DNA of 64,000 nt from assembly GCF_030063205.1 (NCBI RefSeq), contig NZ_JASISQ010000001.1, positions 857,152-921,151 of the forward strand. Reading direction: 5' to 3'. Positions 1 through 64,000 of the stretch are shown here, one piece after another. The translations under genes and the position numbers were made by a program. Origin of the DNA: Arthrobacter antibioticus. GTDB taxonomy: Bacteria; Actinomycetota; Actinomycetes; Actinomycetales; Micrococcaceae. Each line of letters opens with the position of its first letter. Position 1 is the stretch's first letter. The notes beneath the pieces were generated by a model. That model saw nothing but the letters and a program-made list of their open reading frames with translations, searched no databases and was not told the DNA's origin.

Positions 1-52
1 ACTGCATCAGGGAAGCTGTCTGCGTTGCTGACTTGGTGAACATGAGAAAAGT

Positions 53-94
53 AATTGCCCCGGCGTCCAAGCTCACTTGGACGCCGGGGCAATT
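53..94 (-). terminator. Intrinsic terminator of the SDR gene
   Basis: A perfect 19-bp inverted repeat (53-71 and 76-94) with a 4-nt loop lies just downstream of the minus-strand SDR gene. On the minus strand the stem is followed by ACTTTTC, a short T-rich tail. The length, GC-rich core and position fit a rho-independent terminator; the tail is short. Confidence 0.7.
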
Positions 95-108
95 CGGTGG
101 ATCGATTA

Positions 109-765
109 TTAAGACTGCATGTACAGGATCTCTCCTGCCGCTTTTCCACTATGCAGATCCCAGTATGCTTCCGCGATCAAATCCGGATCAAAGAAAGTAC
201 CTGACGCAACGGCACCCCCGATGGTCACCGTACCCACCTTGAGGCCGTGCTTGGCGAACTCCTCAGCGAGCGTGAAGGTCAGATTGCGAAGGCCGGCTTT
301 GCTGATGGCGGCGGATGCCCTCGACGCAACGGGATTCAGGGCCAGTAGGCCTCCCGTGAAAAGAATGGAACCCGAACCGTGTGCAATCATGGCAGGAGCC
401 ACCAGCTGAGCGCAGATCAGCGCCCCGACCACGTTGACCGAAAAATCCTTGGTTAGGTCCATAGGGTCTAGGACGGACGGGTTGGCAATCGTGTTGGCAC
501 CGGCGTTGTAGACCAAGGCATCCAATGTTCCGTGTTCTGCCTGGATGCGGGCAAAAGCCGATTTCAGGCTCTGCTCATCGCTCACATCTGAAACGATGCC
601 GTGGGCTTGGATCCCAGCATCTTGAAGTTCTGATACCCGGAGTGCAAGTGATTCAGGGTTTCTGGCCAGTAGGATAATTGTGAAGCCGTTGGCCCCGAAT
701 TTCCTGGCGACTCCGGCACTAACGCCGGGACCGGCCCCAACTATTGCCACATATTTATTGTTCAT
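109..765 (-). CDS. SDR-family NAD(P)-dependent oxidoreductase
   Basis: A protein of about 218 residues with a short-chain dehydrogenase fold. The N-terminus carries a nucleotide-binding loop (VGAGPGVSAG, close to the TGxxxGIG pattern) and a later YNAG segment (NNAG equivalent). The catalytic Tyr of the usual YxxxK motif is not clear: the matching region reads SRASAAISKAGL, with Ser where Tyr is expected. The enzyme may therefore be an atypical SDR, or one whose activity does not depend on that Tyr. The start at 765 is preferred because the fold begins there (MNNKYVAIVG) and a GGAA precedes it; an in-frame upstream start at 861 would add 32 unrelated residues. Substrate unknown. It stands alone, with about 285 bp of non-coding DNA upstream and a terminator downstream. 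Confidence 0.85.
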   Translation of the reverse strand: MNNKYVAIVGAGPGVSAGVARKFGANGFTIILLARNPESLALRVSELQDAGIQAHGIVSDVSDEQSLKSAFARIQAEHGTLDALVYNAGANTIANPSVLDPMDLTKDFSVNVVGALICAQLVAPAMIAHGSGSILFTGGLLALNPVASRASAAISKAGLRNLTFTLAEEFAKHGLKVGTVTIGGAVASGTFFDPDLIAEAYWDLHSGKAAGEILYMQS

Positions 766-1050
766 TTCCACTGCTTTCGATAGACGTGGTTGCGATGACA
801 ACAAGTCGGTTGGAAAGGAGCTGGAGAGGCGTTCGAGGCGTGGGCAGGCATTCCATGTCATGCGCGTAAGAGGATTGAATTTTTAATGTATCACGCGGAA
901 AATTTACCTTTAGAACCGGTGCGGGCATACGCGCCGATGGTTTCCTAGCCGTTGCGGACCGTGGCAAGGTTCAGCGATTGTATTCCCTCATCCAGTGTGA
1001 GTATTTTCATCCGGCCATTGTTCTCACCGGAGAACGTTTCTTGTTGATGT

Positions 1051-1491
1051 TCAACGGTGAGGAGCGAATTGCGCCCGCGACAGAATGCCTTCTATGACCC
1101 CGGTTTTGGCATCGGCGCAGGCATTCATATCCGAAAAGCCGCGGGACATGAGCTGGCGTTTGGTACGCGCGTACAACTCTCGATCTTCGAGGTTATTTCG
1201 AAGCCTGTTGCGGAGCATGAGGTAAGCGTTGACATTGGGATGGTCGTTTTCAAGCAGATGGATATGAACCTTCAGAGCCGGCGTTCTGAGCATGCGGTGT
1301 CCGGGTTCGCGGACTCGAAGCTCATATCCAGCTTTGAGAAGTGGGACCAGATAATCCTCTTCAGCGGTAATATCTGCAACCGTCACCAAAATATCGACAA
1401 GGGGTTTCGCCGCCAGAGTTGGGACCGACGTCGAACCAATGTGTTCTATAGAAACCGCTTGGCTTCCCAACGCAGTCCTAGTCTGGGCCAA
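1051..1491 (-). CDS. GrpB/UPF0157 family protein
   Basis: The family is recognised from EHIGSTSVPTLAAKPLVDI near the N-terminus and the later HIHLLENDHPN segment, which matches the nucleotidyltransferase-like GrpB fold (UPF0157). Members are usually about 170 residues and begin with a Y-D-x-x-W-P segment. Here only 146 residues are encoded, from a TTG start, because an in-frame stop lies 9 bp upstream of that TTG, so the usual first 20-25 residues are missing. A GAGGGG lies 6 nt before the TTG, so translation from it is plausible. It follows the small membrane protein gene on the same strand by 28 bp. The biochemical role of the family is not firmly known. Confidence 0.75.
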   Translation of the reverse strand: MAQTRTALGSQAVSIEHIGSTSVPTLAAKPLVDILVTVADITAEEDYLVPLLKAGYELRVREPGHRMLRTPALKVHIHLLENDHPNVNAYLMLRNRLRNNLEDRELYARTKRQLMSRGFSDMNACADAKTGVIEGILSRAQFAPHR

Positions 1492-1519
1492 GTGGGCCCC
1501 TCAAGCGATTCGCCCGCAG

Positions 1520-1771
1520 TCACCAGCGGGTAGGGCTCTGACGGTTGGGCGCGCCTTCGTGACGCCTCGACAGCGCAGGATTTCCTTTCACTGCGATGGA
1601 CCAGGCACCTAGCCCAAACGCGGCGGCGGCTAGAGCGTTGAAGATTACTTTATCCGCCCCCGCTCCGTTTAAGACATCGATTACCCCTATGATCACAAAA
1701 GCAGCAGCCAATAGGGCTATGCAGAATGAGAAGATCATGGCCCATCGTGGTAGGTTTCGAATTTCCTTCAC
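1520..1771 (-). CDS. Small two-helix membrane protein
   Basis: About 83 residues with two hydrophobic segments (roughly residues 10-33 and 44-60) and a basic C-terminal tail. No family was recognised. The GTG at 1771 is chosen because AGGAG lies 9 nt before it; TTG codons at 1780 and 1777 are alternatives too close to that ribosome site. It lies upstream of the GrpB-like gene and is probably co-transcribed with it. Function unknown. Confidence 0.6.
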   Translation of the reverse strand: MKEIRNLPRWAMIFSFCIALLAAAFVIIGVIDVLNGAGADKVIFNALAAAAFGLGAWSIAVKGNPALSRRHEGAPNRQSPTRW

Positions 1772-2125
1772 TGCCAACAACTCCTTTTACTAAAGTAGAT
1801 TTGATGGTGATTTAGATCATACCCCTTTTGCTTCTTCTCCCTCAGGCAAAGAGCTGCGGCAAAAAGCAGCCACGCCCCGAGATGGCCAATGACTTCCAAG
1901 AAGTGACAGCCACCATCGCTAATTAGCCGGCCGTGGTAGAAGCAAGGCAGCGAAAGTGTGCTGATTTTCCTCGAATACGAGGATCGTAATGAGCTGGCCT
2001 CCTGCTAACACCTTCAGTGCACAAAGGCGTTTGCCCTGGAACTGTACAGCGCAGCGTCCCTTACAGAGGTCAACGGGACAGCCTATATTTTTTTGATAAT
2101 TCTAAGTCAGTAGTAGGAGAATAGT
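1772..2125. other. Intergenic stretch without a recognised gene
   Basis: About 350 bp between the leftward small membrane gene and the rightward gene at 2126. It is more AT-rich than its surroundings. It contains a 6-bp hairpin with an AATA loop at 1968-1983 and an AT-rich tract at 2081-2100 just before the ribosome site AGGAGA (2115-2120). It probably holds divergent promoters, but no convincing -35/-10 pair was found. Confidence 0.4.
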
Positions 2126-2338
2126 GTGAAGAAAGTTACCGAACCGAAGAGGCAGAGAGCGCAATTATATTTCCGAGACCGCGGCCCATCTTCATCACAC
2201 CGCTTATGCTTTGACCAGAACATACAAGGCCGTTTGCAAGCACTGCACGAGGAAGCTCAAGGTCAAGCGTTGGAAGCCAGCCAGCTGTATCAGCAGGATG
2301 TGGTCCGGGGCCACCCCTTACAAGGAATGGACCGATGA
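2126..2338 (+). CDS. Hypothetical protein, frame uncertain
   Basis: A possible 70-residue protein beginning at GTG 2126, with AGGAGA five bases upstream. Its stop overlaps the ATG of the next gene (ATGA at 2335-2338), a translational-coupling arrangement. No family was recognised and the composition is Gln/Arg-rich. Another reading frame (starting at 2130, without an early start codon) is also open until about 2369 and encodes a more protein-like peptide with a KAVCKHC segment. This could therefore be a frameshifted remnant. The start signals favour the frame given, but confidence is low. Confidence 0.35.
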   Translation: MKKVTEPKRQRAQLYFRDRGPSSSHRLCFDQNIQGRLQALHEEAQGQALEASQLYQQDVVRGHPLQGMDR

Positions 2339-2883
2339 AGGTTTACTCATTTCACGAGGGTGCATTTGATTCGGTGACGAAATCAATGGAGCCTGTGAAC
2401 GTCCTCGCAAGTGATGGTTCAATCGCTGGCGTTATCACTCGCGGTAAAATACCTGGTTGTGAGATAGCCGGTACTTTTCAGTTCACCCCGGAGACAGGTC
2501 CGCATACAAGCATCGGCGTGCGTAGAGCAACGATCAGATCCGCCTTTTCGCGGCTGTTCAGACCGACCTACGAGGTCATTCATGATGGCGTTGCCGACAT
2601 ATTTGTTGATCGGCTCGGAGAGAATTTTCTTTACTTTGCAGTCAAAGGCCAACTTAACGGTGGGGTAATCACCGCTCGAGAGGACTGGGACGGTTCCGTT
2701 GTAGTAACTGCGCAACGCAAAGCGCTCGGCCGTTTCCAACCAGGAGGCGTTTTGGCCAGGACTCGAGTGGAGATTGCAGAGGCCGTACCGGGTACGGCCG
2801 AATTCGGACTCTTAATTTTATTACCGCTCATTCACAGTATTTACAAGGACGAATCCGACGCTGTAGCTTCATTGTTCGGATAG
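2335..2883 (+). CDS. Hypothetical protein, possible tubby/scramblase-like fold
   Basis: A 182-residue protein with no signal peptide and one hydrophobic C-terminal segment (GLLILLPLIHSIY, about residues 157-169). The middle part alternates short beta-like stretches (TYEVIHDGVADIFVDRLG, FLYFAVKGQL, GSVVVTAQRK). That recalls the tubby C-terminal/scramblase-like barrel with a final hydrophobic helix, but this is only a visual impression. AAGGA 8-12 nt upstream supports the ATG at 2335. It lies in a probable two-gene unit and ends before a hairpin at 2991. No function is assigned. Confidence 0.65.
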   Translation: MKVYSFHEGAFDSVTKSMEPVNVLASDGSIAGVITRGKIPGCEIAGTFQFTPETGPHTSIGVRRATIRSAFSRLFRPTYEVIHDGVADIFVDRLGENFLYFAVKGQLNGGVITAREDWDGSVVVTAQRKALGRFQPGGVLARTRVEIAEAVPGTAEFGLLILLPLIHSIYKDESDAVASLFG

Positions 2884-2990
2884 CAGCACCAGCCGGGTTG
2901 CTTGGTTGGTTCAAATCCAACAATGGCACCCTTCTTTGAACAGGCTGCACTAGTCTTGGAAGTCTTTGATTATGGCTTCGCCAGAAACGA

Positions 2991-3030
2991 GAAATGACGG
3001 CCGCCCCGGATGTGGAGTGGCCGTCATTTC
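2991..3030. terminator. Hairpin between convergent genes
   Basis: Two 12-bp complementary arms (2991-3002 and 3019-3030; gaaatgacggcc and its complement) with a 16-nt loop. It lies between the rightward gene ending at 2883 and the leftward DJ-1-like gene ending at 3054. It could serve as a terminator in both directions; there is no long T tract. Confidence 0.55.
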
Positions 3031-3053
3031 ACTGCGCTAGTGTGTGCTCAGAG

Positions 3054-3821
3054 TCAGTGTTCCTCTGCCGCAGCAGCCGCCTTTTTGGCGTCTTTCTCCG
3101 CACGCAAAGCATCTGCTTCATGCTGCTCTTCTGCCTTTTCCTGATGGATGACTTCAGCCAAGAGCTTCTCCATCTCCTTGGCAACCCCTGCCGCTGATGC
3201 GGGATTTTGGCCGGTAACAAGTCGCTCGTCAACTACCACCTTCTCCTCAAAGACATCCGCGAAAACATGAGTTGCCCCTAGTTCTTCGAGCCTGTCTGCC
3301 AGGAAGAAGGGAATGACTTTGTCCTTGCCTGCGGCTACTTCCTCGTCGTTGGTGAAAGCCGCAACATTTCGGCCGTTGACAAGGTGTATGCCATTGGCCA
3401 ATTCCACGTTCACTAAGCCAGCAGGCCCATGACAGACAGCACCCACAACACCGCCTGAGTTGTAGATACTAGCAACTAGCTTTTGAAGGCCTTCACTGTC
3501 CGGGAAGTCCCACATGGTGCCGTGGCCACCCACGAGGAAGACGGCGTCATATTGTTCCGGGTCAATGACATCGACGCGGGCCGTGTTGTACAGGCCAGCT
3601 CGCGTTGTCTCGTCCTCTGTGAAGGCAACTTGAATGGGGTCTTCCACGTCAACGCCGTCGTGCGGGGGTTGACCACCTTTAATGGATGCGAAGTCAACGA
3701 AATGTCCGGAGTCTTTGAAGACTTTCCAGGGATGTGCAGCTTCGCCTACGTTGTAGCCGGTCTTTTCTCCGGTGTCACCGATCTCGGAAACGCTGGTCAG
3801 TACCATGAGGATTTTCTTCAT
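3054..3821 (-). CDS. DJ-1/PfpI (class I GATase-like) family protein, Hsp31-like
   Basis: A 255-residue protein of the DJ-1/ThiJ/PfpI superfamily, close in layout to HchA/Hsp31-like glyoxalase or chaperone proteins. The catalytic elbow is visible as GGVVGAVCHGPAGL, with the presumed nucleophile Cys followed by His, and an upstream FLVGGHGTMWD segment supplies the conserved glycine-rich turn. The start at 3821 has AAAGGAG seven bases upstream; an earlier in-frame start at 3848 would add nine residues. The last 30 residues are an unusual Lys/Ala/Glu-rich helical tail not needed for the fold. A role in detoxifying reactive carbonyls or in stress protection is inferred from the family. Confidence 0.85.
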   Translation of the reverse strand: MKKILMVLTSVSEIGDTGEKTGYNVGEAAHPWKVFKDSGHFVDFASIKGGQPPHDGVDVEDPIQVAFTEDETTRAGLYNTARVDVIDPEQYDAVFLVGGHGTMWDFPDSEGLQKLVASIYNSGGVVGAVCHGPAGLVNVELANGIHLVNGRNVAAFTNDEEVAAGKDKVIPFFLADRLEELGATHVFADVFEEKVVVDERLVTGQNPASAAGVAKEMEKLLAEVIHQEKAEEQHEADALRAEKDAKKAAAAAEEH

Positions 3822-4003
3822 GAGGTGCTCCTTTCGTCCATTTCCCACCCTAGACGAATCGCAGACATCATGACCAGTCCGGGTCAGAAACTCCCAGCGT
3901 GTACACAGATTCAGTGGGATGACCAGCGAACCACACCACCGTACATCGCCAAAGATGGATGTCTATCACAAGATGTCGAACAAACGGTTCCAAGGCTTGG
4001 GAA

Positions 4004-5272
4004 CTACTCCGCGCGGGTCAGCTGCTTTCGCAATACCACTGAAGCTACAATGCCGAGCACGAATAACGTTGATGCTGCTGCAATCGGGACAAGGAACGCG
4101 GCATCGTAGCCAACACTTTGCGCCAGCGAACCCGAAAGTGCCGAACCCAATGCCGTGCCCGCCACAATGCCACTAGCTAAGGCTGTCATGACGGTGCCCA
4201 TCCACTGCGGCGGGGCTACAACACTGCCAACGCTGAAGATTGTCACCATGGTGGGGCCTACGGGCAAACCCACCAGCAGCAGCACCCAAGCCATCTGGCC
4301 TAACGACTCCGGCGCCAAGAAAAACACAGTCCCGCCTGCCATGAAGCCAGATGCCAGCACCCACCGCCACGCATAGCTGAACTTCACTGGCCAATAGGCC
4401 ACTGACAGGGCCGTCAGCGCCGAGCTGGCACCCATGATCGCGTACATCAGCCCGGCCTGGTCAACAGAACCATAGACACCTGTAAAAGCTGCCAGCGCTG
4501 TTTGCGAAGAACCAAAGAACGTCCCCATGCACAGCATCGCAGCCACCGGCACTGCCACGAGGAACCAGTTGGGCCTTTCCTCGCTCACGTAGCCTGCATT
4601 GCCCACCGTGCTGCTTGCAGCTGGGCGTGCACTGACGTAATCCGCGGTTGGGTGGAGAGCGAAAAGTGTTACAAGTGACACTGTCATGACAGCAGCGAGA
4701 ACAAGCGGCAGCCAAGGCGCCACAAGTGACGCCAGCAGACCCACAAGGGCCGGGCCCAAGACAAATGTCACTTCATCGGCTGTTCCTTCAAGGGACAAGG
4801 CCGTGTCAACCATGGGTCCGCGCTGACTCGCAGGGAGTTTCTTACTCAACGCCATCCAGCGCACACGGGACAGTGGGCCCACCTGGGGCGAGGTTCCCCC
4901 AGCCGCCAGAGCCGTTAGGAGCACCACCACTGTTGCGCCGTCAGTGAGCTGGGCACCGCTGTCAGGCAAGAGCAAATAGGCCAGCACAACGACGGCCGTC
5001 ACCAAAATGAAATTCACCACAGCAGCAACCAGCAGCACCCCCCGCTGTCCCAGCCGGTCTGCCAGGTAGCCCACAACTGGCGCCCCCGCGGCTGCACCCA
5101 AACCAATGCACCCCGCCGCGAACCCTCCGATCGCGTACGAGTCGCTGACATGGGTGACCATTGTCAGCACACCGATTGTCAGCATCGCTAGAGGAACACG
5201 GGCAAAGAGTCCCAAGGGAATATAACTTTTTCCGGCCAATCTGGGCAGCACGGAGTAGCGGCCACCCTTCAC
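4004..5272 (-). CDS. MFS transporter
   Basis: A 422-residue hydrophobic protein with about 12 membrane segments and the MFS loop 2-3 motif in the form GYLADRLGQRG. It starts with GTG. The substrate cannot be told from sequence; the size and layout fit a drug/metabolite exporter (YcaD/Bcr-like). It lies 131 bp downstream of sbcC on the same strand, so it may be read from its own promoter or from read-through. Confidence 0.85.
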   Translation of the reverse strand: MKGGRYSVLPRLAGKSYIPLGLFARVPLAMLTIGVLTMVTHVSDSYAIGGFAAGCIGLGAAAGAPVVGYLADRLGQRGVLLVAAVVNFILVTAVVVLAYLLLPDSGAQLTDGATVVVLLTALAAGGTSPQVGPLSRVRWMALSKKLPASQRGPMVDTALSLEGTADEVTFVLGPALVGLLASLVAPWLPLVLAAVMTVSLVTLFALHPTADYVSARPAASSTVGNAGYVSEERPNWFLVAVPVAAMLCMGTFFGSSQTALAAFTGVYGSVDQAGLMYAIMGASSALTALSVAYWPVKFSYAWRWVLASGFMAGGTVFFLAPESLGQMAWVLLLVGLPVGPTMVTIFSVGSVVAPPQWMGTVMTALASGIVAGTALGSALSGSLAQSVGYDAAFLVPIAAASTLFVLGIVASVVLRKQLTRAE

Positions 5273-5403
5273 AGCAGTGGCAGCGGGCGCGGGAGCGTTG
5301 GGGGAAGACGAGGAACTCAGCTACTTTCGAATCTTTTTGCCTTGGACTCTGCCGGTATCAACCACCGGTTCATTTGATCCACAGACCGCCCAAGTCTACC
5401 CTT

Positions 5404-8400
5404 TTAGGGAGCCGCTGCGCCCGCCATTCTCAGCTCTAAGGTGGAGCCATGACGGCCTTTGTTCACGTGCAGGTGCAGGGGGATCCGCTGCTTCATCTGC
5501 TCTACATGGCTGACGAGCCCAACCATCCGTCCGCCGTCGCGCAGAGACTCAAGGGCTTCCATCACTTGCTCAAGGGAGTCCTCATCGAGACTGCCAAAAC
5601 CTTCATCGACGAAGAGTGTCTCAATATCTAGGCCGCCGGATTCGTACTGGACCACATCAGAGAGGCCCAATGCCAGAGCCAAGGAAGCCATGAATGACTC
5701 CCCACCTGAAAGCGTCGCTGTGTCACGGCTCATCCCCGTCCATTGGTCTACGACCTCCAGGCCTAGTCCGGATTTCTTATTGCCTGATTTCGCATCGCTA
5801 TGCCGCAACGTGTAGCGGGCGTCGCTCATGGTTGCCAAACGCGTCGAGGCAGCCTCGGCTACCTGCTCCAAGCGCGCAGCCAGAACGTAGCTTGTCAGCG
5901 TCATCTTCAAGTTGTTATCCCCCAATCCGCGGACTGTCTCTGAAAGCCCAGCCAGCATCCGGGCTTTTTCACGAAGTGGAGCAACAACTCTCTCCTGTTC
6001 CTGGAATGCGGCTGCTGTGTTCCGGAGCTGTTCCGCGGCCGAAAGTGCCAGCCCCAGGGCCAGCGCACCCTCGCGTGCCTTCGTTTGAGCATGCCGTGCC
6101 CCCTGGGCCAATTCCGCAAGGACCTCTCCGCTTGCCGCACCAATATTAGCGTCCACTTCAACCTGGGCGGCAATGATCTCAGGCATAGCCAGTCTGTCAG
6201 CGTTCACCGCCACAGCTCTGGCATGGCCCTTGATGTCCTTATCCAGGGCCGCCGCAGCGGCCGGAGTGAGCAGAGCTGCCTGGACCGCTTCGACGTCGTC
6301 AAACGCTGAGTCTGCGAGCGCTTGTTCCAGCGCAACCGCGGCATCCTCCTTGGCAGCCTCGGCTGTGGCCCGGTTGCGCACGGCGACCAGGAGCTCCTGT
6401 CCTGGAATTTGAGCCTGCACCAACGCAGTACGGCGTTTCAACAGCGATTCGTATCCGTCACGAACGACGGCCAGGTGTTCTTGCAAAAGCGCTATTTCTT
6501 CGCCCACCGCAGCAGTGCCAGCTCCCAACGATGCAGCCTGTCCGGTTGCTGCCAGCATTTCCGTTTGAGCCTGATCTATGCGGATTTGGAGTCCTACGGC
6601 TTCTGAACTCAAGGCTGCCAGTTCCGACGCTGCCTCGGTGGCTTGGCCATGCGCAAGCGTGGCCCGCTGCACTCTGTCCTTCGTTTCTTGCAGATCACTC
6701 TCACCTCCACGTTCGGCAAGGACAACAAGACGGTTTTTGGCCTCTGCGAGCTGTGTGCCAGCCGTGACGGCAAGCCCTTCAGCCGCCTCGAAAGCACTCT
6801 TGGCGACCTTTTCAGCCCTTACCAGATCAGCGCCGGATCCGGCCAGTGGTGAGGGAGCAGGGTGGACTTTGCTGCCGCATACTTGGCATGGTTCACCATC
6901 GACGAGGTTGGCAGCCAGTTCTCCGGCGACGTGGTTGAGCCTGTCGTTGAATGCCCCCAGCCAGCGTTCCTTTGCACTCAGGGCCACTTCACGAGCGTTA
7001 GCTTCAGCCACGGCGAGCTCGGATACCTTGTGATTCTGGCGCTGGTGCTCTTCAATGGCTACAACAAGCACTTGTGCTTGCGCGGCGTCTTGGCTCGAAT
7101 GCTCCATGGTTTGGGCCACCGGGCGCAACTTCTCCTGAGATTGAAGTACCTGACTCAAGCGTGTTTTGGCGGCGGAGGCAGAGCTAGCTTGCTCGTCCTG
7201 GTGTGTAAGTGCCGCAGCCAGCGCTTTTTCGCCTTTGATAAGATCTGCAGTTTTCTGTAGTAGCCGGGCTTCATCAGGTAGTGCCCCATCTACGGTTCCA
7301 AGCCGTGTGCTCAGCTCACGATCGTATCTTTCTAAGTCGGAGATCTCTGCCGCGTGCGCCGGTTGACCCAGCAAGGCACCTGCAATGTCATTTCCGTCAA
7401 AGATTGCCGTTGCAGCAGCTACTCGTCTCTGCGCTCGCTCACTCTCGCTGCCCGTTCTCTTGGCTGCAGCCAGCACTGCTGCCAAGACCTGTGCTTGATG
7501 GTGTTGCTCCTGTTGGTGGCGCCATTGCAGAGCCGTTTGTCCCAGATGTTCCAGTCTTTCGCGTTCTGCAACCGCTGTGGCAAACGCCTTGTGACGGCTG
7601 CTACGACTTTCTGCTTCCGCCACGGCGTTTACCAATGATTCGGACTCAGCCTCGAATTCCTTTGCACGTTTCATGGCACGGTCAACGCCCAGAGCAAGGC
7701 CAACGCGCAGTATCTCAAATAGCTCAGACCCATGCAGCTCGTTAAATTCAACACCGCCTGAGGCCTCCGGCTCGTTCGACGTTGTGTTCTTCTCTGCGAC
7801 CTGGGCAGCGTTGGCGGCCAGAACCGGCGCCGCTTGGCCGCGGCCAAGCTGCTCGGTCGCCGCCAGCTCACCCAACCCAGCAGCAACGGCCAGTTGAGCG
7901 GTCCTTGAATCGGTGGCCAAACGATTCTCTAGGTCTTTGTAAACGTCGGTGCCAAACAGTTTTTGCAGCAACACCTGCCGCTCTTCCGCGCTGGCACGCA
8001 GAAAAGCGGCAAAGTCACCCTGCGCCAACAAAACAACTTTGGTGAACTGCGCCATGTTCATGCCGAGAAGGTCTTGAATCTCAGCAGCCGATTCGTCATT
8101 GCGGGCTGATTTGACCTCCCATCCTGCGGTAGTTTTTTCACGTAACTGGGTGCTTGCCTGCTCTCGCGTTGTGCCAGTGCCGCGTTTGAGCGGGCGCATC
8201 CATTCGGGGCTGCGGCGCACCTCCAGGCGCCGACCACCAGCGCTAAACTCACACACAACTTCGGGGACAACGCCCTCGGCTGCATGATGGCTGCGCAACT
8301 GGTTCTGGGCTCCTTGCCGTGCACCGGGCACTCGGCCATAAAGCGCATAGGCGATAGCGTCAAGAACGCTGGTTTTGCCTGCTCCTGTGGAACCGTTGAG

Positions 8401-8496
8401 AAGGAACAGTCCTTGGGCGCCCAGCTTGTCAAAATCAACAATTTCACGGCCTGCAAAGGGACCAAAGGCTTGAATTTCTAAGCGGTGGATCCTCAC
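5404..8496 (-). CDS. sbcC: Exonuclease SbcCD subunit C (SMC-like ATPase)
   Basis: A 1030-residue SMC/Rad50-type ATPase. Walker A is GSTGAGKT (about residues 35-42). Long coiled-coil arms flank a zinc hook CQVCGSKVHP near residue 536. The ABC signature LSGGES lies near 927 and Walker B LFVDEGFGSLDED near 960. With SbcD it forms the nuclease that opens DNA hairpins and processes double-strand ends. The start is GTG 8496, overlapping the sbcD stop by 4 bp (GTGA), so the two are translationally coupled. Confidence 0.97.
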   Translation of the reverse strand: MRIHRLEIQAFGPFAGREIVDFDKLGAQGLFLLNGSTGAGKTSVLDAIAYALYGRVPGARQGAQNQLRSHHAAEGVVPEVVCEFSAGGRRLEVRRSPEWMRPLKRGTGTTREQASTQLREKTTAGWEVKSARNDESAAEIQDLLGMNMAQFTKVVLLAQGDFAAFLRASAEERQVLLQKLFGTDVYKDLENRLATDSRTAQLAVAAGLGELAATEQLGRGQAAPVLAANAAQVAEKNTTSNEPEASGGVEFNELHGSELFEILRVGLALGVDRAMKRAKEFEAESESLVNAVAEAESRSSRHKAFATAVAERERLEHLGQTALQWRHQQEQHHQAQVLAAVLAAAKRTGSESERAQRRVAAATAIFDGNDIAGALLGQPAHAAEISDLERYDRELSTRLGTVDGALPDEARLLQKTADLIKGEKALAAALTHQDEQASSASAAKTRLSQVLQSQEKLRPVAQTMEHSSQDAAQAQVLVVAIEEHQRQNHKVSELAVAEANAREVALSAKERWLGAFNDRLNHVAGELAANLVDGEPCQVCGSKVHPAPSPLAGSGADLVRAEKVAKSAFEAAEGLAVTAGTQLAEAKNRLVVLAERGGESDLQETKDRVQRATLAHGQATEAASELAALSSEAVGLQIRIDQAQTEMLAATGQAASLGAGTAAVGEEIALLQEHLAVVRDGYESLLKRRTALVQAQIPGQELLVAVRNRATAEAAKEDAAVALEQALADSAFDDVEAVQAALLTPAAAAALDKDIKGHARAVAVNADRLAMPEIIAAQVEVDANIGAASGEVLAELAQGARHAQTKAREGALALGLALSAAEQLRNTAAAFQEQERVVAPLREKARMLAGLSETVRGLGDNNLKMTLTSYVLAARLEQVAEAASTRLATMSDARYTLRHSDAKSGNKKSGLGLEVVDQWTGMSRDTATLSGGESFMASLALALGLSDVVQYESGGLDIETLFVDEGFGSLDEDSLEQVMEALESLRDGGRMVGLVSHVEQMKQRIPLHLHVNKGRHGSTLELRMAGAAAP

Positions 8497-9671
8497 AATG
8501 CACTCTCCTGTTCCCGCACGCCGGCCAACGCAGCCCGCAGAATTTGCTGTTCATCATCACTGGCGCTTCGGTGGCGCACATGATCAAGGAAGCCGCAGCA
8601 CAACTCCAACTCGTCAGTGGCCTGGGCAATGCGATCGCCATAGCTTTGCTGCTCGGGGTTCCGGGGCGTTTCGGGGGCAAACATCAGAACCAGTGTGTGT
8701 TCAAAGCGTGTCCGTAACCGATCCATAGCCAGTTCCGGACTGTCATTGTCCGTAAGGGTGATTTGGCAGTAATTCCCTTCATCCTGGGAGAACGCTTCGC
8801 TGCTCAGTAGCTCATCAATCTTCCCGGACAGGATACTCAAGGCGCGTTCCGGATCCCACTGAACTTTCCGCACCTCGCCGAGTCCACTGGCTGTTATCTC
8901 TAACAGCCATGCACCCTTTTTATGCCTAGCTTCAGAAAAAGAGTAGGGCAGTGGTGAGCCACTGTAGCGAACAGACTCGCTCAGTATTTGTGGCCCGTGT
9001 AGATGGCCAAGTGCGGTGTAAGTGAAGGGTTCGAAGAGGTCAAGAGGGACAGCGCCCACTCCACCAACTGACAACTCCCGCTCACTGGCGGAGGAGACTC
9101 CACCGCTGGCGAATGTATGTGCCAGCACAACTGAGGCCGTCCCTGGTGCACGCGTGGCCAGATCGGCGGCGATCAGCTTCACGGCTGCTTCGGTGACGCT
9201 AAAGTGCGTCCCATTTTCAACGTCAAGCTCCTCCGCCACCAGCCGAGGTTCAAGGAACGGAATCCCGTAAATTGCCACCTGAGTGGTGCTGTCTGGGCCG
9301 GCGTCTTTGCCCATAAGTGGAAGTAGCACAGGTGTTGCCAGATCGCTCAGGCGCGTGCGCAAATGCACTCCTGCGCGCTCCAGCAAACGGCCACCAAAGC
9401 CGAGTCTGCTGGCGGAGTCGTGATTACCACTTGTAACAACCACTTGTACCCCTGTGGCGTTGAGCCTAGCCAGGATCTCATCAAATAAGTTCACTACGTC
9501 AACGCTGGGCAAAGCACGGTCATAGACGTCGCCGGCAACCAAAACGACGTCGACGTTTTCTGTGATGACGGTTTCCAGAAGCTGGTCGGCAAAACGCCGT
9601 TGGGCGGCAAGTGTGCCAATGCCGTGGAACGACCTGCCCAAATGCCAGTCTGAGGTGTGTAGTAGCTTCAT
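8493..9671 (-). CDS. sbcD: Exonuclease SbcCD subunit D (metallophosphoesterase)
   Basis: A 392-residue Mre11-type nuclease. The metallophosphoesterase motifs appear in order: DWHLG near the N-terminus, GDVYD, SGNHDS, LAHTFA, and GHLHGPQ. The start at 9671 (MKLLHTSDWH) is the family's usual N-terminus; an in-frame start 60 bp upstream would add unrelated residues. It is the first gene of the sbcD-sbcC pair. Confidence 0.97.
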   Translation of the reverse strand: MKLLHTSDWHLGRSFHGIGTLAAQRRFADQLLETVITENVDVVLVAGDVYDRALPSVDVVNLFDEILARLNATGVQVVVTSGNHDSASRLGFGGRLLERAGVHLRTRLSDLATPVLLPLMGKDAGPDSTTQVAIYGIPFLEPRLVAEELDVENGTHFSVTEAAVKLIAADLATRAPGTASVVLAHTFASGGVSSASERELSVGGVGAVPLDLFEPFTYTALGHLHGPQILSESVRYSGSPLPYSFSEARHKKGAWLLEITASGLGEVRKVQWDPERALSILSGKIDELLSSEAFSQDEGNYCQITLTDNDSPELAMDRLRTRFEHTLVLMFAPETPRNPEQQSYGDRIAQATDELELCCGFLDHVRHRSASDDEQQILRAALAGVREQESAL

Positions 9672-9752
9672 GCCTCCACGGTATCGGAGGCCGCTGACAT
9701 TCCCAGATTGGCCTGCCCGGAAGTTGCCCACGGTGAGAGTGCTGAGGGTGGG

Positions 9753-10115
9753 TTAGCGGCTCTTCTTTTCAACTGTGATTGTTTCAACGGCGGCAATATT
9801 CGCCAGCTTGGAACCGTAAATAACGGCTGTGAGCAACAAAGCGCATGCCAGTAGGGCCATGATGATCTGAGTATTGGGTGAGTCTAAAAAGAGCAGCCCT
9901 GCCAGTGAGATTGCTGCAGCAGCAATCCCGCTGACCCACATGGACTGAACCGCTGCGCCGTGCCCAGCCTGCCACGTTTCTTCATTAACCATGGTCTTGG
10001 CCGTCCGGATACCCACGAATGGATTTCTTTTGATTTTACCTAAGGCGCAGGCATGGTTGAGCCCGGCAATCCCAAGTGAACACAGGGCAAGAAGTAGGAG
10101 GGAGAAGATCAGCAT
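9753..10115 (-). CDS. SdpI-family membrane protein
   Basis: A 120-residue protein with three membrane helices. Between helix 1 and helix 2 it has NPFVGIRTAKTMVNEETW, the hallmark of the SdpI family (immunity protein of the Bacillus SdpC toxin and many homologues). No SdpC-like toxin gene is adjacent, so an immunity role is not shown. It lies 81 bp upstream of sbcD on the same strand. Confidence 0.8.
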   Translation of the reverse strand: MLIFSLLLLALCSLGIAGLNHACALGKIKRNPFVGIRTAKTMVNEETWQAGHGAAVQSMWVSGIAAAAISLAGLLFLDSPNTQIIMALLACALLLTAVIYGSKLANIAAVETITVEKKSR

Positions 10116-10196
10116 CTTTTAACAGTAGCCGTAAACGGATCTAGCCACTTCACCGAAAATTCAGCGTGCGCACCATCACCGGCGAGAAGGAGTTGG

Positions 10197-11207
10197 CTAC
10201 TTCTTCGGTGCGTCAAAAAAGGCTTGAGCATCGCTACTTCCTGTTCCATCTCCTGTTCCGGGGGCGCTTATGTTGCCGGCACCTGTCGCTGTTGTGGCGT
10301 CCGGCCCAACCGCTGTTGGGTTAACCGCTGTCAGGTTAGTCGGTGTCGGGATAACCGCCGGTGCCTCATAGCTGTCCAGTGCTTCCTCCGTCACCGGTGC
10401 TTCCAGAAACACCGGGGTGCCGGTTGCTGCGATGGGGGCATCGGCGTCGTCCATCAGGACATCAGTTCTCAGCGACTTCGAGGGAGCAAAAGAGCGGTAG
10501 ATGGCGGCGGCCAATGCGGCACCAAACAGCGGTGCCAGCCAGAACAGCCACAACTGGCCCAATGCCCAGGAATCAGCCAGGAACACCACGGAAGTTGCGC
10601 GCGCCGGGTTCAGCGAACCATTGCTCAGCGGCATGGTGATCCCCACAGCTACGGCAAACGCCAAACCAACCGCAACCGGACCCAACGTTGTCTTATTCCC
10701 TGGCGAAGTGACACCCAGGATCATTGCTGTCAGCACGCCTACAGCCACGATTTCCACAATCAGCACCCCGATCATGGGCACCTGAGAGGGGGAATGCGCA
10801 TCAAAACCGTTGGCCAAGGCGCCGAACAGCTCGGCGGTTTTAGGTGTGGCCCCGGCCGGCATGACCTGCATCAGGGCCAACCAAAGCGCTGATGCCAGCA
10901 ACCCACCAACGGTCTGCGCCACCACGTACAAAGCCATAGCGGAAAACTTCAGCCGCCCCGCCACAGCCATACCAAGTGAAAACGCCGGGTTGAAATAGCC
11001 GTTGGAAATGTGGCCGAAGGAGATGATCGCGGCAACCATCGCTAACCCGTAGGCGAACCCAACGGTGGATCCTGTGCCTCCAGAACTAAACAGCGCCGTG
11101 CCCAATCCTGCGAACACGATGAAAAAGCTGCCGAGTCCCTCAATGGCAACACGGATACTGAGCGGGTAGGCATGCACCGGGGCCGCAGCCGTTCCAGTTG
11201 TAGTCAT
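10197..11207 (-). CDS. Aquaporin/MIP-family channel with long C-terminal tail
   Basis: A 336-residue protein whose first 240 residues form a six-helix MIP channel with two NPA boxes (GYFNPAFSLG and GSLNPARATS). The last 95 residues are a low-complexity Pro/Thr/Ala/Gly tail that typical bacterial aquaporins lack. The selectivity (water, glycerol or other small solutes) cannot be decided by eye. The gene is monocistronic in appearance, with gaps of about 80-110 bp on each side. Confidence 0.92.
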   Translation of the reverse strand: MTTTGTAAAPVHAYPLSIRVAIEGLGSFFIVFAGLGTALFSSGGTGSTVGFAYGLAMVAAIISFGHISNGYFNPAFSLGMAVAGRLKFSAMALYVVAQTVGGLLASALWLALMQVMPAGATPKTAELFGALANGFDAHSPSQVPMIGVLIVEIVAVGVLTAMILGVTSPGNKTTLGPVAVGLAFAVAVGITMPLSNGSLNPARATSVVFLADSWALGQLWLFWLAPLFGAALAAAIYRSFAPSKSLRTDVLMDDADAPIAATGTPVFLEAPVTEEALDSYEAPAVIPTPTNLTAVNPTAVGPDATTATGAGNISAPGTGDGTGSSDAQAFFDAPKK

Positions 11208-11313
11208 GGCGTGAAAAAATCCTTCGGTTGAAAAATGATGAGAACCTTTATTGCAGGCAGCGCGTCATGTGCCGCACCACTCGGGGCAGAGCAGGCTGTG
11301 AGGGCCCATGGGG

Positions 11314-11745
11314 CTAAACACCCAACGCCAACGCACACACTATGGCCGCAGCCAGAGCAACTATAGCGGCCGAGGCTGTGCGTAACATAAGTGCCGAAGC
11401 TCTGATGTGATCGCTGCTCTCAAGCACACCAACCCCGGCGTGAAGTTTGCGGATACGGCTGACTGCGCACAAGACCAAGACCATTGTCATCAACGACGCG
11501 ACCATAGTACACACGCCCAGTCCAATTACCTGGGCCGAATGACCTGTAGTAAAAAGCTCTGCCTCGTTGGCCAACAGGGAGTCATTGTTTGCTCCTGTTA
11601 ATGCCCCCAACCAGCCACGCCAAATAAACACGTCGGCAATAACGGCGCTGATGACTGTCCGGCGCCACGACAGGGCCGTGCGTTCCGGCTGCAACCCGGG
11701 ATCGCCAGCAGTAGGCGCAGGGCCGTCGGGGAAAGCTGCGCTCAC
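11314..11745 (-). CDS. DUF202 membrane protein (second of pair)
   Basis: A 143-residue protein with the DUF202 opening LQPERTALSWRRT followed by three membrane helices. It begins 1 bp after the stop of the other DUF202 gene, so the two are almost certainly co-translated. Function unknown. Paired DUF202 genes (YidG/YidH in Escherichia coli) are common and may form one membrane complex. Confidence 0.85.
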   Translation of the reverse strand: MSAAFPDGPAPTAGDPGLQPERTALSWRRTVISAVIADVFIWRGWLGALTGANNDSLLANEAELFTTGHSAQVIGLGVCTMVASLMTMVLVLCAVSRIRKLHAGVGVLESSDHIRASALMLRTASAAIVALAAAIVCALALGV

Positions 11746-11746
11746 G

Positions 11747-12103
11747 CTACGGCCGGATCAAAATCAGCACGGCAAAAATGATGGCGGCTATGGACACCAC
11801 CACTGTCATTCCCAGCATCAGCCAGGAATGTGGCAGTTCAAGTCCTTTGCGCATGGCCAGTTCTTGGTGCGCCCAGCGTCGGTAGCTGACGATGGCAAGC
11901 ACTGCACCGATCATTGCCAAAACCATACAAAGGATGATGCGGATCAGCGGAGGGGCAATCTCCGGTGCCAGTTGGTCAATAGCCACAGCACCAGCCAAAA
12001 GTGCCAAAGCGGTTCGGACCCAGGCCAAAAATGTTCGTTCGTTGGCTAGTGAAAAACGGTAGTCGGGGGTCTTCCCCGTCCTTCGCCAAGCAGGTTCGCG
12101 CAT
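11747..12103 (-). CDS. DUF202/YidH family membrane protein (first of pair)
   Basis: A 118-residue protein with the family signature FSLANERTFLAWVRTALALLAG and three membrane helices. The ATG at 12103 is preferred because AGGAG lies four bases upstream; starts at 12118 and 12115 overlap that ribosome site. It lies upstream of the second DUF202 gene and back-to-back with the ADP-ribosylglycohydrolase gene (88 bp apart). Function unknown. Confidence 0.88.
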   Translation of the reverse strand: MREPAWRRTGKTPDYRFSLANERTFLAWVRTALALLAGAVAIDQLAPEIAPPLIRIILCMVLAMIGAVLAIVSYRRWAHQELAMRKGLELPHSWLMLGMTVVVSIAAIIFAVLILIRP

Positions 12104-12191
12104 GGGTCTCCTCATCAAAACCGGGGCGATTGCCCAGAGTCAAGTCTACTCGGCCCCATGGATGTCTCCGTGAGCCGGTAAATTAGAAGGC

Positions 12192-13298
12192 ATGACTATT
12201 CCAGCAGGCCCCGTCAGTACGCCACCGACAGATTTTGCCACCCGCGTTCAGGGCACGCTCATGGGCGGCGCTCTCGGTGACGCCTTCGGCTACCTGGTTG
12301 AATTCGATTCATTGGCGGAGATTGCAGCCAAGTACGGCCCAGCTCTGCTTGTTGATCTTTCCCAGGCTCGCTCCGCTGCACATTTTTCTGATGACACCCA
12401 GATGACGCTGTACACGCTTGATGGGTTGCTGGATGTTTTGGAATGGGCCAACCAGGGCGTGGGCGCTGATATCAATGCCTGCCAGTGGCTGGCCTACCTG
12501 CGGTGGTTGAAAACCCAAGACATTGCTACGGCCGAGCATGCCCCCGCGCAGTCACCACGCTGGATAGATAGCCAAAGTGTGCTCCACCATCAGCGGCACC
12601 CGGGCAATGCTTGCATCACCGCTCTAGCAACAGGAGAGATGGGCACCACGTTCCGTCCTGTGAACCCGGAATCGAAGGGTTGCGGAACCGTCATGCGTTC
12701 GGCACCTTACGGTTTGTTGCCTAATTTGGAGGCTGAAACCATCTACAAGATCAGCTCCGATGCGGCTTCTCTAACCCACGGCCACCCGTCTGCCCGCCAA
12801 TCAGCTGGGGCTTTTAGCTGGCTTATCCACCAACTTGTCATAGGTGGACTCTCGCTGCGTGCAGCTGCCGAATCCGCTCTGGCTCGTGCCGTGGCAGAAA
12901 CGGGTGCAGATCCGCACCTACTCTCCCGCTTGGAAACAGCGCTGCTGCTGTCCCTGCCCACTCATGACGCGAACGACGCCGTCATCCTGTCAGGAGATGC
13001 CCTCACCGATGCACTGGGGCTGGGCTGGGTGGGTGAAGAGGCAATGGCTGTGGCCTTGTACAGCGTCCTAGTCACCTTTGCGAAGGCGCCCTCCCCTGTG
13101 GAGCATTTCTTGCTCGCCATCCGATTGGCTGCCAATCACAGCGGTGACAGCGACTCAACGGCTTCCATCGCCGGGAACATCCTGGGGGCGTTTTACGGCG
13201 AGGCCGCTTTGCCGCCTTCGTGGTTGGCGTTGTGTGAGGCCCCTCATCTCATCCGTCATCTAGGTGCTGAGTTCATCAAGCTCACCACCGGGCACTAG
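12192..13298 (+). CDS. ADP-ribosylglycohydrolase family protein
   Basis: A 368-residue all-alpha DraG/ARH-type hydrolase. The conserved N-terminal GGALGDAFGYLVEF and metal-binding SDDTQMTLYT motifs are present, and the C-terminal NHSGDSDSTASIAGNILGA supplies the second set of metal-binding aspartates. Such enzymes remove ADP-ribose from proteins, nucleic acids or small molecules. No ADP-ribosyltransferase was recognised in the window, so the substrate is unknown. It is transcribed alone, divergent from the DUF202 pair and convergent with the exonuclease gene. Confidence 0.93.
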   Translation: MTIPAGPVSTPPTDFATRVQGTLMGGALGDAFGYLVEFDSLAEIAAKYGPALLVDLSQARSAAHFSDDTQMTLYTLDGLLDVLEWANQGVGADINACQWLAYLRWLKTQDIATAEHAPAQSPRWIDSQSVLHHQRHPGNACITALATGEMGTTFRPVNPESKGCGTVMRSAPYGLLPNLEAETIYKISSDAASLTHGHPSARQSAGAFSWLIHQLVIGGLSLRAAAESALARAVAETGADPHLLSRLETALLLSLPTHDANDAVILSGDALTDALGLGWVGEEAMAVALYSVLVTFAKAPSPVEHFLLAIRLAANHSGDSDSTASIAGNILGAFYGEAALPPSWLALCEAPHLIRHLGAEFIKLTTGH

Positions 13299-13359
13299 GT
13301 CCACTTGTCTAGTAGCTGTTCTTATGAACCGATGCTTTGCGCGGAACGCTTCTTGCTTT

Positions 13360-14358
13360 CTAGCCGATCATCTGCATAAATTCGCCCTCTGAGAGCACTT
13401 CAATGCCTTGACCTCTGCGCTGGAGCTCAAGTACCCGCTGAGCTTTTGAGGTGAGTCTGCCGCTGCGCAAATCAGTTGCGGTAAAACCGCTACCCACCAC
13501 AAGCACAGTTGTCTTCAGCGTCACGCTGCTTGCGCATTGCGCACCGTAGCCGGCAGCCCTGATTTTCGCTTCGGGTCTGCCCAGTCCAATGTCCCCTGTG
13601 AACACCAACGTCTGCCCAAACAGCGGGTGGGAAACATCGGCTTCCGGGTTCGGCACTGGGTTGGGGCCCTCCGTTGACCAGCTGGAACGGCCATTACGGG
13701 CGGTCCCATTGGCCAGCCCCTCCTTCATCTCAGCTATTTTCGCCAATGCCGAACGCGTCGCCTTCGAGATTTGATCCGTTTGCGGGTTGTAAGCCTCGAT
13801 GCGTGGCATGGCGAGTTTCATTGATTCAAAAACACCGCGAATCGAAGCCACCTCATGTTTGGCAGCAATGTCCACCATGATTCCGGCGCACGCCCGGGCA
13901 TCTTCAACGGCGTCGTGGTGGTTCAGTAGCGGCACACCGGCAGCCTCGGCCACAAACGGTAGCGAATAGGACGGTAACGAATAATTTTTCCGCGACAAAA
14001 TCACCGTGCACGCGTAATCAAAGGCTGGCGCGGGCATCCCAGAGACTTCCGCGGCCGAACGAATAACGCCGATGTCGAAGGCTGCGTTGTGCGCCACAAG
14101 GGCGTCGTGACCAATAAAGTGCTGTACTTCTGGGAACACCGCGGCGAAGCGAGGTGAGCTTGCTACGGCATCTGGGGTGATGCCGTGAATGCTGATATTG
14201 CGGGAGTCGAAGTGGTCGTGACCTTCCGGGGGCCGCATGAGCCAGTACCCCTCATCAACCACCACCCCACCACGAACCTTCGTCAAACCGACGGAGCAGG
14301 GCGATCCCCTAAATCCGTTGGCGGTTTCAAAATCAATTGCAGTAAAGTCCAGTGCCAC
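13360..14358 (-). CDS. DEDDh 3'-5' exonuclease with C-terminal BRCT domain
   Basis: A 332-residue protein. The N-terminal 170 residues are a DnaQ-like exonuclease with the acidic motifs DFETA (Exo I), HNAAFDIGVI (Exo II) and HDAVEDARA (Exo III, with the DEDDh histidine). The C-terminal 85 residues begin HPLFGQTLVFTGDI and form a BRCT domain like that of DNA ligase. The architecture suits DNA repair or replication proofreading outside Pol III. It is found in several Actinobacteria under the name exonuclease/BRCT; the exact role is unknown. Confidence 0.92.
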   Translation of the reverse strand: MALDFTAIDFETANGFRGSPCSVGLTKVRGGVVVDEGYWLMRPPEGHDHFDSRNISIHGITPDAVASSPRFAAVFPEVQHFIGHDALVAHNAAFDIGVIRSAAEVSGMPAPAFDYACTVILSRKNYSLPSYSLPFVAEAAGVPLLNHHDAVEDARACAGIMVDIAAKHEVASIRGVFESMKLAMPRIEAYNPQTDQISKATRSALAKIAEMKEGLANGTARNGRSSWSTEGPNPVPNPEADVSHPLFGQTLVFTGDIGLGRPEAKIRAAGYGAQCASSVTLKTTVLVVGSGFTATDLRSGRLTSKAQRVLELQRRGQGIEVLSEGEFMQMIG

Positions 14359-14434
14359 CTTTCAAGGTTACTCCCCGGCTCTGACTCGGAACGCATCGGG
14401 AGTGCCGCATCACAGGCACCGCCCGGGAGAAACG

Positions 14435-15124
14435 CTACGGTGTGGCGCGCCGGAGCGTTGTAAATGCTGCCGCTGCCAACACCACCACGAACAGGAATGC
14501 TATGGCCCCGATGGACAACGGTGTGAGGGTAATGGTCCATGCCCCCACTGCCGGCCACCAACCAGAGAGGGTGATTAATGCGATGGCACCGACAAGCAGC
14601 ACGGCCAGTGAGAGGAACATGATGAGCGTTCCCGTTGCCTGCCAGCGCTTGTAGACGGTGGCGCCCCAAAACCCGAGGAGAAACAAGAACATCATCACCA
14701 CAAAGTAAAAGAACCACTGGATGCCCCACGGTTGATTTGCGACCCACGAGATAGCGAACATGTATCCGTGCAACCCCCACCCATTCGTGGCCTGTTCCAC
14801 AAAGCCAAGCACTACGTACAGGCCTGCAATCACGGCAGCGAGGGCTGTGAACAGTCCCACCGTCCCTAGGAAAAAGTTCCGGCGGCTCACACTCAGGCCT
14901 TGCGAGAACGGAAAACACAAGGTCAGCGATTGGATGCCTAGACCGAAGAAATACCACATAACGGCTTGACCAGCGCCGGAGTACTTAACCTCAACCGTGT
15001 TTGGTATCAGCGCCCAGATCACCACACTCAGCAGAAACGAGCTGCCAATAATGACAGCTGGAATACCCAAAAAAGTCCACTTGTTAATGAGTTGCATCCT
15101 GGCAACTCCCAATGCCCGGTTCAT
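14435..15124 (-). CDS. ABC transporter permease (YtrC-like)
   Basis: About 229 residues with six predicted membrane helices, which is the size of YtrC/D-type permeases. It is the last gene of a GntR-ATPase-permease operon and overlaps the ATPase stop. AGGAG lies seven bases before ATG 15124; a GTG three bases upstream is the alternative. It probably pairs with the ATPase at 15124-16095 as an exporter or a cell-envelope stress system, as inferred from YtrA-type operons. Confidence 0.85.
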   Translation of the reverse strand: MNRALGVARMQLINKWTFLGIPAVIIGSSFLLSVVIWALIPNTVEVKYSGAGQAVMWYFFGLGIQSLTLCFPFSQGLSVSRRNFFLGTVGLFTALAAVIAGLYVVLGFVEQATNGWGLHGYMFAISWVANQPWGIQWFFYFVVMMFLFLLGFWGATVYKRWQATGTLIMFLSLAVLLVGAIALITLSGWWPAVGAWTITLTPLSIGAIAFLFVVVLAAAAFTTLRRATP

Positions 15125-16095
15125 CACTTTGCTCCTGTCACGGTCTTGAGGTCCGTCTCTGGCTCACCCTGAGCACGGCCGCCGTGCGGACGCCCGTGCT
15201 GTGGCGGCGCGTTCATAACCCGCCCGGCCTCAAGAGTTTTTCCAATCACAATCTGCTGAAGTGACACCGCACCCAATTCCAAGCCCAATTCCTTTGCCTC
15301 ACGGCGTTCATCCAGCGAGAGCGCACCATCAATGGTCAAAGAGGCGATCCCCCCAAGTGACTCCCTATGTATGACAGCGCGCCCGGCGGCAAAGGATTCA
15401 ACTGCGGCACTGGCCCCGGAAATATTGACGGCGGAACCACGAATGTTCTCGGCATCGTCATCGACAAGAATGCGGCCCTTATCAATAATGATGACGTGTT
15501 CTAGAAGATTCGCCACTTCATCGATCAAGTGAGATGAGAGCACAATTGTGCGCGGGTACTGGCTGTAGTCGGCCAGCAACCGGTCGTAGAAAAGCGCCCT
15601 GGCCACGGCATCTAGACCCAAATAGGGTTCGTCAAAGAATGTCAGTTCAGCTCTGGATGCCAGGCCAATGATGATGCCCACTGCCGAAAGTTGGCCGCGT
15701 GAGAGCTTCTTGATGCGCCGCTTCAGTGGCAGTCCAAAGTCTTCTGCAAGCTGCATCGCCAGCTCGTTATTCCAGTTCCGGTAGAACAGAGCGGCGGCCC
15801 TGAAAGCATGAAGCGGTTTGAAATCATCCGGATACTTCTGTGATTCGCGGATGAAACAAATCCGGCTCAGGACTTTCTCGTTTTCGTAGGGGTGCTCACC
15901 GAAAACCGTAACCTCACCAGAGGAGGCAAAGCCTTGAGCGGTCAAAATGGACATGAGAGTCGTCTTGCCGGCACCGTTACGGCCAAGCAAACCGTAGATC
16001 TTGTCCCGCTCCAGGGTGAGGCTAACGCCGTCGAGCGCCTTAACATGGCGGTACTCCCGACACAGATCTTTCACGCTCACAATGGGATCACTCAT
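15124..16095 (-). CDS. ABC transporter ATP-binding protein (YtrB-like)
   Basis: A 323-residue ABC ATPase. Walker A is GRNGAGKTT (about residue 38), the signature is LSRGQ, and Walker B is LTFFDEPYLGLD. The C-terminal 100 residues are a non-ATPase extension with a poorly conserved basic tail. It overlaps the GntR gene by 4 bp (ATGA) upstream and abuts the permease downstream. It is likely controlled by the GntR protein. Confidence 0.92.
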   Translation of the reverse strand: MSDPIVSVKDLCREYRHVKALDGVSLTLERDKIYGLLGRNGAGKTTLMSILTAQGFASSGEVTVFGEHPYENEKVLSRICFIRESQKYPDDFKPLHAFRAAALFYRNWNNELAMQLAEDFGLPLKRRIKKLSRGQLSAVGIIIGLASRAELTFFDEPYLGLDAVARALFYDRLLADYSQYPRTIVLSSHLIDEVANLLEHVIIIDKGRILVDDDAENIRGSAVNISGASAAVESFAAGRAVIHRESLGGIASLTIDGALSLDERREAKELGLELGAVSLQQIVIGKTLEAGRVMNAPPQHGRPHGGRAQGEPETDLKTVTGAK

Positions 16096-16496
16096 AGCGC
16101 GCCTGCTTTCTCACTGCTTAGCTTTTCTCCACTTGCGCTCTCCGCTTCACGTATCAGCATGGCCTGCAACTGCTGTGAGTCGATGCCCAGTTTGGCGGCT
16201 TCCCTAGCTAGTGGGCGGAGAAATTGTTCGTAAAAGTCGTCCTTGCGCCGTTCAACAAGCACGGCACGCGCACCGGTGGCAACAAACATGCCGATTCCTC
16301 GTTTCTTGTAGAGAATTCCGTCGTCAACAAGCCGGTTCACACCCTTGGCAGCGGTGGCAGGGTTGATTCTGTGGAAAGCGGCAAACTCATTGGTAGAGGG
16401 CACTTGTGCTTCTTCGGCCACGAGACCGTCCACAATGTCGTTTTCAACCATCTGAGCAATCTGCACATAGATCGGTCTACTCTCATCTATCACCAA
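16092..16496 (-). CDS. GntR-family transcriptional regulator (YtrA subfamily)
   Basis: A 134-residue regulator. A GntR winged helix (PIYVQIAQMVENDIVDGL, then VPSTNEFAAFHRINPATAAKGVNRLVDDGI) is followed by a short helical tail rather than a large effector domain, which is the YtrA pattern. It is the first gene of the operon with the ABC pair and so probably autorepresses it. A promoter with a small palindrome lies upstream. Confidence 0.93.
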   Translation of the reverse strand: MVIDESRPIYVQIAQMVENDIVDGLVAEEAQVPSTNEFAAFHRINPATAAKGVNRLVDDGILYKKRGIGMFVATGARAVLVERRKDDFYEQFLRPLAREAAKLGIDSQQLQAMLIREAESASGEKLSSEKAGAL

Positions 16497-16562
16497 GGCA
16501 CCTCCGTCAAACCGTCAACCAAGTAACTTTGCCGCCTCACTGGTTCATTACTCATGCAACTA

Positions 16563-16590
16563 ACCATATAACCTTGGATTGACTTGTCAA
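16563..16590 (-). promoter_or_regulatory. Promoter and possible operator of the GntR-ABC operon
   Basis: On the minus strand a perfect -35 TTGACA (16585-16590) is followed after 16 bp by TATGGT (16563-16568, four of six matches to -10). The -35 box overlaps a small palindrome, TTGAC-tt-GTCAA (16579-16590), which could be the GntR operator. Position and spacing are observed; use by the regulator is inferred. Confidence 0.55.
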
Positions 16591-16653
16591 CCCCCAAACT
16601 CATCCTTGGGGTGGAGGGATCATTCAGGGAAGTAACGTAATCTTGAGTGCGTG

Positions 16654-17367
16654 ATGATAACCGCTTTGAGTGCCTCTGTCCTGCCCGCTCTCATGGGACA
16701 CGGGGCCGTTCCAGCCTTAGGCCTGCTGCCCGACTGGCTCGATCCCATGACCATTCTCGGCAATGAGGCCATAGGCTCATGGGTGGTAGTGATTGCCTGT
16801 GCCATCATCTTCGCCGAAACAGGCCTCTTGGTGGGCTTCTTCCTTCCCGGCGATTCATTGCTGTTCACGGCAGGTTTGCTTGTCAGCACCGGAACCATGC
16901 CCGTGAACATCTGGGCCCTGATGGCACTGCTGATCGTCTCCGGGTTTATTGGCAACCAGCTGGGTTACTTCATTGGTTATAAGGCTGGACCGGCCATCTT
17001 CAACAAGCCAGAATCACGACTCTTCAAGAAACAGCATGTTGACAGCGCACATGCCTTCTTTGAGAAGCATGGCGGCAAGGCCCTGATCCTGGCCCGTTTC
17101 GTACCTATTGTGCGCACCTTTGTGCCAGTCATTGTGGGCGTAGCTAAAATGGATATGCGCAAATTTGTGTTCTTCAACGCCATCGGTGCCGTCCTGTGGG
17201 CCGGTGGCATCACACTTCTGGGCTACATTCTAGGCAACAAGGTGCCGTGGGTACGCGATAACTTGGACATCATTTTCATTGCCATCGTGGCCGTTTCAGT
17301 AATCCCCATCGGCATCGAGTTCATCCGGGCCATGGCTAACCGCCGCAAGAAGTCAAAGCAGATCTAA
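16654..17367 (+). CDS. DedA-family membrane protein
   Basis: About 237 residues with the DedA/SNARE-associated (VTT) domain. The conserved motifs are FAETGLLVGFFLPGDSLLF, GNQLGYFIGY, FEKHGGKALILARFVPIVRTFVP and the following glycine-rich membrane segment. DedA proteins are implicated in lipid carrier (undecaprenyl phosphate) recycling and membrane homeostasis. A GTG at 16651 is an alternative start three bases upstream. It is divergent from the GntR operon and followed by a terminator. Confidence 0.94.
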   Translation: MITALSASVLPALMGHGAVPALGLLPDWLDPMTILGNEAIGSWVVVIACAIIFAETGLLVGFFLPGDSLLFTAGLLVSTGTMPVNIWALMALLIVSGFIGNQLGYFIGYKAGPAIFNKPESRLFKKQHVDSAHAFFEKHGGKALILARFVPIVRTFVPVIVGVAKMDMRKFVFFNAIGAVLWAGGITLLGYILGNKVPWVRDNLDIIFIAIVAVSVIPIGIEFIRAMANRRKKSKQI

Positions 17368-17400
17368 GTTCTTCCGGAAAAAACTTCCTCATTAAAGTAC

Positions 17401-17438
17401 GACGGCGACCCCCGGCTTATGTGCCTGGGGTCGCCGTC
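17401..17438. terminator. Terminator downstream of dedA
   Basis: Perfect 12-bp GC-rich arms (17401-17412 and 17427-17438; gacggcgacccc and its complement) with a 14-nt loop, 33 bp after the dedA stop, followed by ATTCT. It may also act on the opposite strand for rdgB, which ends at 17556. Confidence 0.75.
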
Positions 17439-17492
17439 ATTCTGTGCTCAACTAACGCCGCGCAACTAACGCCTGAGTGAAGCAGGAGTGCC

Positions 17493-17545
17493 GTGCCTGT
17501 TGAGGGTGCCTGTTGAGGGTACTTGTTGAGAGTGCCCTGCTGAGA
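17493..17545. repeat. Short 13-bp tandem repeat, four units
   Basis: Two exact copies of gtgcctgttgagg (17493-17505, 17506-17518) are followed by two degenerate copies to 17545. They lie in the non-coding gap between the dedA terminator and the rdgB stop codon. No function is evident. Confidence 0.6.
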
Positions 17546-17555
17546 AGGAGCTTTG

Positions 17556-18176
17556 CTAAGAAAGTGCCTTAATAATGTGCGGCAGCAGTGCCCGGAACGC
17601 ATTTCCCCGGTGACTGATGGCATTCTTTGCCTCACCTGTGAGCTCCGCACACGATTTATCCAGACCCGTGGGAACCAGAATGGGGTCATAGCCAAAGCCA
17701 CCCTCTCCTCGTGGATTGTGGAGCAGGACCCCTTCGAGGGTCCCTTCCTCAACTAGATCCAGCGTGCCATCCGGACTTGCTAGCGCGGCTGCACACACAA
17801 ACCGGGCGCCACGATGCTCTTCGCCGATGTCGGAGAGCTGGGCCAGCAGCAGGTTCAGATTTGCTGTGTCATCGCCATGCCTGCCAGCCCACCGGGCCGA
17901 GAATATGCCGGGGGCGCCGCCCAGAACGTCAACGGCCAATCCGGAATCATCGGCAATGGCTAGGACGCCGCTGAACTGTGCCACGGCGTGAGCCTTGAGC
18001 CGTGCATTTTCTGCGAAAGTGACACCCGTTTCGGCGACGTCTGGCGCGTGGATGGCTCCGGCGTCGAGCACGTGAGTATCAACGTCCAGACCCGGCACCT
18101 GGCCTCGGAGAAGTTCACGCAATTCCCGTAGCTTGCCTTGATTTTGTGTGGCCAGTACCAGTTTGGGCACGCTCAT
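17556..18176 (-). CDS. rdgB: XTP/dITP diphosphatase (RdgB/HAM1)
   Basis: A 206-residue non-canonical purine NTP pyrophosphatase. The N-terminal TQNQGKLRELREL, the central VTFAENARLKA and ADDSGLAVDVLGGAPGIFSARWAG, and the C-terminal SHRGNAF are all present. It cleaves ITP, dITP and XTP so that they are not put into nucleic acids. Its ATG overlaps the rph stop by one base (TGATG), as part of the murI-PDE-rph-rdgB operon conserved in Actinobacteria. Confidence 0.97.
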   Translation of the reverse strand: MSVPKLVLATQNQGKLRELRELLRGQVPGLDVDTHVLDAGAIHAPDVAETGVTFAENARLKAHAVAQFSGVLAIADDSGLAVDVLGGAPGIFSARWAGRHGDDTANLNLLLAQLSDIGEEHRGARFVCAAALASPDGTLDLVEEGTLEGVLLHNPRGEGGFGYDPILVPTGLDKSCAELTGEAKNAISHRGNAFRALLPHIIKALS

Positions 18177-18916
18177 CAGCCAGCCAAGGCCTCGCGCTGG
18201 ATCTGTGCGAGCTCGGTGGTTCCGATCAGGGCCAAATCTAAGAGTTGGTTTAGCTCTTCACGGTCAAAGGGGGCGGCTTCGGCCGTGCCTTGGACCTCGA
18301 CGAATTTACCGGATCCGGTAACAACAACGTTCATATCAGTTTCAGCCCGAACATCCTCCACATAGGGCAGGTCCAGCATGGGAACACCATCGATGATGCC
18401 CACGGAGATGGCGGAGACGGTGTCGATCAGCGGCTGCGCGTTCTTGGCAATGAGCTTGTTTTCCTTAGCGAAGGCGATCGCATCGGCGAGTGCCACGTAA
18501 GCACCGGTGATCGCTGCGGTGCGGGTTCCGCCGTCGGCCTGGAGAACGTCGCAGTCAAGCACAATAGTGTTCTCTCCCAATGCCTTCGTGTCAATGATTG
18601 CGCGGAGCGAGCGTCCAATCAGACGTGAAATCTCGTGTGTACGGCCGCCAATTTTTCCCTTGACGGATTCGCGGGAGTTGCGGGTATTCGTGGCACGCGG
18701 AAGCATGGCATACTCCGCTGTAACCCAGCCCGTCCCCTCGCCCTTGAGCCAACGCGGCACGCCGGGAGTCAGCGATGCGGTGCAGAGCACGCGCGTGTTG
18801 CCGAATTCAATCAGGGCCGAACCTTCGGCCTGTTTGGACCAGCCACGGGTGATGGTGATGTCGCGGAGTTGGTCATTGGTGCGCCCGTCGGCGCGGAGCG
18901 TTTCACTGGATGTCAT
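18176..18916 (-). CDS. rph: Ribonuclease PH
   Basis: A 246-residue phosphorolytic 3' exoribonuclease that trims tRNA precursors. The N-terminus has R-x-D-G-R-T-N and the ITRGW motif; [18 protein letters not shown] and RLIGRSLRA are typical of RNase PH, as is [18 protein letters not shown]. Length is normal. It lies upstream of rdgB (1-base overlap) and is separated from the upstream phosphodiesterase gene by a tandem-repeat array. Confidence 0.97.
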
Positions 18917-18925
18917 GGACTAAGC

Positions 18926-19082
18926 CTACTGGCCGAGGGGCCACGAGCGAGCGAAGCGAGGTTGGGGAGGCCGGTAGGCGCTACTGGCCGAGGGGCCACG
19001 AGCGAGCGAGGCGAGGTTGGGGAGGCCGGTAGGCGCTACTGGCCGAGGGGCCACGAGCGAGCGAAGCGAGGTTGGGGAGGCG
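18926..19082. repeat. Tandem array of a 55-bp GC-rich unit (about 2.9 copies)
   Basis: Units begin at 18926, 18981 and 19036; the first two are complete and the third stops at about 19082. Only one base differs among the compared parts (gcgaagcgagg against gcgaggcgagg). Each unit is bounded by an imperfect inverted repeat (ctactggcc ... ggccggtag) and could fold. The array sits 10 bp beyond the stop of the phosphodiesterase gene and 9 bp before the rph start. It shares modules with the arrays at 26374 and 58533. Confidence 0.9.
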
Positions 19083-19092
19083 CTCACAGGGC

Positions 19093-19890
19093 CTAGATCG
19101 TGTAGTGCACGCCGGCTACTGCGGCTGCTACGTCTCCGGCGTAGACCTCACCGGCTTCAGCAACAACCTTGTTTGTGTCAGTCCAGACAGGAATATGGGT
19201 TAACAGCAACCGCTTTACATTGGCCCGGGCAGCAGCCTCACCTGCCCGCTTGCCGCTCAGGTGGACGTCCTTTATATGGTCATCGCGGCCCTCTTCGAAC
19301 GCAGCCTCGCACAGGAACAAATGTGCGTTTTTTGCCGCATCTTCCAGACCTTGGCAGCTGTCAGTGTCCCCTGAGTAAGTCAACACTGTTGTCCGGTCAA
19401 GACCAGTACCGTCATATTCCTTCACCTCAACCCGGAGCGCGTACGCCTCCGGAACAGGATGGTTGACAGCATAAGGGGTTACCGTAAAAGGTCCCACTGT
19501 AACGGGGCTGCGCTCCTGCCAGTTACGGAAATCAAACTCTTCGCGCATGCCAGGATCGAGTTCAAGACCGTAGGCGGTTGCCAACCGATCGGCAGTCTCG
19601 GCGGGGCCCCAGACAGGAATCCTGCCCCTGTGCCAGCCATGGGGATTCCACCGCACGGCCACATGCAGTCCGCACAAATCCATGCAGTGGTCAGGATGCA
19701 AATGGCTAAGGAAAATTGCGTCTATGTCTTCTAGATCCATGTATTTTTGTGCTGCACCGAGAGCGCCGCTACCCAAATCCATGAGCACCCGCCAAGGCCG
19801 AACGCCGTCGTGCGCTGTCAATAAGTAACATGACGCGGGCGATGAGGGGCCTGGAAAAGACCCGCTGCATCCAACAATCGTCAACTTCAT
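19093..19890 (-). CDS. MBL-fold hydrolase, Rv1339-like cyclic nucleotide phosphodiesterase
   Basis: A 265-residue metallo-beta-lactamase-fold protein. The metal motif is HLHPDH, with DTDSC and a late THIPVWTD histidine. It starts [15 protein letters not shown], a pattern seen in actinobacterial homologues next to murI and rph. The M. tuberculosis member (Rv1339, as I recall) is described as an atypical class II cAMP phosphodiesterase, so cAMP hydrolysis is likely but inferred. It overlaps murI by 4 bp. Confidence 0.88.
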
Positions 19891-20927
19891 GTTCGCTCCC
19901 CCGTGCCATTTCCCGGAGATGCCAGTCTGCCCATCGAATCGGCCAAAACAAAATTGGAGACGCGGCCGGTACCAGGCCCTGGTGTAGTTTCTCTTGCAGC
20001 GGCTAGCATGTCGTCCGTGATGCGGGCCAGTGATCCGGTTGGATAGTGAGCCGAGACATGATTAACCTGCTCAACCCCGTGCACCTCGGGTCCCAAGAAT
20101 CGCCTAGCCAACACACCGAAACTTGCAGCATCTCCGGTGCATAAAAATTGATGGGTGGGGGCTGCCGGTGATAACCGCTCAAGGTCATGATTGACCAGTG
20201 CCCGGTACACGTCTTTGGCCGTTTCCTCGGCACTTGAAACAAGTGTGACGGAATCACCCATGACATATGAAATAACACCCGTCAACAGCGGGTAGTGAGT
20301 GCAGCCAAGCACAAGCGTGTCAATCGACGCGGCTTTCAGGGGCGCCAAATACTGCTCTGCCGTGGACAGCAGTTCTGCTCCTGAGGTGACTCCTGACTCC
20401 ACGAACCGAACAAAGTCCGGGCATGCAACGGAGGTGATATCCAGATTTGGGGCGGCCGCGAAGGTATCTTCATAAGCCCGGGAGCCCACTGTTGCAACAG
20501 TGCCAATCACGCCGATCTTCGCTGTCCGGGTGGCCGCAACAGCGCGCCTGACAGCCGGCTGGATCACCTCGATAACAGGAATTCCATAGCGGGCCGTGTA
20601 GCGCTCACGGGCGTCACGAAGAACTGCCGCAGAGGCTGAGTTGCAGGCGATGACAAGCAGCTTCACCCCTGAACCCACAAGTTCATCCATGACACCCAAC
20701 GCATTGGCGCGGACCTCGGCGATGGGAAGTGGACCGTAGGGACCGTTCGCCGTATCGCCAACATAGAGGATCGATTCGTTGGGCAGCTGGTCAATAACCG
20801 CGCGGGCGACCGTCAACCCGCCTACGCCGGAATCAAAAATTCCGATCGGCCTCTCAGCGGCAGCATTCTGATGCGCACCGGCACGCGTTGCCGACGCAGG
20901 GGCTGAACTTCCTGATTTTTCGCTCAT
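19887..20927 (-). CDS. murI: Glutamate racemase
   Basis: A 346-residue racemase making D-glutamate for peptidoglycan. The N-terminal [16 protein letters not shown] and the two catalytic cysteine motifs (IACNSASAA and LGCTHYPLL) are present. The protein is longer than the usual 260-280 residues because of a 25-residue Ala/Ser-rich leader and a C-terminal extension of about 55 residues. It is the first gene of the murI-PDE-rph-rdgB operon. Confidence 0.97.
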
Positions 20928-21000
20928 GATCGTTTCAACAATAGTTTGTTACCCCGTCCATGTGCCCCGTTTGCGCCCAAGAACACACTTTGCGCCCATG

Positions 21001-21036
21001 TTCTCTGAGTTCTTTGAGTTCTTTGAGTTCTCTAAC
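21001..21036. repeat. Microsatellite, four 9-bp units
   Basis: Four tandem 9-mers (ttctctgag, ttctttgag twice, ttctctaac) at 21001-21036, in the gap between murI and the DUF2017 gene and a few bases from the DUF2017 stop (21043). The only differences lie in one T/C position and the last unit. No coding role. Confidence 0.7.
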
Positions 21037-21042
21037 TTTGAC

Positions 21043-21609
21043 TCACTTTTGGCGTTGCAGCGCCATCAACATGGCTTGAACAAGGCTCTCCTGCAGCCAG
21101 GACACAAAGTTGTAAACAAGGCTGAGGTAACTTTCAACGTCGTCCGCGTCAGCCCAGTCCTGGACTTCATGCACCCTCTCAGCGTCCTGTTCATCCCTGA
21201 TGTCCAACCGCTCGGCCAGAACCAATCGGACATCATTCAAGGCCATGGCCCACAGTTTCGCAGCTTCCTCATTCAGAAGCAGCTTCTCGCTGTCCAAACC
21301 CAGTGCGGCGGCCCGCAAGGCACCTATTTTTGTTTCTCGTAGCGAGCGTTCGGTGAGCTGGCGGAACTCAAGGGCACCCTCGTCGTCGTCCATTACCGCG
21401 TTGGGAAGCAGACGCAATAGTGCCGGATCCGCCGGAACTCCAACATCCATGTCCAGCCCGATCAAAGCCGCCAGCGGGTCCTCATGGGCAGGGGTCGCAG
21501 GTTCAAGCATGGTGATGATATCTGCGAAAAGTTTGCGTAGAAGCTCACGCTCAGCAGGCTCAAGGAAGCCGGTGATTCCGCGGCGCCCGGCAGTGAAGGC
21601 TTTAGCCAC
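21043..21609 (-). CDS. DUF2017 domain-containing protein
   Basis: A 188-residue protein with the helical DUF2017 layout ([21 protein letters not shown]; then [23 protein letters not shown]). This actinobacterial family of unknown function is typically encoded just downstream of clpS, as here. The GTG start at 21609 overlaps the clpS stop by 8 bp; a longer in-frame start at 21693 is less likely because it would lie deep inside clpS. A link to ClpS-dependent proteolysis is guilt by association only. Confidence 0.85.
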
Positions 21610-21907
21610 GGGGGCCGCCCTTCTGGACGGTGGCCCACAAACCAAATCCGTGCATCGCCACAGCGTGCGCTTCCATTTTTTCCTTTGCTCCATGGGCCAC
21701 CGCCGATTTTCCCTCGGTGTGTACCTGCAGCATTAATTCCGCTGCCTTTGCCTCTGAATAGCCAAAATAACTTTGGAAGACGTAACTGACGTAGCTCATC
21801 AAATTAACCGGGTCATTCCACACGATTAATTCCCAGGGAATATCCGGGGAGATGAGTTCGCTGGTTGTGACTTCCCGGTCTGTTTCCGGGGCTGTGCTGA
21901 CACTCAT
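21602..21907 (-). CDS. clpS: ATP-dependent Clp protease adapter ClpS
   Basis: A 101-residue adapter that delivers N-degron substrates to ClpC/ClpAP. The conserved segment [22 protein letters not shown] is present, along with the later [18 protein letters not shown]. It is translated in overlap with the DUF2017 gene and is divergent from pncB. A TAGAAT box lies six bases before the ATG, suggesting leaderless mRNA. Confidence 0.96.
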
Positions 21908-21913
21908 GTGTCT

Positions 21914-21919
21914 ATTCTA
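21914..21919 (-). promoter_or_regulatory. Probable -10 box of a leaderless clpS promoter
   Basis: TAGAAT (five of six matches to TATAAT) on the minus strand ends six bases upstream of the clpS ATG, so transcription would begin at or next to the start codon. There is no ribosome-binding sequence in that gap. The matching -35 is weak. Confidence 0.45.
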
Positions 21920-21944
21920 GTGTTGGACTACTAAACTAAGTGCC

Positions 21945-23288
21945 GTGACTACGCCATCAAGCTGGGCCCACCCCCGCACATCATTGTTTACGGATCACTA
22001 CGAGCTGACAATGCTCCAGGCAGCGCTGCACTCGGGTGCGGCGCACCGCCGCAGCGTGTTTGAGGCCTTCGCCAGGCGGCTGCCAGAAGGCCGCAGATAC
22101 GGTGTTGTAGGCGGAACTGGACGGCTGCTTGAAGGATTGGAACATTTTCGTTTTGGCGCAGAAGAACTAAATTTTCTGGCCCAAAACGAGGTCGTCAACG
22201 ATGAAACTTTGGCGTGGTTAGCCGATTTTAAGTTCTCCGGGGACGTCTACGGTTATGCAGAGGGCGAACTTTACTTCCCGAATTCGCCCATTTTGTCCAT
22301 CGAATCATCGTTTGCCGAGGCTTGTATCTTGGAAACCTACGTGCTCTCGATCCTGAACCACGACTCCGCGATCGCCTCCGCCGCCTCACGCATGATTGGT
22401 GCTGCCGGCTCACGGCCCTGCATTGAAATGGGTTCGCGACGCACGCATGAAGAGTCTGCCGTAGCCGCCTCGCGGGCCGCCGTCATTGCCGGCTTTCATA
22501 GCACCTCAAACCTAGAAGCCGGCCTGCGCTACGGCGTCCTGACCCAGGGCACGGCCGCACATTCCTTCACTCTTCTGCACGATTCCGAGGAAGAGGCCTT
22601 CCGCGCCCAACTTGGCTCCATGGGTTCTGGCACCACGCTGCTAGTTGACACCTACGACGTCGAAGCCGCCGTCCGTAAAGCTGTCTCCATTGCCGGTCCC
22701 GCCTTGGGAGGAGTGCGCTTGGACTCCGGCGATCTCTTGGCCCAGGCCAGGGACGTGCGGGCTCTGTTGGATTCGCTGGGGAACACAAACACGCGCATCA
22801 CCGTCACCAGTGATCTTGACGAATATGCCATTGCAGCCCTGGCCGCAGCCCCTGTTGATTCGTACGGGGTTGGGACCTCGCTGGTGACGGGCTCGGGTGC
22901 GCCGACAGCCTCAATGGTGTATAAATTGGTATCCCGCGAGGGTGACGACGGAGAGTTCGTTTCAGTAGCGAAGGCAGCAAAGAACAAGTCAAGCGTGGGC
23001 GGACGGAAGTACGCTTTACGGCGCCTCAATGGCGCCGGAATCGCCGCCAGCGAAGTTGTTGGCATTGGGCACGTGCCTGAAGGTGACAGCAATGATCGGT
23101 TGTTGTTGGAGAAGTTCATGCACCACGGTGAGCTGGTGCCAGGCTGGACCGGGGCCGACGGCGTAGTGCGCGCCACCGCTAGACATAAAGCATCAATGGC
23201 AGAAATGCCCGGAGCAGCACGGCGGCTCCAGCGTGGGGAGCCACTGATCCCCACCGAATACGAACAAGACTTGCCCGCACCAAACTAA
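21945..23288 (+). CDS. pncB: Nicotinate phosphoribosyltransferase
   Basis: A 447-residue NAPRTase that makes nicotinate mononucleotide from nicotinate and PRPP. Visible are the N-terminal DHYELTML, the central ETYVLSILNHDSAIASAA and GSRRTHEESAVAASRAAVIAG, the SGDLL segment, and the C-terminal SVGGRKYALRR. It starts at GTG only 37 bp from the divergent clpS. pncA follows after 12 bp, so the two form a NAD-salvage operon. Confidence 0.96.
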   Translation: MTTPSSWAHPRTSLFTDHYELTMLQAALHSGAAHRRSVFEAFARRLPEGRRYGVVGGTGRLLEGLEHFRFGAEELNFLAQNEVVNDETLAWLADFKFSGDVYGYAEGELYFPNSPILSIESSFAEACILETYVLSILNHDSAIASAASRMIGAAGSRPCIEMGSRRTHEESAVAASRAAVIAGFHSTSNLEAGLRYGVLTQGTAAHSFTLLHDSEEEAFRAQLGSMGSGTTLLVDTYDVEAAVRKAVSIAGPALGGVRLDSGDLLAQARDVRALLDSLGNTNTRITVTSDLDEYAIAALAAAPVDSYGVGTSLVTGSGAPTASMVYKLVSREGDDGEFVSVAKAAKNKSSVGGRKYALRRLNGAGIAASEVVGIGHVPEGDSNDRLLLEKFMHHGELVPGWTGADGVVRATARHKASMAEMPGAARRLQRGEPLIPTEYEQDLPAPN

Positions 23289-23300
23289 AAGGAGTACCCC

Positions 23301-23918
23301 ATGGCCAAGGCCCTAATCATTGTTGACGTACAGAACGACTTCTGCGAGGGCGGTTCATTAGCCGTTCCCGGGGGCGCCGATCTTGCCACTGAGATCAGCG
23401 AGCTGCTAGAAAACGCCACGGACTTTGACTTCGTTGTAGCCACACAGGACTGGCATATAGACCCGGGCACACACTTCTCTGACACCCCGGATTTTGTGGA
23501 CAGCTGGCCGGTGCACTGCACTGCCGGTTCACAAGGAGCGGGACTGCACCGCAACCTGGACACCGAAGACATCGATGCCTATTTCCGCAAGGGCAAGTTT
23601 GATGCCGCATACTCCGGCTTCGACGGGCTCCTGGCTCCCGAGGACGAAGTTGCGGTGGGAGAACGTGAGGCGCACGAATCCGCTGGGGAGGACACCGAGG
23701 CACCCGTGAGTCTGGATGATTGGCTGCGCGAGAACGACGTCGATGACGTTGTGATCGTTGGCATCGCCACCGAACACTGTGTCCGTGCCACAGCAATCGA
23801 CGCCGTCAATGCCGGCTACAACACCACAGTCCTGCGCGATTACGTCAAAGGTATTTCCGACGAGGCCATCGAAGAAGCATTTGAAGAACTCGAAGACGCT
23901 GGTGTTGAGGTCAACTAG
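23301..23918 (+). CDS. pncA: Nicotinamidase (pyrazinamidase)
   Basis: A 205-residue isochorismatase-fold amidase that turns nicotinamide into nicotinate, the substrate of PncB encoded just upstream. The catalytic triad is seen as Asp in VDVQNDF (residue 10), Lys in RKGKFDAAYSGF, and Cys in ATEHCVRATA; TQDWH carries a metal-binding His. A good AAGGAG precedes the ATG. A 20-residue acidic insert (GEREAHESAGEDTEAPVS) makes it slightly longer than the usual enzyme. Confidence 0.96.
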   Translation: MAKALIIVDVQNDFCEGGSLAVPGGADLATEISELLENATDFDFVVATQDWHIDPGTHFSDTPDFVDSWPVHCTAGSQGAGLHRNLDTEDIDAYFRKGKFDAAYSGFDGLLAPEDEVAVGEREAHESAGEDTEAPVSLDDWLRENDVDDVVIVGIATEHCVRATAIDAVNAGYNTTVLRDYVKGISDEAIEEAFEELEDAGVEVN

Positions 23919-23968
23919 CCGCTCCAGGAGCTCAGTAGTCTTCCGCTAACGGCGACGGCGCTGCTGGC

Positions 23969-24001
23969 GACGGCCCCGGCACTGCTGGCACGGGGGCCGT
24001 C
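23969..24001. terminator. Terminator downstream of pncBA
   Basis: Arms gacggcccc (23969-23977) and ggggccgtc (23993-24001) form a 9-bp GC stem with a 15-nt loop, followed by ATTTTTCC on the plus strand. This is a clear intrinsic terminator for pncBA, about 50 bp after the pncA stop. The convergent helicase gene ends at 24015. Confidence 0.8.
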
Positions 24002-24014
24002 ATTTTTCCGGCGA

Positions 24015-25799
24015 CTATTTTCGGCCGATAAACCAGTCTTGGAGCTTCTTCAAGCGTGTTTGCAGCTGGGATTCATTGGCTTGGGCCACGGCCGGTCCGC
24101 CACAGATGCGCCGCAGTTCGCTGTGCACCATGCCATGTGGCATCCCTGAGCGGGCGCTCCAGGCGGAGACATTCTTAGCTAATTCACCACGCAGGTCCAT
24201 GAGCATCCGGTGGTCAACCATCGGCGGAGCTTCCGGCTCGGGTACGGTTTTTTTGCTACGGCGTGTTTGTTGGTCGGCTTGGTGTTGTCGCAGCAGGACG
24301 CCCATTTGTTCAGCATCAAGTAGGCCAGGGATACCAAGGAAGTCCAGCTCATCCTCACTGCCGATGGCACCGCCTGTGCCGAATTCACCGCCGTCGAACA
24401 AGACCCTGTCAAAAGATGCTTGGGATTCTAGTGCCTCAAACTTGAACTTTTCCAAGGTGTCCGAGGCTTTTTCCTCACGGTTGGCCTCGTCCATCTCGGA
24501 GTCTTCCTCGATGAATCCGTCCGGATCCTTGTCAGGCCGGTCAAGGGCGTGATCACGCTCAAGCTCCAGTTGGTTGGCCAATGCCATCAAGTTGGGCACA
24601 GAGGGCAGGAAGATGGACGCAGTTTCGCCTCTTTTACGCGCACGCACAAAACGGCCCACGGCCTGGGCGAAGAACAGGGGCGTTGCCGTTGATGTCGCAT
24701 AGACGCCGACGGCCAAACGTGGCACGTCAACACCTTCGGATACCATCCGCACGGCCACCATCCACCGATTCTCTCCCGCTGAGAAAGCGTCGATCTTATC
24801 CGATGCCTTGCCATCGTCAGACAAAATCACTGTGGGCGCTTCCCCGGTGATCTTTTTTAGTTGCGTCGCATAAGCGCGGGCGTCCTCATGGTCGGTGGCA
24901 ATAACCATTCCACCGGCGTCGGGAACGGCCCGGCGAACCTCAGTGAGTCGCTTGTCTGCGGCAGCCAACACCGAGGGTATCCACTCCCCTACCGGGTTCA
25001 GCGCAGTACGCCACGCTTGCGAGGTGACATCCTTGGTCACTGCATCGCCAAGAGTGGCAGCCATTTCCTCGCCGGCACTGGTGCGCCAGCGCATCTGTCC
25101 GGAATAGGCCATGAACATCACTGGACGGACCACATGGTCCTTGAGCGCTTCGCCATAACCGTACGTGTAATCTGCCTTGGAACGGCGAATCCCATCCCGG
25201 TCCTCGGCATATTCCACGAACGGGATGGCGGCTGTATCGGAGCGGAAAGGTGTTCCTGTCAGCGCCAGGCGCCGCATGGCAGGATCAAATGCCTCCCGGA
25301 TGCCATCACCCCAGGAGAGTGCGTCGCCGCCATGGTGAATTTCATCCAAGATGACAAGGGTTTTAGCGGCCTCGGTTTTGGCCCTGTGCAGAAGGGGTTT
25401 ACTAGCAACCTGCGCGTACGTGACGGCTACGCCAATAAAACCCTTGCCGTGGCGACCGTCTGCGTTTTTGAAGTTGGGGTCGATGGCGATGCCAACCTTC
25501 GCAGCCGCATCGGCCCACTGACGTTTCAGGTGGTCTGTGGGCGTGACGATGGTGACCCTATTAATGGTTCCCCGGGCGATCAGCTGAGTGGCAATATGCA
25601 GGGCGAAGGTGGTTTTTCCTGCCCCAGGGGTTGCTACCGCCAGGAAGTCTCTAGGGCTTTCTTGGAAGTATTTTTCCATGGCCTCGGACTGCCAGGCTCT
25701 TAGCTTTTGGGCCGTTCCCCACGCAGCACGCTCGGGGTACGCCGGAGGCAGCGACGGGCCACCAAACAAAGTCTCCGTCACGAAAGTTCCGCCATCCAA
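24015..25799 (-). CDS. DEAD/DEAH-box (SF2) helicase
   Basis: A 594-residue superfamily 2 helicase. Walker A is ATPGAGKTTFAL (about residue 56), motif II is DEIHHGG, motif III is LTGTPFRSD, and motif VI is QAVGRFVRARKRGE. The C-terminal 150 residues are helical and acidic, with no nuclease motif that I can recognise. The helicase core resembles type I/III restriction-like or UvrB-like enzymes, but no methylase or nuclease gene is near. The DUF3039 gene lies upstream on the same strand. Confidence 0.9.
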   Translation of the reverse strand: MDGGTFVTETLFGGPSLPPAYPERAAWGTAQKLRAWQSEAMEKYFQESPRDFLAVATPGAGKTTFALHIATQLIARGTINRVTIVTPTDHLKRQWADAAAKVGIAIDPNFKNADGRHGKGFIGVAVTYAQVASKPLLHRAKTEAAKTLVILDEIHHGGDALSWGDGIREAFDPAMRRLALTGTPFRSDTAAIPFVEYAEDRDGIRRSKADYTYGYGEALKDHVVRPVMFMAYSGQMRWRTSAGEEMAATLGDAVTKDVTSQAWRTALNPVGEWIPSVLAAADKRLTEVRRAVPDAGGMVIATDHEDARAYATQLKKITGEAPTVILSDDGKASDKIDAFSAGENRWMVAVRMVSEGVDVPRLAVGVYATSTATPLFFAQAVGRFVRARKRGETASIFLPSVPNLMALANQLELERDHALDRPDKDPDGFIEEDSEMDEANREEKASDTLEKFKFEALESQASFDRVLFDGGEFGTGGAIGSEDELDFLGIPGLLDAEQMGVLLRQHQADQQTRRSKKTVPEPEAPPMVDHRMLMDLRGELAKNVSAWSARSGMPHGMVHSELRRICGGPAVAQANESQLQTRLKKLQDWFIGRK

Positions 25800-25885
25800 T
25801 CACTTCTCTCATACGCACGCACCCCTATCCGGGCACGGTAAATCAACGGCTAATGTGCCGTTACAAACAAGATTATTGCCCCAAA

Positions 25886-26215
25886 CTATTTCTTGGGGTT
25901 CTTCGGGCCCTTGCCCTTACCTTTGCCACCTTCTGGCATCAATCCCTCATAGATGGCCTTGCAGTCAGGGCACACGGGGAACTTTTCGGGATCACGCCCA
26001 GGAGTCCAGACCTTGCCGCACAGTGCCACAACCGGGTCACCTGTCAGTGCGGATTCCATGATTTTTTCTTTGCGCACATAGTGCGAGAACCGTTCACTAT
26101 CTCCTGGTTCAACTTCTTGGCGCAATTCCTCGCGCTCAATGACGGCTGTTGAACCGCCGCTGCGCTCAGGATTTCCCAGCGGGTCATTTTCAAAGGGGTC
26201 TGGAGGCAAACTCAT
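25886..26215 (-). CDS. DUF3039 domain-containing protein
   Basis: A 109-residue actinobacterial protein of unknown function. A likely zinc site is formed by His45, Cys66 and the pair Cys82/Cys85 (FPVCPDCKAIYE). The motif ALCGKVWTPGRDPEKFPVCPDCK is typical of DUF3039. The C-terminus is a Gly/Lys tail. The start at 26215 (MSLPPDPF) is preferred over in-frame starts up to 26308. It precedes the helicase gene by 86 bp and may be co-transcribed with it. Confidence 0.88.
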   Translation of the reverse strand: MSLPPDPFENDPLGNPERSGGSTAVIEREELRQEVEPGDSERFSHYVRKEKIMESALTGDPVVALCGKVWTPGRDPEKFPVCPDCKAIYEGLMPEGGKGKGKGPKNPKK

Positions 26216-26323
26216 AAAAACTATTCTAGCGTCATCGCGTTCACGACTCACCGAGGTTCCGATCCTCGGAGCTGTCATTATCTCCAATCTCACGGGGGTT
26301 GCGCACAAGGGTTCGCAGAAAGT

Positions 26324-26371
26324 ACGACGCCGGGAGGAGAGTTAAGTGATTAACTCCCCTCCCGGCGTCGT
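26324..26371 (-). terminator. Long hairpin downstream of nagB
   Basis: Arms 26324-26345 and 26350-26371 are complementary over 22 bp with one mismatch and a 4-nt loop. On the minus strand the stem ends in ACTTTCT. It lies downstream of nagB beyond the repeat array and is probably the nagB terminator. Its strength is supported by the GC-rich base of the stem (acgacgccgggagg). Confidence 0.7.
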
Positions 26372-26373
26372 TC

Positions 26374-26542
26374 CCCAAGTTCTCCCAAACCTCGCAAGCT
26401 CAGCCCTGGACCCTCGAACCCGTGGGCCCACCCAAGTTCTCCCAAACCTCGCAAGCTCAGCCCGGGACCCTCGAACCCGTGGGCCCACCCAAGTTCTCCC
26501 AAACCTCGCAAGCTCAGCCCGGGACCCTCGAACCCGTGGGCC
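26374..26542. repeat. Tandem array of a 57-bp unit (three copies)
   Basis: Units start at 26374, 26431 and 26488 and are nearly identical; the second and third differ from the first at one or two bases (cctgg against ccggg). The last unit ends at the nagB stop codon (26542-26544). Each contains the palindrome gtgggcccac (once per junction) and the module cccaaacctcgc. The array lies between nagB and its terminator hairpin. Modules are shared with arrays at 18926 and 58533. Confidence 0.9.
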
Positions 26543-27324
26543 TAGACGCTCTGCCAGTCTGGCTTATTTTCGTAGGCGTTGCGGTAGCTGGGTGCATCTG
26601 CCAGCTTAGATGCGGCGGCCTCATCAATAATGACTGTCGCGCGGGGGTGGAACTGCAAAATCGAGGCCGGGCAGGAAGCGGATACGGGGCCCTCAACGAA
26701 GTCCCTTACAGCGTCGGCTTTGCCTTCCCCAAAAGCAACAAGAACCAGGTGCCGGGCATCCATAATGGTGCCTAGACCTTGGGTCACCACGTGATGCGGA
26801 ACTTGGTCGATGTTCTCAAAAAACCGTGCATTGTCCTGGCGAGTCTGTTCTGCCAAGGTTTTGATGCGGGTGCGCGAAGCCAGCGAAGAACCAGGCTCGT
26901 TAAAACCGATGTGACCGTTGGTGCCAACGCCCAGAATCTGCAGGTCAATCCCGCCAGCCGCAGCAATGGCATCTTCGTATTGCTTACACGCACTATCAAT
27001 ATCTGCCCCAGCACCATCAGGGCCATGGACGTTAATCGCCGCAACGTCCACACGGTTGGTGAACTCACGCCTGATCACCTCGCGGTAAGACTCAAAGTGT
27101 CCCACGGGCAGGCCCACATACTCATCTAGGGCAAAGCCACGCGTTTGAGCGAAGTTTAGACCCTCTTCATCGTGACGCCGGGCCAGCTCGTCGTAGATCG
27201 GCAGCGGAGAGGAACCGGTGGCCAGGCCAATGACGGCATTGGGCTTAGTGCGCACCAGTGACTCGATGGCGTCAGCCGCCAAGGCCCCAATTTCTTTCCT
27301 GCTTGGGAGGATAATGACCTCCAT
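26542..27324 (-). CDS. nagB: Glucosamine-6-phosphate deaminase
   Basis: A 260-residue deaminase turning glucosamine-6-phosphate into fructose-6-phosphate and ammonia. It has VIGLATGSSPLPIYDEL, FALDEYVGL, DLQILGVGTNGHIGFNEPGSSL and the SRTRIKTL segment of the NagB family. The start at 27324 (MEVIILPS) is the family's usual one; an in-frame start at 27348 is less likely. It works with nagA, which lies about 10 kb away at 36867. A repeat array abuts its 3' end. Confidence 0.97.
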   Translation of the reverse strand: MEVIILPSRKEIGALAADAIESLVRTKPNAVIGLATGSSPLPIYDELARRHDEEGLNFAQTRGFALDEYVGLPVGHFESYREVIRREFTNRVDVAAINVHGPDGAGADIDSACKQYEDAIAAAGGIDLQILGVGTNGHIGFNEPGSSLASRTRIKTLAEQTRQDNARFFENIDQVPHHVVTQGLGTIMDARHLVLVAFGEGKADAVRDFVEGPVSASCPASILQFHPRATVIIDEAAASKLADAPSYRNAYENKPDWQSV

Positions 27325-27420
27325 GAAACACGCTTCCCTTCGCGGCACACCTGTGCCTGTGCAGTTCTCAAGTATCGCTCATTAATTGCTTCAACCTTAG
27401 CTTTTACCCAGCGTCTTCCA

Positions 27421-29004
27421 CTAACGGTCGAGAGAAACAGCAAGTAACAACTCCGGTGCACGCCTGTTGTAGATACCGGCGCCTTGGCGAATCCCGAGAA
27501 TAAGGAGGATGGCTCCCAGCACGATTCCGACCAGCAACGTCACCCAGGCCAGGAACACCTGACCCGTTACAACTGCCACGATGGCGAGTATCAGTTCAGG
27601 CAGTACCAACAAGCCCAGGCCGCCAAATCCGGCCAGTTGTATCAACGCGGTGGATAAGCCGTTACCAGGTCGGCTCTTCAAGGGGCTCTCCCCAGGCAGT
27701 GGTGCATTCATGGTGAAACGAGCCGAAAAAACACTTGACAGTCCCAACCCTGATCCCACAACACCGATCACTAACCCAAGAGTTGCCAGCAACTGAACAA
27801 AGTCCTGGACCACAATGGCTCCAACAACTGCATACAAAACGCCCAACGGAAGCGCCAACACGGCAGCTGCAATGACACGTCCAGTGCGGTCCGTTCGGCC
27901 GTCCACACCTGCCGCTATGTGAAGGGCGAATGCTGTGTTGTCATAGGAGATGTCCGAGCTGATGGACCAAACCACCAGGAATGCCGCTAACGCTCCACCG
28001 AACCCTAGAGCCACCCCAATAGTGTTTCCTGCCCCTGTCTGCGAACCGGCAAAAACGAAAACCAACGGCACCAGCGGGGCAATAAGCAAGCCCGCGCTAT
28101 AACGGGGATCCCGGAACCAGTAAGTAAGGCAGCGGGCGGCAACCGCCCCTGTAGGAGTAGCCGGGAACCAACCAAAAAAGCCCAACTTGCCGTTCCCGCG
28201 TCGCGTTCCACCAGAGTAAGCCGGAGTCACCAGGGCTCGCGCGAGGCAGACTTTCCACACCCAGACAAGAACGGCAATGGTTGCCATGGCTATCAAGAAC
28301 TTCAGTACAGCCGGACCAAAGTGACCCTGAGCCGCTTCCGCTGGTACAGCCCAAATAGCGCCCAGCGGCGTCCAAGAAACACTGTTGGCCAGCGCCGGCA
28401 GATACTCACGAAGGTCACTGATGCCTATGGCCATGTTAGAAATGATGGGGCCAAGGAACATCAAGGGGACAAGGACCACGATCCCGCTGATGTCCTTGAA
28501 ACGCCGGCTTGAGGCCAAGCTAGCGCTAGCAGCCGTAATGGCGCGTGAGGCTGCAATGCACGTAATTGCGCCAAGCACACCGCATAGCAGCGCAAGCGGC
28601 ACAACGGCCGGGTGACCCCACCAGGACGCTGCGGTGCCAATAGAGGCAAGCAAAGTGATCAGCCCCGGCACTCCAATAAAACTCGAGACCAGCAATCCGG
28701 CCAGCATGGACTTCATCGGGATGGCATAGGTGGTGAAACGTGCTGGATCGAGGGTCATATCCAAACCAGCAGCTACCACAGGGATAATCAGCCAACCAAG
28801 AATCAACGCAGCGCCGGCCAAAACAATCACCGTGCCGATGGCCTCTGGTGAGTTCGAGCCCAGAGCTGCCAGCCCAACGATTACCAAGCCCAGGACGCCG
28901 AGCCCGTACAAACCGCCCAGAATCAAGCCCACCAATTGCCATGGGCTGCGCTTGAGAGAGTTGCGCAAAAGTGCCAGTTTAAGTTTTACGAGCTGCGCAA
29001 CCAT
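27421..29004 (-). CDS. ABC transporter permease
   Basis: A 527-residue protein with about 12 hydrophobic segments in two blocks, a layout seen for large ABC-2-type exporter permeases of Actinobacteria. It overlaps the ATPase gene upstream by 19 bp, so both are made from one mRNA. The substrate is unknown; no adjacent gene suggests one. Confidence 0.85.
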   Translation of the reverse strand: MVAQLVKLKLALLRNSLKRSPWQLVGLILGGLYGLGVLGLVIVGLAALGSNSPEAIGTVIVLAGAALILGWLIIPVVAAGLDMTLDPARFTTYAIPMKSMLAGLLVSSFIGVPGLITLLASIGTAASWWGHPAVVPLALLCGVLGAITCIAASRAITAASASLASSRRFKDISGIVVLVPLMFLGPIISNMAIGISDLREYLPALANSVSWTPLGAIWAVPAEAAQGHFGPAVLKFLIAMATIAVLVWVWKVCLARALVTPAYSGGTRRGNGKLGFFGWFPATPTGAVAARCLTYWFRDPRYSAGLLIAPLVPLVFVFAGSQTGAGNTIGVALGFGGALAAFLVVWSISSDISYDNTAFALHIAAGVDGRTDRTGRVIAAAVLALPLGVLYAVVGAIVVQDFVQLLATLGLVIGVVGSGLGLSSVFSARFTMNAPLPGESPLKSRPGNGLSTALIQLAGFGGLGLLVLPELILAIVAVVTGQVFLAWVTLLVGIVLGAILLILGIRQGAGIYNRRAPELLLAVSLDR

Positions 29005-29777
29005 GACAACCCTGCACTCTCATGACGTCCGCCAACCAGCTCAACAAACTTCTCTTCCAGACTTTGACTGCCGCGAACGGCGTCCACTGTGCCGGCAGCC
29101 AAAACTCTACCGTTTGCAATAACTGCAACGTGATCGCACATACGCTGGACCAGGTCCATGACGTGGCTGGAGACAATGACCGTACCACCGGAGTTGACGT
29201 AGTCATGCAAAAGATCGCGAATGTTCGCGGCGGAAACCGGGTCCACAGATTCAAACGGTTCATCCAAAACGAGCAGTCTCGGCGCATGGATTAGCGCTGC
29301 CGCGAGAGCAATTTTTTTGGTCATACCGGCTGAATAGTCAACCACTAAGGTTCCCGCGTCCTTGCTCAGGTCCAGTGCCGCTAAAAGGTCCTTCACACGC
29401 GAAGCAACAGTGTCTTTATCCATGCCACGGAGCAAACCCGCGTAGCTCACCAGCTGCTCGCCGCTCAGGCGGTCAAAAAGACGCACCCCATCGGGCAGCA
29501 GACCCATGAGTCGCTTGGCATCCAGCGGATGCTGCCACACATCCACCCCGTGGACCCACACTTCCCCGGAGTCGGGGCGCAACAAGCCTGTAGCCATAGA
29601 CAGTGCCGTTGTCTTGCCTGCACCGTTGGGTCCCACAAGTCCGTAGAAGGAACCTGCCGGAACATCCAGGTCAATGTTATCCACGGCGATTTTAGGACCA
29701 AATCGTTTCGTTAGTCCACGGATAGACAGGGCTGGCGGGCGTCCCTCAGTTGGCGTTTGTGCAAAAGAGTTGTTCAT
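28986..29777 (-). CDS. ABC transporter ATP-binding protein
   Basis: A 263-residue ABC ATPase. Walker A is VGPNGAGKTTAL (about residue 48), Walker B is RLLVLDEPFESVD, the signature region reads VVDYSAGMTKKIALAA, and the switch His is in VSSHVMD. The signature is YSAGM rather than LSGGQ, a variation common in ABC-2 type export ATPases. It is coupled to the permease at 27421. Confidence 0.92.
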   Translation of the reverse strand: MNNSFAQTPTEGRPPALSIRGLTKRFGPKIAVDNIDLDVPAGSFYGLVGPNGAGKTTALSMATGLLRPDSGEVWVHGVDVWQHPLDAKRLMGLLPDGVRLFDRLSGEQLVSYAGLLRGMDKDTVASRVKDLLAALDLSKDAGTLVVDYSAGMTKKIALAAALIHAPRLLVLDEPFESVDPVSAANIRDLLHDYVNSGGTVIVSSHVMDLVQRMCDHVAVIANGRVLAAGTVDAVRGSQSLEEKFVELVGGRHESAGLSWLRSS

Positions 29778-29863
29778 GGTTCAAACCCTAGCAACCGGGG
29801 TTGGTCTTACGACTCATCTAAAAGGACGAGATTGCCAGGCCCGGTGCGCTAAAGCGCTGTGCC

Positions 29864-30811
29864 CTAGAACAAGGCGCGCGCCAAAGCCTGGCGGGATACG
29901 GAAACCCGAGGGTCGCTGACACCAACAATTTCGTACAGCTCCAGTAAGCGGACTCTGACAGTGTCACGTTCGGGACCAAAATGCGTACTAATGTACTTCA
30001 CCAAACGAGCCAGCGCATCTTCAACATGCCCACCTATAACATCTAGATCGGCCACGGTCAGGAGGGCCTCAAGGTCGTCCTGATCAGCTGCTGCCCGAGT
30101 TCGGAATTCTTCGGCTTGGACAACGTTGATTTCAGCGGTACGAATCATCAGGTGAACCTGGGCAAGCCCAATCTTGGCAGCCGAGTCATTGGGCATTTCC
30201 GCGAGGGCCTTCTCGTAGCTCGACTGTGCCAGCGCCAAATCACCGGCATCAATAGCATCCCGGGCAGCCTGATGTAGTGGAGGTAGCGGCGGTTCTTCCG
30301 CCTCGGCGGCTGGTTCCGCAGGGCCACCCAGCGTGCCTGTGACACCGTTGCTGGCAGCCACCTTCAGTAATTCGGTGAAGAACTCACGAATTTGTTCCTC
30401 TGGCAGCTCGCCCTCGAACATCGGGACAGGCTGGCCATTAATCAGTGCAATGACAGTAGGTACGGCCGTGATGCCGAATGCTTGGGCGATCTGAGGGCTG
30501 GAATCCACATCCACCCGCCCCAGAGCAAGCTTGCCGCCGTACTCAGTGATGAGTGGTTCAAGCAGCGAATTAACCTGAGCCGACTGCTGGGACCGCCCTG
30601 AACCCAATGAGACAACCACGGGGACTTTCTGGGACAACTGAACAAACTCCTGAAAACTTTGTTCGTTGACATCAACAGCGTAGGGCGAGCCACCAGTAGG
30701 CGCTCCCGCTTGGGTGGCTGTGGCCCGGTTCTTCAAGGCTGAAAGATCGACGGCACCGCGAAGATTGATCCCTGGCGCGGCGTTGGACGGCATGGGGCTG
30801 TTTTGACTCAT
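29864..30811 (-). CDS. Thioredoxin-domain/TPR protein, CnoX (YbbN)-like
   Basis: A 315-residue protein with a thioredoxin-like domain (about residues 45-150; VPVVVSLGSGRSQQSAQVNSLL and ITAVPTVIALINGQPV) followed by TPR-like helices (about 180-310). The CXXC position reads SGRS, so it has no redox-active cysteines. CnoX/YbbN proteins act as chaperones or holdases and cooperate with DnaK or GroEL. This homologue is likely a redox-inert version; this is inference from layout. Confidence 0.88.
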   Translation of the reverse strand: MSQNSPMPSNAAPGINLRGAVDLSALKNRATATQAGAPTGGSPYAVDVNEQSFQEFVQLSQKVPVVVSLGSGRSQQSAQVNSLLEPLITEYGGKLALGRVDVDSSPQIAQAFGITAVPTVIALINGQPVPMFEGELPEEQIREFFTELLKVAASNGVTGTLGGPAEPAAEAEEPPLPPLHQAARDAIDAGDLALAQSSYEKALAEMPNDSAAKIGLAQVHLMIRTAEINVVQAEEFRTRAAADQDDLEALLTVADLDVIGGHVEDALARLVKYISTHFGPERDTVRVRLLELYEIVGVSDPRVSVSRQALARALF

Positions 30812-30907
30812 GAACTCACTCTAACTGTGCCAGCCCACGACGTTTTGATTTCTCGCCGCGGGTGAAACTTTAGGATGTCGGTTTCGGTGGGACTTATATC
30901 CGGGAGA

Positions 30908-33214
30908 CTATTTGAACGCTCCGCTGACAAGGTTGCGGGTGGCAGAAAGAACTGTGATCTTTCCATCCCCGGCGGCGGGCGGGATGTACATAACAACGGG
31001 TTCGGCGTAGTTGAGGTTGAATCCCTTAGTGGTTTCCCTACCACCGGTGAATACCGCAGCATCCTCCCCCACTGTCAGTGTGGCTTCAGCCTTGCTGGTT
31101 GCATCAATACCAAAGGTGTAACCAACCACCACCATGGCACCGCCGTCGGCAGTTCGCATGGAAACAACTGTGTCCTTGTTTGCCTTGTGGCTAAACACGT
31201 AGCTGGCATCCTTGGCGTCCGCAGCTACCTTCTTCTGCAGATCAAAGACGTTGGTGAGGTAGACATTCTCGGTGAAAGAATCCTTGAATTTACTGTCTTC
31301 GTTTGTCAACCGGTCGCTCAAGGCCGTGATGGCAGCCTCAGGGCTCATCTTCAAACCTTCAGAGGAGTCAAGCGTTACTACCTTGGTTCCTTCTTTGTCA
31401 ACGGTGGGGAAAGTCTGGCCAGGCAGCAATGGCGTGGCCTTGGTCAGCTTGTAGTTTTCCCGCGGGCTTTCTTGAACCAGTGTCAACAACTGCGGCAGGG
31501 TATTATTTTCGCCCTGTGTGACAAACATTGCTGATCTGGGCCACGTTTCAGTGGTGGTGACCACCTTGGCTAGCAGCTTCGTTGCGTTGACCGGTTCAAC
31601 AGCAGGTTGCTTCTCAACTGAGGCGCGAATTTTGTAGTTGGCGGTGCGGACTTCCAACGCCATCCCTGCCACACGAGATTGAAGCTCCTGTGCATTCTTA
31701 GCGTTGTCACCGGAGGCAACTACAGTAGCCACCGACTCGGTGATGCGCTGAACCTGGCTGTCAACTAAGTTAGGGAACCCCGCAGTGGAAGATTGCTCGG
31801 TGGCTGTGGGGCTAGGTGCCGGCGCCGGAGTGCTGGCGTCATCAGCCACGGCTGGGCTAACGCTTCCCGCTAGCAGAACGGCTGCCACCATGGCACCCCA
31901 ACGCGCTTTCATAGTGAAGGGTTTCTTCACGCGCTGGAGCTCCCGCGCTGGTGTATCAGCACGGATTTTAGCAGGAGGCAGAACCTGGAACTCAGATTTG
32001 TCTCCGTCTTCAACCGTGTCATTGGCAGGGCGTTGTTTATTGGCCTGTTTTTTACCCGGCTTCTTGGCTGCTTTTTCGTTCCGCCCAGAGGCAGATTTGG
32101 GCGCTGGGCCTACTCCTCCTGAGCCGGAAGGAGAGTCTGAATCATTCTTCGAACCGGAGTTGGAGTCTGAATCCGATTCCGTGATGTGGGTTATGTCAGA
32201 TATTTCAGTAGTGCCTGTTTCAACACTGCCCTCGTCTGTAGATGCGGATGAGTTTGAATCATCCGCGCTCACGGATGGCGCAGAGTTGGAGCTGTCCTCG
32301 GGTGCTGGATTCACGGTATTTTCCGTATCCTGGTTTGCAGGATCGGCCTCCACGCCTCGCAATGATGCGGGCAGCGACGCTGTTGCGTCCCCAGCGGCAG
32401 CTGCTTTCGCCGCAGTCTCTGAATCAGCTGAGCTATCTGAAACTAAGGGCCCTGATTCGGCCCGCTGGGCTTGCGCAATAGTGGTCTTGGCTTGAGCGGC
32501 ACTGCGAGCCGCTACAATTTTGTCAACTTCCAGCGCACCAGTGGCGGGGTCCGTTGCGGCTCGCCCGGCCGAGCGGCGTCCGACGCCAACTTCGGCGGCC
32601 CTGGGCTTTCGGGGGGCCACAAGGAACAGCAGAGCTGCCAACGCAAGCAGGATAGATCCAAGGATGATCAGCGGAATCGCCCACGGGGTTCCGGTCTCGT
32701 TATCAGCGGTTATTGAAATATCTGTCGGCGCAGGTGCTGTTCCGTCAGTTGAGAGCAACAACGCCCAATCACCACGGCCCGGCGACTGCCACGTGTAGTT
32801 CAACTCACCAGTAGCCTTTTCCTCAGTGACCCACATGTCCGAACCACTTGGATTGGGCACTTTCTCAACACCTCCGGTGCTCTCAGCGGTCAACGAGGTG
32901 AAGTCCTCGTTGGCAGCACCAATGCTGGTGTGTGCGGCGTCGCCAAGCCAACCGGCGATGTCATCTACGCGACCAACGGCCAGCTGGATGGGGCCGTCGT
33001 TTTTCACGGTCAAGGTGAACCGGCCATCCCGGGTCTTGAGCAACTCGGGTCCAATAACTGTCAAAGGCGCTGCCTTCACATCGGAGGAAACCGAGGCCGT
33101 AAGAGTGGCAGGCGGGAGCCAAATGGTGCGCTGACCTATGCCAGTACCCAACACCAAAAGGCCAAGAATAGCCATGACGATTGCAATTTTAAAACGCAAG
33201 AACTTACCTATCAT
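30908..33214 (-). CDS. Large membrane protein of unknown function, two extracytoplasmic modules
   Basis: A 768-residue protein with three hydrophobic helices. Helix 1 (about residues 9-27) is near the N-terminus; a domain of about 150 residues follows; helix 2 (about 180-202) is followed by RKPRAAEVGVGRR. Then comes a long Ser/Asp/Glu/Thr-rich, charged linker (about 205-430). At residue 435 (ATG at 31912) begins a stretch that looks like a full Sec signal peptide (MKARWGAMVAAVLLAGSVSPAVADD), and a second domain of about 300 residues extends to the end. The positive charges flank the helices on the cytoplasmic side, so the likely topology is in-out-in-out with two extracytoplasmic modules. I do not recognise the family. 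It is divergent from the AI-2E-family gene. Confidence 0.75.
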   Translation of the reverse strand: MIGKFLRFKIAIVMAILGLLVLGTGIGQRTIWLPPATLTASVSSDVKAAPLTVIGPELLKTRDGRFTLTVKNDGPIQLAVGRVDDIAGWLGDAAHTSIGAANEDFTSLTAESTGGVEKVPNPSGSDMWVTEEKATGELNYTWQSPGRGDWALLLSTDGTAPAPTDISITADNETGTPWAIPLIILGSILLALAALLFLVAPRKPRAAEVGVGRRSAGRAATDPATGALEVDKIVAARSAAQAKTTIAQAQRAESGPLVSDSSADSETAAKAAAAGDATASLPASLRGVEADPANQDTENTVNPAPEDSSNSAPSVSADDSNSSASTDEGSVETGTTEISDITHITESDSDSNSGSKNDSDSPSGSGGVGPAPKSASGRNEKAAKKPGKKQANKQRPANDTVEDGDKSEFQVLPPAKIRADTPARELQRVKKPFTMKARWGAMVAAVLLAGSVSPAVADDASTPAPAPSPTATEQSSTAGFPNLVDSQVQRITESVATVVASGDNAKNAQELQSRVAGMALEVRTANYKIRASVEKQPAVEPVNATKLLAKVVTTTETWPRSAMFVTQGENNTLPQLLTLVQESPRENYKLTKATPLLPGQTFPTVDKEGTKVVTLDSSEGLKMSPEAAITALSDRLTNEDSKFKDSFTENVYLTNVFDLQKKVAADAKDASYVFSHKANKDTVVSMRTADGGAMVVVGYTFGIDATSKAEATLTVGEDAAVFTGGRETTKGFNLNYAEPVVMYIPPAAGDGKITVLSATRNLVSGAFK

Positions 33215-33405
33215 CGACGGATCACTGCTGCGGTCGTTATTTCAAGGGTAACCGAACCGTTATACATAGAGCATTTTCCTTTGATATTTATCACGTTCCA
33301 CAACCCGTGGCTCTCCTCCTGTGAGCCTCTGCGCTGATATTGTCTACTGACAATTGAGCATTGCAGGCAGCTATCCTCATCTCCCCTGAACCGAAGGCAA
33401 TAACA

Positions 33406-34824
33406 GTGAGTACCACCCCTGATCCGAGCGCCGCAGATTCCGCCCCGGAGAGCACCCCCGTTCCACCCGCAGCCCAGACTGGATCCGCGGAGAAACAGGA
33501 TGCCCAGGCCGACGGCGGTAACTCCTCCTCGACCTTTACCCTCGAGAATTCTGGCAGAGAACACCCTAAGTCTGCCCGTGCCACCGCCGAGCCTGTAGCT
33601 GCGGCAGCCGCATCCGAACAGGACTTCCGGGTGGCTGAGCCCAAGGGCTGGCGAGCATGGGTGCTCAAGAAAGTTACCCAACCATTGCCGGGCGCACAGC
33701 CACGGGTCCGCTTTGACTTACCGGTTGATCCCACCGGAAGCGCTAAAGATGCAGCTGAAACAACTGCTGATGCGGCCTCAACGGCAAGCATGTTCCGTCA
33801 CCCCATCTATTTTGGTTTCATGGGCACTGTAGGTGTTGGAATCGCCCTGTTCTTGAGCTACATGCTCGCCAACACGGAGTCTTTGTTGCTATGGATCGTG
33901 ACGGCCTTGTTCATTGCGTTGGGGTTGGATCCTGTGGTTCGCTGGCTGGAGAGGCGCAAGGTACCGCGGCCGCTGGGAATAGTCTTGGTGCTCCTGGCCC
34001 TGTTGGGATTGGTGGCTACTTTCTTCGCCACACTCATCCCGACGATTGTTGAGCAAACCACCCAGATTGTTACTAAGGCACCAACGTGGATCAAGGACTT
34101 CCTTGACTCTGATTTTTTCAAGCAAATTGATGGTCAATACCGTGTAATTGACACAGTCAATGAGCAAGTAGCCAAGTTCTTTCAGGATGCCCAGGCAGTT
34201 GGCGGTATCTTTGGCGGTGTACTAGGAGTTGGCAGCACCATTGCAAACGGCCTTTTTGGCACCCTAATTGTCCTGGTGCTGAGTCTGTACTTCCTGGCTT
34301 CACTGCCTGCCATCAAAAAATGGGGCTACCGTCTTGCACCGCGTTCACGTCGGGTCCGTGTTGAAGAGCTCAGCGAACAAATCACCCGAGGCGTGGGCAA
34401 CTACGTCATTGGTCAGGTCTGCGTAGCGGCACTGAATGCAACAGTAGCTTTTATTCTCATGACTATTTTGGATGTCCCGTTCAGTGTGCTTTTGACATTT
34501 CTTGTGGCTTTATTGGCGTTCATCCCGTTGGTTGGTGGCATGCTCGCTGCGGTTGTTGTCATTGCTGTGAGCCTGACTGCCGGCTGGCAGACGGCCCTGA
34601 TCTACGCGATCGCTTACTTGGCGTACCTGCAGTTTGAGGCTTACTTTGTTTCGCCTCGCATCATGCAAAAGGCTGTCGCCGTCCCTGGCGCAGTCGCCGT
34701 GATTTCCGTGATCGCAGGTGGCAGCCTCTTGGGCGTTCTTGGTGCACTCATTGCCATCCCAACCGCAGCAGCAGTCATGCTTTTGGTGAAGGAAGTGTTC
34801 ATCTCAAGGCAAGATAAAAATTAG
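33406..34824 (+). CDS. AI-2E family transporter with long disordered N-terminus
   Basis: A protein of about 472 residues. Residues from about 125 on form the PF01594-type transporter with about eight membrane helices (e.g. FGFMGTVGVGIALFLSY and the late IPLVGGMLAAVVVIAV, FEAYFVSPRIMQKAVAVPG, LGVLGALIAIPTAAA). The first 125 residues are acidic, Pro/Ala-rich and probably disordered, an unusual extension. The start is uncertain: GTG 33406 has AAGG upstream; an in-frame TTG at 33361 is another option. Members export AI-2 or other small molecules. It converges with the hydrolase gene with a 4-bp overlap of stops. Confidence 0.85.
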   Translation: MSTTPDPSAADSAPESTPVPPAAQTGSAEKQDAQADGGNSSSTFTLENSGREHPKSARATAEPVAAAAASEQDFRVAEPKGWRAWVLKKVTQPLPGAQPRVRFDLPVDPTGSAKDAAETTADAASTASMFRHPIYFGFMGTVGVGIALFLSYMLANTESLLLWIVTALFIALGLDPVVRWLERRKVPRPLGIVLVLLALLGLVATFFATLIPTIVEQTTQIVTKAPTWIKDFLDSDFFKQIDGQYRVIDTVNEQVAKFFQDAQAVGGIFGGVLGVGSTIANGLFGTLIVLVLSLYFLASLPAIKKWGYRLAPRSRRVRVEELSEQITRGVGNYVIGQVCVAALNATVAFILMTILDVPFSVLLTFLVALLAFIPLVGGMLAAVVVIAVSLTAGWQTALIYAIAYLAYLQFEAYFVSPRIMQKAVAVPGAVAVISVIAGGSLLGVLGALIAIPTAAAVMLLVKEVFISRQDKN

Positions 34825-35612
34825 GCAGGCAGCGTTGCTACGGGGCCATTCCATTCCACAGGTAGCTCAACTGTCGCTCCCAACACGGTGGAGCAAATCT
34901 CGTTGAGAGCCCGTGCAGCATACTTCTCCCCCACCCAAAGATGCTTGGCGCCTGCTACTGCAACTAGGTGTGCCTGTGGCACAAGGGAGAAACGCTCAGT
35001 GGCCGTCTCCGGTTGCAGGTAATCATCAAATTCGGGTACTAGGACACTCAATGGTTTGCCGCTGGCAGCCCACGCGTGGAGGTCCACTTCCCCAGCCCTG
35101 TGCAGCGGCGGTGAGAGCAAAACGGCGCCTTCTATGTGCTCCGCTACCGACGGTAAAACTCCATATTTAAGTACTAGTTCGGTGCCGAAGGACCAGCCCA
35201 CTAGCCAGCGGTTGGGCAGGCCTTGATCAATGGCAAATTGTACGGCTGCTTCCAGATCCATACGCTCGCCAATACCCTCGTCAAAGGAGCCTTCGCTGGT
35301 GCCCCGAGGCGAGGATGTGCCACGGGTGTTGAACCGTAGCACTGCTATTCCCGCCAACGCCGGCAGCCTGTAAGAGGCCTTCTTGTATACGTGTGAGTCC
35401 ATGAAACCGCCGTGTGTGGGCAGCGGGTGGAGGGTGATCAATGTCGCCATCACTACGCCGTCGGCTGGTATCGCCAGTTCACCCACCAGCAAGAGGCCGT
35501 CCTCGGTCCTGAGCTCAATGTTCTCCCGAGTGGCGGGCAAGATGGTGGAAGCGCGGACTGCAACGGGCGAGCCGGAGTCAACGTAATCAAAAGTTGCGGG
35601 ATCAAAAACCAT
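34821..35612 (-). CDS. Alpha/beta-hydrolase
   Basis: A 263-residue alpha/beta-hydrolase. The oxyanion/HG-like stretch LITLHPLPTHGGF and the nucleophile elbow VGWSFGTEL (Ser in G-W-S-F-G) are clear; a late AGAKHLWVG supplies the catalytic His. It resembles BAAT/YcjY-like dienelactone-hydrolase-type proteins. ATG 35612 is chosen because upstream in-frame starts would run into the convergent-side gene at 35659. Substrate unknown. Confidence 0.82.
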   Translation of the reverse strand: MVFDPATFDYVDSGSPVAVRASTILPATRENIELRTEDGLLLVGELAIPADGVVMATLITLHPLPTHGGFMDSHVYKKASYRLPALAGIAVLRFNTRGTSSPRGTSEGSFDEGIGERMDLEAAVQFAIDQGLPNRWLVGWSFGTELVLKYGVLPSVAEHIEGAVLLSPPLHRAGEVDLHAWAASGKPLSVLVPEFDDYLQPETATERFSLVPQAHLVAVAGAKHLWVGEKYAARALNEICSTVLGATVELPVEWNGPVATLPA

Positions 35613-35658
35613 GACTTCTACCCTACCGGCCTGGGGCCTCGAGCTCCGCGAAGCTAAG

Positions 35659-36003
35659 TTATCTGTACCTATAGCTTCGTCCACGCCAGCAATTAGTGTG
35701 CCAGTGCCTGCGGTCTCGCAAGCCTGCCTCCGCCCCAAACATGGCGTCCTCCTGCCACACAACCAAATGTGCAACACCCGGTAAAACTTGGTGGTGGCAG
35801 CCGGGGCACGTATAGGCCTTCTGCGCGTTCCCCACACTGATGGCGCGCACAGCCCAGACACCGTCAGGGGCCGTTTCAGTGGCCGGTATACCCATTCTGA
35901 CCCGGTTCAGATCAAATTCTTCCTCTTCATTGGGACTCAACGCCGGGTTGGTGCTCCGTCGTGAAGATGTACGACGGCGGCGGGGCTGGTTCGAGCGGGG
36001 CAT
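35659..36003 (-). CDS. Hypothetical protein with zinc-binding pattern
   Basis: A 114-residue protein with a basic N-terminal 20 residues ([10 protein letters not shown]) and a probable zinc site: CPGC (66-69), His79, HWHTNC (100-105). It resembles an actinobacterial family often labelled ATP/GTP-binding protein, although no P-loop is visible here. The start at 36003 is used because AA content before it looks non-coding. It lies divergent from nucS and upstream of the hydrolase gene. Confidence 0.75.
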
Positions 36004-36137
36004 GTTTCCATTGTGCCGCACGGGGGCCGGCTTCGCGTTTGCTTTCTATGGTGCGGCGAGGTGCGCCGCATACATGGTTTCCGTCCACCACTGGCCGTGA
36101 CACCACTGTCAGCCTCCCAACGGCTAGAGTGGAGGGC

Positions 36138-36833
36138 GTGCGTTTAGTGATTGCAAAGTGCTCCGTCGACTACGTCGGACGCCTCAAAGCCCATCTTCCC
36201 CTCGCCGTCCGGCTTCTAGTGCTCAAAGCCGACGGTTCAGTTCTTGTGCATTCAGACGGCGGCTCATACAAGCCGTTGAACTGGATGAGCCCACCTGCCA
36301 CGCTGCGCATAGTCAGTCCGGAGGACACCGATCTTGAAGAAGGGGTCCTTGATCAGTGGATAGTGCAGTCAAGCAAGACTGACGACCGCTTGATCATCAA
36401 CATTTATGAGCACATCAGCGATTCAAGCCACGATTTGGGGACCGACCCGGGTTTGATCAAGGACGGCGTAGAAGCGGATCTGCAGCGTCTGCTGGCCGAA
36501 CAGATCGAGCTCCTGGGCGCGGGTTTTACGCTCATTCGACGCGAATATTTCACTGCCATCGGCCCGGTGGACATACTTGCTCGCGACGCTACTGGCGGAA
36601 CTGTCGCCATCGAGCTCAAGCGGCGCGGTGACATTGACGGCGTCGAACAACTCACACGCTATCTGGAACTGCTCAACAGGAACCCACTGTTAGCACCTGT
36701 GCGTGGAATATTCGCCGCCCAACAAATCAAACCTCAGGCTAAAACGCTGGCCACTGACAGAGGTATAGAGTGTAAAACCCTCGATTACGACGCAATGCGC
36801 GGCGTGGATGACAGCGCCTCACGGCTGTTCTAA
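36138..36833 (+). CDS. nucS: Mismatch-specific endonuclease NucS (EndoMS)
   Basis: A 231-residue nuclease that replaces MutSL in many Actinobacteria. The N-terminus reads [16 protein letters not shown], which is diagnostic. The C-terminal nuclease domain includes [38 protein letters not shown], with the D-(E)-x-K active-site residues and the final [24 protein letters not shown]. The start at GTG 36138 matches the family; GGAGG lies very close before it. No mutS or mutL was seen in this window, as expected. Confidence 0.96.
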
Positions 36834-36866
36834 CCAACCTGGCCCCAGCTTGACTAGACTTGAGGC

Positions 36867-38111
36867 ATGACTGCTCCGAACCCTGCACCAGTATCCACAA
36901 AATACATGATCCAAGGCGCTGTCGTCACCGACGACGGCATCGTTGAAGGTGGCTTGGTGGCCGTCGAAGGTGACAGGATTGTGTATGCCGGACGTGCCGA
37001 CCATTTTGATGAGCCTGGCTTTGGCCAAACCGATATGGACGCGGCGAACATTGTCTCATTGCCTGCCGGTCAGCTAGTCCTGCCTGGTCTGATCGATGTC
37101 CATAACCATGGCGGCAATGGAGGAGACTTCCCCAGTGCGGACGAGGCCTCAGCCCGTATAGCAGTGGAGTTCCTGCACCGCGCAGGAACTACCACATTGC
37201 TTGCAAGCATGGTCACGGCAGCCCCCGAAGACCTTCTCAAAGGGATTGGCATCTACGCCAAAATGACGGCTGAAGGTCTGCTGGCCGGCATCCACCTCGA
37301 GGGCCCCTTCCTCTCTCATGCACGTTGCGGGGCGCAGAATCCGGCTTTCCTTCTTGATCCTGACATGGCACTGATGTCCACACTGATCGAGGCCGGCCGT
37401 GGTGCCATCACCACCATGACGTACGCTCCGGAGTTGGCCGGTGCTGCCGACCTGGTGGACCTGCTGACACGGCATGGCATCACCCCTTCAGTGGGTCACA
37501 CAAACGCCGACACGGCCACCACCACCGAATCCTTGGAGCAGGCCCTTGAAGGGCTGGATTCCACTGGTTTCGATAGCGTTTCCGGACGGCCCACAGTCAC
37601 CCACCTCTTCAACGGCATGCCGCCCATGCACCACCGTTCACCTGGCCCCGTGGCCGCGTGCTTGGGCGCCGCCAGTGCCGGGAACGCCGCCGTCGAACTC
37701 GTTGCTGATAACACCCACCTGCACCCGGACACAGTGAAAATGGTCTTTGGCGTTGTGGGCGCGGCCAATATTTTACTTGTCACGGACTCCATGGCCGCGG
37801 CAGGACTTGCCGATGGCCAATACATGCTGGGGCCCTCCCCCGTCACAGTCTCCAACGGTGTGGCAACACTTGATGCCACGGGCTCTATCGCCGGCGGCAC
37901 AGCAACATTACTTGAGGTTGTTAGACGCACCACAGCATCCGGTGTGGCGTTCACAGATGCCCTTATGTCCGCCACAACTGTTCCGGCAGCAGTGTTGGGC
38001 CTGACCGATGAGGTGGGTGCGCTGCGGCGTGGACTGCGTGCCGATGTGCTTATTGTTGATGCTGAGTTGGAACTCCAGCACGTCATGCGTGCTGGAGAGT
38101 GGCTGAGCTAA
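36867..38111 (+). CDS. nagA: N-acetylglucosamine-6-phosphate deacetylase
   Basis: A 414-residue amidohydrolase that deacetylates GlcNAc-6-phosphate. Metal and catalytic motifs are visible: LPGLIDVHNHGGNGGDFPS, IHLEGPFLSHARCGAQN, PSVGHTNAD, VTHLFNGMPPMHHRSPG, and LLVTDSMAAAG with the catalytic Asp. It follows nucS by 33 bp on the same strand. Its product feeds NagB (26542). A long inverted repeat lies just past its stop. Confidence 0.96.
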   Translation: MTAPNPAPVSTKYMIQGAVVTDDGIVEGGLVAVEGDRIVYAGRADHFDEPGFGQTDMDAANIVSLPAGQLVLPGLIDVHNHGGNGGDFPSADEASARIAVEFLHRAGTTTLLASMVTAAPEDLLKGIGIYAKMTAEGLLAGIHLEGPFLSHARCGAQNPAFLLDPDMALMSTLIEAGRGAITTMTYAPELAGAADLVDLLTRHGITPSVGHTNADTATTTESLEQALEGLDSTGFDSVSGRPTVTHLFNGMPPMHHRSPGPVAACLGAASAGNAAVELVADNTHLHPDTVKMVFGVVGAANILLVTDSMAAAGLADGQYMLGPSPVTVSNGVATLDATGSIAGGTATLLEVVRRTTASGVAFTDALMSATTVPAAVLGLTDEVGALRRGLRADVLIVDAELELQHVMRAGEWLS

Positions 38112-38132
38112 CCCGGCTCTGATGGTACCGCG

Positions 38133-38185
38133 AGTTGCCACATATGGTGCCCAAAAATACTTTTTGGACACCATATGTGGCAACT
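38133..38185. repeat. 25-bp near-perfect inverted repeat, possible bidirectional terminator
   Basis: Arms 38133-38157 and 38161-38185 match over 24 of 25 positions with a 3-nt loop; the inner ends are A5 and T5. It lies in the 115-bp gap between convergent nagA and the MprF-like gene. The A-run and T-run pair inside the stem rather than after it, so it could terminate transcription in either direction, with the T5 at the loop side. A protein-binding site or small mobile remnant is also possible. Confidence 0.65.
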
Positions 38186-38226
38186 GGCGGGTTCGGGGCG
38201 CGCAAGATCGGGACGCCCGTGGAGGA

Positions 38227-40755
38227 TTATGACTTCCGCAGCAACTTTGCCAACGACCGCACAGACATATTGGGCATATAGGCCTCCCCCACAGCCCGGC
38301 CAATGCTCGGCAGTGACAACGGGTCCTGATACATCAAGTACAGGGGTCTGTGGCGTGGTTTGAAGCGCTGCTTGAAGTTTGCCAGTGAAGAAAAACCGTA
38401 GACAGGTTCCAAAGTGCGGGCAAGCAGAGCCAGTATCCGGGCCAAATTGCCGTTTTCTTCCCCTTCGCCCGCCACGTTGCTTGCCAGCGGCGAGCCAGAG
38501 AGCGAAATATACTCCACGGTCGCGGCAAAATGACGCACAGCTTGGGCAATCAGATATTCCATCACGCCGTTGAAAGCTCCGGAATTCCGACGCATGAAAT
38601 CAAGGGTCCAGCTCACAACTTCTCCCTGATCAAACACAGGGAGCCAGCTCGTCACGGCATGGATCCGTCCTGAGTCATCGATGGCAAGACAAAGCTGGAC
38701 GTTTTCATTCTTCAGTTCTTCAAGTCCGCCCAAAGTGAAGCCAAGTTCTGGCAGGGCTTGGCCGCTGACCCAGTCCTCCGAGATTTCATGGACCTGGGTA
38801 CGTTGTCCCGTGGAGAGCTCTGCATAGTTACACCATTGTGCCGTGACGCCCAGCTTTGTTGCTTTATTCAAGGCGGTGCGGACGTTTTGCCAATCTTTGC
38901 CTTTGAAGTCCATACTCCGCACATCAAGAAGTGTCTCGGCAGCCACCTGAATCCGCCGGAATCCGCGCTGACCCAGCAGTTCAACGGCCGCGCCCGTCAC
39001 CGAATAAAAGCAGGGTGTCAGTGACTCCTCGGCACAAAATTCAATGAAATCATCCACTGCCTCTGAATACTGATCGGCGGCTCCCACTGGCCCGCCCACT
39101 GTAACGGCGACGCCACTGTGCGGCTGGTAAGCCACACAGGCTGTCCCTGCGTCATTGAACCAATATTGATTGTTCGGCCACAGCGTCATCCAAGACAGCG
39201 AATCTCCTCCCCTGCGCACAAGCTCCTGCGCGCGCTGAGCATCATCAGCACCGCTGCGCAAGCGCCGGCTAAGAAACAAAACAAAGATGCTCACAGCGCT
39301 CAGCAGCCACAGCACTGGCCCACCAAAACTGAATAGAAGCTCAGAGAAGAATCCATGCGGATAAACGTTGGCCGCGTAGCTAAAAGGAAACGGATAGGGC
39401 AGTATTATGCGCGGAATCCCAGCCACCAAGGCCGCAATCCCCATACGGTTGTCCAGATTTCCTTCGGCCAACCACGCAACGCTGTAGAGCACAATCACGG
39501 CTAGCAGCAGCAGGGGCAGGAAAATCAATGACCGTCTGCGCAGTGCAGGATCGGGATCCACCCGGAAATACCTTCGGAAAACTACCAAGGCTAGGGCTAT
39601 AAGCACCGGCACCAGCACCACCGGCAAGAGCTCCCACACCGATTCATTGATGCTCAGGCTGCGGTGCCCGCGCCGCAACGGCAGGCCTAGCCCGGCAAAG
39701 ACCTGGAAATAGATGGCTGAGACTAGTCCAATTACCAGGTGCAGATACACTGCTGCCCATAATGCCAAACGGTTCCCGCGTCGCAGGCCTTCGGCACACA
39801 CAAGCAACAACAGCATCGGCATCAACGCCAGAATATGGCCACCGGATCCCAGCAGACCCATGTTACGAACCATCCCATGGCAGGCAGCATCGGCTACATG
39901 GCAGCTGCCTTGCCATTGTGCCAGCGTAGGATCCTGATTGGTGATCCAGGTGCGCATCACAGCGAGAGGCCCCACGGCTACATGCGCCACAGCAGCCGCG
40001 ATGGGACCGATTGCGAACACCGCAACCACCATTGCCAAGATTGTTCGCACTTCTTGGCTTGTTGATCGTCTGGCGAATCCGTGACTTGTTGCCTTGACAA
40101 ACAGCAGCCCCAGAGCAAGCCCAGTCAAGGATGCAAGTAAAATATATACGTGCTGGGCATGGCCCACATACACACTGAGCATCAGCGCCGTTGCCACAGT
40201 TAGTACTCGCACACGGCGTCTCCACAGCAGACTGATGGCCTGGCTGGCTGCCATCAGGGTCCCTGCTGAGGCTGCAAACGGCCCCAAGAGTGTTGCTTGT
40301 TCCATCCCTGCAGGCAGGTCCACCGCATCCATGCTGCCCAGCGCAATAATGAGTGTATAGAGCACGACGGCGGCAATTTGCGTTGCGCTGAACAGCACTG
40401 CTGTGCGCAGGGTGCCTAAGGTAGCTTCTGCCAGTCCCAAGACCGTGCCTAGAACAGCCACGCTAAGGAGCATCGCGGCCGTGCTGGAGCTAAGAAACAA
40501 GGTAGTGAACATGTTCCACCAGTGGCTGCTGAAAAGATCAGCGGACTGGTAACCCCAGGTACCGGCCACAGGGCTGGGCAGACGGTGCAGGAATGCACCT
40601 GAAACGAAGTGGGCAAACACTACTGCAACGATTAAACCTGAGCTAAAGGGCGTGCCTCCGATCCAGGTCGCCGTTGCTCTGGCTAGAGAGGCGATGGCTC
40701 CCGGGGCCACAGCAGCGGCGGTGCTGCTAGCACTCGATGGGTCCCGAATGGTCAC
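38227..40755 (-). CDS. MprF-like DUF2156 protein, probable aminoacyl-phosphatidylglycerol synthase
   Basis: An 842-residue membrane enzyme. About 12-14 hydrophobic segments fill residues 40-510; the C-terminal 320 residues are the cytoplasmic DUF2156 domain that transfers an amino acid from aminoacyl-tRNA to phosphatidylglycerol (landmarks GGPVGAADQYSEAV, GQRGFRRIQV, SMDFKGKDWQNVRTALNKA, FMRRNSGAFNGVMEYLIAQAV, LSLSGSPLA-like end). The membrane part resembles the long multi-helix module seen in corynebacterial and actinobacterial synthases. It overlaps the esterase gene by 4 bp. Modification of lipids to resist cationic peptides is the inferred role; the amino acid is unknown. Confidence 0.87.
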   Translation of the reverse strand: MTIRDPSSASSTAAAVAPGAIASLARATATWIGGTPFSSGLIVAVVFAHFVSGAFLHRLPSPVAGTWGYQSADLFSSHWWNMFTTLFLSSSTAAMLLSVAVLGTVLGLAEATLGTLRTAVLFSATQIAAVVLYTLIIALGSMDAVDLPAGMEQATLLGPFAASAGTLMAASQAISLLWRRRVRVLTVATALMLSVYVGHAQHVYILLASLTGLALGLLFVKATSHGFARRSTSQEVRTILAMVVAVFAIGPIAAAVAHVAVGPLAVMRTWITNQDPTLAQWQGSCHVADAACHGMVRNMGLLGSGGHILALMPMLLLLVCAEGLRRGNRLALWAAVYLHLVIGLVSAIYFQVFAGLGLPLRRGHRSLSINESVWELLPVVLVPVLIALALVVFRRYFRVDPDPALRRRSLIFLPLLLLAVIVLYSVAWLAEGNLDNRMGIAALVAGIPRIILPYPFPFSYAANVYPHGFFSELLFSFGGPVLWLLSAVSIFVLFLSRRLRSGADDAQRAQELVRRGGDSLSWMTLWPNNQYWFNDAGTACVAYQPHSGVAVTVGGPVGAADQYSEAVDDFIEFCAEESLTPCFYSVTGAAVELLGQRGFRRIQVAAETLLDVRSMDFKGKDWQNVRTALNKATKLGVTAQWCNYAELSTGQRTQVHEISEDWVSGQALPELGFTLGGLEELKNENVQLCLAIDDSGRIHAVTSWLPVFDQGEVVSWTLDFMRRNSGAFNGVMEYLIAQAVRHFAATVEYISLSGSPLASNVAGEGEENGNLARILALLARTLEPVYGFSSLANFKQRFKPRHRPLYLMYQDPLSLPSIGRAVGEAYMPNMSVRSLAKLLRKS

Positions 40756-42125
40756 GGCAGGCCCATTCTTTCAAAAATAAACGCCAGTCCCTCAGGTAAG
40801 CCCTCGTTGACCACAGTCCATGAGTGCCCACCAGGAAAGAGCGCACTGTCAGTTCGCATCCCTGCTTTGCGGGTGGCGTTTAGAAGTACCAACACATTCG
40901 CAGAATACACAGCATCCTGGCTTCCAGAAGCAAACCAGCCGGCAATCTCTGGATACTTTTTTATAGAGAGCAGGGTCAGCGGCACCAAAGCATCAAAAGC
41001 CGCAGTGTCACCATGAAAGGCACGGTTGATTGTCACCGAACGGTTCACGGCCAGAGCGGGCTCACGTTCTGGGGAGAAGGCCATGAAAGAACGGAAAATA
41101 TCCGGATGCCGGGTCACCATCTGCATGGCACACGTGCCACCGAAAGAGAAACCCCCCACAGCCCAATGGGCAGGGTTGGTGTCGGCATCCAGATGGGTCT
41201 TAATCCACTCAGGGACATCTTTGAACATGTAAGTATCGGCTTGGCCAAGTGTTGAATCCATACACATGGTGTTTGCCTGTTCCCCGCCATTGGGGTCAGG
41301 GATCACCACCAAGGGAGTCAATCCTTCATGTGCCATGGCATAGACGTCCAGCTCACGAATTAGCTCGGAGGACTGCAGCCACGATTCCGGCGATCCCGGC
41401 TGCCCGCTGACAAGAACCAGCACTGGCAGAACAGGCCTGTTCGCGGATGCGTAAGCCGGCGGCAGATACACAAGAGCGTTGCGAGCCTTGAAACCGGAGA
41501 TGGTGCCGGGAATAGCTGCTGAAAGCACAGTCCCTGAAGTTGCCAACCCTGCAGGAGCCCTCCACCGCTGGAACACCGCGTTGTCCATAAAACGCGAACT
41601 GAGAATATGTTGCAAAGCAGGCGCAGGTGCCGCCGATAACTGCGTATGAACACCCAATAGTCTGCCAACTGTAGGGTACTGGCCAAAGATGGCATTGACC
41701 TGTAGGCCGCTAGAGGCAAGGACAACCACAGTGGCAAGAATGGCCACCCCTCGACGCCAGGGCGAGATCCGCTGACGGGAAACTGGTGCGGTGGAAGCGT
41801 CACGGGCGGCGGATTTCTGTCCTCTCCGACGACGACGCAGGCCACCGAACGCCGTCGCACTCCCCAATGCCACGGCCCAGATCATCAACGCAACAGTGTT
41901 AACAACGGCCGAGGGCAAGTCCTCCGGCCACCAGTAAAAGGCGTGGATCACGGCCCAGCAGGCGAGCGTACTGATGAGGAAAGCGCCAATGGCAGATGCC
42001 ACCGCAAACAGCCACCAGCGAACGGAACGTCTTAGGAGCAGGAAGACTAAAGAAGCCACACACATTATCCCAAAAATGCTGGGCAGGGGGCCATTGATCA
42101 GGCTAAGGTTTTGGATCCAGTTCAC
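40752..42125 (-). CDS. Membrane-anchored esterase-fold hydrolase
   Basis: A 457-residue protein with three hydrophobic segments near the N-terminus (about 15-100) and another at about 127-145, then an esterase D-like domain. The nucleophile elbow is GGFSFGGTC, the acidic residue is likely in GSQDA, and the His lies in FPGGHSW. The catalytic domain would face the outside. It is the first gene of a pair with the MprF-like synthase (4-bp overlap). Aminoacyl-lipid hydrolases are commonly encoded beside such synthases, so removal of aminoacyl groups from lipids is a reasonable guess, not shown. Confidence 0.82.
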   Translation of the reverse strand: MNWIQNLSLINGPLPSIFGIMCVASLVFLLLRRSVRWWLFAVASAIGAFLISTLACWAVIHAFYWWPEDLPSAVVNTVALMIWAVALGSATAFGGLRRRRRGQKSAARDASTAPVSRQRISPWRRGVAILATVVVLASSGLQVNAIFGQYPTVGRLLGVHTQLSAAPAPALQHILSSRFMDNAVFQRWRAPAGLATSGTVLSAAIPGTISGFKARNALVYLPPAYASANRPVLPVLVLVSGQPGSPESWLQSSELIRELDVYAMAHEGLTPLVVIPDPNGGEQANTMCMDSTLGQADTYMFKDVPEWIKTHLDADTNPAHWAVGGFSFGGTCAMQMVTRHPDIFRSFMAFSPEREPALAVNRSVTINRAFHGDTAAFDALVPLTLLSIKKYPEIAGWFASGSQDAVYSANVLVLLNATRKAGMRTDSALFPGGHSWTVVNEGLPEGLAFIFERMGLP

Positions 42126-42214
42126 TTCGTTGCCGCACTTTTAGGAGGGATATCTGCCGAAAGAAAGCGGCAGCAAAGTGATGCTAACGGCATTTGCTGG
42201 CAATCAGCTGAGCG

Positions 42215-42646
42215 TTATCGCCATGTGCCCACGCCAGTGTGCGGACCAGCCTCAAGCCAGGAAGATAAGCCGGCGTAGGCGCCGAATTTCATCGCTAACA
42301 GCACTTCTTTTCCCTCATAAGAAAGCACCACGATGACAACTTCGGGAGGCACACGCGTTAGTTCACTCTCGCTGGGCTCGCGGCGCCCAATCAACACAAT
42401 CTTGCTGCGTTGCATGGTTCGGGCAGGTATAGGGCTTAACGAAAGGAGCCGGACCCACTCAAGGACCGACTCCTGATAACGACAAACCCCCATCGCCCAG
42501 CGATTACTCGCAGTGGAAATGGAGGCGTCTACTGTGCCCAGGGCACGCCGCAACATGAGGCGGCGCACCCCGAACAGGCACAGCATTAGAACAACTAGCA
42601 GGAATGCTCCAGCCAGTATGATGAACGGAATACCAAGTTCGTTCAT
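42215..42646 (-). CDS. DUF2550 domain-containing protein
   Basis: A 143-residue protein with one N-terminal membrane helix (about 7-27) followed by FGVRRLMLRRALGTVDASI and the conserved WAMGVCRYQESVLEWVRLLSLSPIPARTM segment. Family DUF2550 is commonly the gene immediately after atpC in Actinobacteria (Rv1312 position in M. tuberculosis, from memory). ATG 42646 is used; a TTG three bases earlier is possible. Function unknown; it lies 10 bp after atpC and is likely in the operon. Confidence 0.88.
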   Translation of the reverse strand: MNELGIPFIILAGAFLLVVLMLCLFGVRRLMLRRALGTVDASISTASNRWAMGVCRYQESVLEWVRLLSLSPIPARTMQRSKIVLIGRREPSESELTRVPPEVVIVVLSYEGKEVLLAMKFGAYAGLSSWLEAGPHTGVGTWR

Positions 42647-42656
42647 CAATGGATAG

Positions 42657-42947
42657 CTAGCGAATACCAGAGCCAGAAGTTGCGCTGTCTTTCAACTGCG
42701 CATTGTCGGCCACAATCACGACCCGGTTCTCATCAACCGAGAAGAATCCGCCGTCCACTTCAACGAAGAAGCGGGGGCCTTCCACGGGTGCGATCTCCAG
42801 CAAGCCCGGCGCCAAAACCGCGAGCAAAGGGGTGTGACCGGGCAAAATGCCGATCTCGCCCTCGCTGGTAAAACCCTTGACCAGGGTCGCCGCACCCGAG
42901 AACACAGCGTGGTCGGCCGCTACGATTTCAACTTCGAGGTTAGCCAT
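42657..42947 (-). CDS. atpC: ATP synthase F1 epsilon subunit
   Basis: A 96-residue epsilon subunit with the N-terminal beta sandwich (LEVEIVAADHAVFSGAATLVKGFTSEGEIGILPGHTPLL). It ends around residue 96 and so lacks the C-terminal helical hairpin of about 40 residues that long epsilon subunits use for inhibition; short forms are common in Actinobacteria. It is read 2 bp after atpD. Confidence 0.95.
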   Translation of the reverse strand: MANLEVEIVAADHAVFSGAATLVKGFTSEGEIGILPGHTPLLAVLAPGLLEIAPVEGPRFFVEVDGGFFSVDENRVVIVADNAQLKDSATSGSGIR

Positions 42948-42949
42948 GT

Positions 42950-45351
<2,402 letters not shown>

Positions 45352-45376
45352 GTTTGTCCTTTCCTTATCCTTGTTT

Positions 45377-45406
45377 GGGCTGCTGGCACCAAGGTGCCAG
45401 CAGCCC
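45377..45406. other. Strong hairpin in the atpA-atpG gap
   Basis: A perfect 14-bp GC-rich stem, gggctgctggcacc with its complement (45377-45390 and 45393-45406), with only two bases between the arms. There is no T tract downstream on the minus strand, so it does not look like a classic terminator. It may protect or divide the operon mRNA, or attenuate it. Confidence 0.8.
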
Positions 45407-45421
45407 TAGTCAGGGATGGTG

Positions 45422-47059
45422 TCAGCGTTTCTGCTTGACGATCTTTTCCTGGTCAACGTCCTCGGCGGCAAGAGCACCGAACTCCTCATGGCCGGCGCCA
45501 ACCAACTGGTCGTCACCCTGCCCGAAGAAGCCCTTCTTGAAGGCGTCAATATTGGACTTGAGCGCATCTACGGTCGAAGGTTCCAGCAGGTTGGTTTCAG
45601 CCAACGTGGTCAGAATCGACGTGTTGTGACGCAGGTGCTCGAGGAACTCGGTTTCAAAGCGGAGAACATCCTCCACCGGGACCGTGTCCAAGTAGCCATT
45701 GGTGCCCATCCAGATCGAGACGACCTGGTTCTCAACCGGGAACGGTGCGTATTGTCCCTGTTTGAGCAGTTCCATCAAACGCGCTCCGCGAGTCAGCTGC
45801 TGCTTTGTAGCGGCATCCAAATCGGAGGCGAACATGGCGAACGCCTGCATGTCACGGTACTGAGCCAGTTCCAGCTTCAAAGTACCGGCAACCTTCTTCA
45901 TGGCCTTTACCTGTGCCGCGCCACCAACACGCGATACAGATACACCCACGTCAACAGCGGGACGCTGGTTGGCGTTGAAGAGGTCTGACTGCAAGAAGAT
46001 CTGACCATCGGTAATGGAGATAACGTTGGTGGGAATGTACGCCGAAACGTCATTCGCCTTGGTTTCAATGATCGGCAGACCGGTCATTGAACCTGCGCCG
46101 AGCTCGTCAGAGAGCTTGGCACAACGTTCCAGAAGGCGGGAGTGCAAGTAGAACACGTCACCGGGGTAAGCCTCGCGGCCCGGCGGGCGACGCAGCAGCA
46201 GTGAGACTGCGCGGTAAGCTTCCGCCTGCTTGGACAAGTCATCAAACACGATCAGAACGTGCTTGCCGCTGTACATCCAGTGCTGGCCAATGGCCGAACC
46301 GGCGTACGGTGCCAAGTACTTGAAACCAGCCGGGTCAGAAGCCGGAGAAGCCACGATGGTGGTGTACTCGAGAGCTCCGTGATCGGCCAAGGTCTGGCGA
46401 ACTGCTGCGATCGTCGATGCTTTCTGCCCGATCGCTACGTAAACGCAACGAACCTGCTTCTTCACGTCCCCTGAAGCCCAGTTGGCCTTCTGGTTGATGA
46501 TGGCGTCAACGGCCAGTGCGGTCTTACCCGTCTGGCGGTCACCAATGATCAGCTGACGCTGGCCACGGCCGATCGGAATCATGGCGTCGATGGCCTTCAT
46601 ACCGGTCTGCAGCGGCTCGTGAACCGACTTGCGCTCGGTAACGCCGGGTGCCTGAAGTTCCAGAGCTCGACGGCCTTCGGATTCGATCTCGCCCAGGTCA
46701 TCAATCGGCTGACCCAAGGGATCAACGACGCGGCCTAGGAAGTTATCGCCAACCGGTACGGAGAGAATCTCCCCTGTGCGGTGGACTTGCTGGCCCTCGG
46801 CGATGCCAGTGAAGTCGCCAAGAACAACCACACCAATCTCGCGAGTGTCCAAGTTCTGGGCCAAGCCCAGTGTGCCGTCTTCGAATCGAAGCAGCTCGTT
46901 GGCCATGACAGAGGGAAGACCCTCTACCTTGGCAATGCCGTCACTTGCCGTGGTGACCCGGCCAACCTCGACGCGTTCCGCGTTGCCCGGTTCATAGGAC
47001 GCTGCGAACTCATTCAAGGCATTGCGGACGTCGTCGGCATTGATGGTCAAGTCGGCCAT
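45422..47059 (-). CDS. atpA: ATP synthase F1 alpha subunit
   Basis: A 545-residue subunit. The non-catalytic nucleotide site P-loop is [13 protein letters not shown], followed by the conserved [37 protein letters not shown] and [25 protein letters not shown]. The C-terminal region extends about 30 residues beyond the usual end, with a charged tail. Normal for Actinobacteria. Confidence 0.98.
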
Positions 47060-47171
47060 CTGCAGTCCCTGCTCTCCTAAGTTGTGGATACCGCCGCGTA
47101 AATAGTTGCTGCGGTAGCCTAAATGTTTGATTCAGTCTGTTGTGGACTGGCAGCTAAGAAACGTAAGTTAC

Positions 47172-47987
47172 TTAGACTGCCAACCGGCGGCGAAGATCAG
47201 CCAGTCGCGTGGCTGAGGTTGCGTCAACAACCTCGTCCCCCACAACAACCTTGATTCCGCCGACCAACGTCGGGTCAATATTGACATTGATCTTCAAATC
47301 GCGACCGTAGAGATTGTTCAATCCGGCCTGCAAACGGCTCAACTGCTCTGCGCTCAGGTCACGGGTGACACTGACGTAGGCAATCCAGCGTTGCTGGCGT
47401 TTGGCAACCAATTCCACGAAACGTTGCACCAAGGCCGTTGACTTGAGCCCCCGAGGGGAAGTTGCGGCCTGGTGGATCAACAGCGTGGAGACGTCGCTGG
47501 CCCCAGGAACAACCTTGTGCGCCAAAACGCCCTTGGCAGAGTTCGAGGCCTGTGCATCGTCAAAGGCACGCTGCAGTTCATGACTGGATTCAACAACTCG
47601 GATAAACGAGAAGAGTTCCTCTTCAAGCCTGTCCAGGTTGGCAGAACCGCCACCTTGACCTTCGGCAACCGCGATCGCCGATGTTGCAGCCAAGACTTCC
47701 AGTGCATCGCCCAGGTCACGTGCAGTGCTCCACCGCGCGGCAACCAGTTCCAGAAACACAACCTGTGCCTCTGCACTGACTTTGCCCGCAATGAGCTTGG
47801 TGGCCAAAACTGCTTTGTCCGCACTCTTTCGAGTGGGATCGGTCAAAGCGCGACGCAGGCCGGCGTTGCTGTCCAGAAGCTCCAATATTGAAAAGAGATC
47901 CTGAGCCAACACGATCGACGCAGTGGCGAGCTTAGGTTCCAACGACTCCAAAGCCGCTGCCAATGACTTGCTTGATACACCTGCCAT
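47172..47987 (-). CDS. atpH: ATP synthase delta subunit
   Basis: A 271-residue delta subunit. Its C-terminal 100 residues match the OSCP/delta fold ending with GGIKVVVGDEVVDATSATRLADLRRRL. It is longer than the usual 180 residues; actinobacterial delta subunits have an extra N-terminal stretch of about 90-100 residues, as seen here. Its ATG overlaps the atpF stop by one base. Confidence 0.94.
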   Translation of the reverse strand: MAGVSSKSLAAALESLEPKLATASIVLAQDLFSILELLDSNAGLRRALTDPTRKSADKAVLATKLIAGKVSAEAQVVFLELVAARWSTARDLGDALEVLAATSAIAVAEGQGGGSANLDRLEEELFSFIRVVESSHELQRAFDDAQASNSAKGVLAHKVVPGASDVSTLLIHQAATSPRGLKSTALVQRFVELVAKRQQRWIAYVSVTRDLSAEQLSRLQAGLNNLYGRDLKINVNIDPTLVGGIKVVVGDEVVDATSATRLADLRRRLAV

Positions 47988-48538
47988 TACTTCGATGCAC
48001 CCGCGTTCGACTGATTTTCCAGATCGGCCAGGAAGCGCTCAACCACACGGTTGGAACGCGCATCATCGTTAAGGGCTTCCCCAACGATTTTGCTGGCAAG
48101 CGATGTAGCCAATGTGCCAACCTCATTGCGGAGGGAGTTCACTGCGGCAACGCGCTCGGCTTCGATCTGAACTTGAGCCTGGGCGGTGATGCGTGCAGAT
48201 TCCTCTGCAGCTTTCGCCTTCAGGTCTGCCAAAATCTGGGCGCCTTCTGAACGGGCGGTCTCACGGATGCCATTGGCTTCCGTACGAGCATCCATCAGCT
48301 GAGCTTTGTACTGCTCCAAGAGGGCGTTAGCTTCAGCCTGAGCCTCTTCTGCCTTCTCGATCCCACCTTCAATGGCCTCTACACGATCCGTGTATGACTT
48401 CTCGAAGCTGGGTGCAATGAATTTCTTCACCACAAAGAGCAGGACAGCGAAGGCTACAGCCGTGACTAGAACTTCCCACCAGTTTGGCAGGAGCGGGTTA
48501 GCACCCTCACTAGCGAGGATTACTGCTGCGGTAACCAT
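47987..48538 (-). CDS. atpF: ATP synthase F0 b subunit
   Basis: A 183-residue stalk subunit: one N-terminal membrane helix (PNWWEVLVTAVAFAVLLFVVKKF) and a long amphipathic helix with A/E/R-rich coiled-coil (EKSYTDRVEAIEGGIEKAEEAQAEANALLEQYKAQL). Length and layout are typical. Confidence 0.96.
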   Translation of the reverse strand: MVTAAVILASEGANPLLPNWWEVLVTAVAFAVLLFVVKKFIAPSFEKSYTDRVEAIEGGIEKAEEAQAEANALLEQYKAQLMDARTEANGIRETARSEGAQILADLKAKAAEESARITAQAQVQIEAERVAAVNSLRNEVGTLATSLASKIVGEALNDDARSNRVVERFLADLENQSNAGASK

Positions 48539-48613
48539 TTCTCACTTATCCTTTATCTGATATACGTCCATGAAAATTTCAGTCCTGGAAAGAAAGGACA
48601 AAAAGTCTTTGAA

Positions 48614-48823
48614 CTAGACGCCAACGACGAAGGCGAAGACCAGACCAAGGATAGCCAATGCTTCTGCAAGGGCGAAGCCAAGCAGGGCGATGGGCTGCAG
48701 GATGCGCTGAGCTTCCGGCTGGCGGGCTACACCGTTGATGTAGGCAGCGAAGATCATGCCCACGCCAATAGCCGAGCCGATAGCCGCTAGGCCGTAACCA
48801 ATCATATTAAGGGAGCCGTGCAT
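48614..48823 (-). CDS. atpE: ATP synthase F0 c subunit
   Basis: A 69-residue proteolipid with two membrane helices (residues 5-28 and 45-69). The proton-carrying acid is Glu in [10 protein letters not shown] in helix 2, and the polar loop RQPEAQR is present. It forms the rotor ring. This is the target of diarylquinolines in mycobacteria. Confidence 0.97.
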
Positions 48824-48917
48824 TATTTGTTCCTTTCAAGATACCGACGTTGTGCCGGCAGTTTGGGAGGTGATTCTTGATTTCGGGAAAAGCTTTGGTT
48901 GTTGCTGGGGAAAACGT

Positions 48918-49730
48918 TTAGTGTGTGTCAGCTTCCAGGCTGCCCTGGATATAGATCGCTGTCAGCAAGGTAAAGACGAATGCTTGCAGAACCATAATCA
49001 ACAGTTCCAGGCCATACATGGCCACAGAACCAGCGATCACTGCAACGCCGGTGGCGTTGAGCAAGATGTTGTCTTGTTCCATGATCAAGTACTGTGCGCC
49101 GCTACCGGCAAGAATCACAATCATGTGCCCAGCGAGCATTGTTGCCATCAAACGCAAGGAGTGCGTCAGGGGACGAACAATGAAGTTGGAAATGATTTCC
49201 AGCGGCACCAGCAACGGCAGAATCCAGCCGGGAACCCCGGACGGAACAACTGCCAGCTTGAAGAATCGGATACCGTTCTTCTGCACTCCAACACCAATCC
49301 ACGTGAAGTAGATGATCAGGGCAATTGCGTAAGCACTGCCGGCATGGGAGAAGGAGGGCAGTTGCAAGAATGGAATGGCGCCGAAGATGTTATTCAGCAG
49401 CACAAACAAGAACACGGAGAATAGCAGCGGTACCCAGGGGCGGAAGTTTTTCTCACCCATGATGTCGCGGCCAACTGTATTGCGCGCGAAGCTGTAGAAG
49501 CCTTCGGCGAAGAATTGGACTCGGCCCGGAACCAGTTTCGGGTTTCGGATCGCGACCTTAAAGAACACTGCGATCAAAACCACCGACAAGACGACCAAGA
49601 TCATCTGCTTGCCAATCCCGGTGCCATATTCGGCCATCCAGGGAAGGATGTCTGGGAGGTGGGTGTCGCTAATCGTCGGTGGGATAAAACCACCGTCATT
49701 CGAGGCCATCGGAAGCGCAAACGCGGTCAA
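48918..49730 (-). CDS. atpB: ATP synthase F0 a subunit
   Basis: A subunit of about 270 residues with five or six helices; the arginine-containing helix reads THSLRLMATMLAGH. The start at TTG 49730 is chosen because AGAGGA lies seven bases before it, and the resulting N-terminus (LTAFALPMAS) aligns with the hydrophobic start of related proteins; an in-frame ATG at 49766 has no ribosome-binding site. It lies 91 bp after the small gene at 49822. Confidence 0.94.
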   Translation of the reverse strand: MTAFALPMASNDGGFIPPTISDTHLPDILPWMAEYGTGIGKQMILVVLSVVLIAVFFKVAIRNPKLVPGRVQFFAEGFYSFARNTVGRDIMGEKNFRPWVPLLFSVFLFVLLNNIFGAIPFLQLPSFSHAGSAYAIALIIYFTWIGVGVQKNGIRFFKLAVVPSGVPGWILPLLVPLEIISNFIVRPLTHSLRLMATMLAGHMIVILAGSGAQYLIMEQDNILLNATGVAVIAGSVAMYGLELLIMVLQAFVFTLLTAIYIQGSLEADTH

Positions 49731-49821
49731 CGCGCTGTCCTCTCTGCAGTTTCGGTCATAGGGCAAGTGTGGTGGTCCATCAAAAGATGGTCAGCACCGT
49801 GAAAAAGTCTGATGGTGGGCT

Positions 49822-50076
49822 TCATTGCTGCTTGCCATCATCTTGGCGACCATGCCTTTGATGATGCCGGGCTAGGTAATATCCGCAGACAGCCCCGATG
49901 GGGATGGCAGCGAACAAAATCCAAGCAGTGTCCAACAAAAAGTCCAGTCCCCACCCTATCAAACCCCAGAGCAGGATTCCGCCAATAATGTAGGTGTAGT
50001 CCAGCTTTCCCGTATTGGACTGGGGTGGAACCACAACATGCTGTGGTTCCTGTCCATCCGGTAACTTATTTGTCAT
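49822..50076 (-). CDS. AtpZ/AtpI-like small membrane protein
   Basis: An 84-residue protein with two membrane helices (about 25-46 and 51-69), with a GGxLLWGxIGWGLDFLL segment typical of AtpZ/AtpI-type proteins of the atp operon, which are thought to help assemble the c ring or carry Mg or Ca. The start at 50076 (MTNKLPDG) fits; an in-frame start at 50163 would be inside the upstream gene. It overlaps the upstream gene by 11 bp. Confidence 0.75.
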   Translation of the reverse strand: MTNKLPDGQEPQHVVVPPQSNTGKLDYTYIIGGILLWGLIGWGLDFLLDTAWILFAAIPIGAVCGYYLARHHQRHGRQDDGKQQ

Positions 50077-50605
50077 GCGTTGCGTCCTTTGTGTCGCCCT
50101 CGAGTGATGAAGCCACTTCCGGGGGAAATTCCGCTGGCGTAACTTTCTGCTCCGGAGCGCCAAAGATCAGGAAGCGCTGTTTGCTGAAAATAATGACCTC
50201 TGTGGCCTGCCACAGTAGGACACAAACCACCGCTGCGCCAGCAAACCAAGGTTTGTTCAGCCATGTGGGGGTGCCAAGAGCAAATAGCACGGCGGCAAAT
50301 CCAACCACCTTGACGAAATAGGTCATCACAAAGATACCCATCACCGCTTCCGGCATCCTTTTGCTGAAGAGGTGCCCAACAAGCTGACTTAAGCCGAAGA
50401 AAGCAATCACAAGAAATGAACCAAACAACACGCTAAGCACGCCGTATGGGTCGGTAAGAATGAATGCTAAAACCACCATGATGACAACAGCAATGCCGTC
50501 AACGAAGACGCACTTTTTTAAAATGTTCCAGCTGGGACTCGCAGATGGACCCGACGCCGTCAACGGAGCCCTCACAGCACCGTTGCGGGCACTTTTGTCC
50601 TTCAT
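50066..50605 (-). CDS. Membrane protein at head of atp operon (AtpI-like)
   Basis: A 179-residue protein with about four hydrophobic helices, no signal motif and a charged tail. Position and layout match the poorly characterised AtpI-like protein (Rv1303 position, from memory). GGAG seven bases before ATG 50605 supports the start. It is the first gene of the atp unit and overlaps the next gene. Confidence 0.75.
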   Translation of the reverse strand: MKDKSARNGAVRAPLTASGPSASPSWNILKKCVFVDGIAVVIMVVLAFILTDPYGVLSVLFGSFLVIAFFGLSQLVGHLFSKRMPEAVMGIFVMTYFVKVVGFAAVLFALGTPTWLNKPWFAGAAVVCVLLWQATEVIIFSKQRFLIFGAPEQKVTPAEFPPEVASSLEGDTKDATHDK

Positions 50606-50701
50606 GAGATCTCCATCATTGGGGCGGCCTGCCGTATTCCAGCGGCACACAAGAGGTTAAACAGTTTGGCCGGGTAGACCAGGTGAATGTCACCACAGGG
50701 A

Positions 50702-50730
50702 ATTCTACACGAGATAGAACTTGAAGTTGA
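50702..50730 (-). promoter_or_regulatory. Possible promoter of the atp operon
   Basis: On the minus strand a TAGAAT -10 (50702-50707, five of six matches) has a weak -35 TCAACT (50725-50730) at 17 bp spacing. It lies about 97 bp before the first gene (50605). The -10 is good, the -35 poor. Confidence 0.35.
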
Positions 50731-50768
50731 CGCATAACATCGACAGGTCCCATGCCCCGAGTTTAGTC

Positions 50769-51836
50769 CTACAGATTTTCATCTGTCCCGTGGATGAACC
50801 CAGTCTTTTGCTCGCGCTTACTCAAGAGCTTCTGAAAGAAGGTTGGCGTGCGCAGATACGCCAGAACAACAATAAAACCGGCGGCTGTGGCGAGAATCTG
50901 AGCTACCTCCCCGCCTTGGGCTGCTGTAACACCGAGCAGGCTCACAAGAATGGTGGCGAGAGAAACAACAGCAGTTGCCTGTACGTGGCTGAGCCCAACA
51001 ATTGTTAGGCGCTGGTAGACATGCTGGCGGTGGGCAACGTACCAACGCTCACCGGCAAGGAGCCGGCGCAAGAATGTTACAAAGGTGTCAGTGAGGTAGA
51101 TCAGAACTGGCGAGAAGATGTACTCAACCGGCACTCCCACCAAAAATGCGCACATGGCAGTAACAGCAATTGACGCGCCGAGCAGGTAACTTCCAACATC
51201 CCCAAGAAAAACTTTGTTGCGGCTCAGGTTCCAGGGCAGGAACCCCGCAAACGACATGGCGATGGCAATGCCAACATAAACCAGCCAGGCGTGAGCCGTA
51301 GTAAGCCCGGCATAAGCGTAAAACCCTCCCACGAGCAAGCCATGTGTCCCGGAAATTCCGTTAATTCCATCCATAAAGTTGGTGACGTTGACGTAGGCGG
51401 CAACCGCTATTGCCCCTGCAGGAATCAACCACAACTGCTGCTGACCCGGATCGATTAGCGCTACGGCAGCTGTGGCCAATCCGCCCACTGACAGCTGAAG
51501 ACCCGCCCGAACCTTCACAGACAGACCACGGATGTCTTCTAACCAGCCGATTGTTGAGGCAGCGAGCACGACGGCGAATATCACCAACAATGTCGCCGCA
51601 CCCTGGTTGGTTGCACCGGTCTGGGGCAAAAAGACCGCCACAATGATCGCCACAGACAGGGCTACGGCGGTGGTAATACCCATACCCCGGATTGTCGGCA
51701 TTGTGTGGGAGGAGCGGGCATTGGGAACATCAAGTACCCCGGCCCGCGCCAACAATGGCCGGGCTACCAGCGGAAGCAGAAGTGCCAGAACAAGCGCAAG
51801 AGCGCCGACAGTGATTTGAGCCCACAATTCCATCAT
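50769..51836 (-). CDS. MraY/WecA-family undecaprenyl-phosphate sugar-1-phosphate transferase
   Basis: A 355-residue polytopic enzyme with about ten helices. The family signature is present: DVPNARSSHTMPTIRGMGI, the catalytic NFMDGINGISG, and FLGDVGSYLLGAS. It starts lipid-linked glycan synthesis, usually from UDP-GlcNAc, on undecaprenyl phosphate. Position upstream of the atp operon matches wecA/rfe of mycobacteria. It overlaps the dehydratase gene upstream and so is the last gene of that two-gene unit. Confidence 0.92.
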   Translation of the reverse strand: MMELWAQITVGALALVLALLLPLVARPLLARAGVLDVPNARSSHTMPTIRGMGITTAVALSVAIIVAVFLPQTGATNQGAATLLVIFAVVLAASTIGWLEDIRGLSVKVRAGLQLSVGGLATAAVALIDPGQQQLWLIPAGAIAVAAYVNVTNFMDGINGISGTHGLLVGGFYAYAGLTTAHAWLVYVGIAIAMSFAGFLPWNLSRNKVFLGDVGSYLLGASIAVTAMCAFLVGVPVEYIFSPVLIYLTDTFVTFLRRLLAGERWYVAHRQHVYQRLTIVGLSHVQATAVVSLATILVSLLGVTAAQGGEVAQILATAAGFIVVLAYLRTPTFFQKLLSKREQKTGFIHGTDENL

Positions 51837-53716
51837 GCACCCGCCGCAACGTCGCCGTCGGACTCATCAATGCTGGGGGCCTGCGCCCCGGCCTCGTCAC
51901 GGCAGCGCTGCAACCATAGGGCAAGATCGAGACTCTCCGGGCTGAGCGGTCGAGCATGCGTGTGCGAAATTTTGGCGTGCCCATCGGGGTCCTTAACCTC
52001 GTCATCTCCTGTCAGCTGTTCGTGCAGCTTCTCTGAAGGGCGCAGGCCAGTGATCTTGATCTTGATATCGCGTCCTGACATGGCAATCATGCGTTCTGCC
52101 ACGTCCATGATGCGCACTGGCTCCCCCATGTCCAAGATCAGAACGTCCCCACCGTGGCCGATCGCTCCTGCCTGAATGACAAGTTGGCAAGCCTCCGGAA
52201 TGGTCATAAAAAAACGGGTCACATCGGGGTGCGTGACAGTGACGGGACCGCCGTTATTGATCTGGTCGGTGAATAAGGGAAGCATGGAGCCTCGGCTGCC
52301 TATGACGTTGCCAAACCGGACTGACACGTAGCGCATGCCCGTCTCCCCCGCCATCCACGATGTGAGCTTTTCGGCGGCCCGTTTCGAGTGGCCCAACGCC
52401 GTTGTGGGACTAGCCGCCTTATCGGTGGAAACGTTCACAAAGGTTTCCACGTCCACACTGCGAGCAGCTTGAAGCACGTTCAAGGAACCAATGACGTTAG
52501 TTTTCCAACCCTCTTCGGGGTACATCTGTAGCAGTGGTGCATGCTTGAGCGCGGCCGCATGGAACACTACTTCTGGACGGCGTCTGGCGAAGATGTCATT
52601 CAAGAAGTCCGCATCCCGGATGTCTGCCAACACAATATTCTTATCATCCAGCAGGCCGTGGCCTTCAATAGAGAGCTGAGTATGCTGCAATCCGGATTCA
52701 TCACGGTCAAGCATGATCAGTTCCGCAGGGTCAAAGTTGTGTAACTGGCGGCACAACTCGGAACCAATCGAGCCTCCGGCACCGGTCACCAGAACACGTT
52801 TTCCTCTGACATAGCCGGCGATCTGTTCCACTTGTGTTTCTACAGGGGTGCGGCCAATAAGGTCAGCAACGTCAATCTCTCGGAAATCTGTGAGGCCACC
52901 TTTGCTGTCCCGGTTGGTATCCGGACTTAGCATCTCCTGCAGCGGCGGCAGCACAAGGACTTTCACGCCAAGACCTGAGACACTGTCGGAGATTTCGCGG
53001 ATCCGCTTTGCGCTGATGTGGGCAACTGCAAGGACCACAACAGTTGATCGGGTGCGTTTGATGATCTCAGGGAGGTCGTCTCCACCGCCGAGGACGCCAA
53101 CCGAGCTCAGACGCAGATGCTTTTTAGAGGCGTCATCATCAATTAGTCCAACGGGGACGTAAGGCGATTCAGGGTCCTGAACCATACGGGTGACAAGTGA
53201 ATTACCAAGAAAACCGGCACCATAGATCAAAGTTTTTTGGGCTTCTTCCCCAAAAATTGGTTTGCCTTCAACGTAGAGTCGCTTTGCATAACGCACAGCC
53301 GCCATGGAAAGCGCGGCGAAGGGGAACGCAATAACTGCCACCGAACGGGCAATATGGAGCTCATTGATGAAAACTGACAATAAAATACTTGTCACGACGC
53401 CGACTATTAATGTCACAGCAATCAGCACGCGGGCCTCATGAATACTGCCGAACACATGGCGGCCGCGGTACAAGGCCATGTACCAGCCGGCAATCAGCTG
53501 AGTGGCAACGGCTATAGCAATCAGCAACGCCATGCCGGGGAAGTTAATAAGGTTGACGTCCAGCTCGTAACGCAGCAATACGGCTAGCATCAAGGCGATC
53601 GCCCAACACAACGAATCAAGAATTCCTTGCGACCAAAGCCACAGCCTCGGTTTACGTTCGCCGTCGGTGGAAGTGACAGCGACTTTTGCGTTTGGCTGGG
53701 TGCTTGAGGTATTCAA
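51833..53716 (-). CDS. Membrane-anchored nucleoside-diphosphate-sugar dehydratase/epimerase (FlaA1/CapD-type)
   Basis: A 627-residue protein: four or five N-terminal membrane helices, a CoA-binding-like domain (ILVAVTLIVGV to LIYGAGFLGNSLV), and a C-terminal SDR extended domain with VLVTGAGGSIGSELCRQL. The catalytic region reads STDKAASPTTALGHSKRAAEKL; the expected SDR Tyr is replaced (G-H-S-K), as in FlaA1/PglF proteins. Such enzymes make UDP-4-keto-6-deoxy-HexNAc for glycans. It precedes the WecA-like gene. Confidence 0.9.
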   Translation of the reverse strand: MNTSSTQPNAKVAVTSTDGERKPRLWLWSQGILDSLCWAIALMLAVLLRYELDVNLINFPGMALLIAIAVATQLIAGWYMALYRGRHVFGSIHEARVLIAVTLIVGVVTSILLSVFINELHIARSVAVIAFPFAALSMAAVRYAKRLYVEGKPIFGEEAQKTLIYGAGFLGNSLVTRMVQDPESPYVPVGLIDDDASKKHLRLSSVGVLGGGDDLPEIIKRTRSTVVVLAVAHISAKRIREISDSVSGLGVKVLVLPPLQEMLSPDTNRDSKGGLTDFREIDVADLIGRTPVETQVEQIAGYVRGKRVLVTGAGGSIGSELCRQLHNFDPAELIMLDRDESGLQHTQLSIEGHGLLDDKNIVLADIRDADFLNDIFARRRPEVVFHAAALKHAPLLQMYPEEGWKTNVIGSLNVLQAARSVDVETFVNVSTDKAASPTTALGHSKRAAEKLTSWMAGETGMRYVSVRFGNVIGSRGSMLPLFTDQINNGGPVTVTHPDVTRFFMTIPEACQLVIQAGAIGHGGDVLILDMGEPVRIMDVAERMIAMSGRDIKIKITGLRPSEKLHEQLTGDDEVKDPDGHAKISHTHARPLSPESLDLALWLQRCRDEAGAQAPSIDESDGDVAAGA

Positions 53717-53911
53717 CGTGATTCTTATATCCGTATTCTGCCAAGGTGGTGATTGCTATGGAGCTGTTGTTCACGGCGCAATAGTCCACCGGTCGGCGGC
53801 TGTACTAAAGTAGAAGCTACACAAGAATAGTAATCCCTCCAGATGCTTACTCACGGTTTAGCCGTGCCGGATGCCGGGCAACGCCGCGAGCACCACCCGA
53901 AAGGACTACCC

Positions 53912-54811
53912 TTGATAGACACAGTAGCCGTCGCTGCGCTCACTTTTGATCGGCCGGAGGACGTGCGAACGTTGTTGGGGGCCTTATCAGCTCAAACCCA
54001 CACCCCACATGCCATCGCACTTGTCGATTCAGGTACACAGTCGGTGGAGTCGATTGCGGCACAAGCACCCTCGCCTGTTACCTACGTTCGGTCTTTGGCG
54101 AACTTGGGCGGTGCCGGCGGATTCTCCCTCGCCATCCTAAACGCCATTGCCTCTGGCGCCGACTGGGTCTGGATCATGGACGACGACGCCCACCCGGAAG
54201 ACCCCGCCTGCCTGGCCACCCTGTTGGAGGCCGCCAAAAGCCGCAATTTGGATGTTGTTGTGCCATTGATCGTGGCACCCGGTGAGCCAACCAAGTTATC
54301 TTTTCCATTCCGTATTGACGGTCATCTAACCCACGATCGTTCAGTGGTGGAGCCCTTGGGTTTCATTGACAATGTTGGGCAGTTCTTTAACGGCGCTCTG
54401 ATCCGCACAGACGTTTTCTTCAAGGTTGGGCTTCCGGATCTGCGCCTGTTCATCCGTGGTGATGAAACTGACTTCATGCTTCGACTGCGCCAAGCCAAGG
54501 TGAAGTTTGGCACTGTCACCTCCGTGGCTCTGACCCATCCGGCGGGCTGGGGCGAGGTTCAGGAAGTTCTTGGGGACAGGCTCCATGTGCTTGTTCCGGA
54601 AACCCCGTTCAAGCGCTTTTATTACTACCGCAACCGCGGATTTCTCAGCCGCAAGCACCGCCGCGTGCGCTCCCTGGTGGCCGACGCCGCCGGGTACCCC
54701 CTGTATTTCCTTAAAAAGGGTGACCTTAAAGGTCTGGCCAAATGGGCGCGAACCTACGGCGCCGGCCTGCGGGGACCACACTTCGGCCCCATGAAGGATC
54801 AACAGTTTTGA
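53912..54811 (+). CDS. Family 2 glycosyltransferase (GlfT-like)
   Basis: A 299-residue GT-A glycosyltransferase. The N-terminus DTVAVAALTFDRPEDV is typical; the DXD motif is in WIMDDDAHPED and NLGGAGGFSLAI precedes it. Start is TTG 53912 with GAAAGGA at 53899-53905; an in-frame ATG at 53843 lacks such a site. The next glycosyltransferase begins at an overlapping TTGA. The GGAGGF motif recalls galactofuranosyl and rhamnosyl transferases, but the sugar is not known. Confidence 0.9.
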   Translation: MIDTVAVAALTFDRPEDVRTLLGALSAQTHTPHAIALVDSGTQSVESIAAQAPSPVTYVRSLANLGGAGGFSLAILNAIASGADWVWIMDDDAHPEDPACLATLLEAAKSRNLDVVVPLIVAPGEPTKLSFPFRIDGHLTHDRSVVEPLGFIDNVGQFFNGALIRTDVFFKVGLPDLRLFIRGDETDFMLRLRQAKVKFGTVTSVALTHPAGWGEVQEVLGDRLHVLVPETPFKRFYYYRNRGFLSRKHRRVRSLVADAAGYPLYFLKKGDLKGLAKWARTYGAGLRGPHFGPMKDQQF

Positions 54812-55779
54812 GTTTTGACCGGCGAGATCGCTTTTTCATCGTCATCACCACTTTCAACCGTGTTGACTATTTGAAGGACCTCTTGGCCTCAATTGCTGAG
54901 CTGACCCCGGCCCCGGATGGCGTCATTGTTGTCAATAATGCCAGCACCGACTCGACCAGTTCGGTTGTTGACGCCGCCGTCGAAGAATTTGCGGGGCTCC
55001 CCTCGCCTATTGTGTTGGTCAATCATCAGCTTCCTGAGAACGTTGGTGGGGCTGGAGGATTCTCAGCGGGGGTGGAGCAGGCTTTGGCCCATGGCGCCCA
55101 ATGGATGTGGCTGATGGACGACGACGTCACGTGCGTTCCCGGGGCTATCGGCGCTTTTGGTCCGTGGATGGATAAATACGATGCGCTTGTAGGGCGCCGT
55201 TACGATGCCGCAGGGGAACCTTTTTACTGGCAAAATAATTTCAGCACCTTCCTTGGTTTTCCGCTGCCGGTGCGCGGGGATGTTTTTGAAACCTCCAACG
55301 AATTCGCCACCAACGTTGGTTGCTTCGAGGGAATGCTGTTGCACTCGGACGCCGTTCAAGGCGTAGGTTTGCCGGATCCACGGTTCTTTTTAAACTGGGA
55401 CGACACCATCTACGGGTGGCAAATATCACTTCAGCGCCCAGTTATGTATGTCAATGAGTTTGTGCTGCACAAGGCGCGTACGCAGCGAACCATTGATTTG
55501 GGCATTAGACACCTCAATGACTCCTCTAATCTGAGCCGTTATTATGTGATGCGCAATCGCGGTTTGGTAGGGCAGTACTTGCGTGCCCACGGAAAGTTCA
55601 GTCCAGTCGGATTCGCACTGGGCACAGCCCTGACCGCTGCCAAAGAACTGTTACGTCTGGTGGGGGTTGAAAGGACGCTGCGTGGCAGCGGGAAGCTTCT
55701 TGCCGGCTGGCGTGAATCCCGCAAGATTTTAGCTGACACCGATTTTGAAATCATGGCGCCACTAGCGGAGGAAAAATAG
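54808..55779 (+). CDS. Family 2 glycosyltransferase (GlfT-like)
   Basis: A 323-residue GT-A glycosyltransferase similar to its upstream neighbour: FFIVITTFNRVDYLK, NVGGAGGFSAGV and WLMDDDVTCVPGA. The TTG start at 54808 has AAGGA nine bases before it and overlaps the upstream stop (TTGA). Two tandem GTs with the same motif suggest alternating or sequential glycan extension. Confidence 0.9.
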   Translation: MSFDRRDRFFIVITTFNRVDYLKDLLASIAELTPAPDGVIVVNNASTDSTSSVVDAAVEEFAGLPSPIVLVNHQLPENVGGAGGFSAGVEQALAHGAQWMWLMDDDVTCVPGAIGAFGPWMDKYDALVGRRYDAAGEPFYWQNNFSTFLGFPLPVRGDVFETSNEFATNVGCFEGMLLHSDAVQGVGLPDPRFFLNWDDTIYGWQISLQRPVMYVNEFVLHKARTQRTIDLGIRHLNDSSNLSRYYVMRNRGLVGQYLRAHGKFSPVGFALGTALTAAKELLRLVGVERTLRGSGKLLAGWRESRKILADTDFEIMAPLAEEK

Positions 55780-55780
55780 C

Positions 55781-56794
55781 ATGTCTGGTGATTCCTCCGC
55801 GTTGCGCTGGTTAGTCGTTGGCTCTTCAGGCTTTGTTGGCACTGCCATTGTTGCGCAACTGCGAGAACGTGGTCTGGTTGTTGACACGCTTTCTGCGCCC
55901 AGACTTTCCAGTGAAGCCACAACGGCTCAAGCCCTTATCGATGAAGCTCATGCCATCTGTGATTCTGCGTCAGCGTCAGCTTTTCGCTTACTGTGCAGCG
56001 CATTTGCCAACGTTGACGTGGTGGTCAATGCCGCCGGGCTGGCCACGCCAGGGGATAGCGAATCCCCCTCGTTGACAGGTGCCAATGCCCTGCTTCCGCC
56101 CGTCATAGCACTGGCCGCAAAGACTGCTGGTGTACGGCGTTTTGTGCACGTCAGTAGCGCATCGGTGCAGGGACACCGGAAATTTATTGATGAAACCACC
56201 AGCCGTGCGCCGTTTTCCGCTTATTCGCGCTCGAAGGCGCTCGGAGAAGAAGCACTGGAGGAGTTGGCCAGGGATTCCGCCATCGTGGATGGCGCTTCGG
56301 GGCCCGGAAAAACCTCTTGGGTGAGTGTGCGGGCAACTTCTGTGCAAGGGCCCTCCCGCCCCACAACATTGTCTCTGGTGAAGGTCGCCAGCTCGCCGCT
56401 GTCATCCGTTGCCGCACCGGGCACGGCACCCACGCCAGTGAGCTCAATCAACGCCCTCGCATGGTTTGTGGTGGAAGCCGGTCAGTACCCAGGGACTGTT
56501 CCACCATTGGTCTTGCAACCGTGGGAAGGCTTATCCGTCACGGACGTTTTAGCTGCTGCAGGAGGGCGTAGTCCCCTACGCCTGCCCCCATGGCTGTGCC
56601 ATACGGTCTTGCGCTGCGGATACTTAGCCTCTGGGCTCATCAAGGAACGCCTACACGGCCCCATCAGAAGAGTCGAGTTGATGTGGTTTGGCCAAGTCCA
56701 AGCCCCCGGCTGGGCGGAGACGGTAGGGCTCAGTGCCGAACAGTCCGTGCGCACAGTGCTTGAGCAAGCCCGGACACCTCGCCCCTCGGCTTAG
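55781..56794 (+). CDS. NAD-dependent epimerase/dehydratase family protein
   Basis: A 337-residue extended SDR protein. Rossmann loop VVGSSGFVGTAIVAQL (about residues 11-26), HVSSASVQGH and the catalytic YSRSKALGEE (Tyr and Lys) are visible. It lies 1 bp after the second glycosyltransferase gene. It probably changes a sugar nucleotide or lipid-linked sugar for the same glycan. It converges with the sua5 gene, 15 bp apart. Confidence 0.88.
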   Translation: MSGDSSALRWLVVGSSGFVGTAIVAQLRERGLVVDTLSAPRLSSEATTAQALIDEAHAICDSASASAFRLLCSAFANVDVVVNAAGLATPGDSESPSLTGANALLPPVIALAAKTAGVRRFVHVSSASVQGHRKFIDETTSRAPFSAYSRSKALGEEALEELARDSAIVDGASGPGKTSWVSVRATSVQGPSRPTTLSLVKVASSPLSSVAAPGTAPTPVSSINALAWFVVEAGQYPGTVPPLVLQPWEGLSVTDVLAAAGGRSPLRLPPWLCHTVLRCGYLASGLIKERLHGPIRRVELMWFGQVQAPGWAETVGLSAEQSVRTVLEQARTPRPSA

Positions 56795-56809
56795 CTCCAT
56801 CAGTCCGGT

Positions 56810-57586
56810 TTACTCGGCAGGGTCCTTGATTTCTTCAACTTCATCGACGGCAGGAACAGTGGTTTCGGCGGCCTCCGCAGGCTGGCTCTTGGTGAGATTT
56901 ACCGGAGACCACATTTGCGGCTCTGCCTCGGCTCCAAGCGCACTGGGAATCATACGCTGGATTTCCGCCAGTGAAATGGCACCCTCACGGACCACTCGCA
57001 GGCGTAGGCCCGTGGCGTCGACAATAGTGGAGGGAATCCCAGTAGTGCCTTCCTCTGGCCGGAAGCCACCTTCCAAATACACCTCAACGGCTTCAGAAAG
57101 CTGCGCACGCGCCTCAGATCCGGTCTGCGCGGCGGGCTGGCCGGTCCTATTGGCACTGGAAACGGCCAAGGGCCCGGTAATGGTGAGCAGGTCAAGGGCC
57201 AGCTGGTCATCTGGGACACGCAGTGCAACGGTTCCCACTGTGTCACCAAGATCCCAAGTCAGTGTTGGTTGAGCGTGAAAGATCAGGGTCAGCGGCCCTG
57301 GCCAGTACTTCTCAGCGAGCTTGCGTGCATCGTCGGAGATTTCAACGGCCAGACCGTCCATGGTGCCGATGCGAGGTATAAGCACAGGCGGTGGCATGTT
57401 CCGTCCACGGCCTTTGGCTGCAAGCAGGGTCGCCACTGCCTGTGGCGAGAAAGCATCCGCGGCAATGCCGTAGACGGTGTCCGTGGGCATGACGATGACC
57501 TGCTTGGCAGCTATTGCCTTCGCCGCATGGGCCAGACCTTCAGCGCGCTGGGCTTCATTGGTGCAGTTATAAGAAGTGGTACTCAC
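56810..57586 (-). CDS. L-threonylcarbamoyladenylate synthase (Sua5/YrdC)
   Basis: A 258-residue enzyme for the t6A tRNA modification. The YrdC fold shows VIVMPTDTVYGIAADAFS, KGRGRNMPPPVLI and GPLAVSSANRTGQPA. The C-terminal 50 residues are an extra acidic tail, not a complete Sua5 domain. It is the downstream gene of prfA-prmC, a conserved neighbour. Confidence 0.95.
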   Translation of the reverse strand: MSTTSYNCTNEAQRAEGLAHAAKAIAAKQVIVMPTDTVYGIAADAFSPQAVATLLAAKGRGRNMPPPVLIPRIGTMDGLAVEISDDARKLAEKYWPGPLTLIFHAQPTLTWDLGDTVGTVALRVPDDQLALDLLTITGPLAVSSANRTGQPAAQTGSEARAQLSEAVEVYLEGGFRPEEGTTGIPSTIVDATGLRLRVVREGAISLAEIQRMIPSALGAEAEPQMWSPVNLTKSQPAEAAETTVPAVDEVEEIKDPAE

Positions 57587-57658
57587 AGACTCATTCTTTC
57601 ATCACGGCGTCCATGGAGTTGAACGCGTCCAGCCAATCACAAATTGGTACTTGGGAAT

Positions 57659-58840
57659 TTAGCAGCGGTATCCGCTGGTTGCTCTGTCCCGCCCGGTCAG
57701 ATCTTGGTGGGAACGAACATTCTCCCAGTGTCCGCTTTGCTTTAGCAGCTGGGAGATTTGTTCGCCCTGCACTTCAGCGTGCTCCATAACAAAGTATCCT
57801 CCCGGACGTAAAAGACGTGCTGCCGTTTCGGCGGCTGCCGCGGGAATTTCCATACCGTCGGCTCCTCCACCATAAAGTGCCATATGGGGATCGTGTAAGC
57901 GCACTTCAATATCCCGCGGGATCGCATCAGCAGGGATGTAGGGCGGGTTTGAAACAACCACGTCCACTAAGGCGTTCAGCTCTACAAAAGCGTCGCGCAT
58001 ATCCCCGCGAATCAGGACTGCTCCGGTGCCAGCAAGATTTCGCTGCGCCCATGGATAAGCCTCATCGCTGAGCTCTACAGCATAAACCCGGGTACCGGCT
58101 ACCTCAGTCGCCATAGCAGCGGCGATTGCCCCCGAACCTGTGCCGAGGTCGACGGCGAGCAGTTCAGACTTGTCGGCACGTTCCTGAGACATGTGTGTTA
58201 AAACGTCGATGGCCAGCTGAACCACTGACTCGGTTTCAGGCCTGGGCACAAAAACACCCTTCCCCACCGCCAACTCCAGGTGCCTAAAATAGGCAACTCC
58301 CGTGATGTGCTGCAACGGTTCCCGCGCTTCACGGCGAGCAATGAGAGCGTCGTAACCAGCAGGTACTACAGCTGTACCAAATAACATTGCAGCTACTTCA
58401 CCGCGGCTTACCCCCAGCAAGTGAGCGGCCAGAAGTTGCGCGTCCACGGCTGGAGAAGGGACGCCCGCCGCGCCGAGAATCTGCGTTGCCGCGTTCACGG
58501 CATCTGCCAACCGAGTTTCAGGGAGGGCGTGGGTGGGCCCACGTTCGCCCGGTTCCGAAGACCCTGGGCCCCCGCGCCCGAGGGCCCCGGGCCCGAGGGC
58601 CCCGGGCACTGACGCGCCAGCGTCAGGGTTTGGGACGGCGCGGGTGGGCCCACGTTCGCCCGGTTCCGAAGACCCTGGGCCCCCGCGCCCGAGGGCCCCG
58701 GGCACTGACGCGCCAGCGTCAGGGTTTGGGACGGCGCGGGTGGGCCCACGTTCGCCCGGTTCCGAAGAAATCGCGCCAGCGTCAGGGTTTGGGAGGGCGT
58801 GGGGACTAGTCGCCAAGGGCGTCCAATCGGGACTGCTCAT
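57659..58840 (-). CDS. prmC: Peptide chain release factor N5-glutamine methyltransferase (PrmC/HemK) with repeat-encoded N-terminal extension
   Basis: The enzymatic part is a normal HemK methyltransferase: helical N-terminal domain from about residue 111 ([33 protein letters not shown]), the [11 protein letters not shown]-binding loop, and the catalytic NPPYIP motif. It methylates the GGQ Gln of the prfA product upstream. The first 110 residues are repetitive Pro/Gly/Ala/Ser/Arg linker encoded by a tandem array (58533-58802). ATG 58840 overlaps the 3' end of prfA by 35 bp. Alternative starts without the extension are TTG 58510 and GTG 58498. Neither has a good ribosome site; the true start is uncertain. 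Confidence 0.9.
58533..58802. repeat. Tandem GC-rich array inside prmC (units 111, 96 and 63 bp)
   Basis: Units begin at 58533, 58644 and 58740, each with gtgggcccacgttcgcccgg at the start and ccagcgtcagggtttggga at the end. The first has an extra 15-bp duplication; the third lacks 33 bp. All lengths are multiples of 3, so the prmC frame is not broken. Each full unit holds a 7-bp hairpin ctgacgc-gcca-gcgtcag. The array ends 4 bp beyond the prfA stop codon (58806). Modules match the 26374 array and partly the 18926 array. Confidence 0.9.
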
Positions 58841-59879
58841 CCATGGAGATGGCTGACTGCACCACTGGCTCCAAATCGCCGTTCATGACGGCATCAAGAT
58901 TGTACGCTTTGTAGCCAGTACGGTGGTCAGCGATCCTATTTTCCGGGTAGTTATAGGTACGGATACGCTCCGAGCGGTCCATGGTCCGAATCTGTGACTT
59001 ACGGGTAGCCGAATTCTCCGCATCAATGATGGCCTGCTGGTGGGCCAGGATACGTGCCCGAAGCACGCGCATACCTGCCTCACGGTTTTGCAGCTGCGAC
59101 TTCTCATTCTGCATGGCAACAACAATGCCTGTTGGAAGGTGGGTGATGCGAACAGCGGAGTCCGTAGTGTTCACCGACTGGCCACCAGGACCGGAAGAAC
59201 GGTAAACATCAATCTTGAGATCATTCTGGCTGATATCCACTTCCTCAGGCTCATCAACTTCCGGAAGCACCAAAACCCCGGCTGCCGAAGTGTGGATACG
59301 TCCCTGAGACTCTGTTGCTGGCACACGCTGCACTCGGTGGACGCCACCTTCAAACTTCAGGCGAGCAAAAACACCCTCGGCGGGATCGTTTGAGCGGCCT
59401 TTTACGGCGATGGAAATATCCTTGTACCCGCCAAGATCCGACTCTGTGGCTGAGATAACTTCAGTCTTCCAGCCGCGGGAATCTGCATACCGCGTGTACA
59501 TGCGCACCAAGTCTGCGGCAAACAGCGCAGCCTCGTCGCCACCTTCACCGGCCTTGACTTCAAGAATCACATCCCGGGCGTCGTCAGGATCACGAGGAAT
59601 CAGCAGGCGGCGTAGTTTCTCCTGCGCGGCTGCCAGCTGTTCTGCCAAAATGGGAACCTCGGCAGCAAAATCTGCATCCTCAGCAGCCATCTCCTTGGCG
59701 GCACCTAGGTCATCTCCCAGTGATTCAACTTGATGGTATCCCTGAACCACATTGCTCAACTCCGCGTAACGGCGGCCTAATTTGCGCGCCAATGACTGAT
59801 CGGCATGCACTTCAGGCTCGCTGAGGCGCATCTGAAGCTCGGCATGCTCATCAAGGAGCCCGTGGATGGATTCAAACAT
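58806..59879 (-). CDS. prfA: Peptide chain release factor 1
   Basis: A 357-residue RF1. The codon-recognition motif lies in [18 protein letters not shown] (the PxT anticodon-like tripeptide) and the catalytic GGQ lies in [20 protein letters not shown]. Length is normal. The final codons overlap the prmC start in another frame. Its operon with rho, prmC and sua5 is conserved, though rpmE is missing here. Confidence 0.97.
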
Positions 59880-59958
59880 TTCAAAAACCTCTCTCGACGT
59901 ACGTCAAGTCTAATTACTTCTGCGTGGCGGGATCTATAACTGCAGTTAACGCACAAAA

Positions 59959-60029
59959 CCGCCGTCGTTGTAAAGGGGCCCGGCAGCTAACTGAACGCTG
60001 CCGGTGTGCCCCTTTACAAATGAGGCGGT
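59959..60029 (-). terminator. Long terminator hairpin between rho and prfA
   Basis: Nested stems with short unpaired segments: 59959-59964/60024-60029, 59968-59979/60008-60019 (12 bp) and 59980-59987/59997-60004 (8 bp, ccggcagc). On the minus strand the stem ends GGCGGTTTTGTG, with a T4 tract. It lies between the rho stop (60043) and prfA, so prfA most likely has its own promoter or is weakly read. Confidence 0.75.
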
Positions 60030-60042
60030 CTCGTTACTTGCG

Positions 60043-62391
60043 CTATTTATCGTGTTCGGCCTTGGCACCCAGGGTTGTCTTCTGGATTTGCATGAGGAAC
60101 TCGACGTTTGACTGCGTTTCACGGATCTTGGAGGTGAGCAGTTCAAGGGACTGCTGCATTTCCAACCCGGAGAGCACCCGGCGCAAACGCCACATGATCT
60201 TGACTTCTTCAGGGGAAAGCAGGTTCTCTTCGCGGCGTGTACCCGAGCCGTTGACGTCAACAGCGGGGAAGATCCGCTTGTCGGCGAGCTGGCGTGAGAG
60301 ACGCAGTTCCATGTTGCCTGTGCCCTTGAACTCTTCGAAGATAACCTCGTCAGCCTTGGAACCGGTTTCTACCAGTGCTGTTGCCAAAATGGTTAGCGAG
60401 CCACCGTTTTCAATGTTCCGTGCCGCACCAAAGAAGCGCTTCGGCGGATAAAGCGCCGCAGAGTCCACGCCACCTGAGAGGATTCGCCCTGAGGATGGTG
60501 CCGAGTTGTTGTAGGCACGGCCCAAGCGGGTCATGGAATCCAAGAGCACAACTACGTCCATGCCCATTTCAACCAAACGCTTTGCGCGCTCAATGGAAAG
60601 TTCGGCCACCTGAGTGTGATCATCTGCAGGACGGTCGAAGGTTGAGGCGATGACCTCACCCTTGACGGTACGCTGCATATCCGTCACTTCTTCAGGGCGT
60701 TCGTCAACAAGAACCATCATGAGGTGAACCTCGGGGTTGTTGATCGTGATCGCATTGGCGATCGACTGCAGGATCAAAGTCTTACCGGCCTTGGGCGGCG
60801 AGACGATCAGGCCACGCTGGCCCTTGCCGATGGGGGCCACCAGATCGATCACACGGGTGCCGATGATCTTAGGATCGGTTTCCAGGCGCAGACGCTCTGA
60901 CGGGTACAGCGGCACGAGCTTGGCGAACTCCACCCGATCCTTGAGCTCGTCAGGGTTCTTACCGTTTACGCTAGTGACGCGCACTAGGGCGTTGAACTTC
61001 TGGCGGGCGCTCTGCGCCTGGCTGCGGTCTTCGCCTTCACGCGGTGCTCGGATGGCACCGACGACGGCGTCACCCTTGCGCAGGTTGTACTTTTTGACCT
61101 GGTTAAGAGAAACGTAGACGTCGTTGGAGCCCGGCAGGTACCCGGAAGTGCGCACGAATGCGTAGTTTTCCAGGATGTCCAAAATACCGGCCACTGGCAA
61201 CAGAACGTCGTCCTCAGTTACTTCAGTATCATCGAAGTCAGGACCTTGGCTGCGACCGCGGCGGCGTTCGTTCCTGTCACGGAAACGATCGTTGCGATCA
61301 TTACGGTCGTTACGGCTGTTGCGGTCGTTGCGGTCGTTGGAATCGTTGGAATTCCGGTCACGGCGGTTGCGACGGTTGCGGTTATTGCGCGATCCGTCAT
61401 CGTCGTCGTTGTTATTGCTGTTGTTGTTGCTATTGCTGTTGTTATTGGAGGTGTTGCGGTCATTATTTGAACGCTCACCACCTGAACGATCATTGGAAGA
61501 ACGATCGCCACCGTTGCGCTGGCCGCGCTGGTTGCCGCGCTGGTTACGTGAATTACGATCGGCGTTCTCGCCGCTCTCGCCCTGGCCGGAATCAGTCTGG
61601 CCACTCTGAGCACTCTGGCCGGTATTGGTCGTTTCGGCGGACTCGGCATGAGTTGCCTCATTGTCCCCGTGGGCTTCGGAAGCCGCATCCTGCTGGCGTG
61701 TGTTGCTTTGTGAACGGCGGTTACGTGTACGTGGCTGCCGACGGTTTTCACCGTCATTCTCACCTGAACGGTTACCCGCATTGGTGGAATCTGCGGCCTG
61801 GGCGTTGGACTCTGCCGGCTCCTGAACAGCGGCCGCTACCGGTGCGCTGTTCTCTTGAGTTGGTGCCGAAGTTCCGGAGCCATTTCCTGCGCTGGTGGTG
61901 ATGATGCCATCGCTGCTGGCAGCACGGCGGCTTCGGCCGCGACCGCGGGCTGGTCGTTCAGCGGCTGAGCTGGAATCTGTTGCAGCTACTTCCGGAGCCT
62001 TGGCACCCGAGGCAGTTCCGTTGCTGGAGCCACCATTGCTGGTCTCCGAGGAATCAGCAGCTGGTTGCCCCGGTGCCTGAGACGTCTTCTTCGAGGCTGC
62101 TCCGCGCCGACTAGGGGCAGAAGCCGCCGGAGCTTGCGTGTCAGCAGTCTTAGCAGCTGAGCGTGCCGGACGGTCAGTTACAGAAGACCCACGCTGGTGT
62201 GCGGAAATTGATTCAACAAGGTCGCCCTTGCGCATCCTCGATCCGCCAGTGATGCCCAACTGGCCTGCCAGAATTTGCAGCTGAGCCAATTTCAGGCCAG
62301 CTAAACCTGCAGACTTGGCAGGTGCGCTCGTAGCAGTGGTGTCCAAATCAGCAGCTTTGGAAGCAGCGGCTGAAGTTACGGTTTCGGTCAC
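60043..62391 (-). CDS. rho: Transcription termination factor Rho with long N-terminal insert
   Basis: A 782-residue Rho, far longer than the 420 residues of E. coli. The Rho_N motif (LAGLKLAQLQILAGQLGITGGSRMRKGDLVESIS) is followed by about 330 residues of low-complexity sequence rich in Asn, Arg, Asp, Ser and Gly, then the RNA-binding cold-shock part and the ATPase with SPPKAGKTLILQ (P-loop), DVVVLLDSMTRLGRAYN (Walker B) and the final KSQRS-like C-terminus. GTG 62391 is preferred (GGAAGGA nearby). Actinobacterial Rho proteins often have such inserts, which may condense or bind RNA. Confidence 0.97.
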   Translation of the reverse strand: MTETVTSAAASKAADLDTTATSAPAKSAGLAGLKLAQLQILAGQLGITGGSRMRKGDLVESISAHQRGSSVTDRPARSAAKTADTQAPAASAPSRRGAASKKTSQAPGQPAADSSETSNGGSSNGTASGAKAPEVAATDSSSAAERPARGRGRSRRAASSDGIITTSAGNGSGTSAPTQENSAPVAAAVQEPAESNAQAADSTNAGNRSGENDGENRRQPRTRNRRSQSNTRQQDAASEAHGDNEATHAESAETTNTGQSAQSGQTDSGQGESGENADRNSRNQRGNQRGQRNGGDRSSNDRSGGERSNNDRNTSNNNSNSNNNSNNNDDDDGSRNNRNRRNRRDRNSNDSNDRNDRNSRNDRNDRNDRFRDRNERRRGRSQGPDFDDTEVTEDDVLLPVAGILDILENYAFVRTSGYLPGSNDVYVSLNQVKKYNLRKGDAVVGAIRAPREGEDRSQAQSARQKFNALVRVTSVNGKNPDELKDRVEFAKLVPLYPSERLRLETDPKIIGTRVIDLVAPIGKGQRGLIVSPPKAGKTLILQSIANAITINNPEVHLMMVLVDERPEEVTDMQRTVKGEVIASTFDRPADDHTQVAELSIERAKRLVEMGMDVVVLLDSMTRLGRAYNNSAPSSGRILSGGVDSAALYPPKRFFGAARNIENGGSLTILATALVETGSKADEVIFEEFKGTGNMELRLSRQLADKRIFPAVDVNGSGTRREENLLSPEEVKIMWRLRRVLSGLEMQQSLELLTSKIRETQSNVEFLMQIQKTTLGAKAEHDK

Positions 62392-62730
62392 GAAGGATCC
62401 TTCCCCCTCGATGGCGGGCCCAATTATTGAGGCCGCGATGATTAGTGTCAGACTCCCCAAGTGCAACCGCACTGGCTGGCAAGGGGAAAAATCTGAGGTT
62501 CCATTTCTGTTCCTGAACAACGTCAGGGATCCAGGAAATGGTGTGGTTCACTCTATGAATCAAATCTGAAATGGGAGTGATCCTAGGAGCAATGCGGCGG
62601 CTGCCATGCGTTGATCCAGCGGCCACCGTGCAAGAACGCACAGACCGTTAGAGTGGCATCAAGTGTCCTATAAACAAAGTTTATTTCCGCACTGGCCAGA
62701 TGGCAGCCATTCAGGGAAAGCATTTATGGG
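62392..62730 (-). promoter_or_regulatory. rho leader region
   Basis: A gap of about 340 bp between thrB and rho, both on the minus strand. It holds no supported gene. Long untranslated leaders before rho are known in other bacteria and allow Rho autoregulation; no clear hairpin or promoter could be fixed here by eye. The rho promoter and leader must be in this interval or in thrB. Confidence 0.4.
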
Positions 62731-63714
62731 CTACGGATGTACTTCCACTTTAGCACCTTCAAGGTCAATCTGAAGCCGCGCTACTCGCCAGGACACGCCG
62801 TGTTCGGACGAATTCAGGAAATTCCCGCCGTTTTTTGTGATGTAGCCCACAATACGCTCCGCTTCGGCACCGCCATTGGCCAGCACCATAACGGTTGGAC
62901 CCGCTCCCGAAATAAAAGCTGCGAAACCCTCCGCCCGCAATTGCCGAACAAGAGCGGCACTCTCCGGCATCGCCGCAGCCCGGTAGTCCTGGTGCAGGTA
63001 GTCCCGCGTGCCAGCAAAGAGCAAAGACGGATCCTTCGTCAACGCATGCATCAGCACCGCGGCCCGGCCTGAATTAGCCGCCGCGTCAGCGTGAGAGACC
63101 ATAGCCGGCAGCATTCCGCGGGCCTGTTCAGTTTTCAGTTCAACGTTCGGGATTGCCACCACAGGAATAACCATGGACGACGGCGTGACCTTGGCACTGG
63201 CGTATCCCGAGCCTTCCTGCCAGGAGACGGCGACGGCACCATATATTGCCGGCGCAACATTATCCGGGTGACCTTCAAGCTCTGAGGCCAACTGCAGAAT
63301 CCAGGCTTTGTCTTGCCGATCCTCCGGTTCCACCAAAGCATTGGCGGCCATAATGGCCGCCACTATGGCCGAGGCCGAGGAGCCTAGACCACGGCCGTGT
63401 GGGAGCACATTGGCTGCTGTGACCCGCAGTCCGTGACGGCTGTAGCCCAGGCGTGCCCACACCAGATCAATAGTCTTAACAACCAGGTGGCTGGCATCTC
63501 GTGGAAGGTCCGCAATCCCTTCTCCGCTGAGTTCAAACTCCAGCTCATTGGCGGCCAGGGTTTCGATGTTCAGGGTGTCATACAGCGATACTGCCAAGCC
63601 TAAAGAATCGAAGCCCGGCCCAAGGTTTGCGCTTGTGCCTGGAACACGCACCGTCACGCTAGCCCCAATGGCGGGCGTTTTTAGAATCGAGGAAGTCATG
63701 GAGGTGCCTGTCAT
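62731..63714 (-). CDS. thrB: Homoserine kinase
   Basis: A 327-residue GHMP kinase that phosphorylates homoserine in threonine synthesis. ATP-binding motif LPHGRGLGSSASAIVAA, N-terminal VRVPGTSANLGPGFDSLGLA, and the C-terminal FAAFISGAGPTVMVLA-type segment are present. It starts 12 bp after the thrC stop; ATG 63714 is used, with ATG 63699 as an alternative. Confidence 0.96.
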   Translation of the reverse strand: MTGTSMTSSILKTPAIGASVTVRVPGTSANLGPGFDSLGLAVSLYDTLNIETLAANELEFELSGEGIADLPRDASHLVVKTIDLVWARLGYSRHGLRVTAANVLPHGRGLGSSASAIVAAIMAANALVEPEDRQDKAWILQLASELEGHPDNVAPAIYGAVAVSWQEGSGYASAKVTPSSMVIPVVAIPNVELKTEQARGMLPAMVSHADAAANSGRAAVLMHALTKDPSLLFAGTRDYLHQDYRAAAMPESAALVRQLRAEGFAAFISGAGPTVMVLANGGAEAERIVGYITKNGGNFLNSSEHGVSWRVARLQIDLEGAKVEVHP

Positions 63715-63726
63715 GATGGTGTGCGG

Positions 63727-64000
63727 CTAGTCTGTCAGGCCCAGAGCATCGGCGACTGTAACCACGTCAAAGGCAACCGACTGTGGAGCCGCTGAGCTGC
63801 CGTCTGCGTTTTTCAGCGCCCAATCAGGGTCCTTGAGTCCGTGCCCAGTGACTGTGATGACGAATGTCTTGCCTGTGGGAACCTCTCCGGCCGCGTGCTT
63901 CTTGATAAGTCCCGCAACGCCTGCTGCCGAACCGGGCTCAACAAACACGCCTTCCTTAGCTGAAAGCCAGCGGTGCGCGGCAAGAATTTCCTCATCGGTG
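63727..64000 (-). CDS. thrC: Threonine synthase, 3' part only
   Basis: The C-terminal 91 residues of a PLP-dependent threonine synthase are in the window; the rest lies beyond the right edge. The segment reads HRWLSAKEGVFVEPGSAAGVAGLIKK and TFVITVTGHGLKDPDWA, typical for ThrC. It produces threonine from O-phosphohomoserine made by ThrB next door. Confidence 0.95.
   Translation of the reverse strand, partial: TDEEILAAHRWLSAKEGVFVEPGSAAGVAGLIKKHAAGEVPTGKTFVITVTGHGLKDPDWALKNADGSSAAPQSVAFDVVTVADALGLTD

Follow-up and report, generated by a model that had tools for sequence, protein, structure and literature searches.

Introduction

It has long been debated whether the repetitive palindromes found close to gene ends are parasites or regulators of 3' ends. 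The GTAG REPs, such as the REP and BIME sequences of E. coli, are mobilised by RAYT, carry GTAG at one end of a 20–40 bp unit and occur in pairs that are mostly inverted. Mycobacterial MIRU/VNTR loci are intergenic tandem arrays of about 50–100 bp that vary among strains, and the attC sites of integrons are imperfect palindromes that directly follow a stop codon and carry conserved extrahelical bases and the end motifs RYYYAAC and GTTRRRY. The CGTC REPs and the Rickettsia palindromic elements (RPE) are described as dispersed palindromes with variable stems and no dedicated transposase, some copies of which lie in frame in genes, replication and repair genes included (PMC3733652). That account gives the CGTC REP a CGTC at one end, an 8–9 bp stem and a 4–5 nt loop; it terms head-tail dimers negligible for these repeats and describes tandem reiteration in large REP clusters, and its main text nowhere uses the word Actinobacteria (PMC3733652). 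Here we analyse 64 kb of Arthrobacter antibioticus DNA (the whole stretch is called the window below), whose three tandem arrays probably belong to a REP/RPE-like family of palindromic repeats in the Micrococcaceae, one that is selfish, is without the usual transposase, docks on stop codons and expands head to tail.

Results

Three tandem arrays and their neighbour genes

The original prediction placed three tandem arrays in the window, each about 0–10 bp past a minus-strand stop codon, and both statements hold. TRF finds the arrays with scores of 305, 331 and 361, against a top score of 58 among 20 copies of the window randomised by a first-order Markov model, and the adjoining stops, all of them TAG on the minus strand (19093-19095, 26542-26544 and 58806-58808), are separated from arrays 1, 2 and 3 by about 10, 0 and 0 bp, respectively. 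The predicted common placement after stops thus applies to all three, but array 2 is inverted and array 3 also lies inside the prmC frame.

Array 1 (18926..19082, minus strand), defined by TRF and own-genome BLAST, is of subfamily A, with 55-bp units repeated about 2.8 times head to tail (TRF: 18926-19081, period 55, 2.8 copies, 98% matches, score 305). On the sense strand the unit reads TAG-CGCCTACCGGCCTCCCCAACCTCGCTTCGCTCG..GGCCCCTCGGCCAG, and BLAST finds further 55-bp arrays on own-genome contigs C1, C11, C14 and C16 and a single copy at L009. The TAG stop ahead of the array belongs to a metallo-beta-lactamase-fold (phosphodiesterase-like) gene (19093..19890, minus strand, Pfam Lactamase_B_2). 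On its other side the array ends at TAGGCTTAGTCCATG, a -10-like hexamer and the start codon of rph, RNase PH (18176..18916, minus strand, Pfam RNase_PH), and the rph promoter may lie at this end.

Array 2 (26374..26542, plus strand; TRF period 57, 3.0 copies, 99% matches, score 331) has three head-to-tail 57-bp units of subfamily B, also recognised by the covariance model R1 described below (26424-26489, E 2.7e-13; 26490-26538, E 2e-8; 26377-26423, E 6.6e-6). Its orientation is opposite to that of the nagB-like glucosamine-6-phosphate isomerase gene (26542..27348, minus strand, Pfam Glucosamine_iso), so that its 3' end, not its foot, touches the TAG stop of that gene. The foot of array 2 adjoins a separate palindrome (26324..26371, no strand assigned), which reads in the sequence as a terminator-like hairpin and on which two weak Rfam microRNA matches fall.

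Array 3 (58533..58805, minus strand), supported by TRF, R1 and the frame test, is made of B-type composite units of 96 and 111 bp whose inner hairpins are not all of one kind (TRF: 58585-58768, period 96, 1.9 copies, 98% matches, score 361, plus a 15-bp sub-repeat; R1: 58739-58808, E 8.2e-5; 58565-58644, E 0.25; 58675-58734, E 0.8). It begins at base 1 after the stop of prfA, peptide chain release factor 1 (58806..59879, minus strand, Pfam PCRF and RF-1), and that TAG is the foot of the array. The array is open in the prmC reading frame (57659..58816, minus strand), which extends back through it to a TTG at 58816 that overlaps prfA; the next in-frame ATG is at 58840 (L181). Pfam PrmC_N and methyltransferase families match this ORF on 57659-58522, and the conserved PrmC_N domain starts only past the array.

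Element architecture and kinship of the arrays

In the sense direction element B runs stop-TCCCCA, variable stem, T, CCC, variable stem, loop TCGCAAGCTC, GGG, bulge nCCCTC, CG, TGGGCCCA. The unit is an imperfect palindrome, mostly of 55–66 bp, with a two-part stem and a loop of about 10 nt. The loop and the nCCCTC bulge are conserved, TGGGCCCA and GGGnCCC are among the most constant parts, and the stems, which pair across about 40 bp, are variable in sequence and covary. In 12 units 88% of cells are paired, and 27 cells are double-changed against 8.9 in shuffles (0/500 reach this number) and at most 6 when the pairing is slid; an alignment of 117 rows, which had been fitted to the model, gives 282 double-changed cells against 84.9 shuffled and at most 67 slid. 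Counted by pairs that show any double change, neither set rises above the shuffles (39/500 for 12 units, 409/500 for 117 rows). A wobble test of whether pairing acts at the RNA or the DNA level is mixed overall, and we therefore do not use it as proof: constant stem pairs have G-U over A-C by 20 to 2, but the covarying helices give 8 to 8 and 5 to 20 (60 non-redundant rows), where the same test on 8 tRNAs gives 14 to 0.

The shared modules that had been predicted for all three arrays, and the single family built on them, stand for arrays 2 and 3, which are members of the one structured element B: they have 22 8-mers in common, which 1 resampled unit pair in 500 equals or exceeds, and a longest common word of 13 bp. 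Array 1 represents a sister type with 55-bp units, A, whose tie to B is weak. Within the window alone its module sharing is not above chance by 8-mer resampling (3 8-mers in common with array 2, reached by 64 of 500 resampled pairs, and none with array 3), and R1, run with filters off, gives it an E-value of 0.086, compared with 2.7e-13 for array 2 and 8.2e-5 for array 3. The TAG columns are included in R1 and make up 3 of its 64 positions.

Register with stop codons

Further loci bear out the predicted preference for gene 3' ends. In G038, a genome of the same species, a gene stop codon lies exactly at the element foot at 15 of 20 sites (L177, which has TAG at its foot but a frame of only 15 codons, was not counted, and the foot of L286 was located by sequence), and orientation and distance to the stop are fixed at most of its sites. 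In a wider set of our own choosing from 22 genomes, a strict home-made ORF rule puts a stop at the foot in 50 of 83 loci, among which L147, in a larger composite element, may be spurious; relaxed inspection adds L055, L079, L090 and L093. The junction stop|TCCCC is found at many unrelated genes. The stops at the 50 docked loci are 42 TAG, 7 TAA and 1 TGA, compared with 75, 69 and 76 in 220 background genes drawn from the window and its own species only, the 83 loci coming from 22 genomes. Genes downstream are co-directional in 29 cases and convergent in 19 (n = 48), against 152 and 124 in the background; since convergent genes are not in excess, terminators placed at operon ends were rejected. 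At least one copy, L065/L167, has TTTTT within about 10 bases downstream.

Distribution among genomes

A whole-genome search, which the original prediction expected to find more copies, gave 48 R1 hits at E <= 10 in the window's own genome, with E-values down to 3e-16, and 38 at E <= 1 in a genome of the same species; L009, L093 and L097 are sites with a single matched unit. R1 is positive in 37 of 149 sampled Micrococcaceae genomes, representing 11 of 32 genera, and in 7 of 248 genomes of an order-wide sample, all 7 within the Micrococcaceae.

The same stop can be filled or empty. The prfA stop is occupied in 11 of 23 genus genomes (two of the 11 are one species) and empty in the others. On the prfA tree this requires 6 occupancy changes, 5 of them forced by well-supported branches, and occupancy is somewhat clustered (24–33 of 500 shuffles need as few changes), so part of the presence is inherited. 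The pstB stop is occupied in 9 of 23 by eye, 7 clearly and 2 in degenerate form (L337 and L338); an automatic rule also gave 9, with L349 a false positive and L348 missed. Such filled and empty sites at prfA, pstB and a helicase loop, together with identical copies in G010 and G074, are as expected of a mobile element. The identical copies are 64-mers found at different places (5 in G010, 2 in G074); nested in other repeats, they may have moved along with those repeats. At stop codons, where no filled/empty pair was close enough, we saw no insertion that had left a clean footprint.

Array change within the species

The predicted expansion by tandem duplication is seen in copy numbers that differ within the species. 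One site has 2.2 copies against 4 units in the other genome, and another has 6.2 and 2.6 copies against one full and one partial unit. Between two genomes of the species one unit has been lost between short direct repeats and, separately, one inner hairpin has been lost; the element differences examined are internal gains or losses except at groEL, where one strain has about 280 bp and the other about 1050 bp in the corresponding place. Arrays are nearly uniform internally and differ from site to site. Among the pairs listed, units are no more alike within a genome (mean 0.799, 135 pairs) than between genomes (0.803, 2498 pairs); there is thus no sign of a recent genome-wide burst, and we rejected one.

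Copies in reading frames

At prfA-prmC the element is in frame in 10 of the 11 occupied genomes, and the in-frame start that overlaps prfA is GTG in some of them and TTG in others, among them the window genome. In G006 and G010 the stretch from the array to the conserved PrmC region contains no ATG, GTG or TTG. An in-frame element occupies the helicase loop in 3 of 23 genomes, and L139 is a further in-frame copy within a gene. When 96 loci were loosely scanned for frames running open across the element, only L108, L118 and L139 had it flanked on both sides by coding-like sequence in the sense direction; the remaining rows, mostly antisense or one-sided, were left out. Some copies lie inside genes, and these exceptions to the 3'-end preference make extragenic location no rule.

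Searches for a mover or a known RNA

The Y1 transposase family PF01797, the only transposase family searched and one detected in 5 of 14 control genomes, has no member in the own genome and is present in 2 of 23 genus genomes; because the own genome and 21 of the 23 lack it, RAYT/IS200 mobilisation was rejected. A known structured RNA was likewise rejected, as a search of 13 loci at E <= 1 gave no credible Rfam 15 match to the arrays and 20 further loci gave none at gathering score. Array L026, a single diverged query with which distant copies would be missed, matched nothing in a phage collection, and phage origin was set aside to that extent; the same query matches one Arthrobacter megaplasmid.

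Discussion

The dozens of hairpins in these soil bacteria, many of them docked on the stops of unrelated genes and multiplied there in tandem, vary in presence among species and sometimes sit in frame, a pattern that suggests selfish DNA with safe landing places. Sequence comparison shows a foot on the stop at many genes, stops that are filled in some genomes and empty in others, head-to-tail growth and shrinkage, and in-frame copies. The element would have spread as a selfish DNA hairpin moved by a putative enzyme, and the stop codon would be a position that survives selection because a landing there leaves the gene intact. Replication slippage between short direct repeats would account for the gain and loss of tandem units, and whatever the element does to its host gene, at the mRNA 3' end or in translation, would be secondary. 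It is possible, though we hold it rather doubtful, that the palindrome lands on the stop itself by recognising a stop-like trinucleotide plus TC, spreads without a known transposase and can be read in frame at overlapping genes and protein loops, which would make gene ends and junctions general docking sites across a bacterial family.

The original prediction allowed for a REP-like or an RNA-end element; a REP-like repeat family is supported, and the RNA-end reading is not favoured over the selfish one. A selected RNA element, in which the mRNA hairpin after the stop acts as terminator, exonuclease barrier or translation brake, with a factor binding its conserved loop, seems to us unlikely, if less so than the remaining alternatives. 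It would account for the fixed orientation and stop distance at most sites of one genome, for the G-U excess in the constant stem pairs, and for an unpaired loop and bulge that are conserved while the stems covary, and the conservation of loop and bulge is also compatible with selection for a function; moreover, E. coli REPs are reported to stall ribosomes and reduce translation when they lie no more than 15 nt from a stop (PMC12306157). Against it, the prfA and pstB stops are patchily occupied among genomes, convergent downstream genes are not preferred, array 3 lies in frame within the overlapping prfA-prmC pair, other copies are inside genes, and the covarying helices, unlike tRNAs, do not favour G-U.

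The near-identical units of 55–58 bp, head to tail and strain-variable in number, recall MIRU-like minisatellites, that is, local tandem duplications of gene-end sequence with no dispersed common element. This reading, which we consider improbable, is largely refuted by the shared architecture, for ends, loop, bulge and pairing scheme are common to units at unrelated genes, single-unit sites exist and the family is found in 11 genera. If the arrays were sites for a DNA-binding protein recognising TGGGCCCA and GGGnCCC, the constancy of those motifs would be explained, but such sites would need neither long covarying stems nor a stop in register, and we regard this reading as very unlikely. Chance likeness of GC-rich repeats is scarcely credible: it suits arrays 1 and 2, which share no more 8-mers than resampled units, but arrays 2 and 3 share more than 499 of the 500 resampled pairs do, R1 reaches the E-values given above in the genome, and for these two arrays chance is refuted.

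The elements offer sharp handles on the argument between parasite and regulator: the exact stop register, filled and empty stops in sister species, intraspecific changes in the arrays, and copies that lie within proteins. They add an Actinobacteria palindrome family without the usual transposase and point to a putative mover, and the arrays could be used as VNTR markers for Arthrobacter-like bacteria.

Of the systems outlined at the start, integron attC sites share with our elements an imperfect palindrome directly behind a stop codon and conserved extrahelical bases, but our consensus is without their two end motifs. MIRU/VNTR loci are similar as strain-variable tandem arrays of about 50–100 bp, but our unit is a palindrome whose stems covary and whose foot rests on the stop codon. 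The GTAG REPs are likewise short multicopy palindromes, often near gene 3' ends, and TAG stands at our foot too; yet we find neither their constant tetranucleotide (in B the base before TAG varies and the foot is the stop and then TCCCC, and type A units carry TAG or TAC after various bases), nor their Y1/RAYT transposase, absent from most of the genus genomes, nor a 20–40 bp inverted-pair unit, our units being longer and arrayed head to tail. From the CGTC REP as described, with its CGTC end, 8–9 bp stem and 4–5 nt loop, our elements differ in their size, bulged two-part stem and larger loop, in a foot that is usually a stop codon, and in their head-to-tail arrays; a CGTC foot does occur in a minority of copies (for example L118, L146 and L059), and the unit ends in CCA. 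With the CGTC REP/RPE group, as far as that account describes it, they have in common dispersed palindromes, variable stems and in-frame gene copies, here in the helicase loop, in prmC and at L139.

Tandem arrays in the window and in its genome

The three tandem arrays of the window lie at 18926-19082 (array 1), 26374-26542 (array 2) and 58533-58802 (array 3), as originally noted, with TRF scores of 305, 331 and 361; 20 Markov copies generated from the window reached 58 at most, and the three arrays are far beyond chance. Each follows a stop codon, which is TAG in all three cases (metallo-beta-lactamase-fold gene, nagB and prfA, respectively). The idea that all three are built from shared modules stood for arrays 2 and 3, which exceed 499 of 500 resampled pairs in common words, but not for array 1, whose word sharing with array 2 was matched by 64 of 500 resampled units (i.e., not above chance) and which had no words in common with array 3 in this word comparison. 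The 55-bp units of array 1 are here called subfamily A, and the structured palindromic element of arrays 2 and 3 subfamily B. Further copies had been expected in the genome, and BLAST searches of its 3.79 Mb did find more arrays: 55-bp arrays on contigs C1, C11, C14 and C16 with array 1 as query, and 57-58-bp arrays on C1, C11, C14, C15 and C17 with array 2. Units within these arrays match at 94-100% (TRF), and separate arrays are unlike each other.

Type A arrays (window 18914-18928 and loci L006, L009, L010 and L012) terminate in TAGGCTTAG or TACGCTTAG, just a few nucleotides upstream of an ATG or GTG start; from its sequence, this end looks like the -10 box of a leaderless promoter formed by the last type A unit. 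At 61288-61447 the window also has short tandem repeats with periods of 9, 18 and 27 bp (TRF).

Architecture of the B element

The structure of B was named by hand from a MAFFT alignment of 12 units. It has an outer CCCA/TGGG stem, a 5-bp stem with four variable pairs, a 3' side with a CG bulge and a conserved internal loop, nCCCTC, and an inner part made up of a CCC/GGG stem, a 4-bp variable stem and the conserved loop TCGCAAGCTC. In the 12 units 88% of cells are paired and 27 are double-changed, compared with 8.9 when shuffled and at most 6 when slid; 117 distinct rows, in an alignment fitted to the model and hence biased towards it, give 93.5% pairing and 282 double-changed cells (84.9 shuffled, 67 slid). 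One measure gave no excess over shuffles: how many pairs show a double change (reached by 39/500 for the 12 units and 409/500 for the 117 rows). RNAalifold, unaided, returned a partly different pairing, in which the variable 5-bp stem is retained and 4 of 14 pairs are double-changed.

B elements also occur nested within a larger composite repeat (L084, L088, L104, L115, L111, L147, L108, L128 and L114) whose outer inverted repeat is specific to each locus; L084, L104, L111 and L115 have words in common, among them TTTTTTGTAG and GGCCGCCCGCGGCC or near variants, and the nested copies lie mostly away from clear gene stops. Two other stretches, L030 486-573 (-) and L098 101-222 (-), match ZTP and TPP riboswitch families.

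Register at stop codons

A preference for gene 3' ends had been predicted, and it is borne out at the foot, the end of the B element that usually meets the stop codon (stop-TCCCCA). Among all 20 distinct sites with E <= 0.01 for R1, our covariance model of the element, in a second genome of the species (G038), the foot codon closes an open frame at least 184 codons long at 15 (14 TAG, 1 TAA); one other site has a TAG with a 15-codon frame only, and four have no stop at the foot. Under a strict ORF rule, a wider set of 83 first-of-array loci, chosen across 22 genomes, gave exact register at 50 (TAG 42, TAA 7, TGA 1), a stop at a different distance at 10 and no call at 23. In a background of 220 genes taken from G038 and the window, 76 stops are TGA, 75 TAG and 69 TAA (Fisher P 9e-11 for TAG and 2e-7 for TGA). 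Since TAG columns are part of R1 and the 83 loci are those with the better scores, these counts are biased towards the claim.

In other genera a stop-codon triplet stands at the foot in 7 of the 16 places shown, as read by eye (TAG at L318, L322 and L323; TGA at L305, L319 and L321; TAA at L317), with no TAG preference among the 16; the nine others are L303, L304, L306, L314 (twice), L320, L324, L325 and L326. The gene ending in ..SEGVKHL, TGA has the element directly at its stop in L321, and in the window genome (L066) the element lies 33 nt further on, close to the next ORF start and apparently in frame. In an annotated record, the element behind panC begins 20 bases past the stop of that gene.

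Of the 23 genus genomes, 11 have the element directly after the prfA stop (one species accounts for two of these); the filled stops are TAG 8, TGA 2 and TAA 1, and the 12 empty ones TGA 8, TAG 3 and TAA 1. Inner hairpins there vary by species, some being long near-perfect palindromes. The prfA tree, with three outgroups, requires 6 changes of presence, at least 5 of them forced by well-supported branches; as few changes were seen in 24-33 of 500 shuffles, so presence is somewhat clustered on the tree. The pstB stop is clearly filled in 7 of 23 genomes and degenerate in 2 (by eye).

Distribution across Micrococcaceae

R1 matched at least 48 places in the window's own genome at E <= 10, with 150 of 2500 candidates scored, so the true number may be higher. 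Within the genus, all 22 genomes searched were positive, with the window's own among them (by prfA identity, this genus is the one that holds Arthrobacter psychrochitiniphilus, Arthrobacter sp. 35W, H35-D1, ERGS1:01 and Specibacter cremeus); 0 of 2 other family genomes and 0 of 14 other genomes of the order were. Larger samples, under stricter filters than this smaller search, were positive in 37 of 149 family genomes (11 of 32 genera) and in 7 of 248 genomes of the order, every one Micrococcaceae; going by listing order, 229 of these 248, most of them not given by name, belong to other families. Among named prfA loci, 4 of 80 have the element, all from this Arthrobacter/Specibacter group, although one of the four is labelled Sporosarcina. 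The element is real, family-wide and structurally defined, and has an unusual stop-codon register.

A record named Sporosarcina beigongshangi (L206, NZ_JADHDY010000006.1) carries the element beside a prfA that shares 95% identity with the Arthrobacter query; the record is probably misnamed. NZ_CP012477.1 (Arthrobacter sp. ERGS1:01, 754 kb), labelled a plasmid, holds panC, pyrE and several B elements.

Change within the species and copies in coding sequence

Expansion by tandem duplication, also part of the original prediction, accords with whole-unit differences between the window genome and G038: 2.2 copies versus 4 units at one site, and 6.2 and 2.6 copies on either side of a gap versus one full and one partial unit at another. 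In addition, a unit was lost between short direct repeats, an inner hairpin was lost, and at the groEL end the whole region was replaced; in that 3' region (L285 versus L169) one strain has a hairpin element and the other about 1 kb of other sequence. Some substitutions are common to two units of one array (L150/L051, L151/L053), which is concerted change.

Between prfA and prmC, the prmC frame is open through the element in 10 of 11 occupied genomes, as far upstream as a GTG or TTG that is in frame and overlaps prfA. L192, the one genome that departs from this, additionally shows an ambiguous residue where prfA ends. There is no ATG, GTG or TTG between the array and the conserved prmC region in L188 and L202, which makes translation of the array probable in these two. 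In ERGS1:01 the element lies within an annotated DEAD/DEAH helicase gene, and orthologues have it in frame in the same loop in 3 of 23 genomes (IVPTGSQ.SQARSGSLAGVGPS or similar); presumably these helicases would be named Lhr and HrpA. A second kind of repeat (GGTCTCGACAAGCTCGACCACCGG and related words) is in frame at that loop in L358, L363 and L364. The matched stretch measures 53-64 residues where the element is present, 46-65 where this second repeat is, and 36-51 among the 17 others; this one loop is a docking place for two repeat families. A like peptide occurs in a second large protein of genome G016 (L139).

Proposed mechanism and comparison with known repeats

The most likely reading of this architecture, stop register, patchy presence, tandem dynamics and in-frame copies is a selfish palindrome that persists where it is harmless and is moved by a putative enzyme. 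The stop codon would be a place where insertion does no harm, and protein loops would likewise be tolerated if the length of the element keeps the frame. The classical REP mover, a Y1 transposase, has no match in the own genome and occurs in 2 of the 23 genomes of the genus. Identical copies stand at different places in two genomes (five in G010, two in G074), each within a larger repeat. The leading alternative, a selected RNA at gene 3' ends, gains nothing from downstream gene orientation (29 co-directional and 19 convergent of 48; background 152 and 124), and the wobble test of an RNA reading is mixed: in 60 non-redundant rows the constant pairs hold 20 G-U versus 2 A-C, as eight tRNAs hold 14 versus 0, whereas the covarying helices hold 8 and 5 G-U versus 8 and 20 A-C.

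Searches of the open-licence literature by title or abstract opening found no paper on this family. For E. coli, REPs lying up to 15 nt from a stop are reported to stall ribosomes and reduce translation (PMC12306157), and PMC4029610 concerns Renibacterium VNTRs. The nearest class is that of the GTAG REPs and the CGTC REPs (the latter as in PMC3733652); the B element lacks several defining features of these and is therefore assigned to neither.
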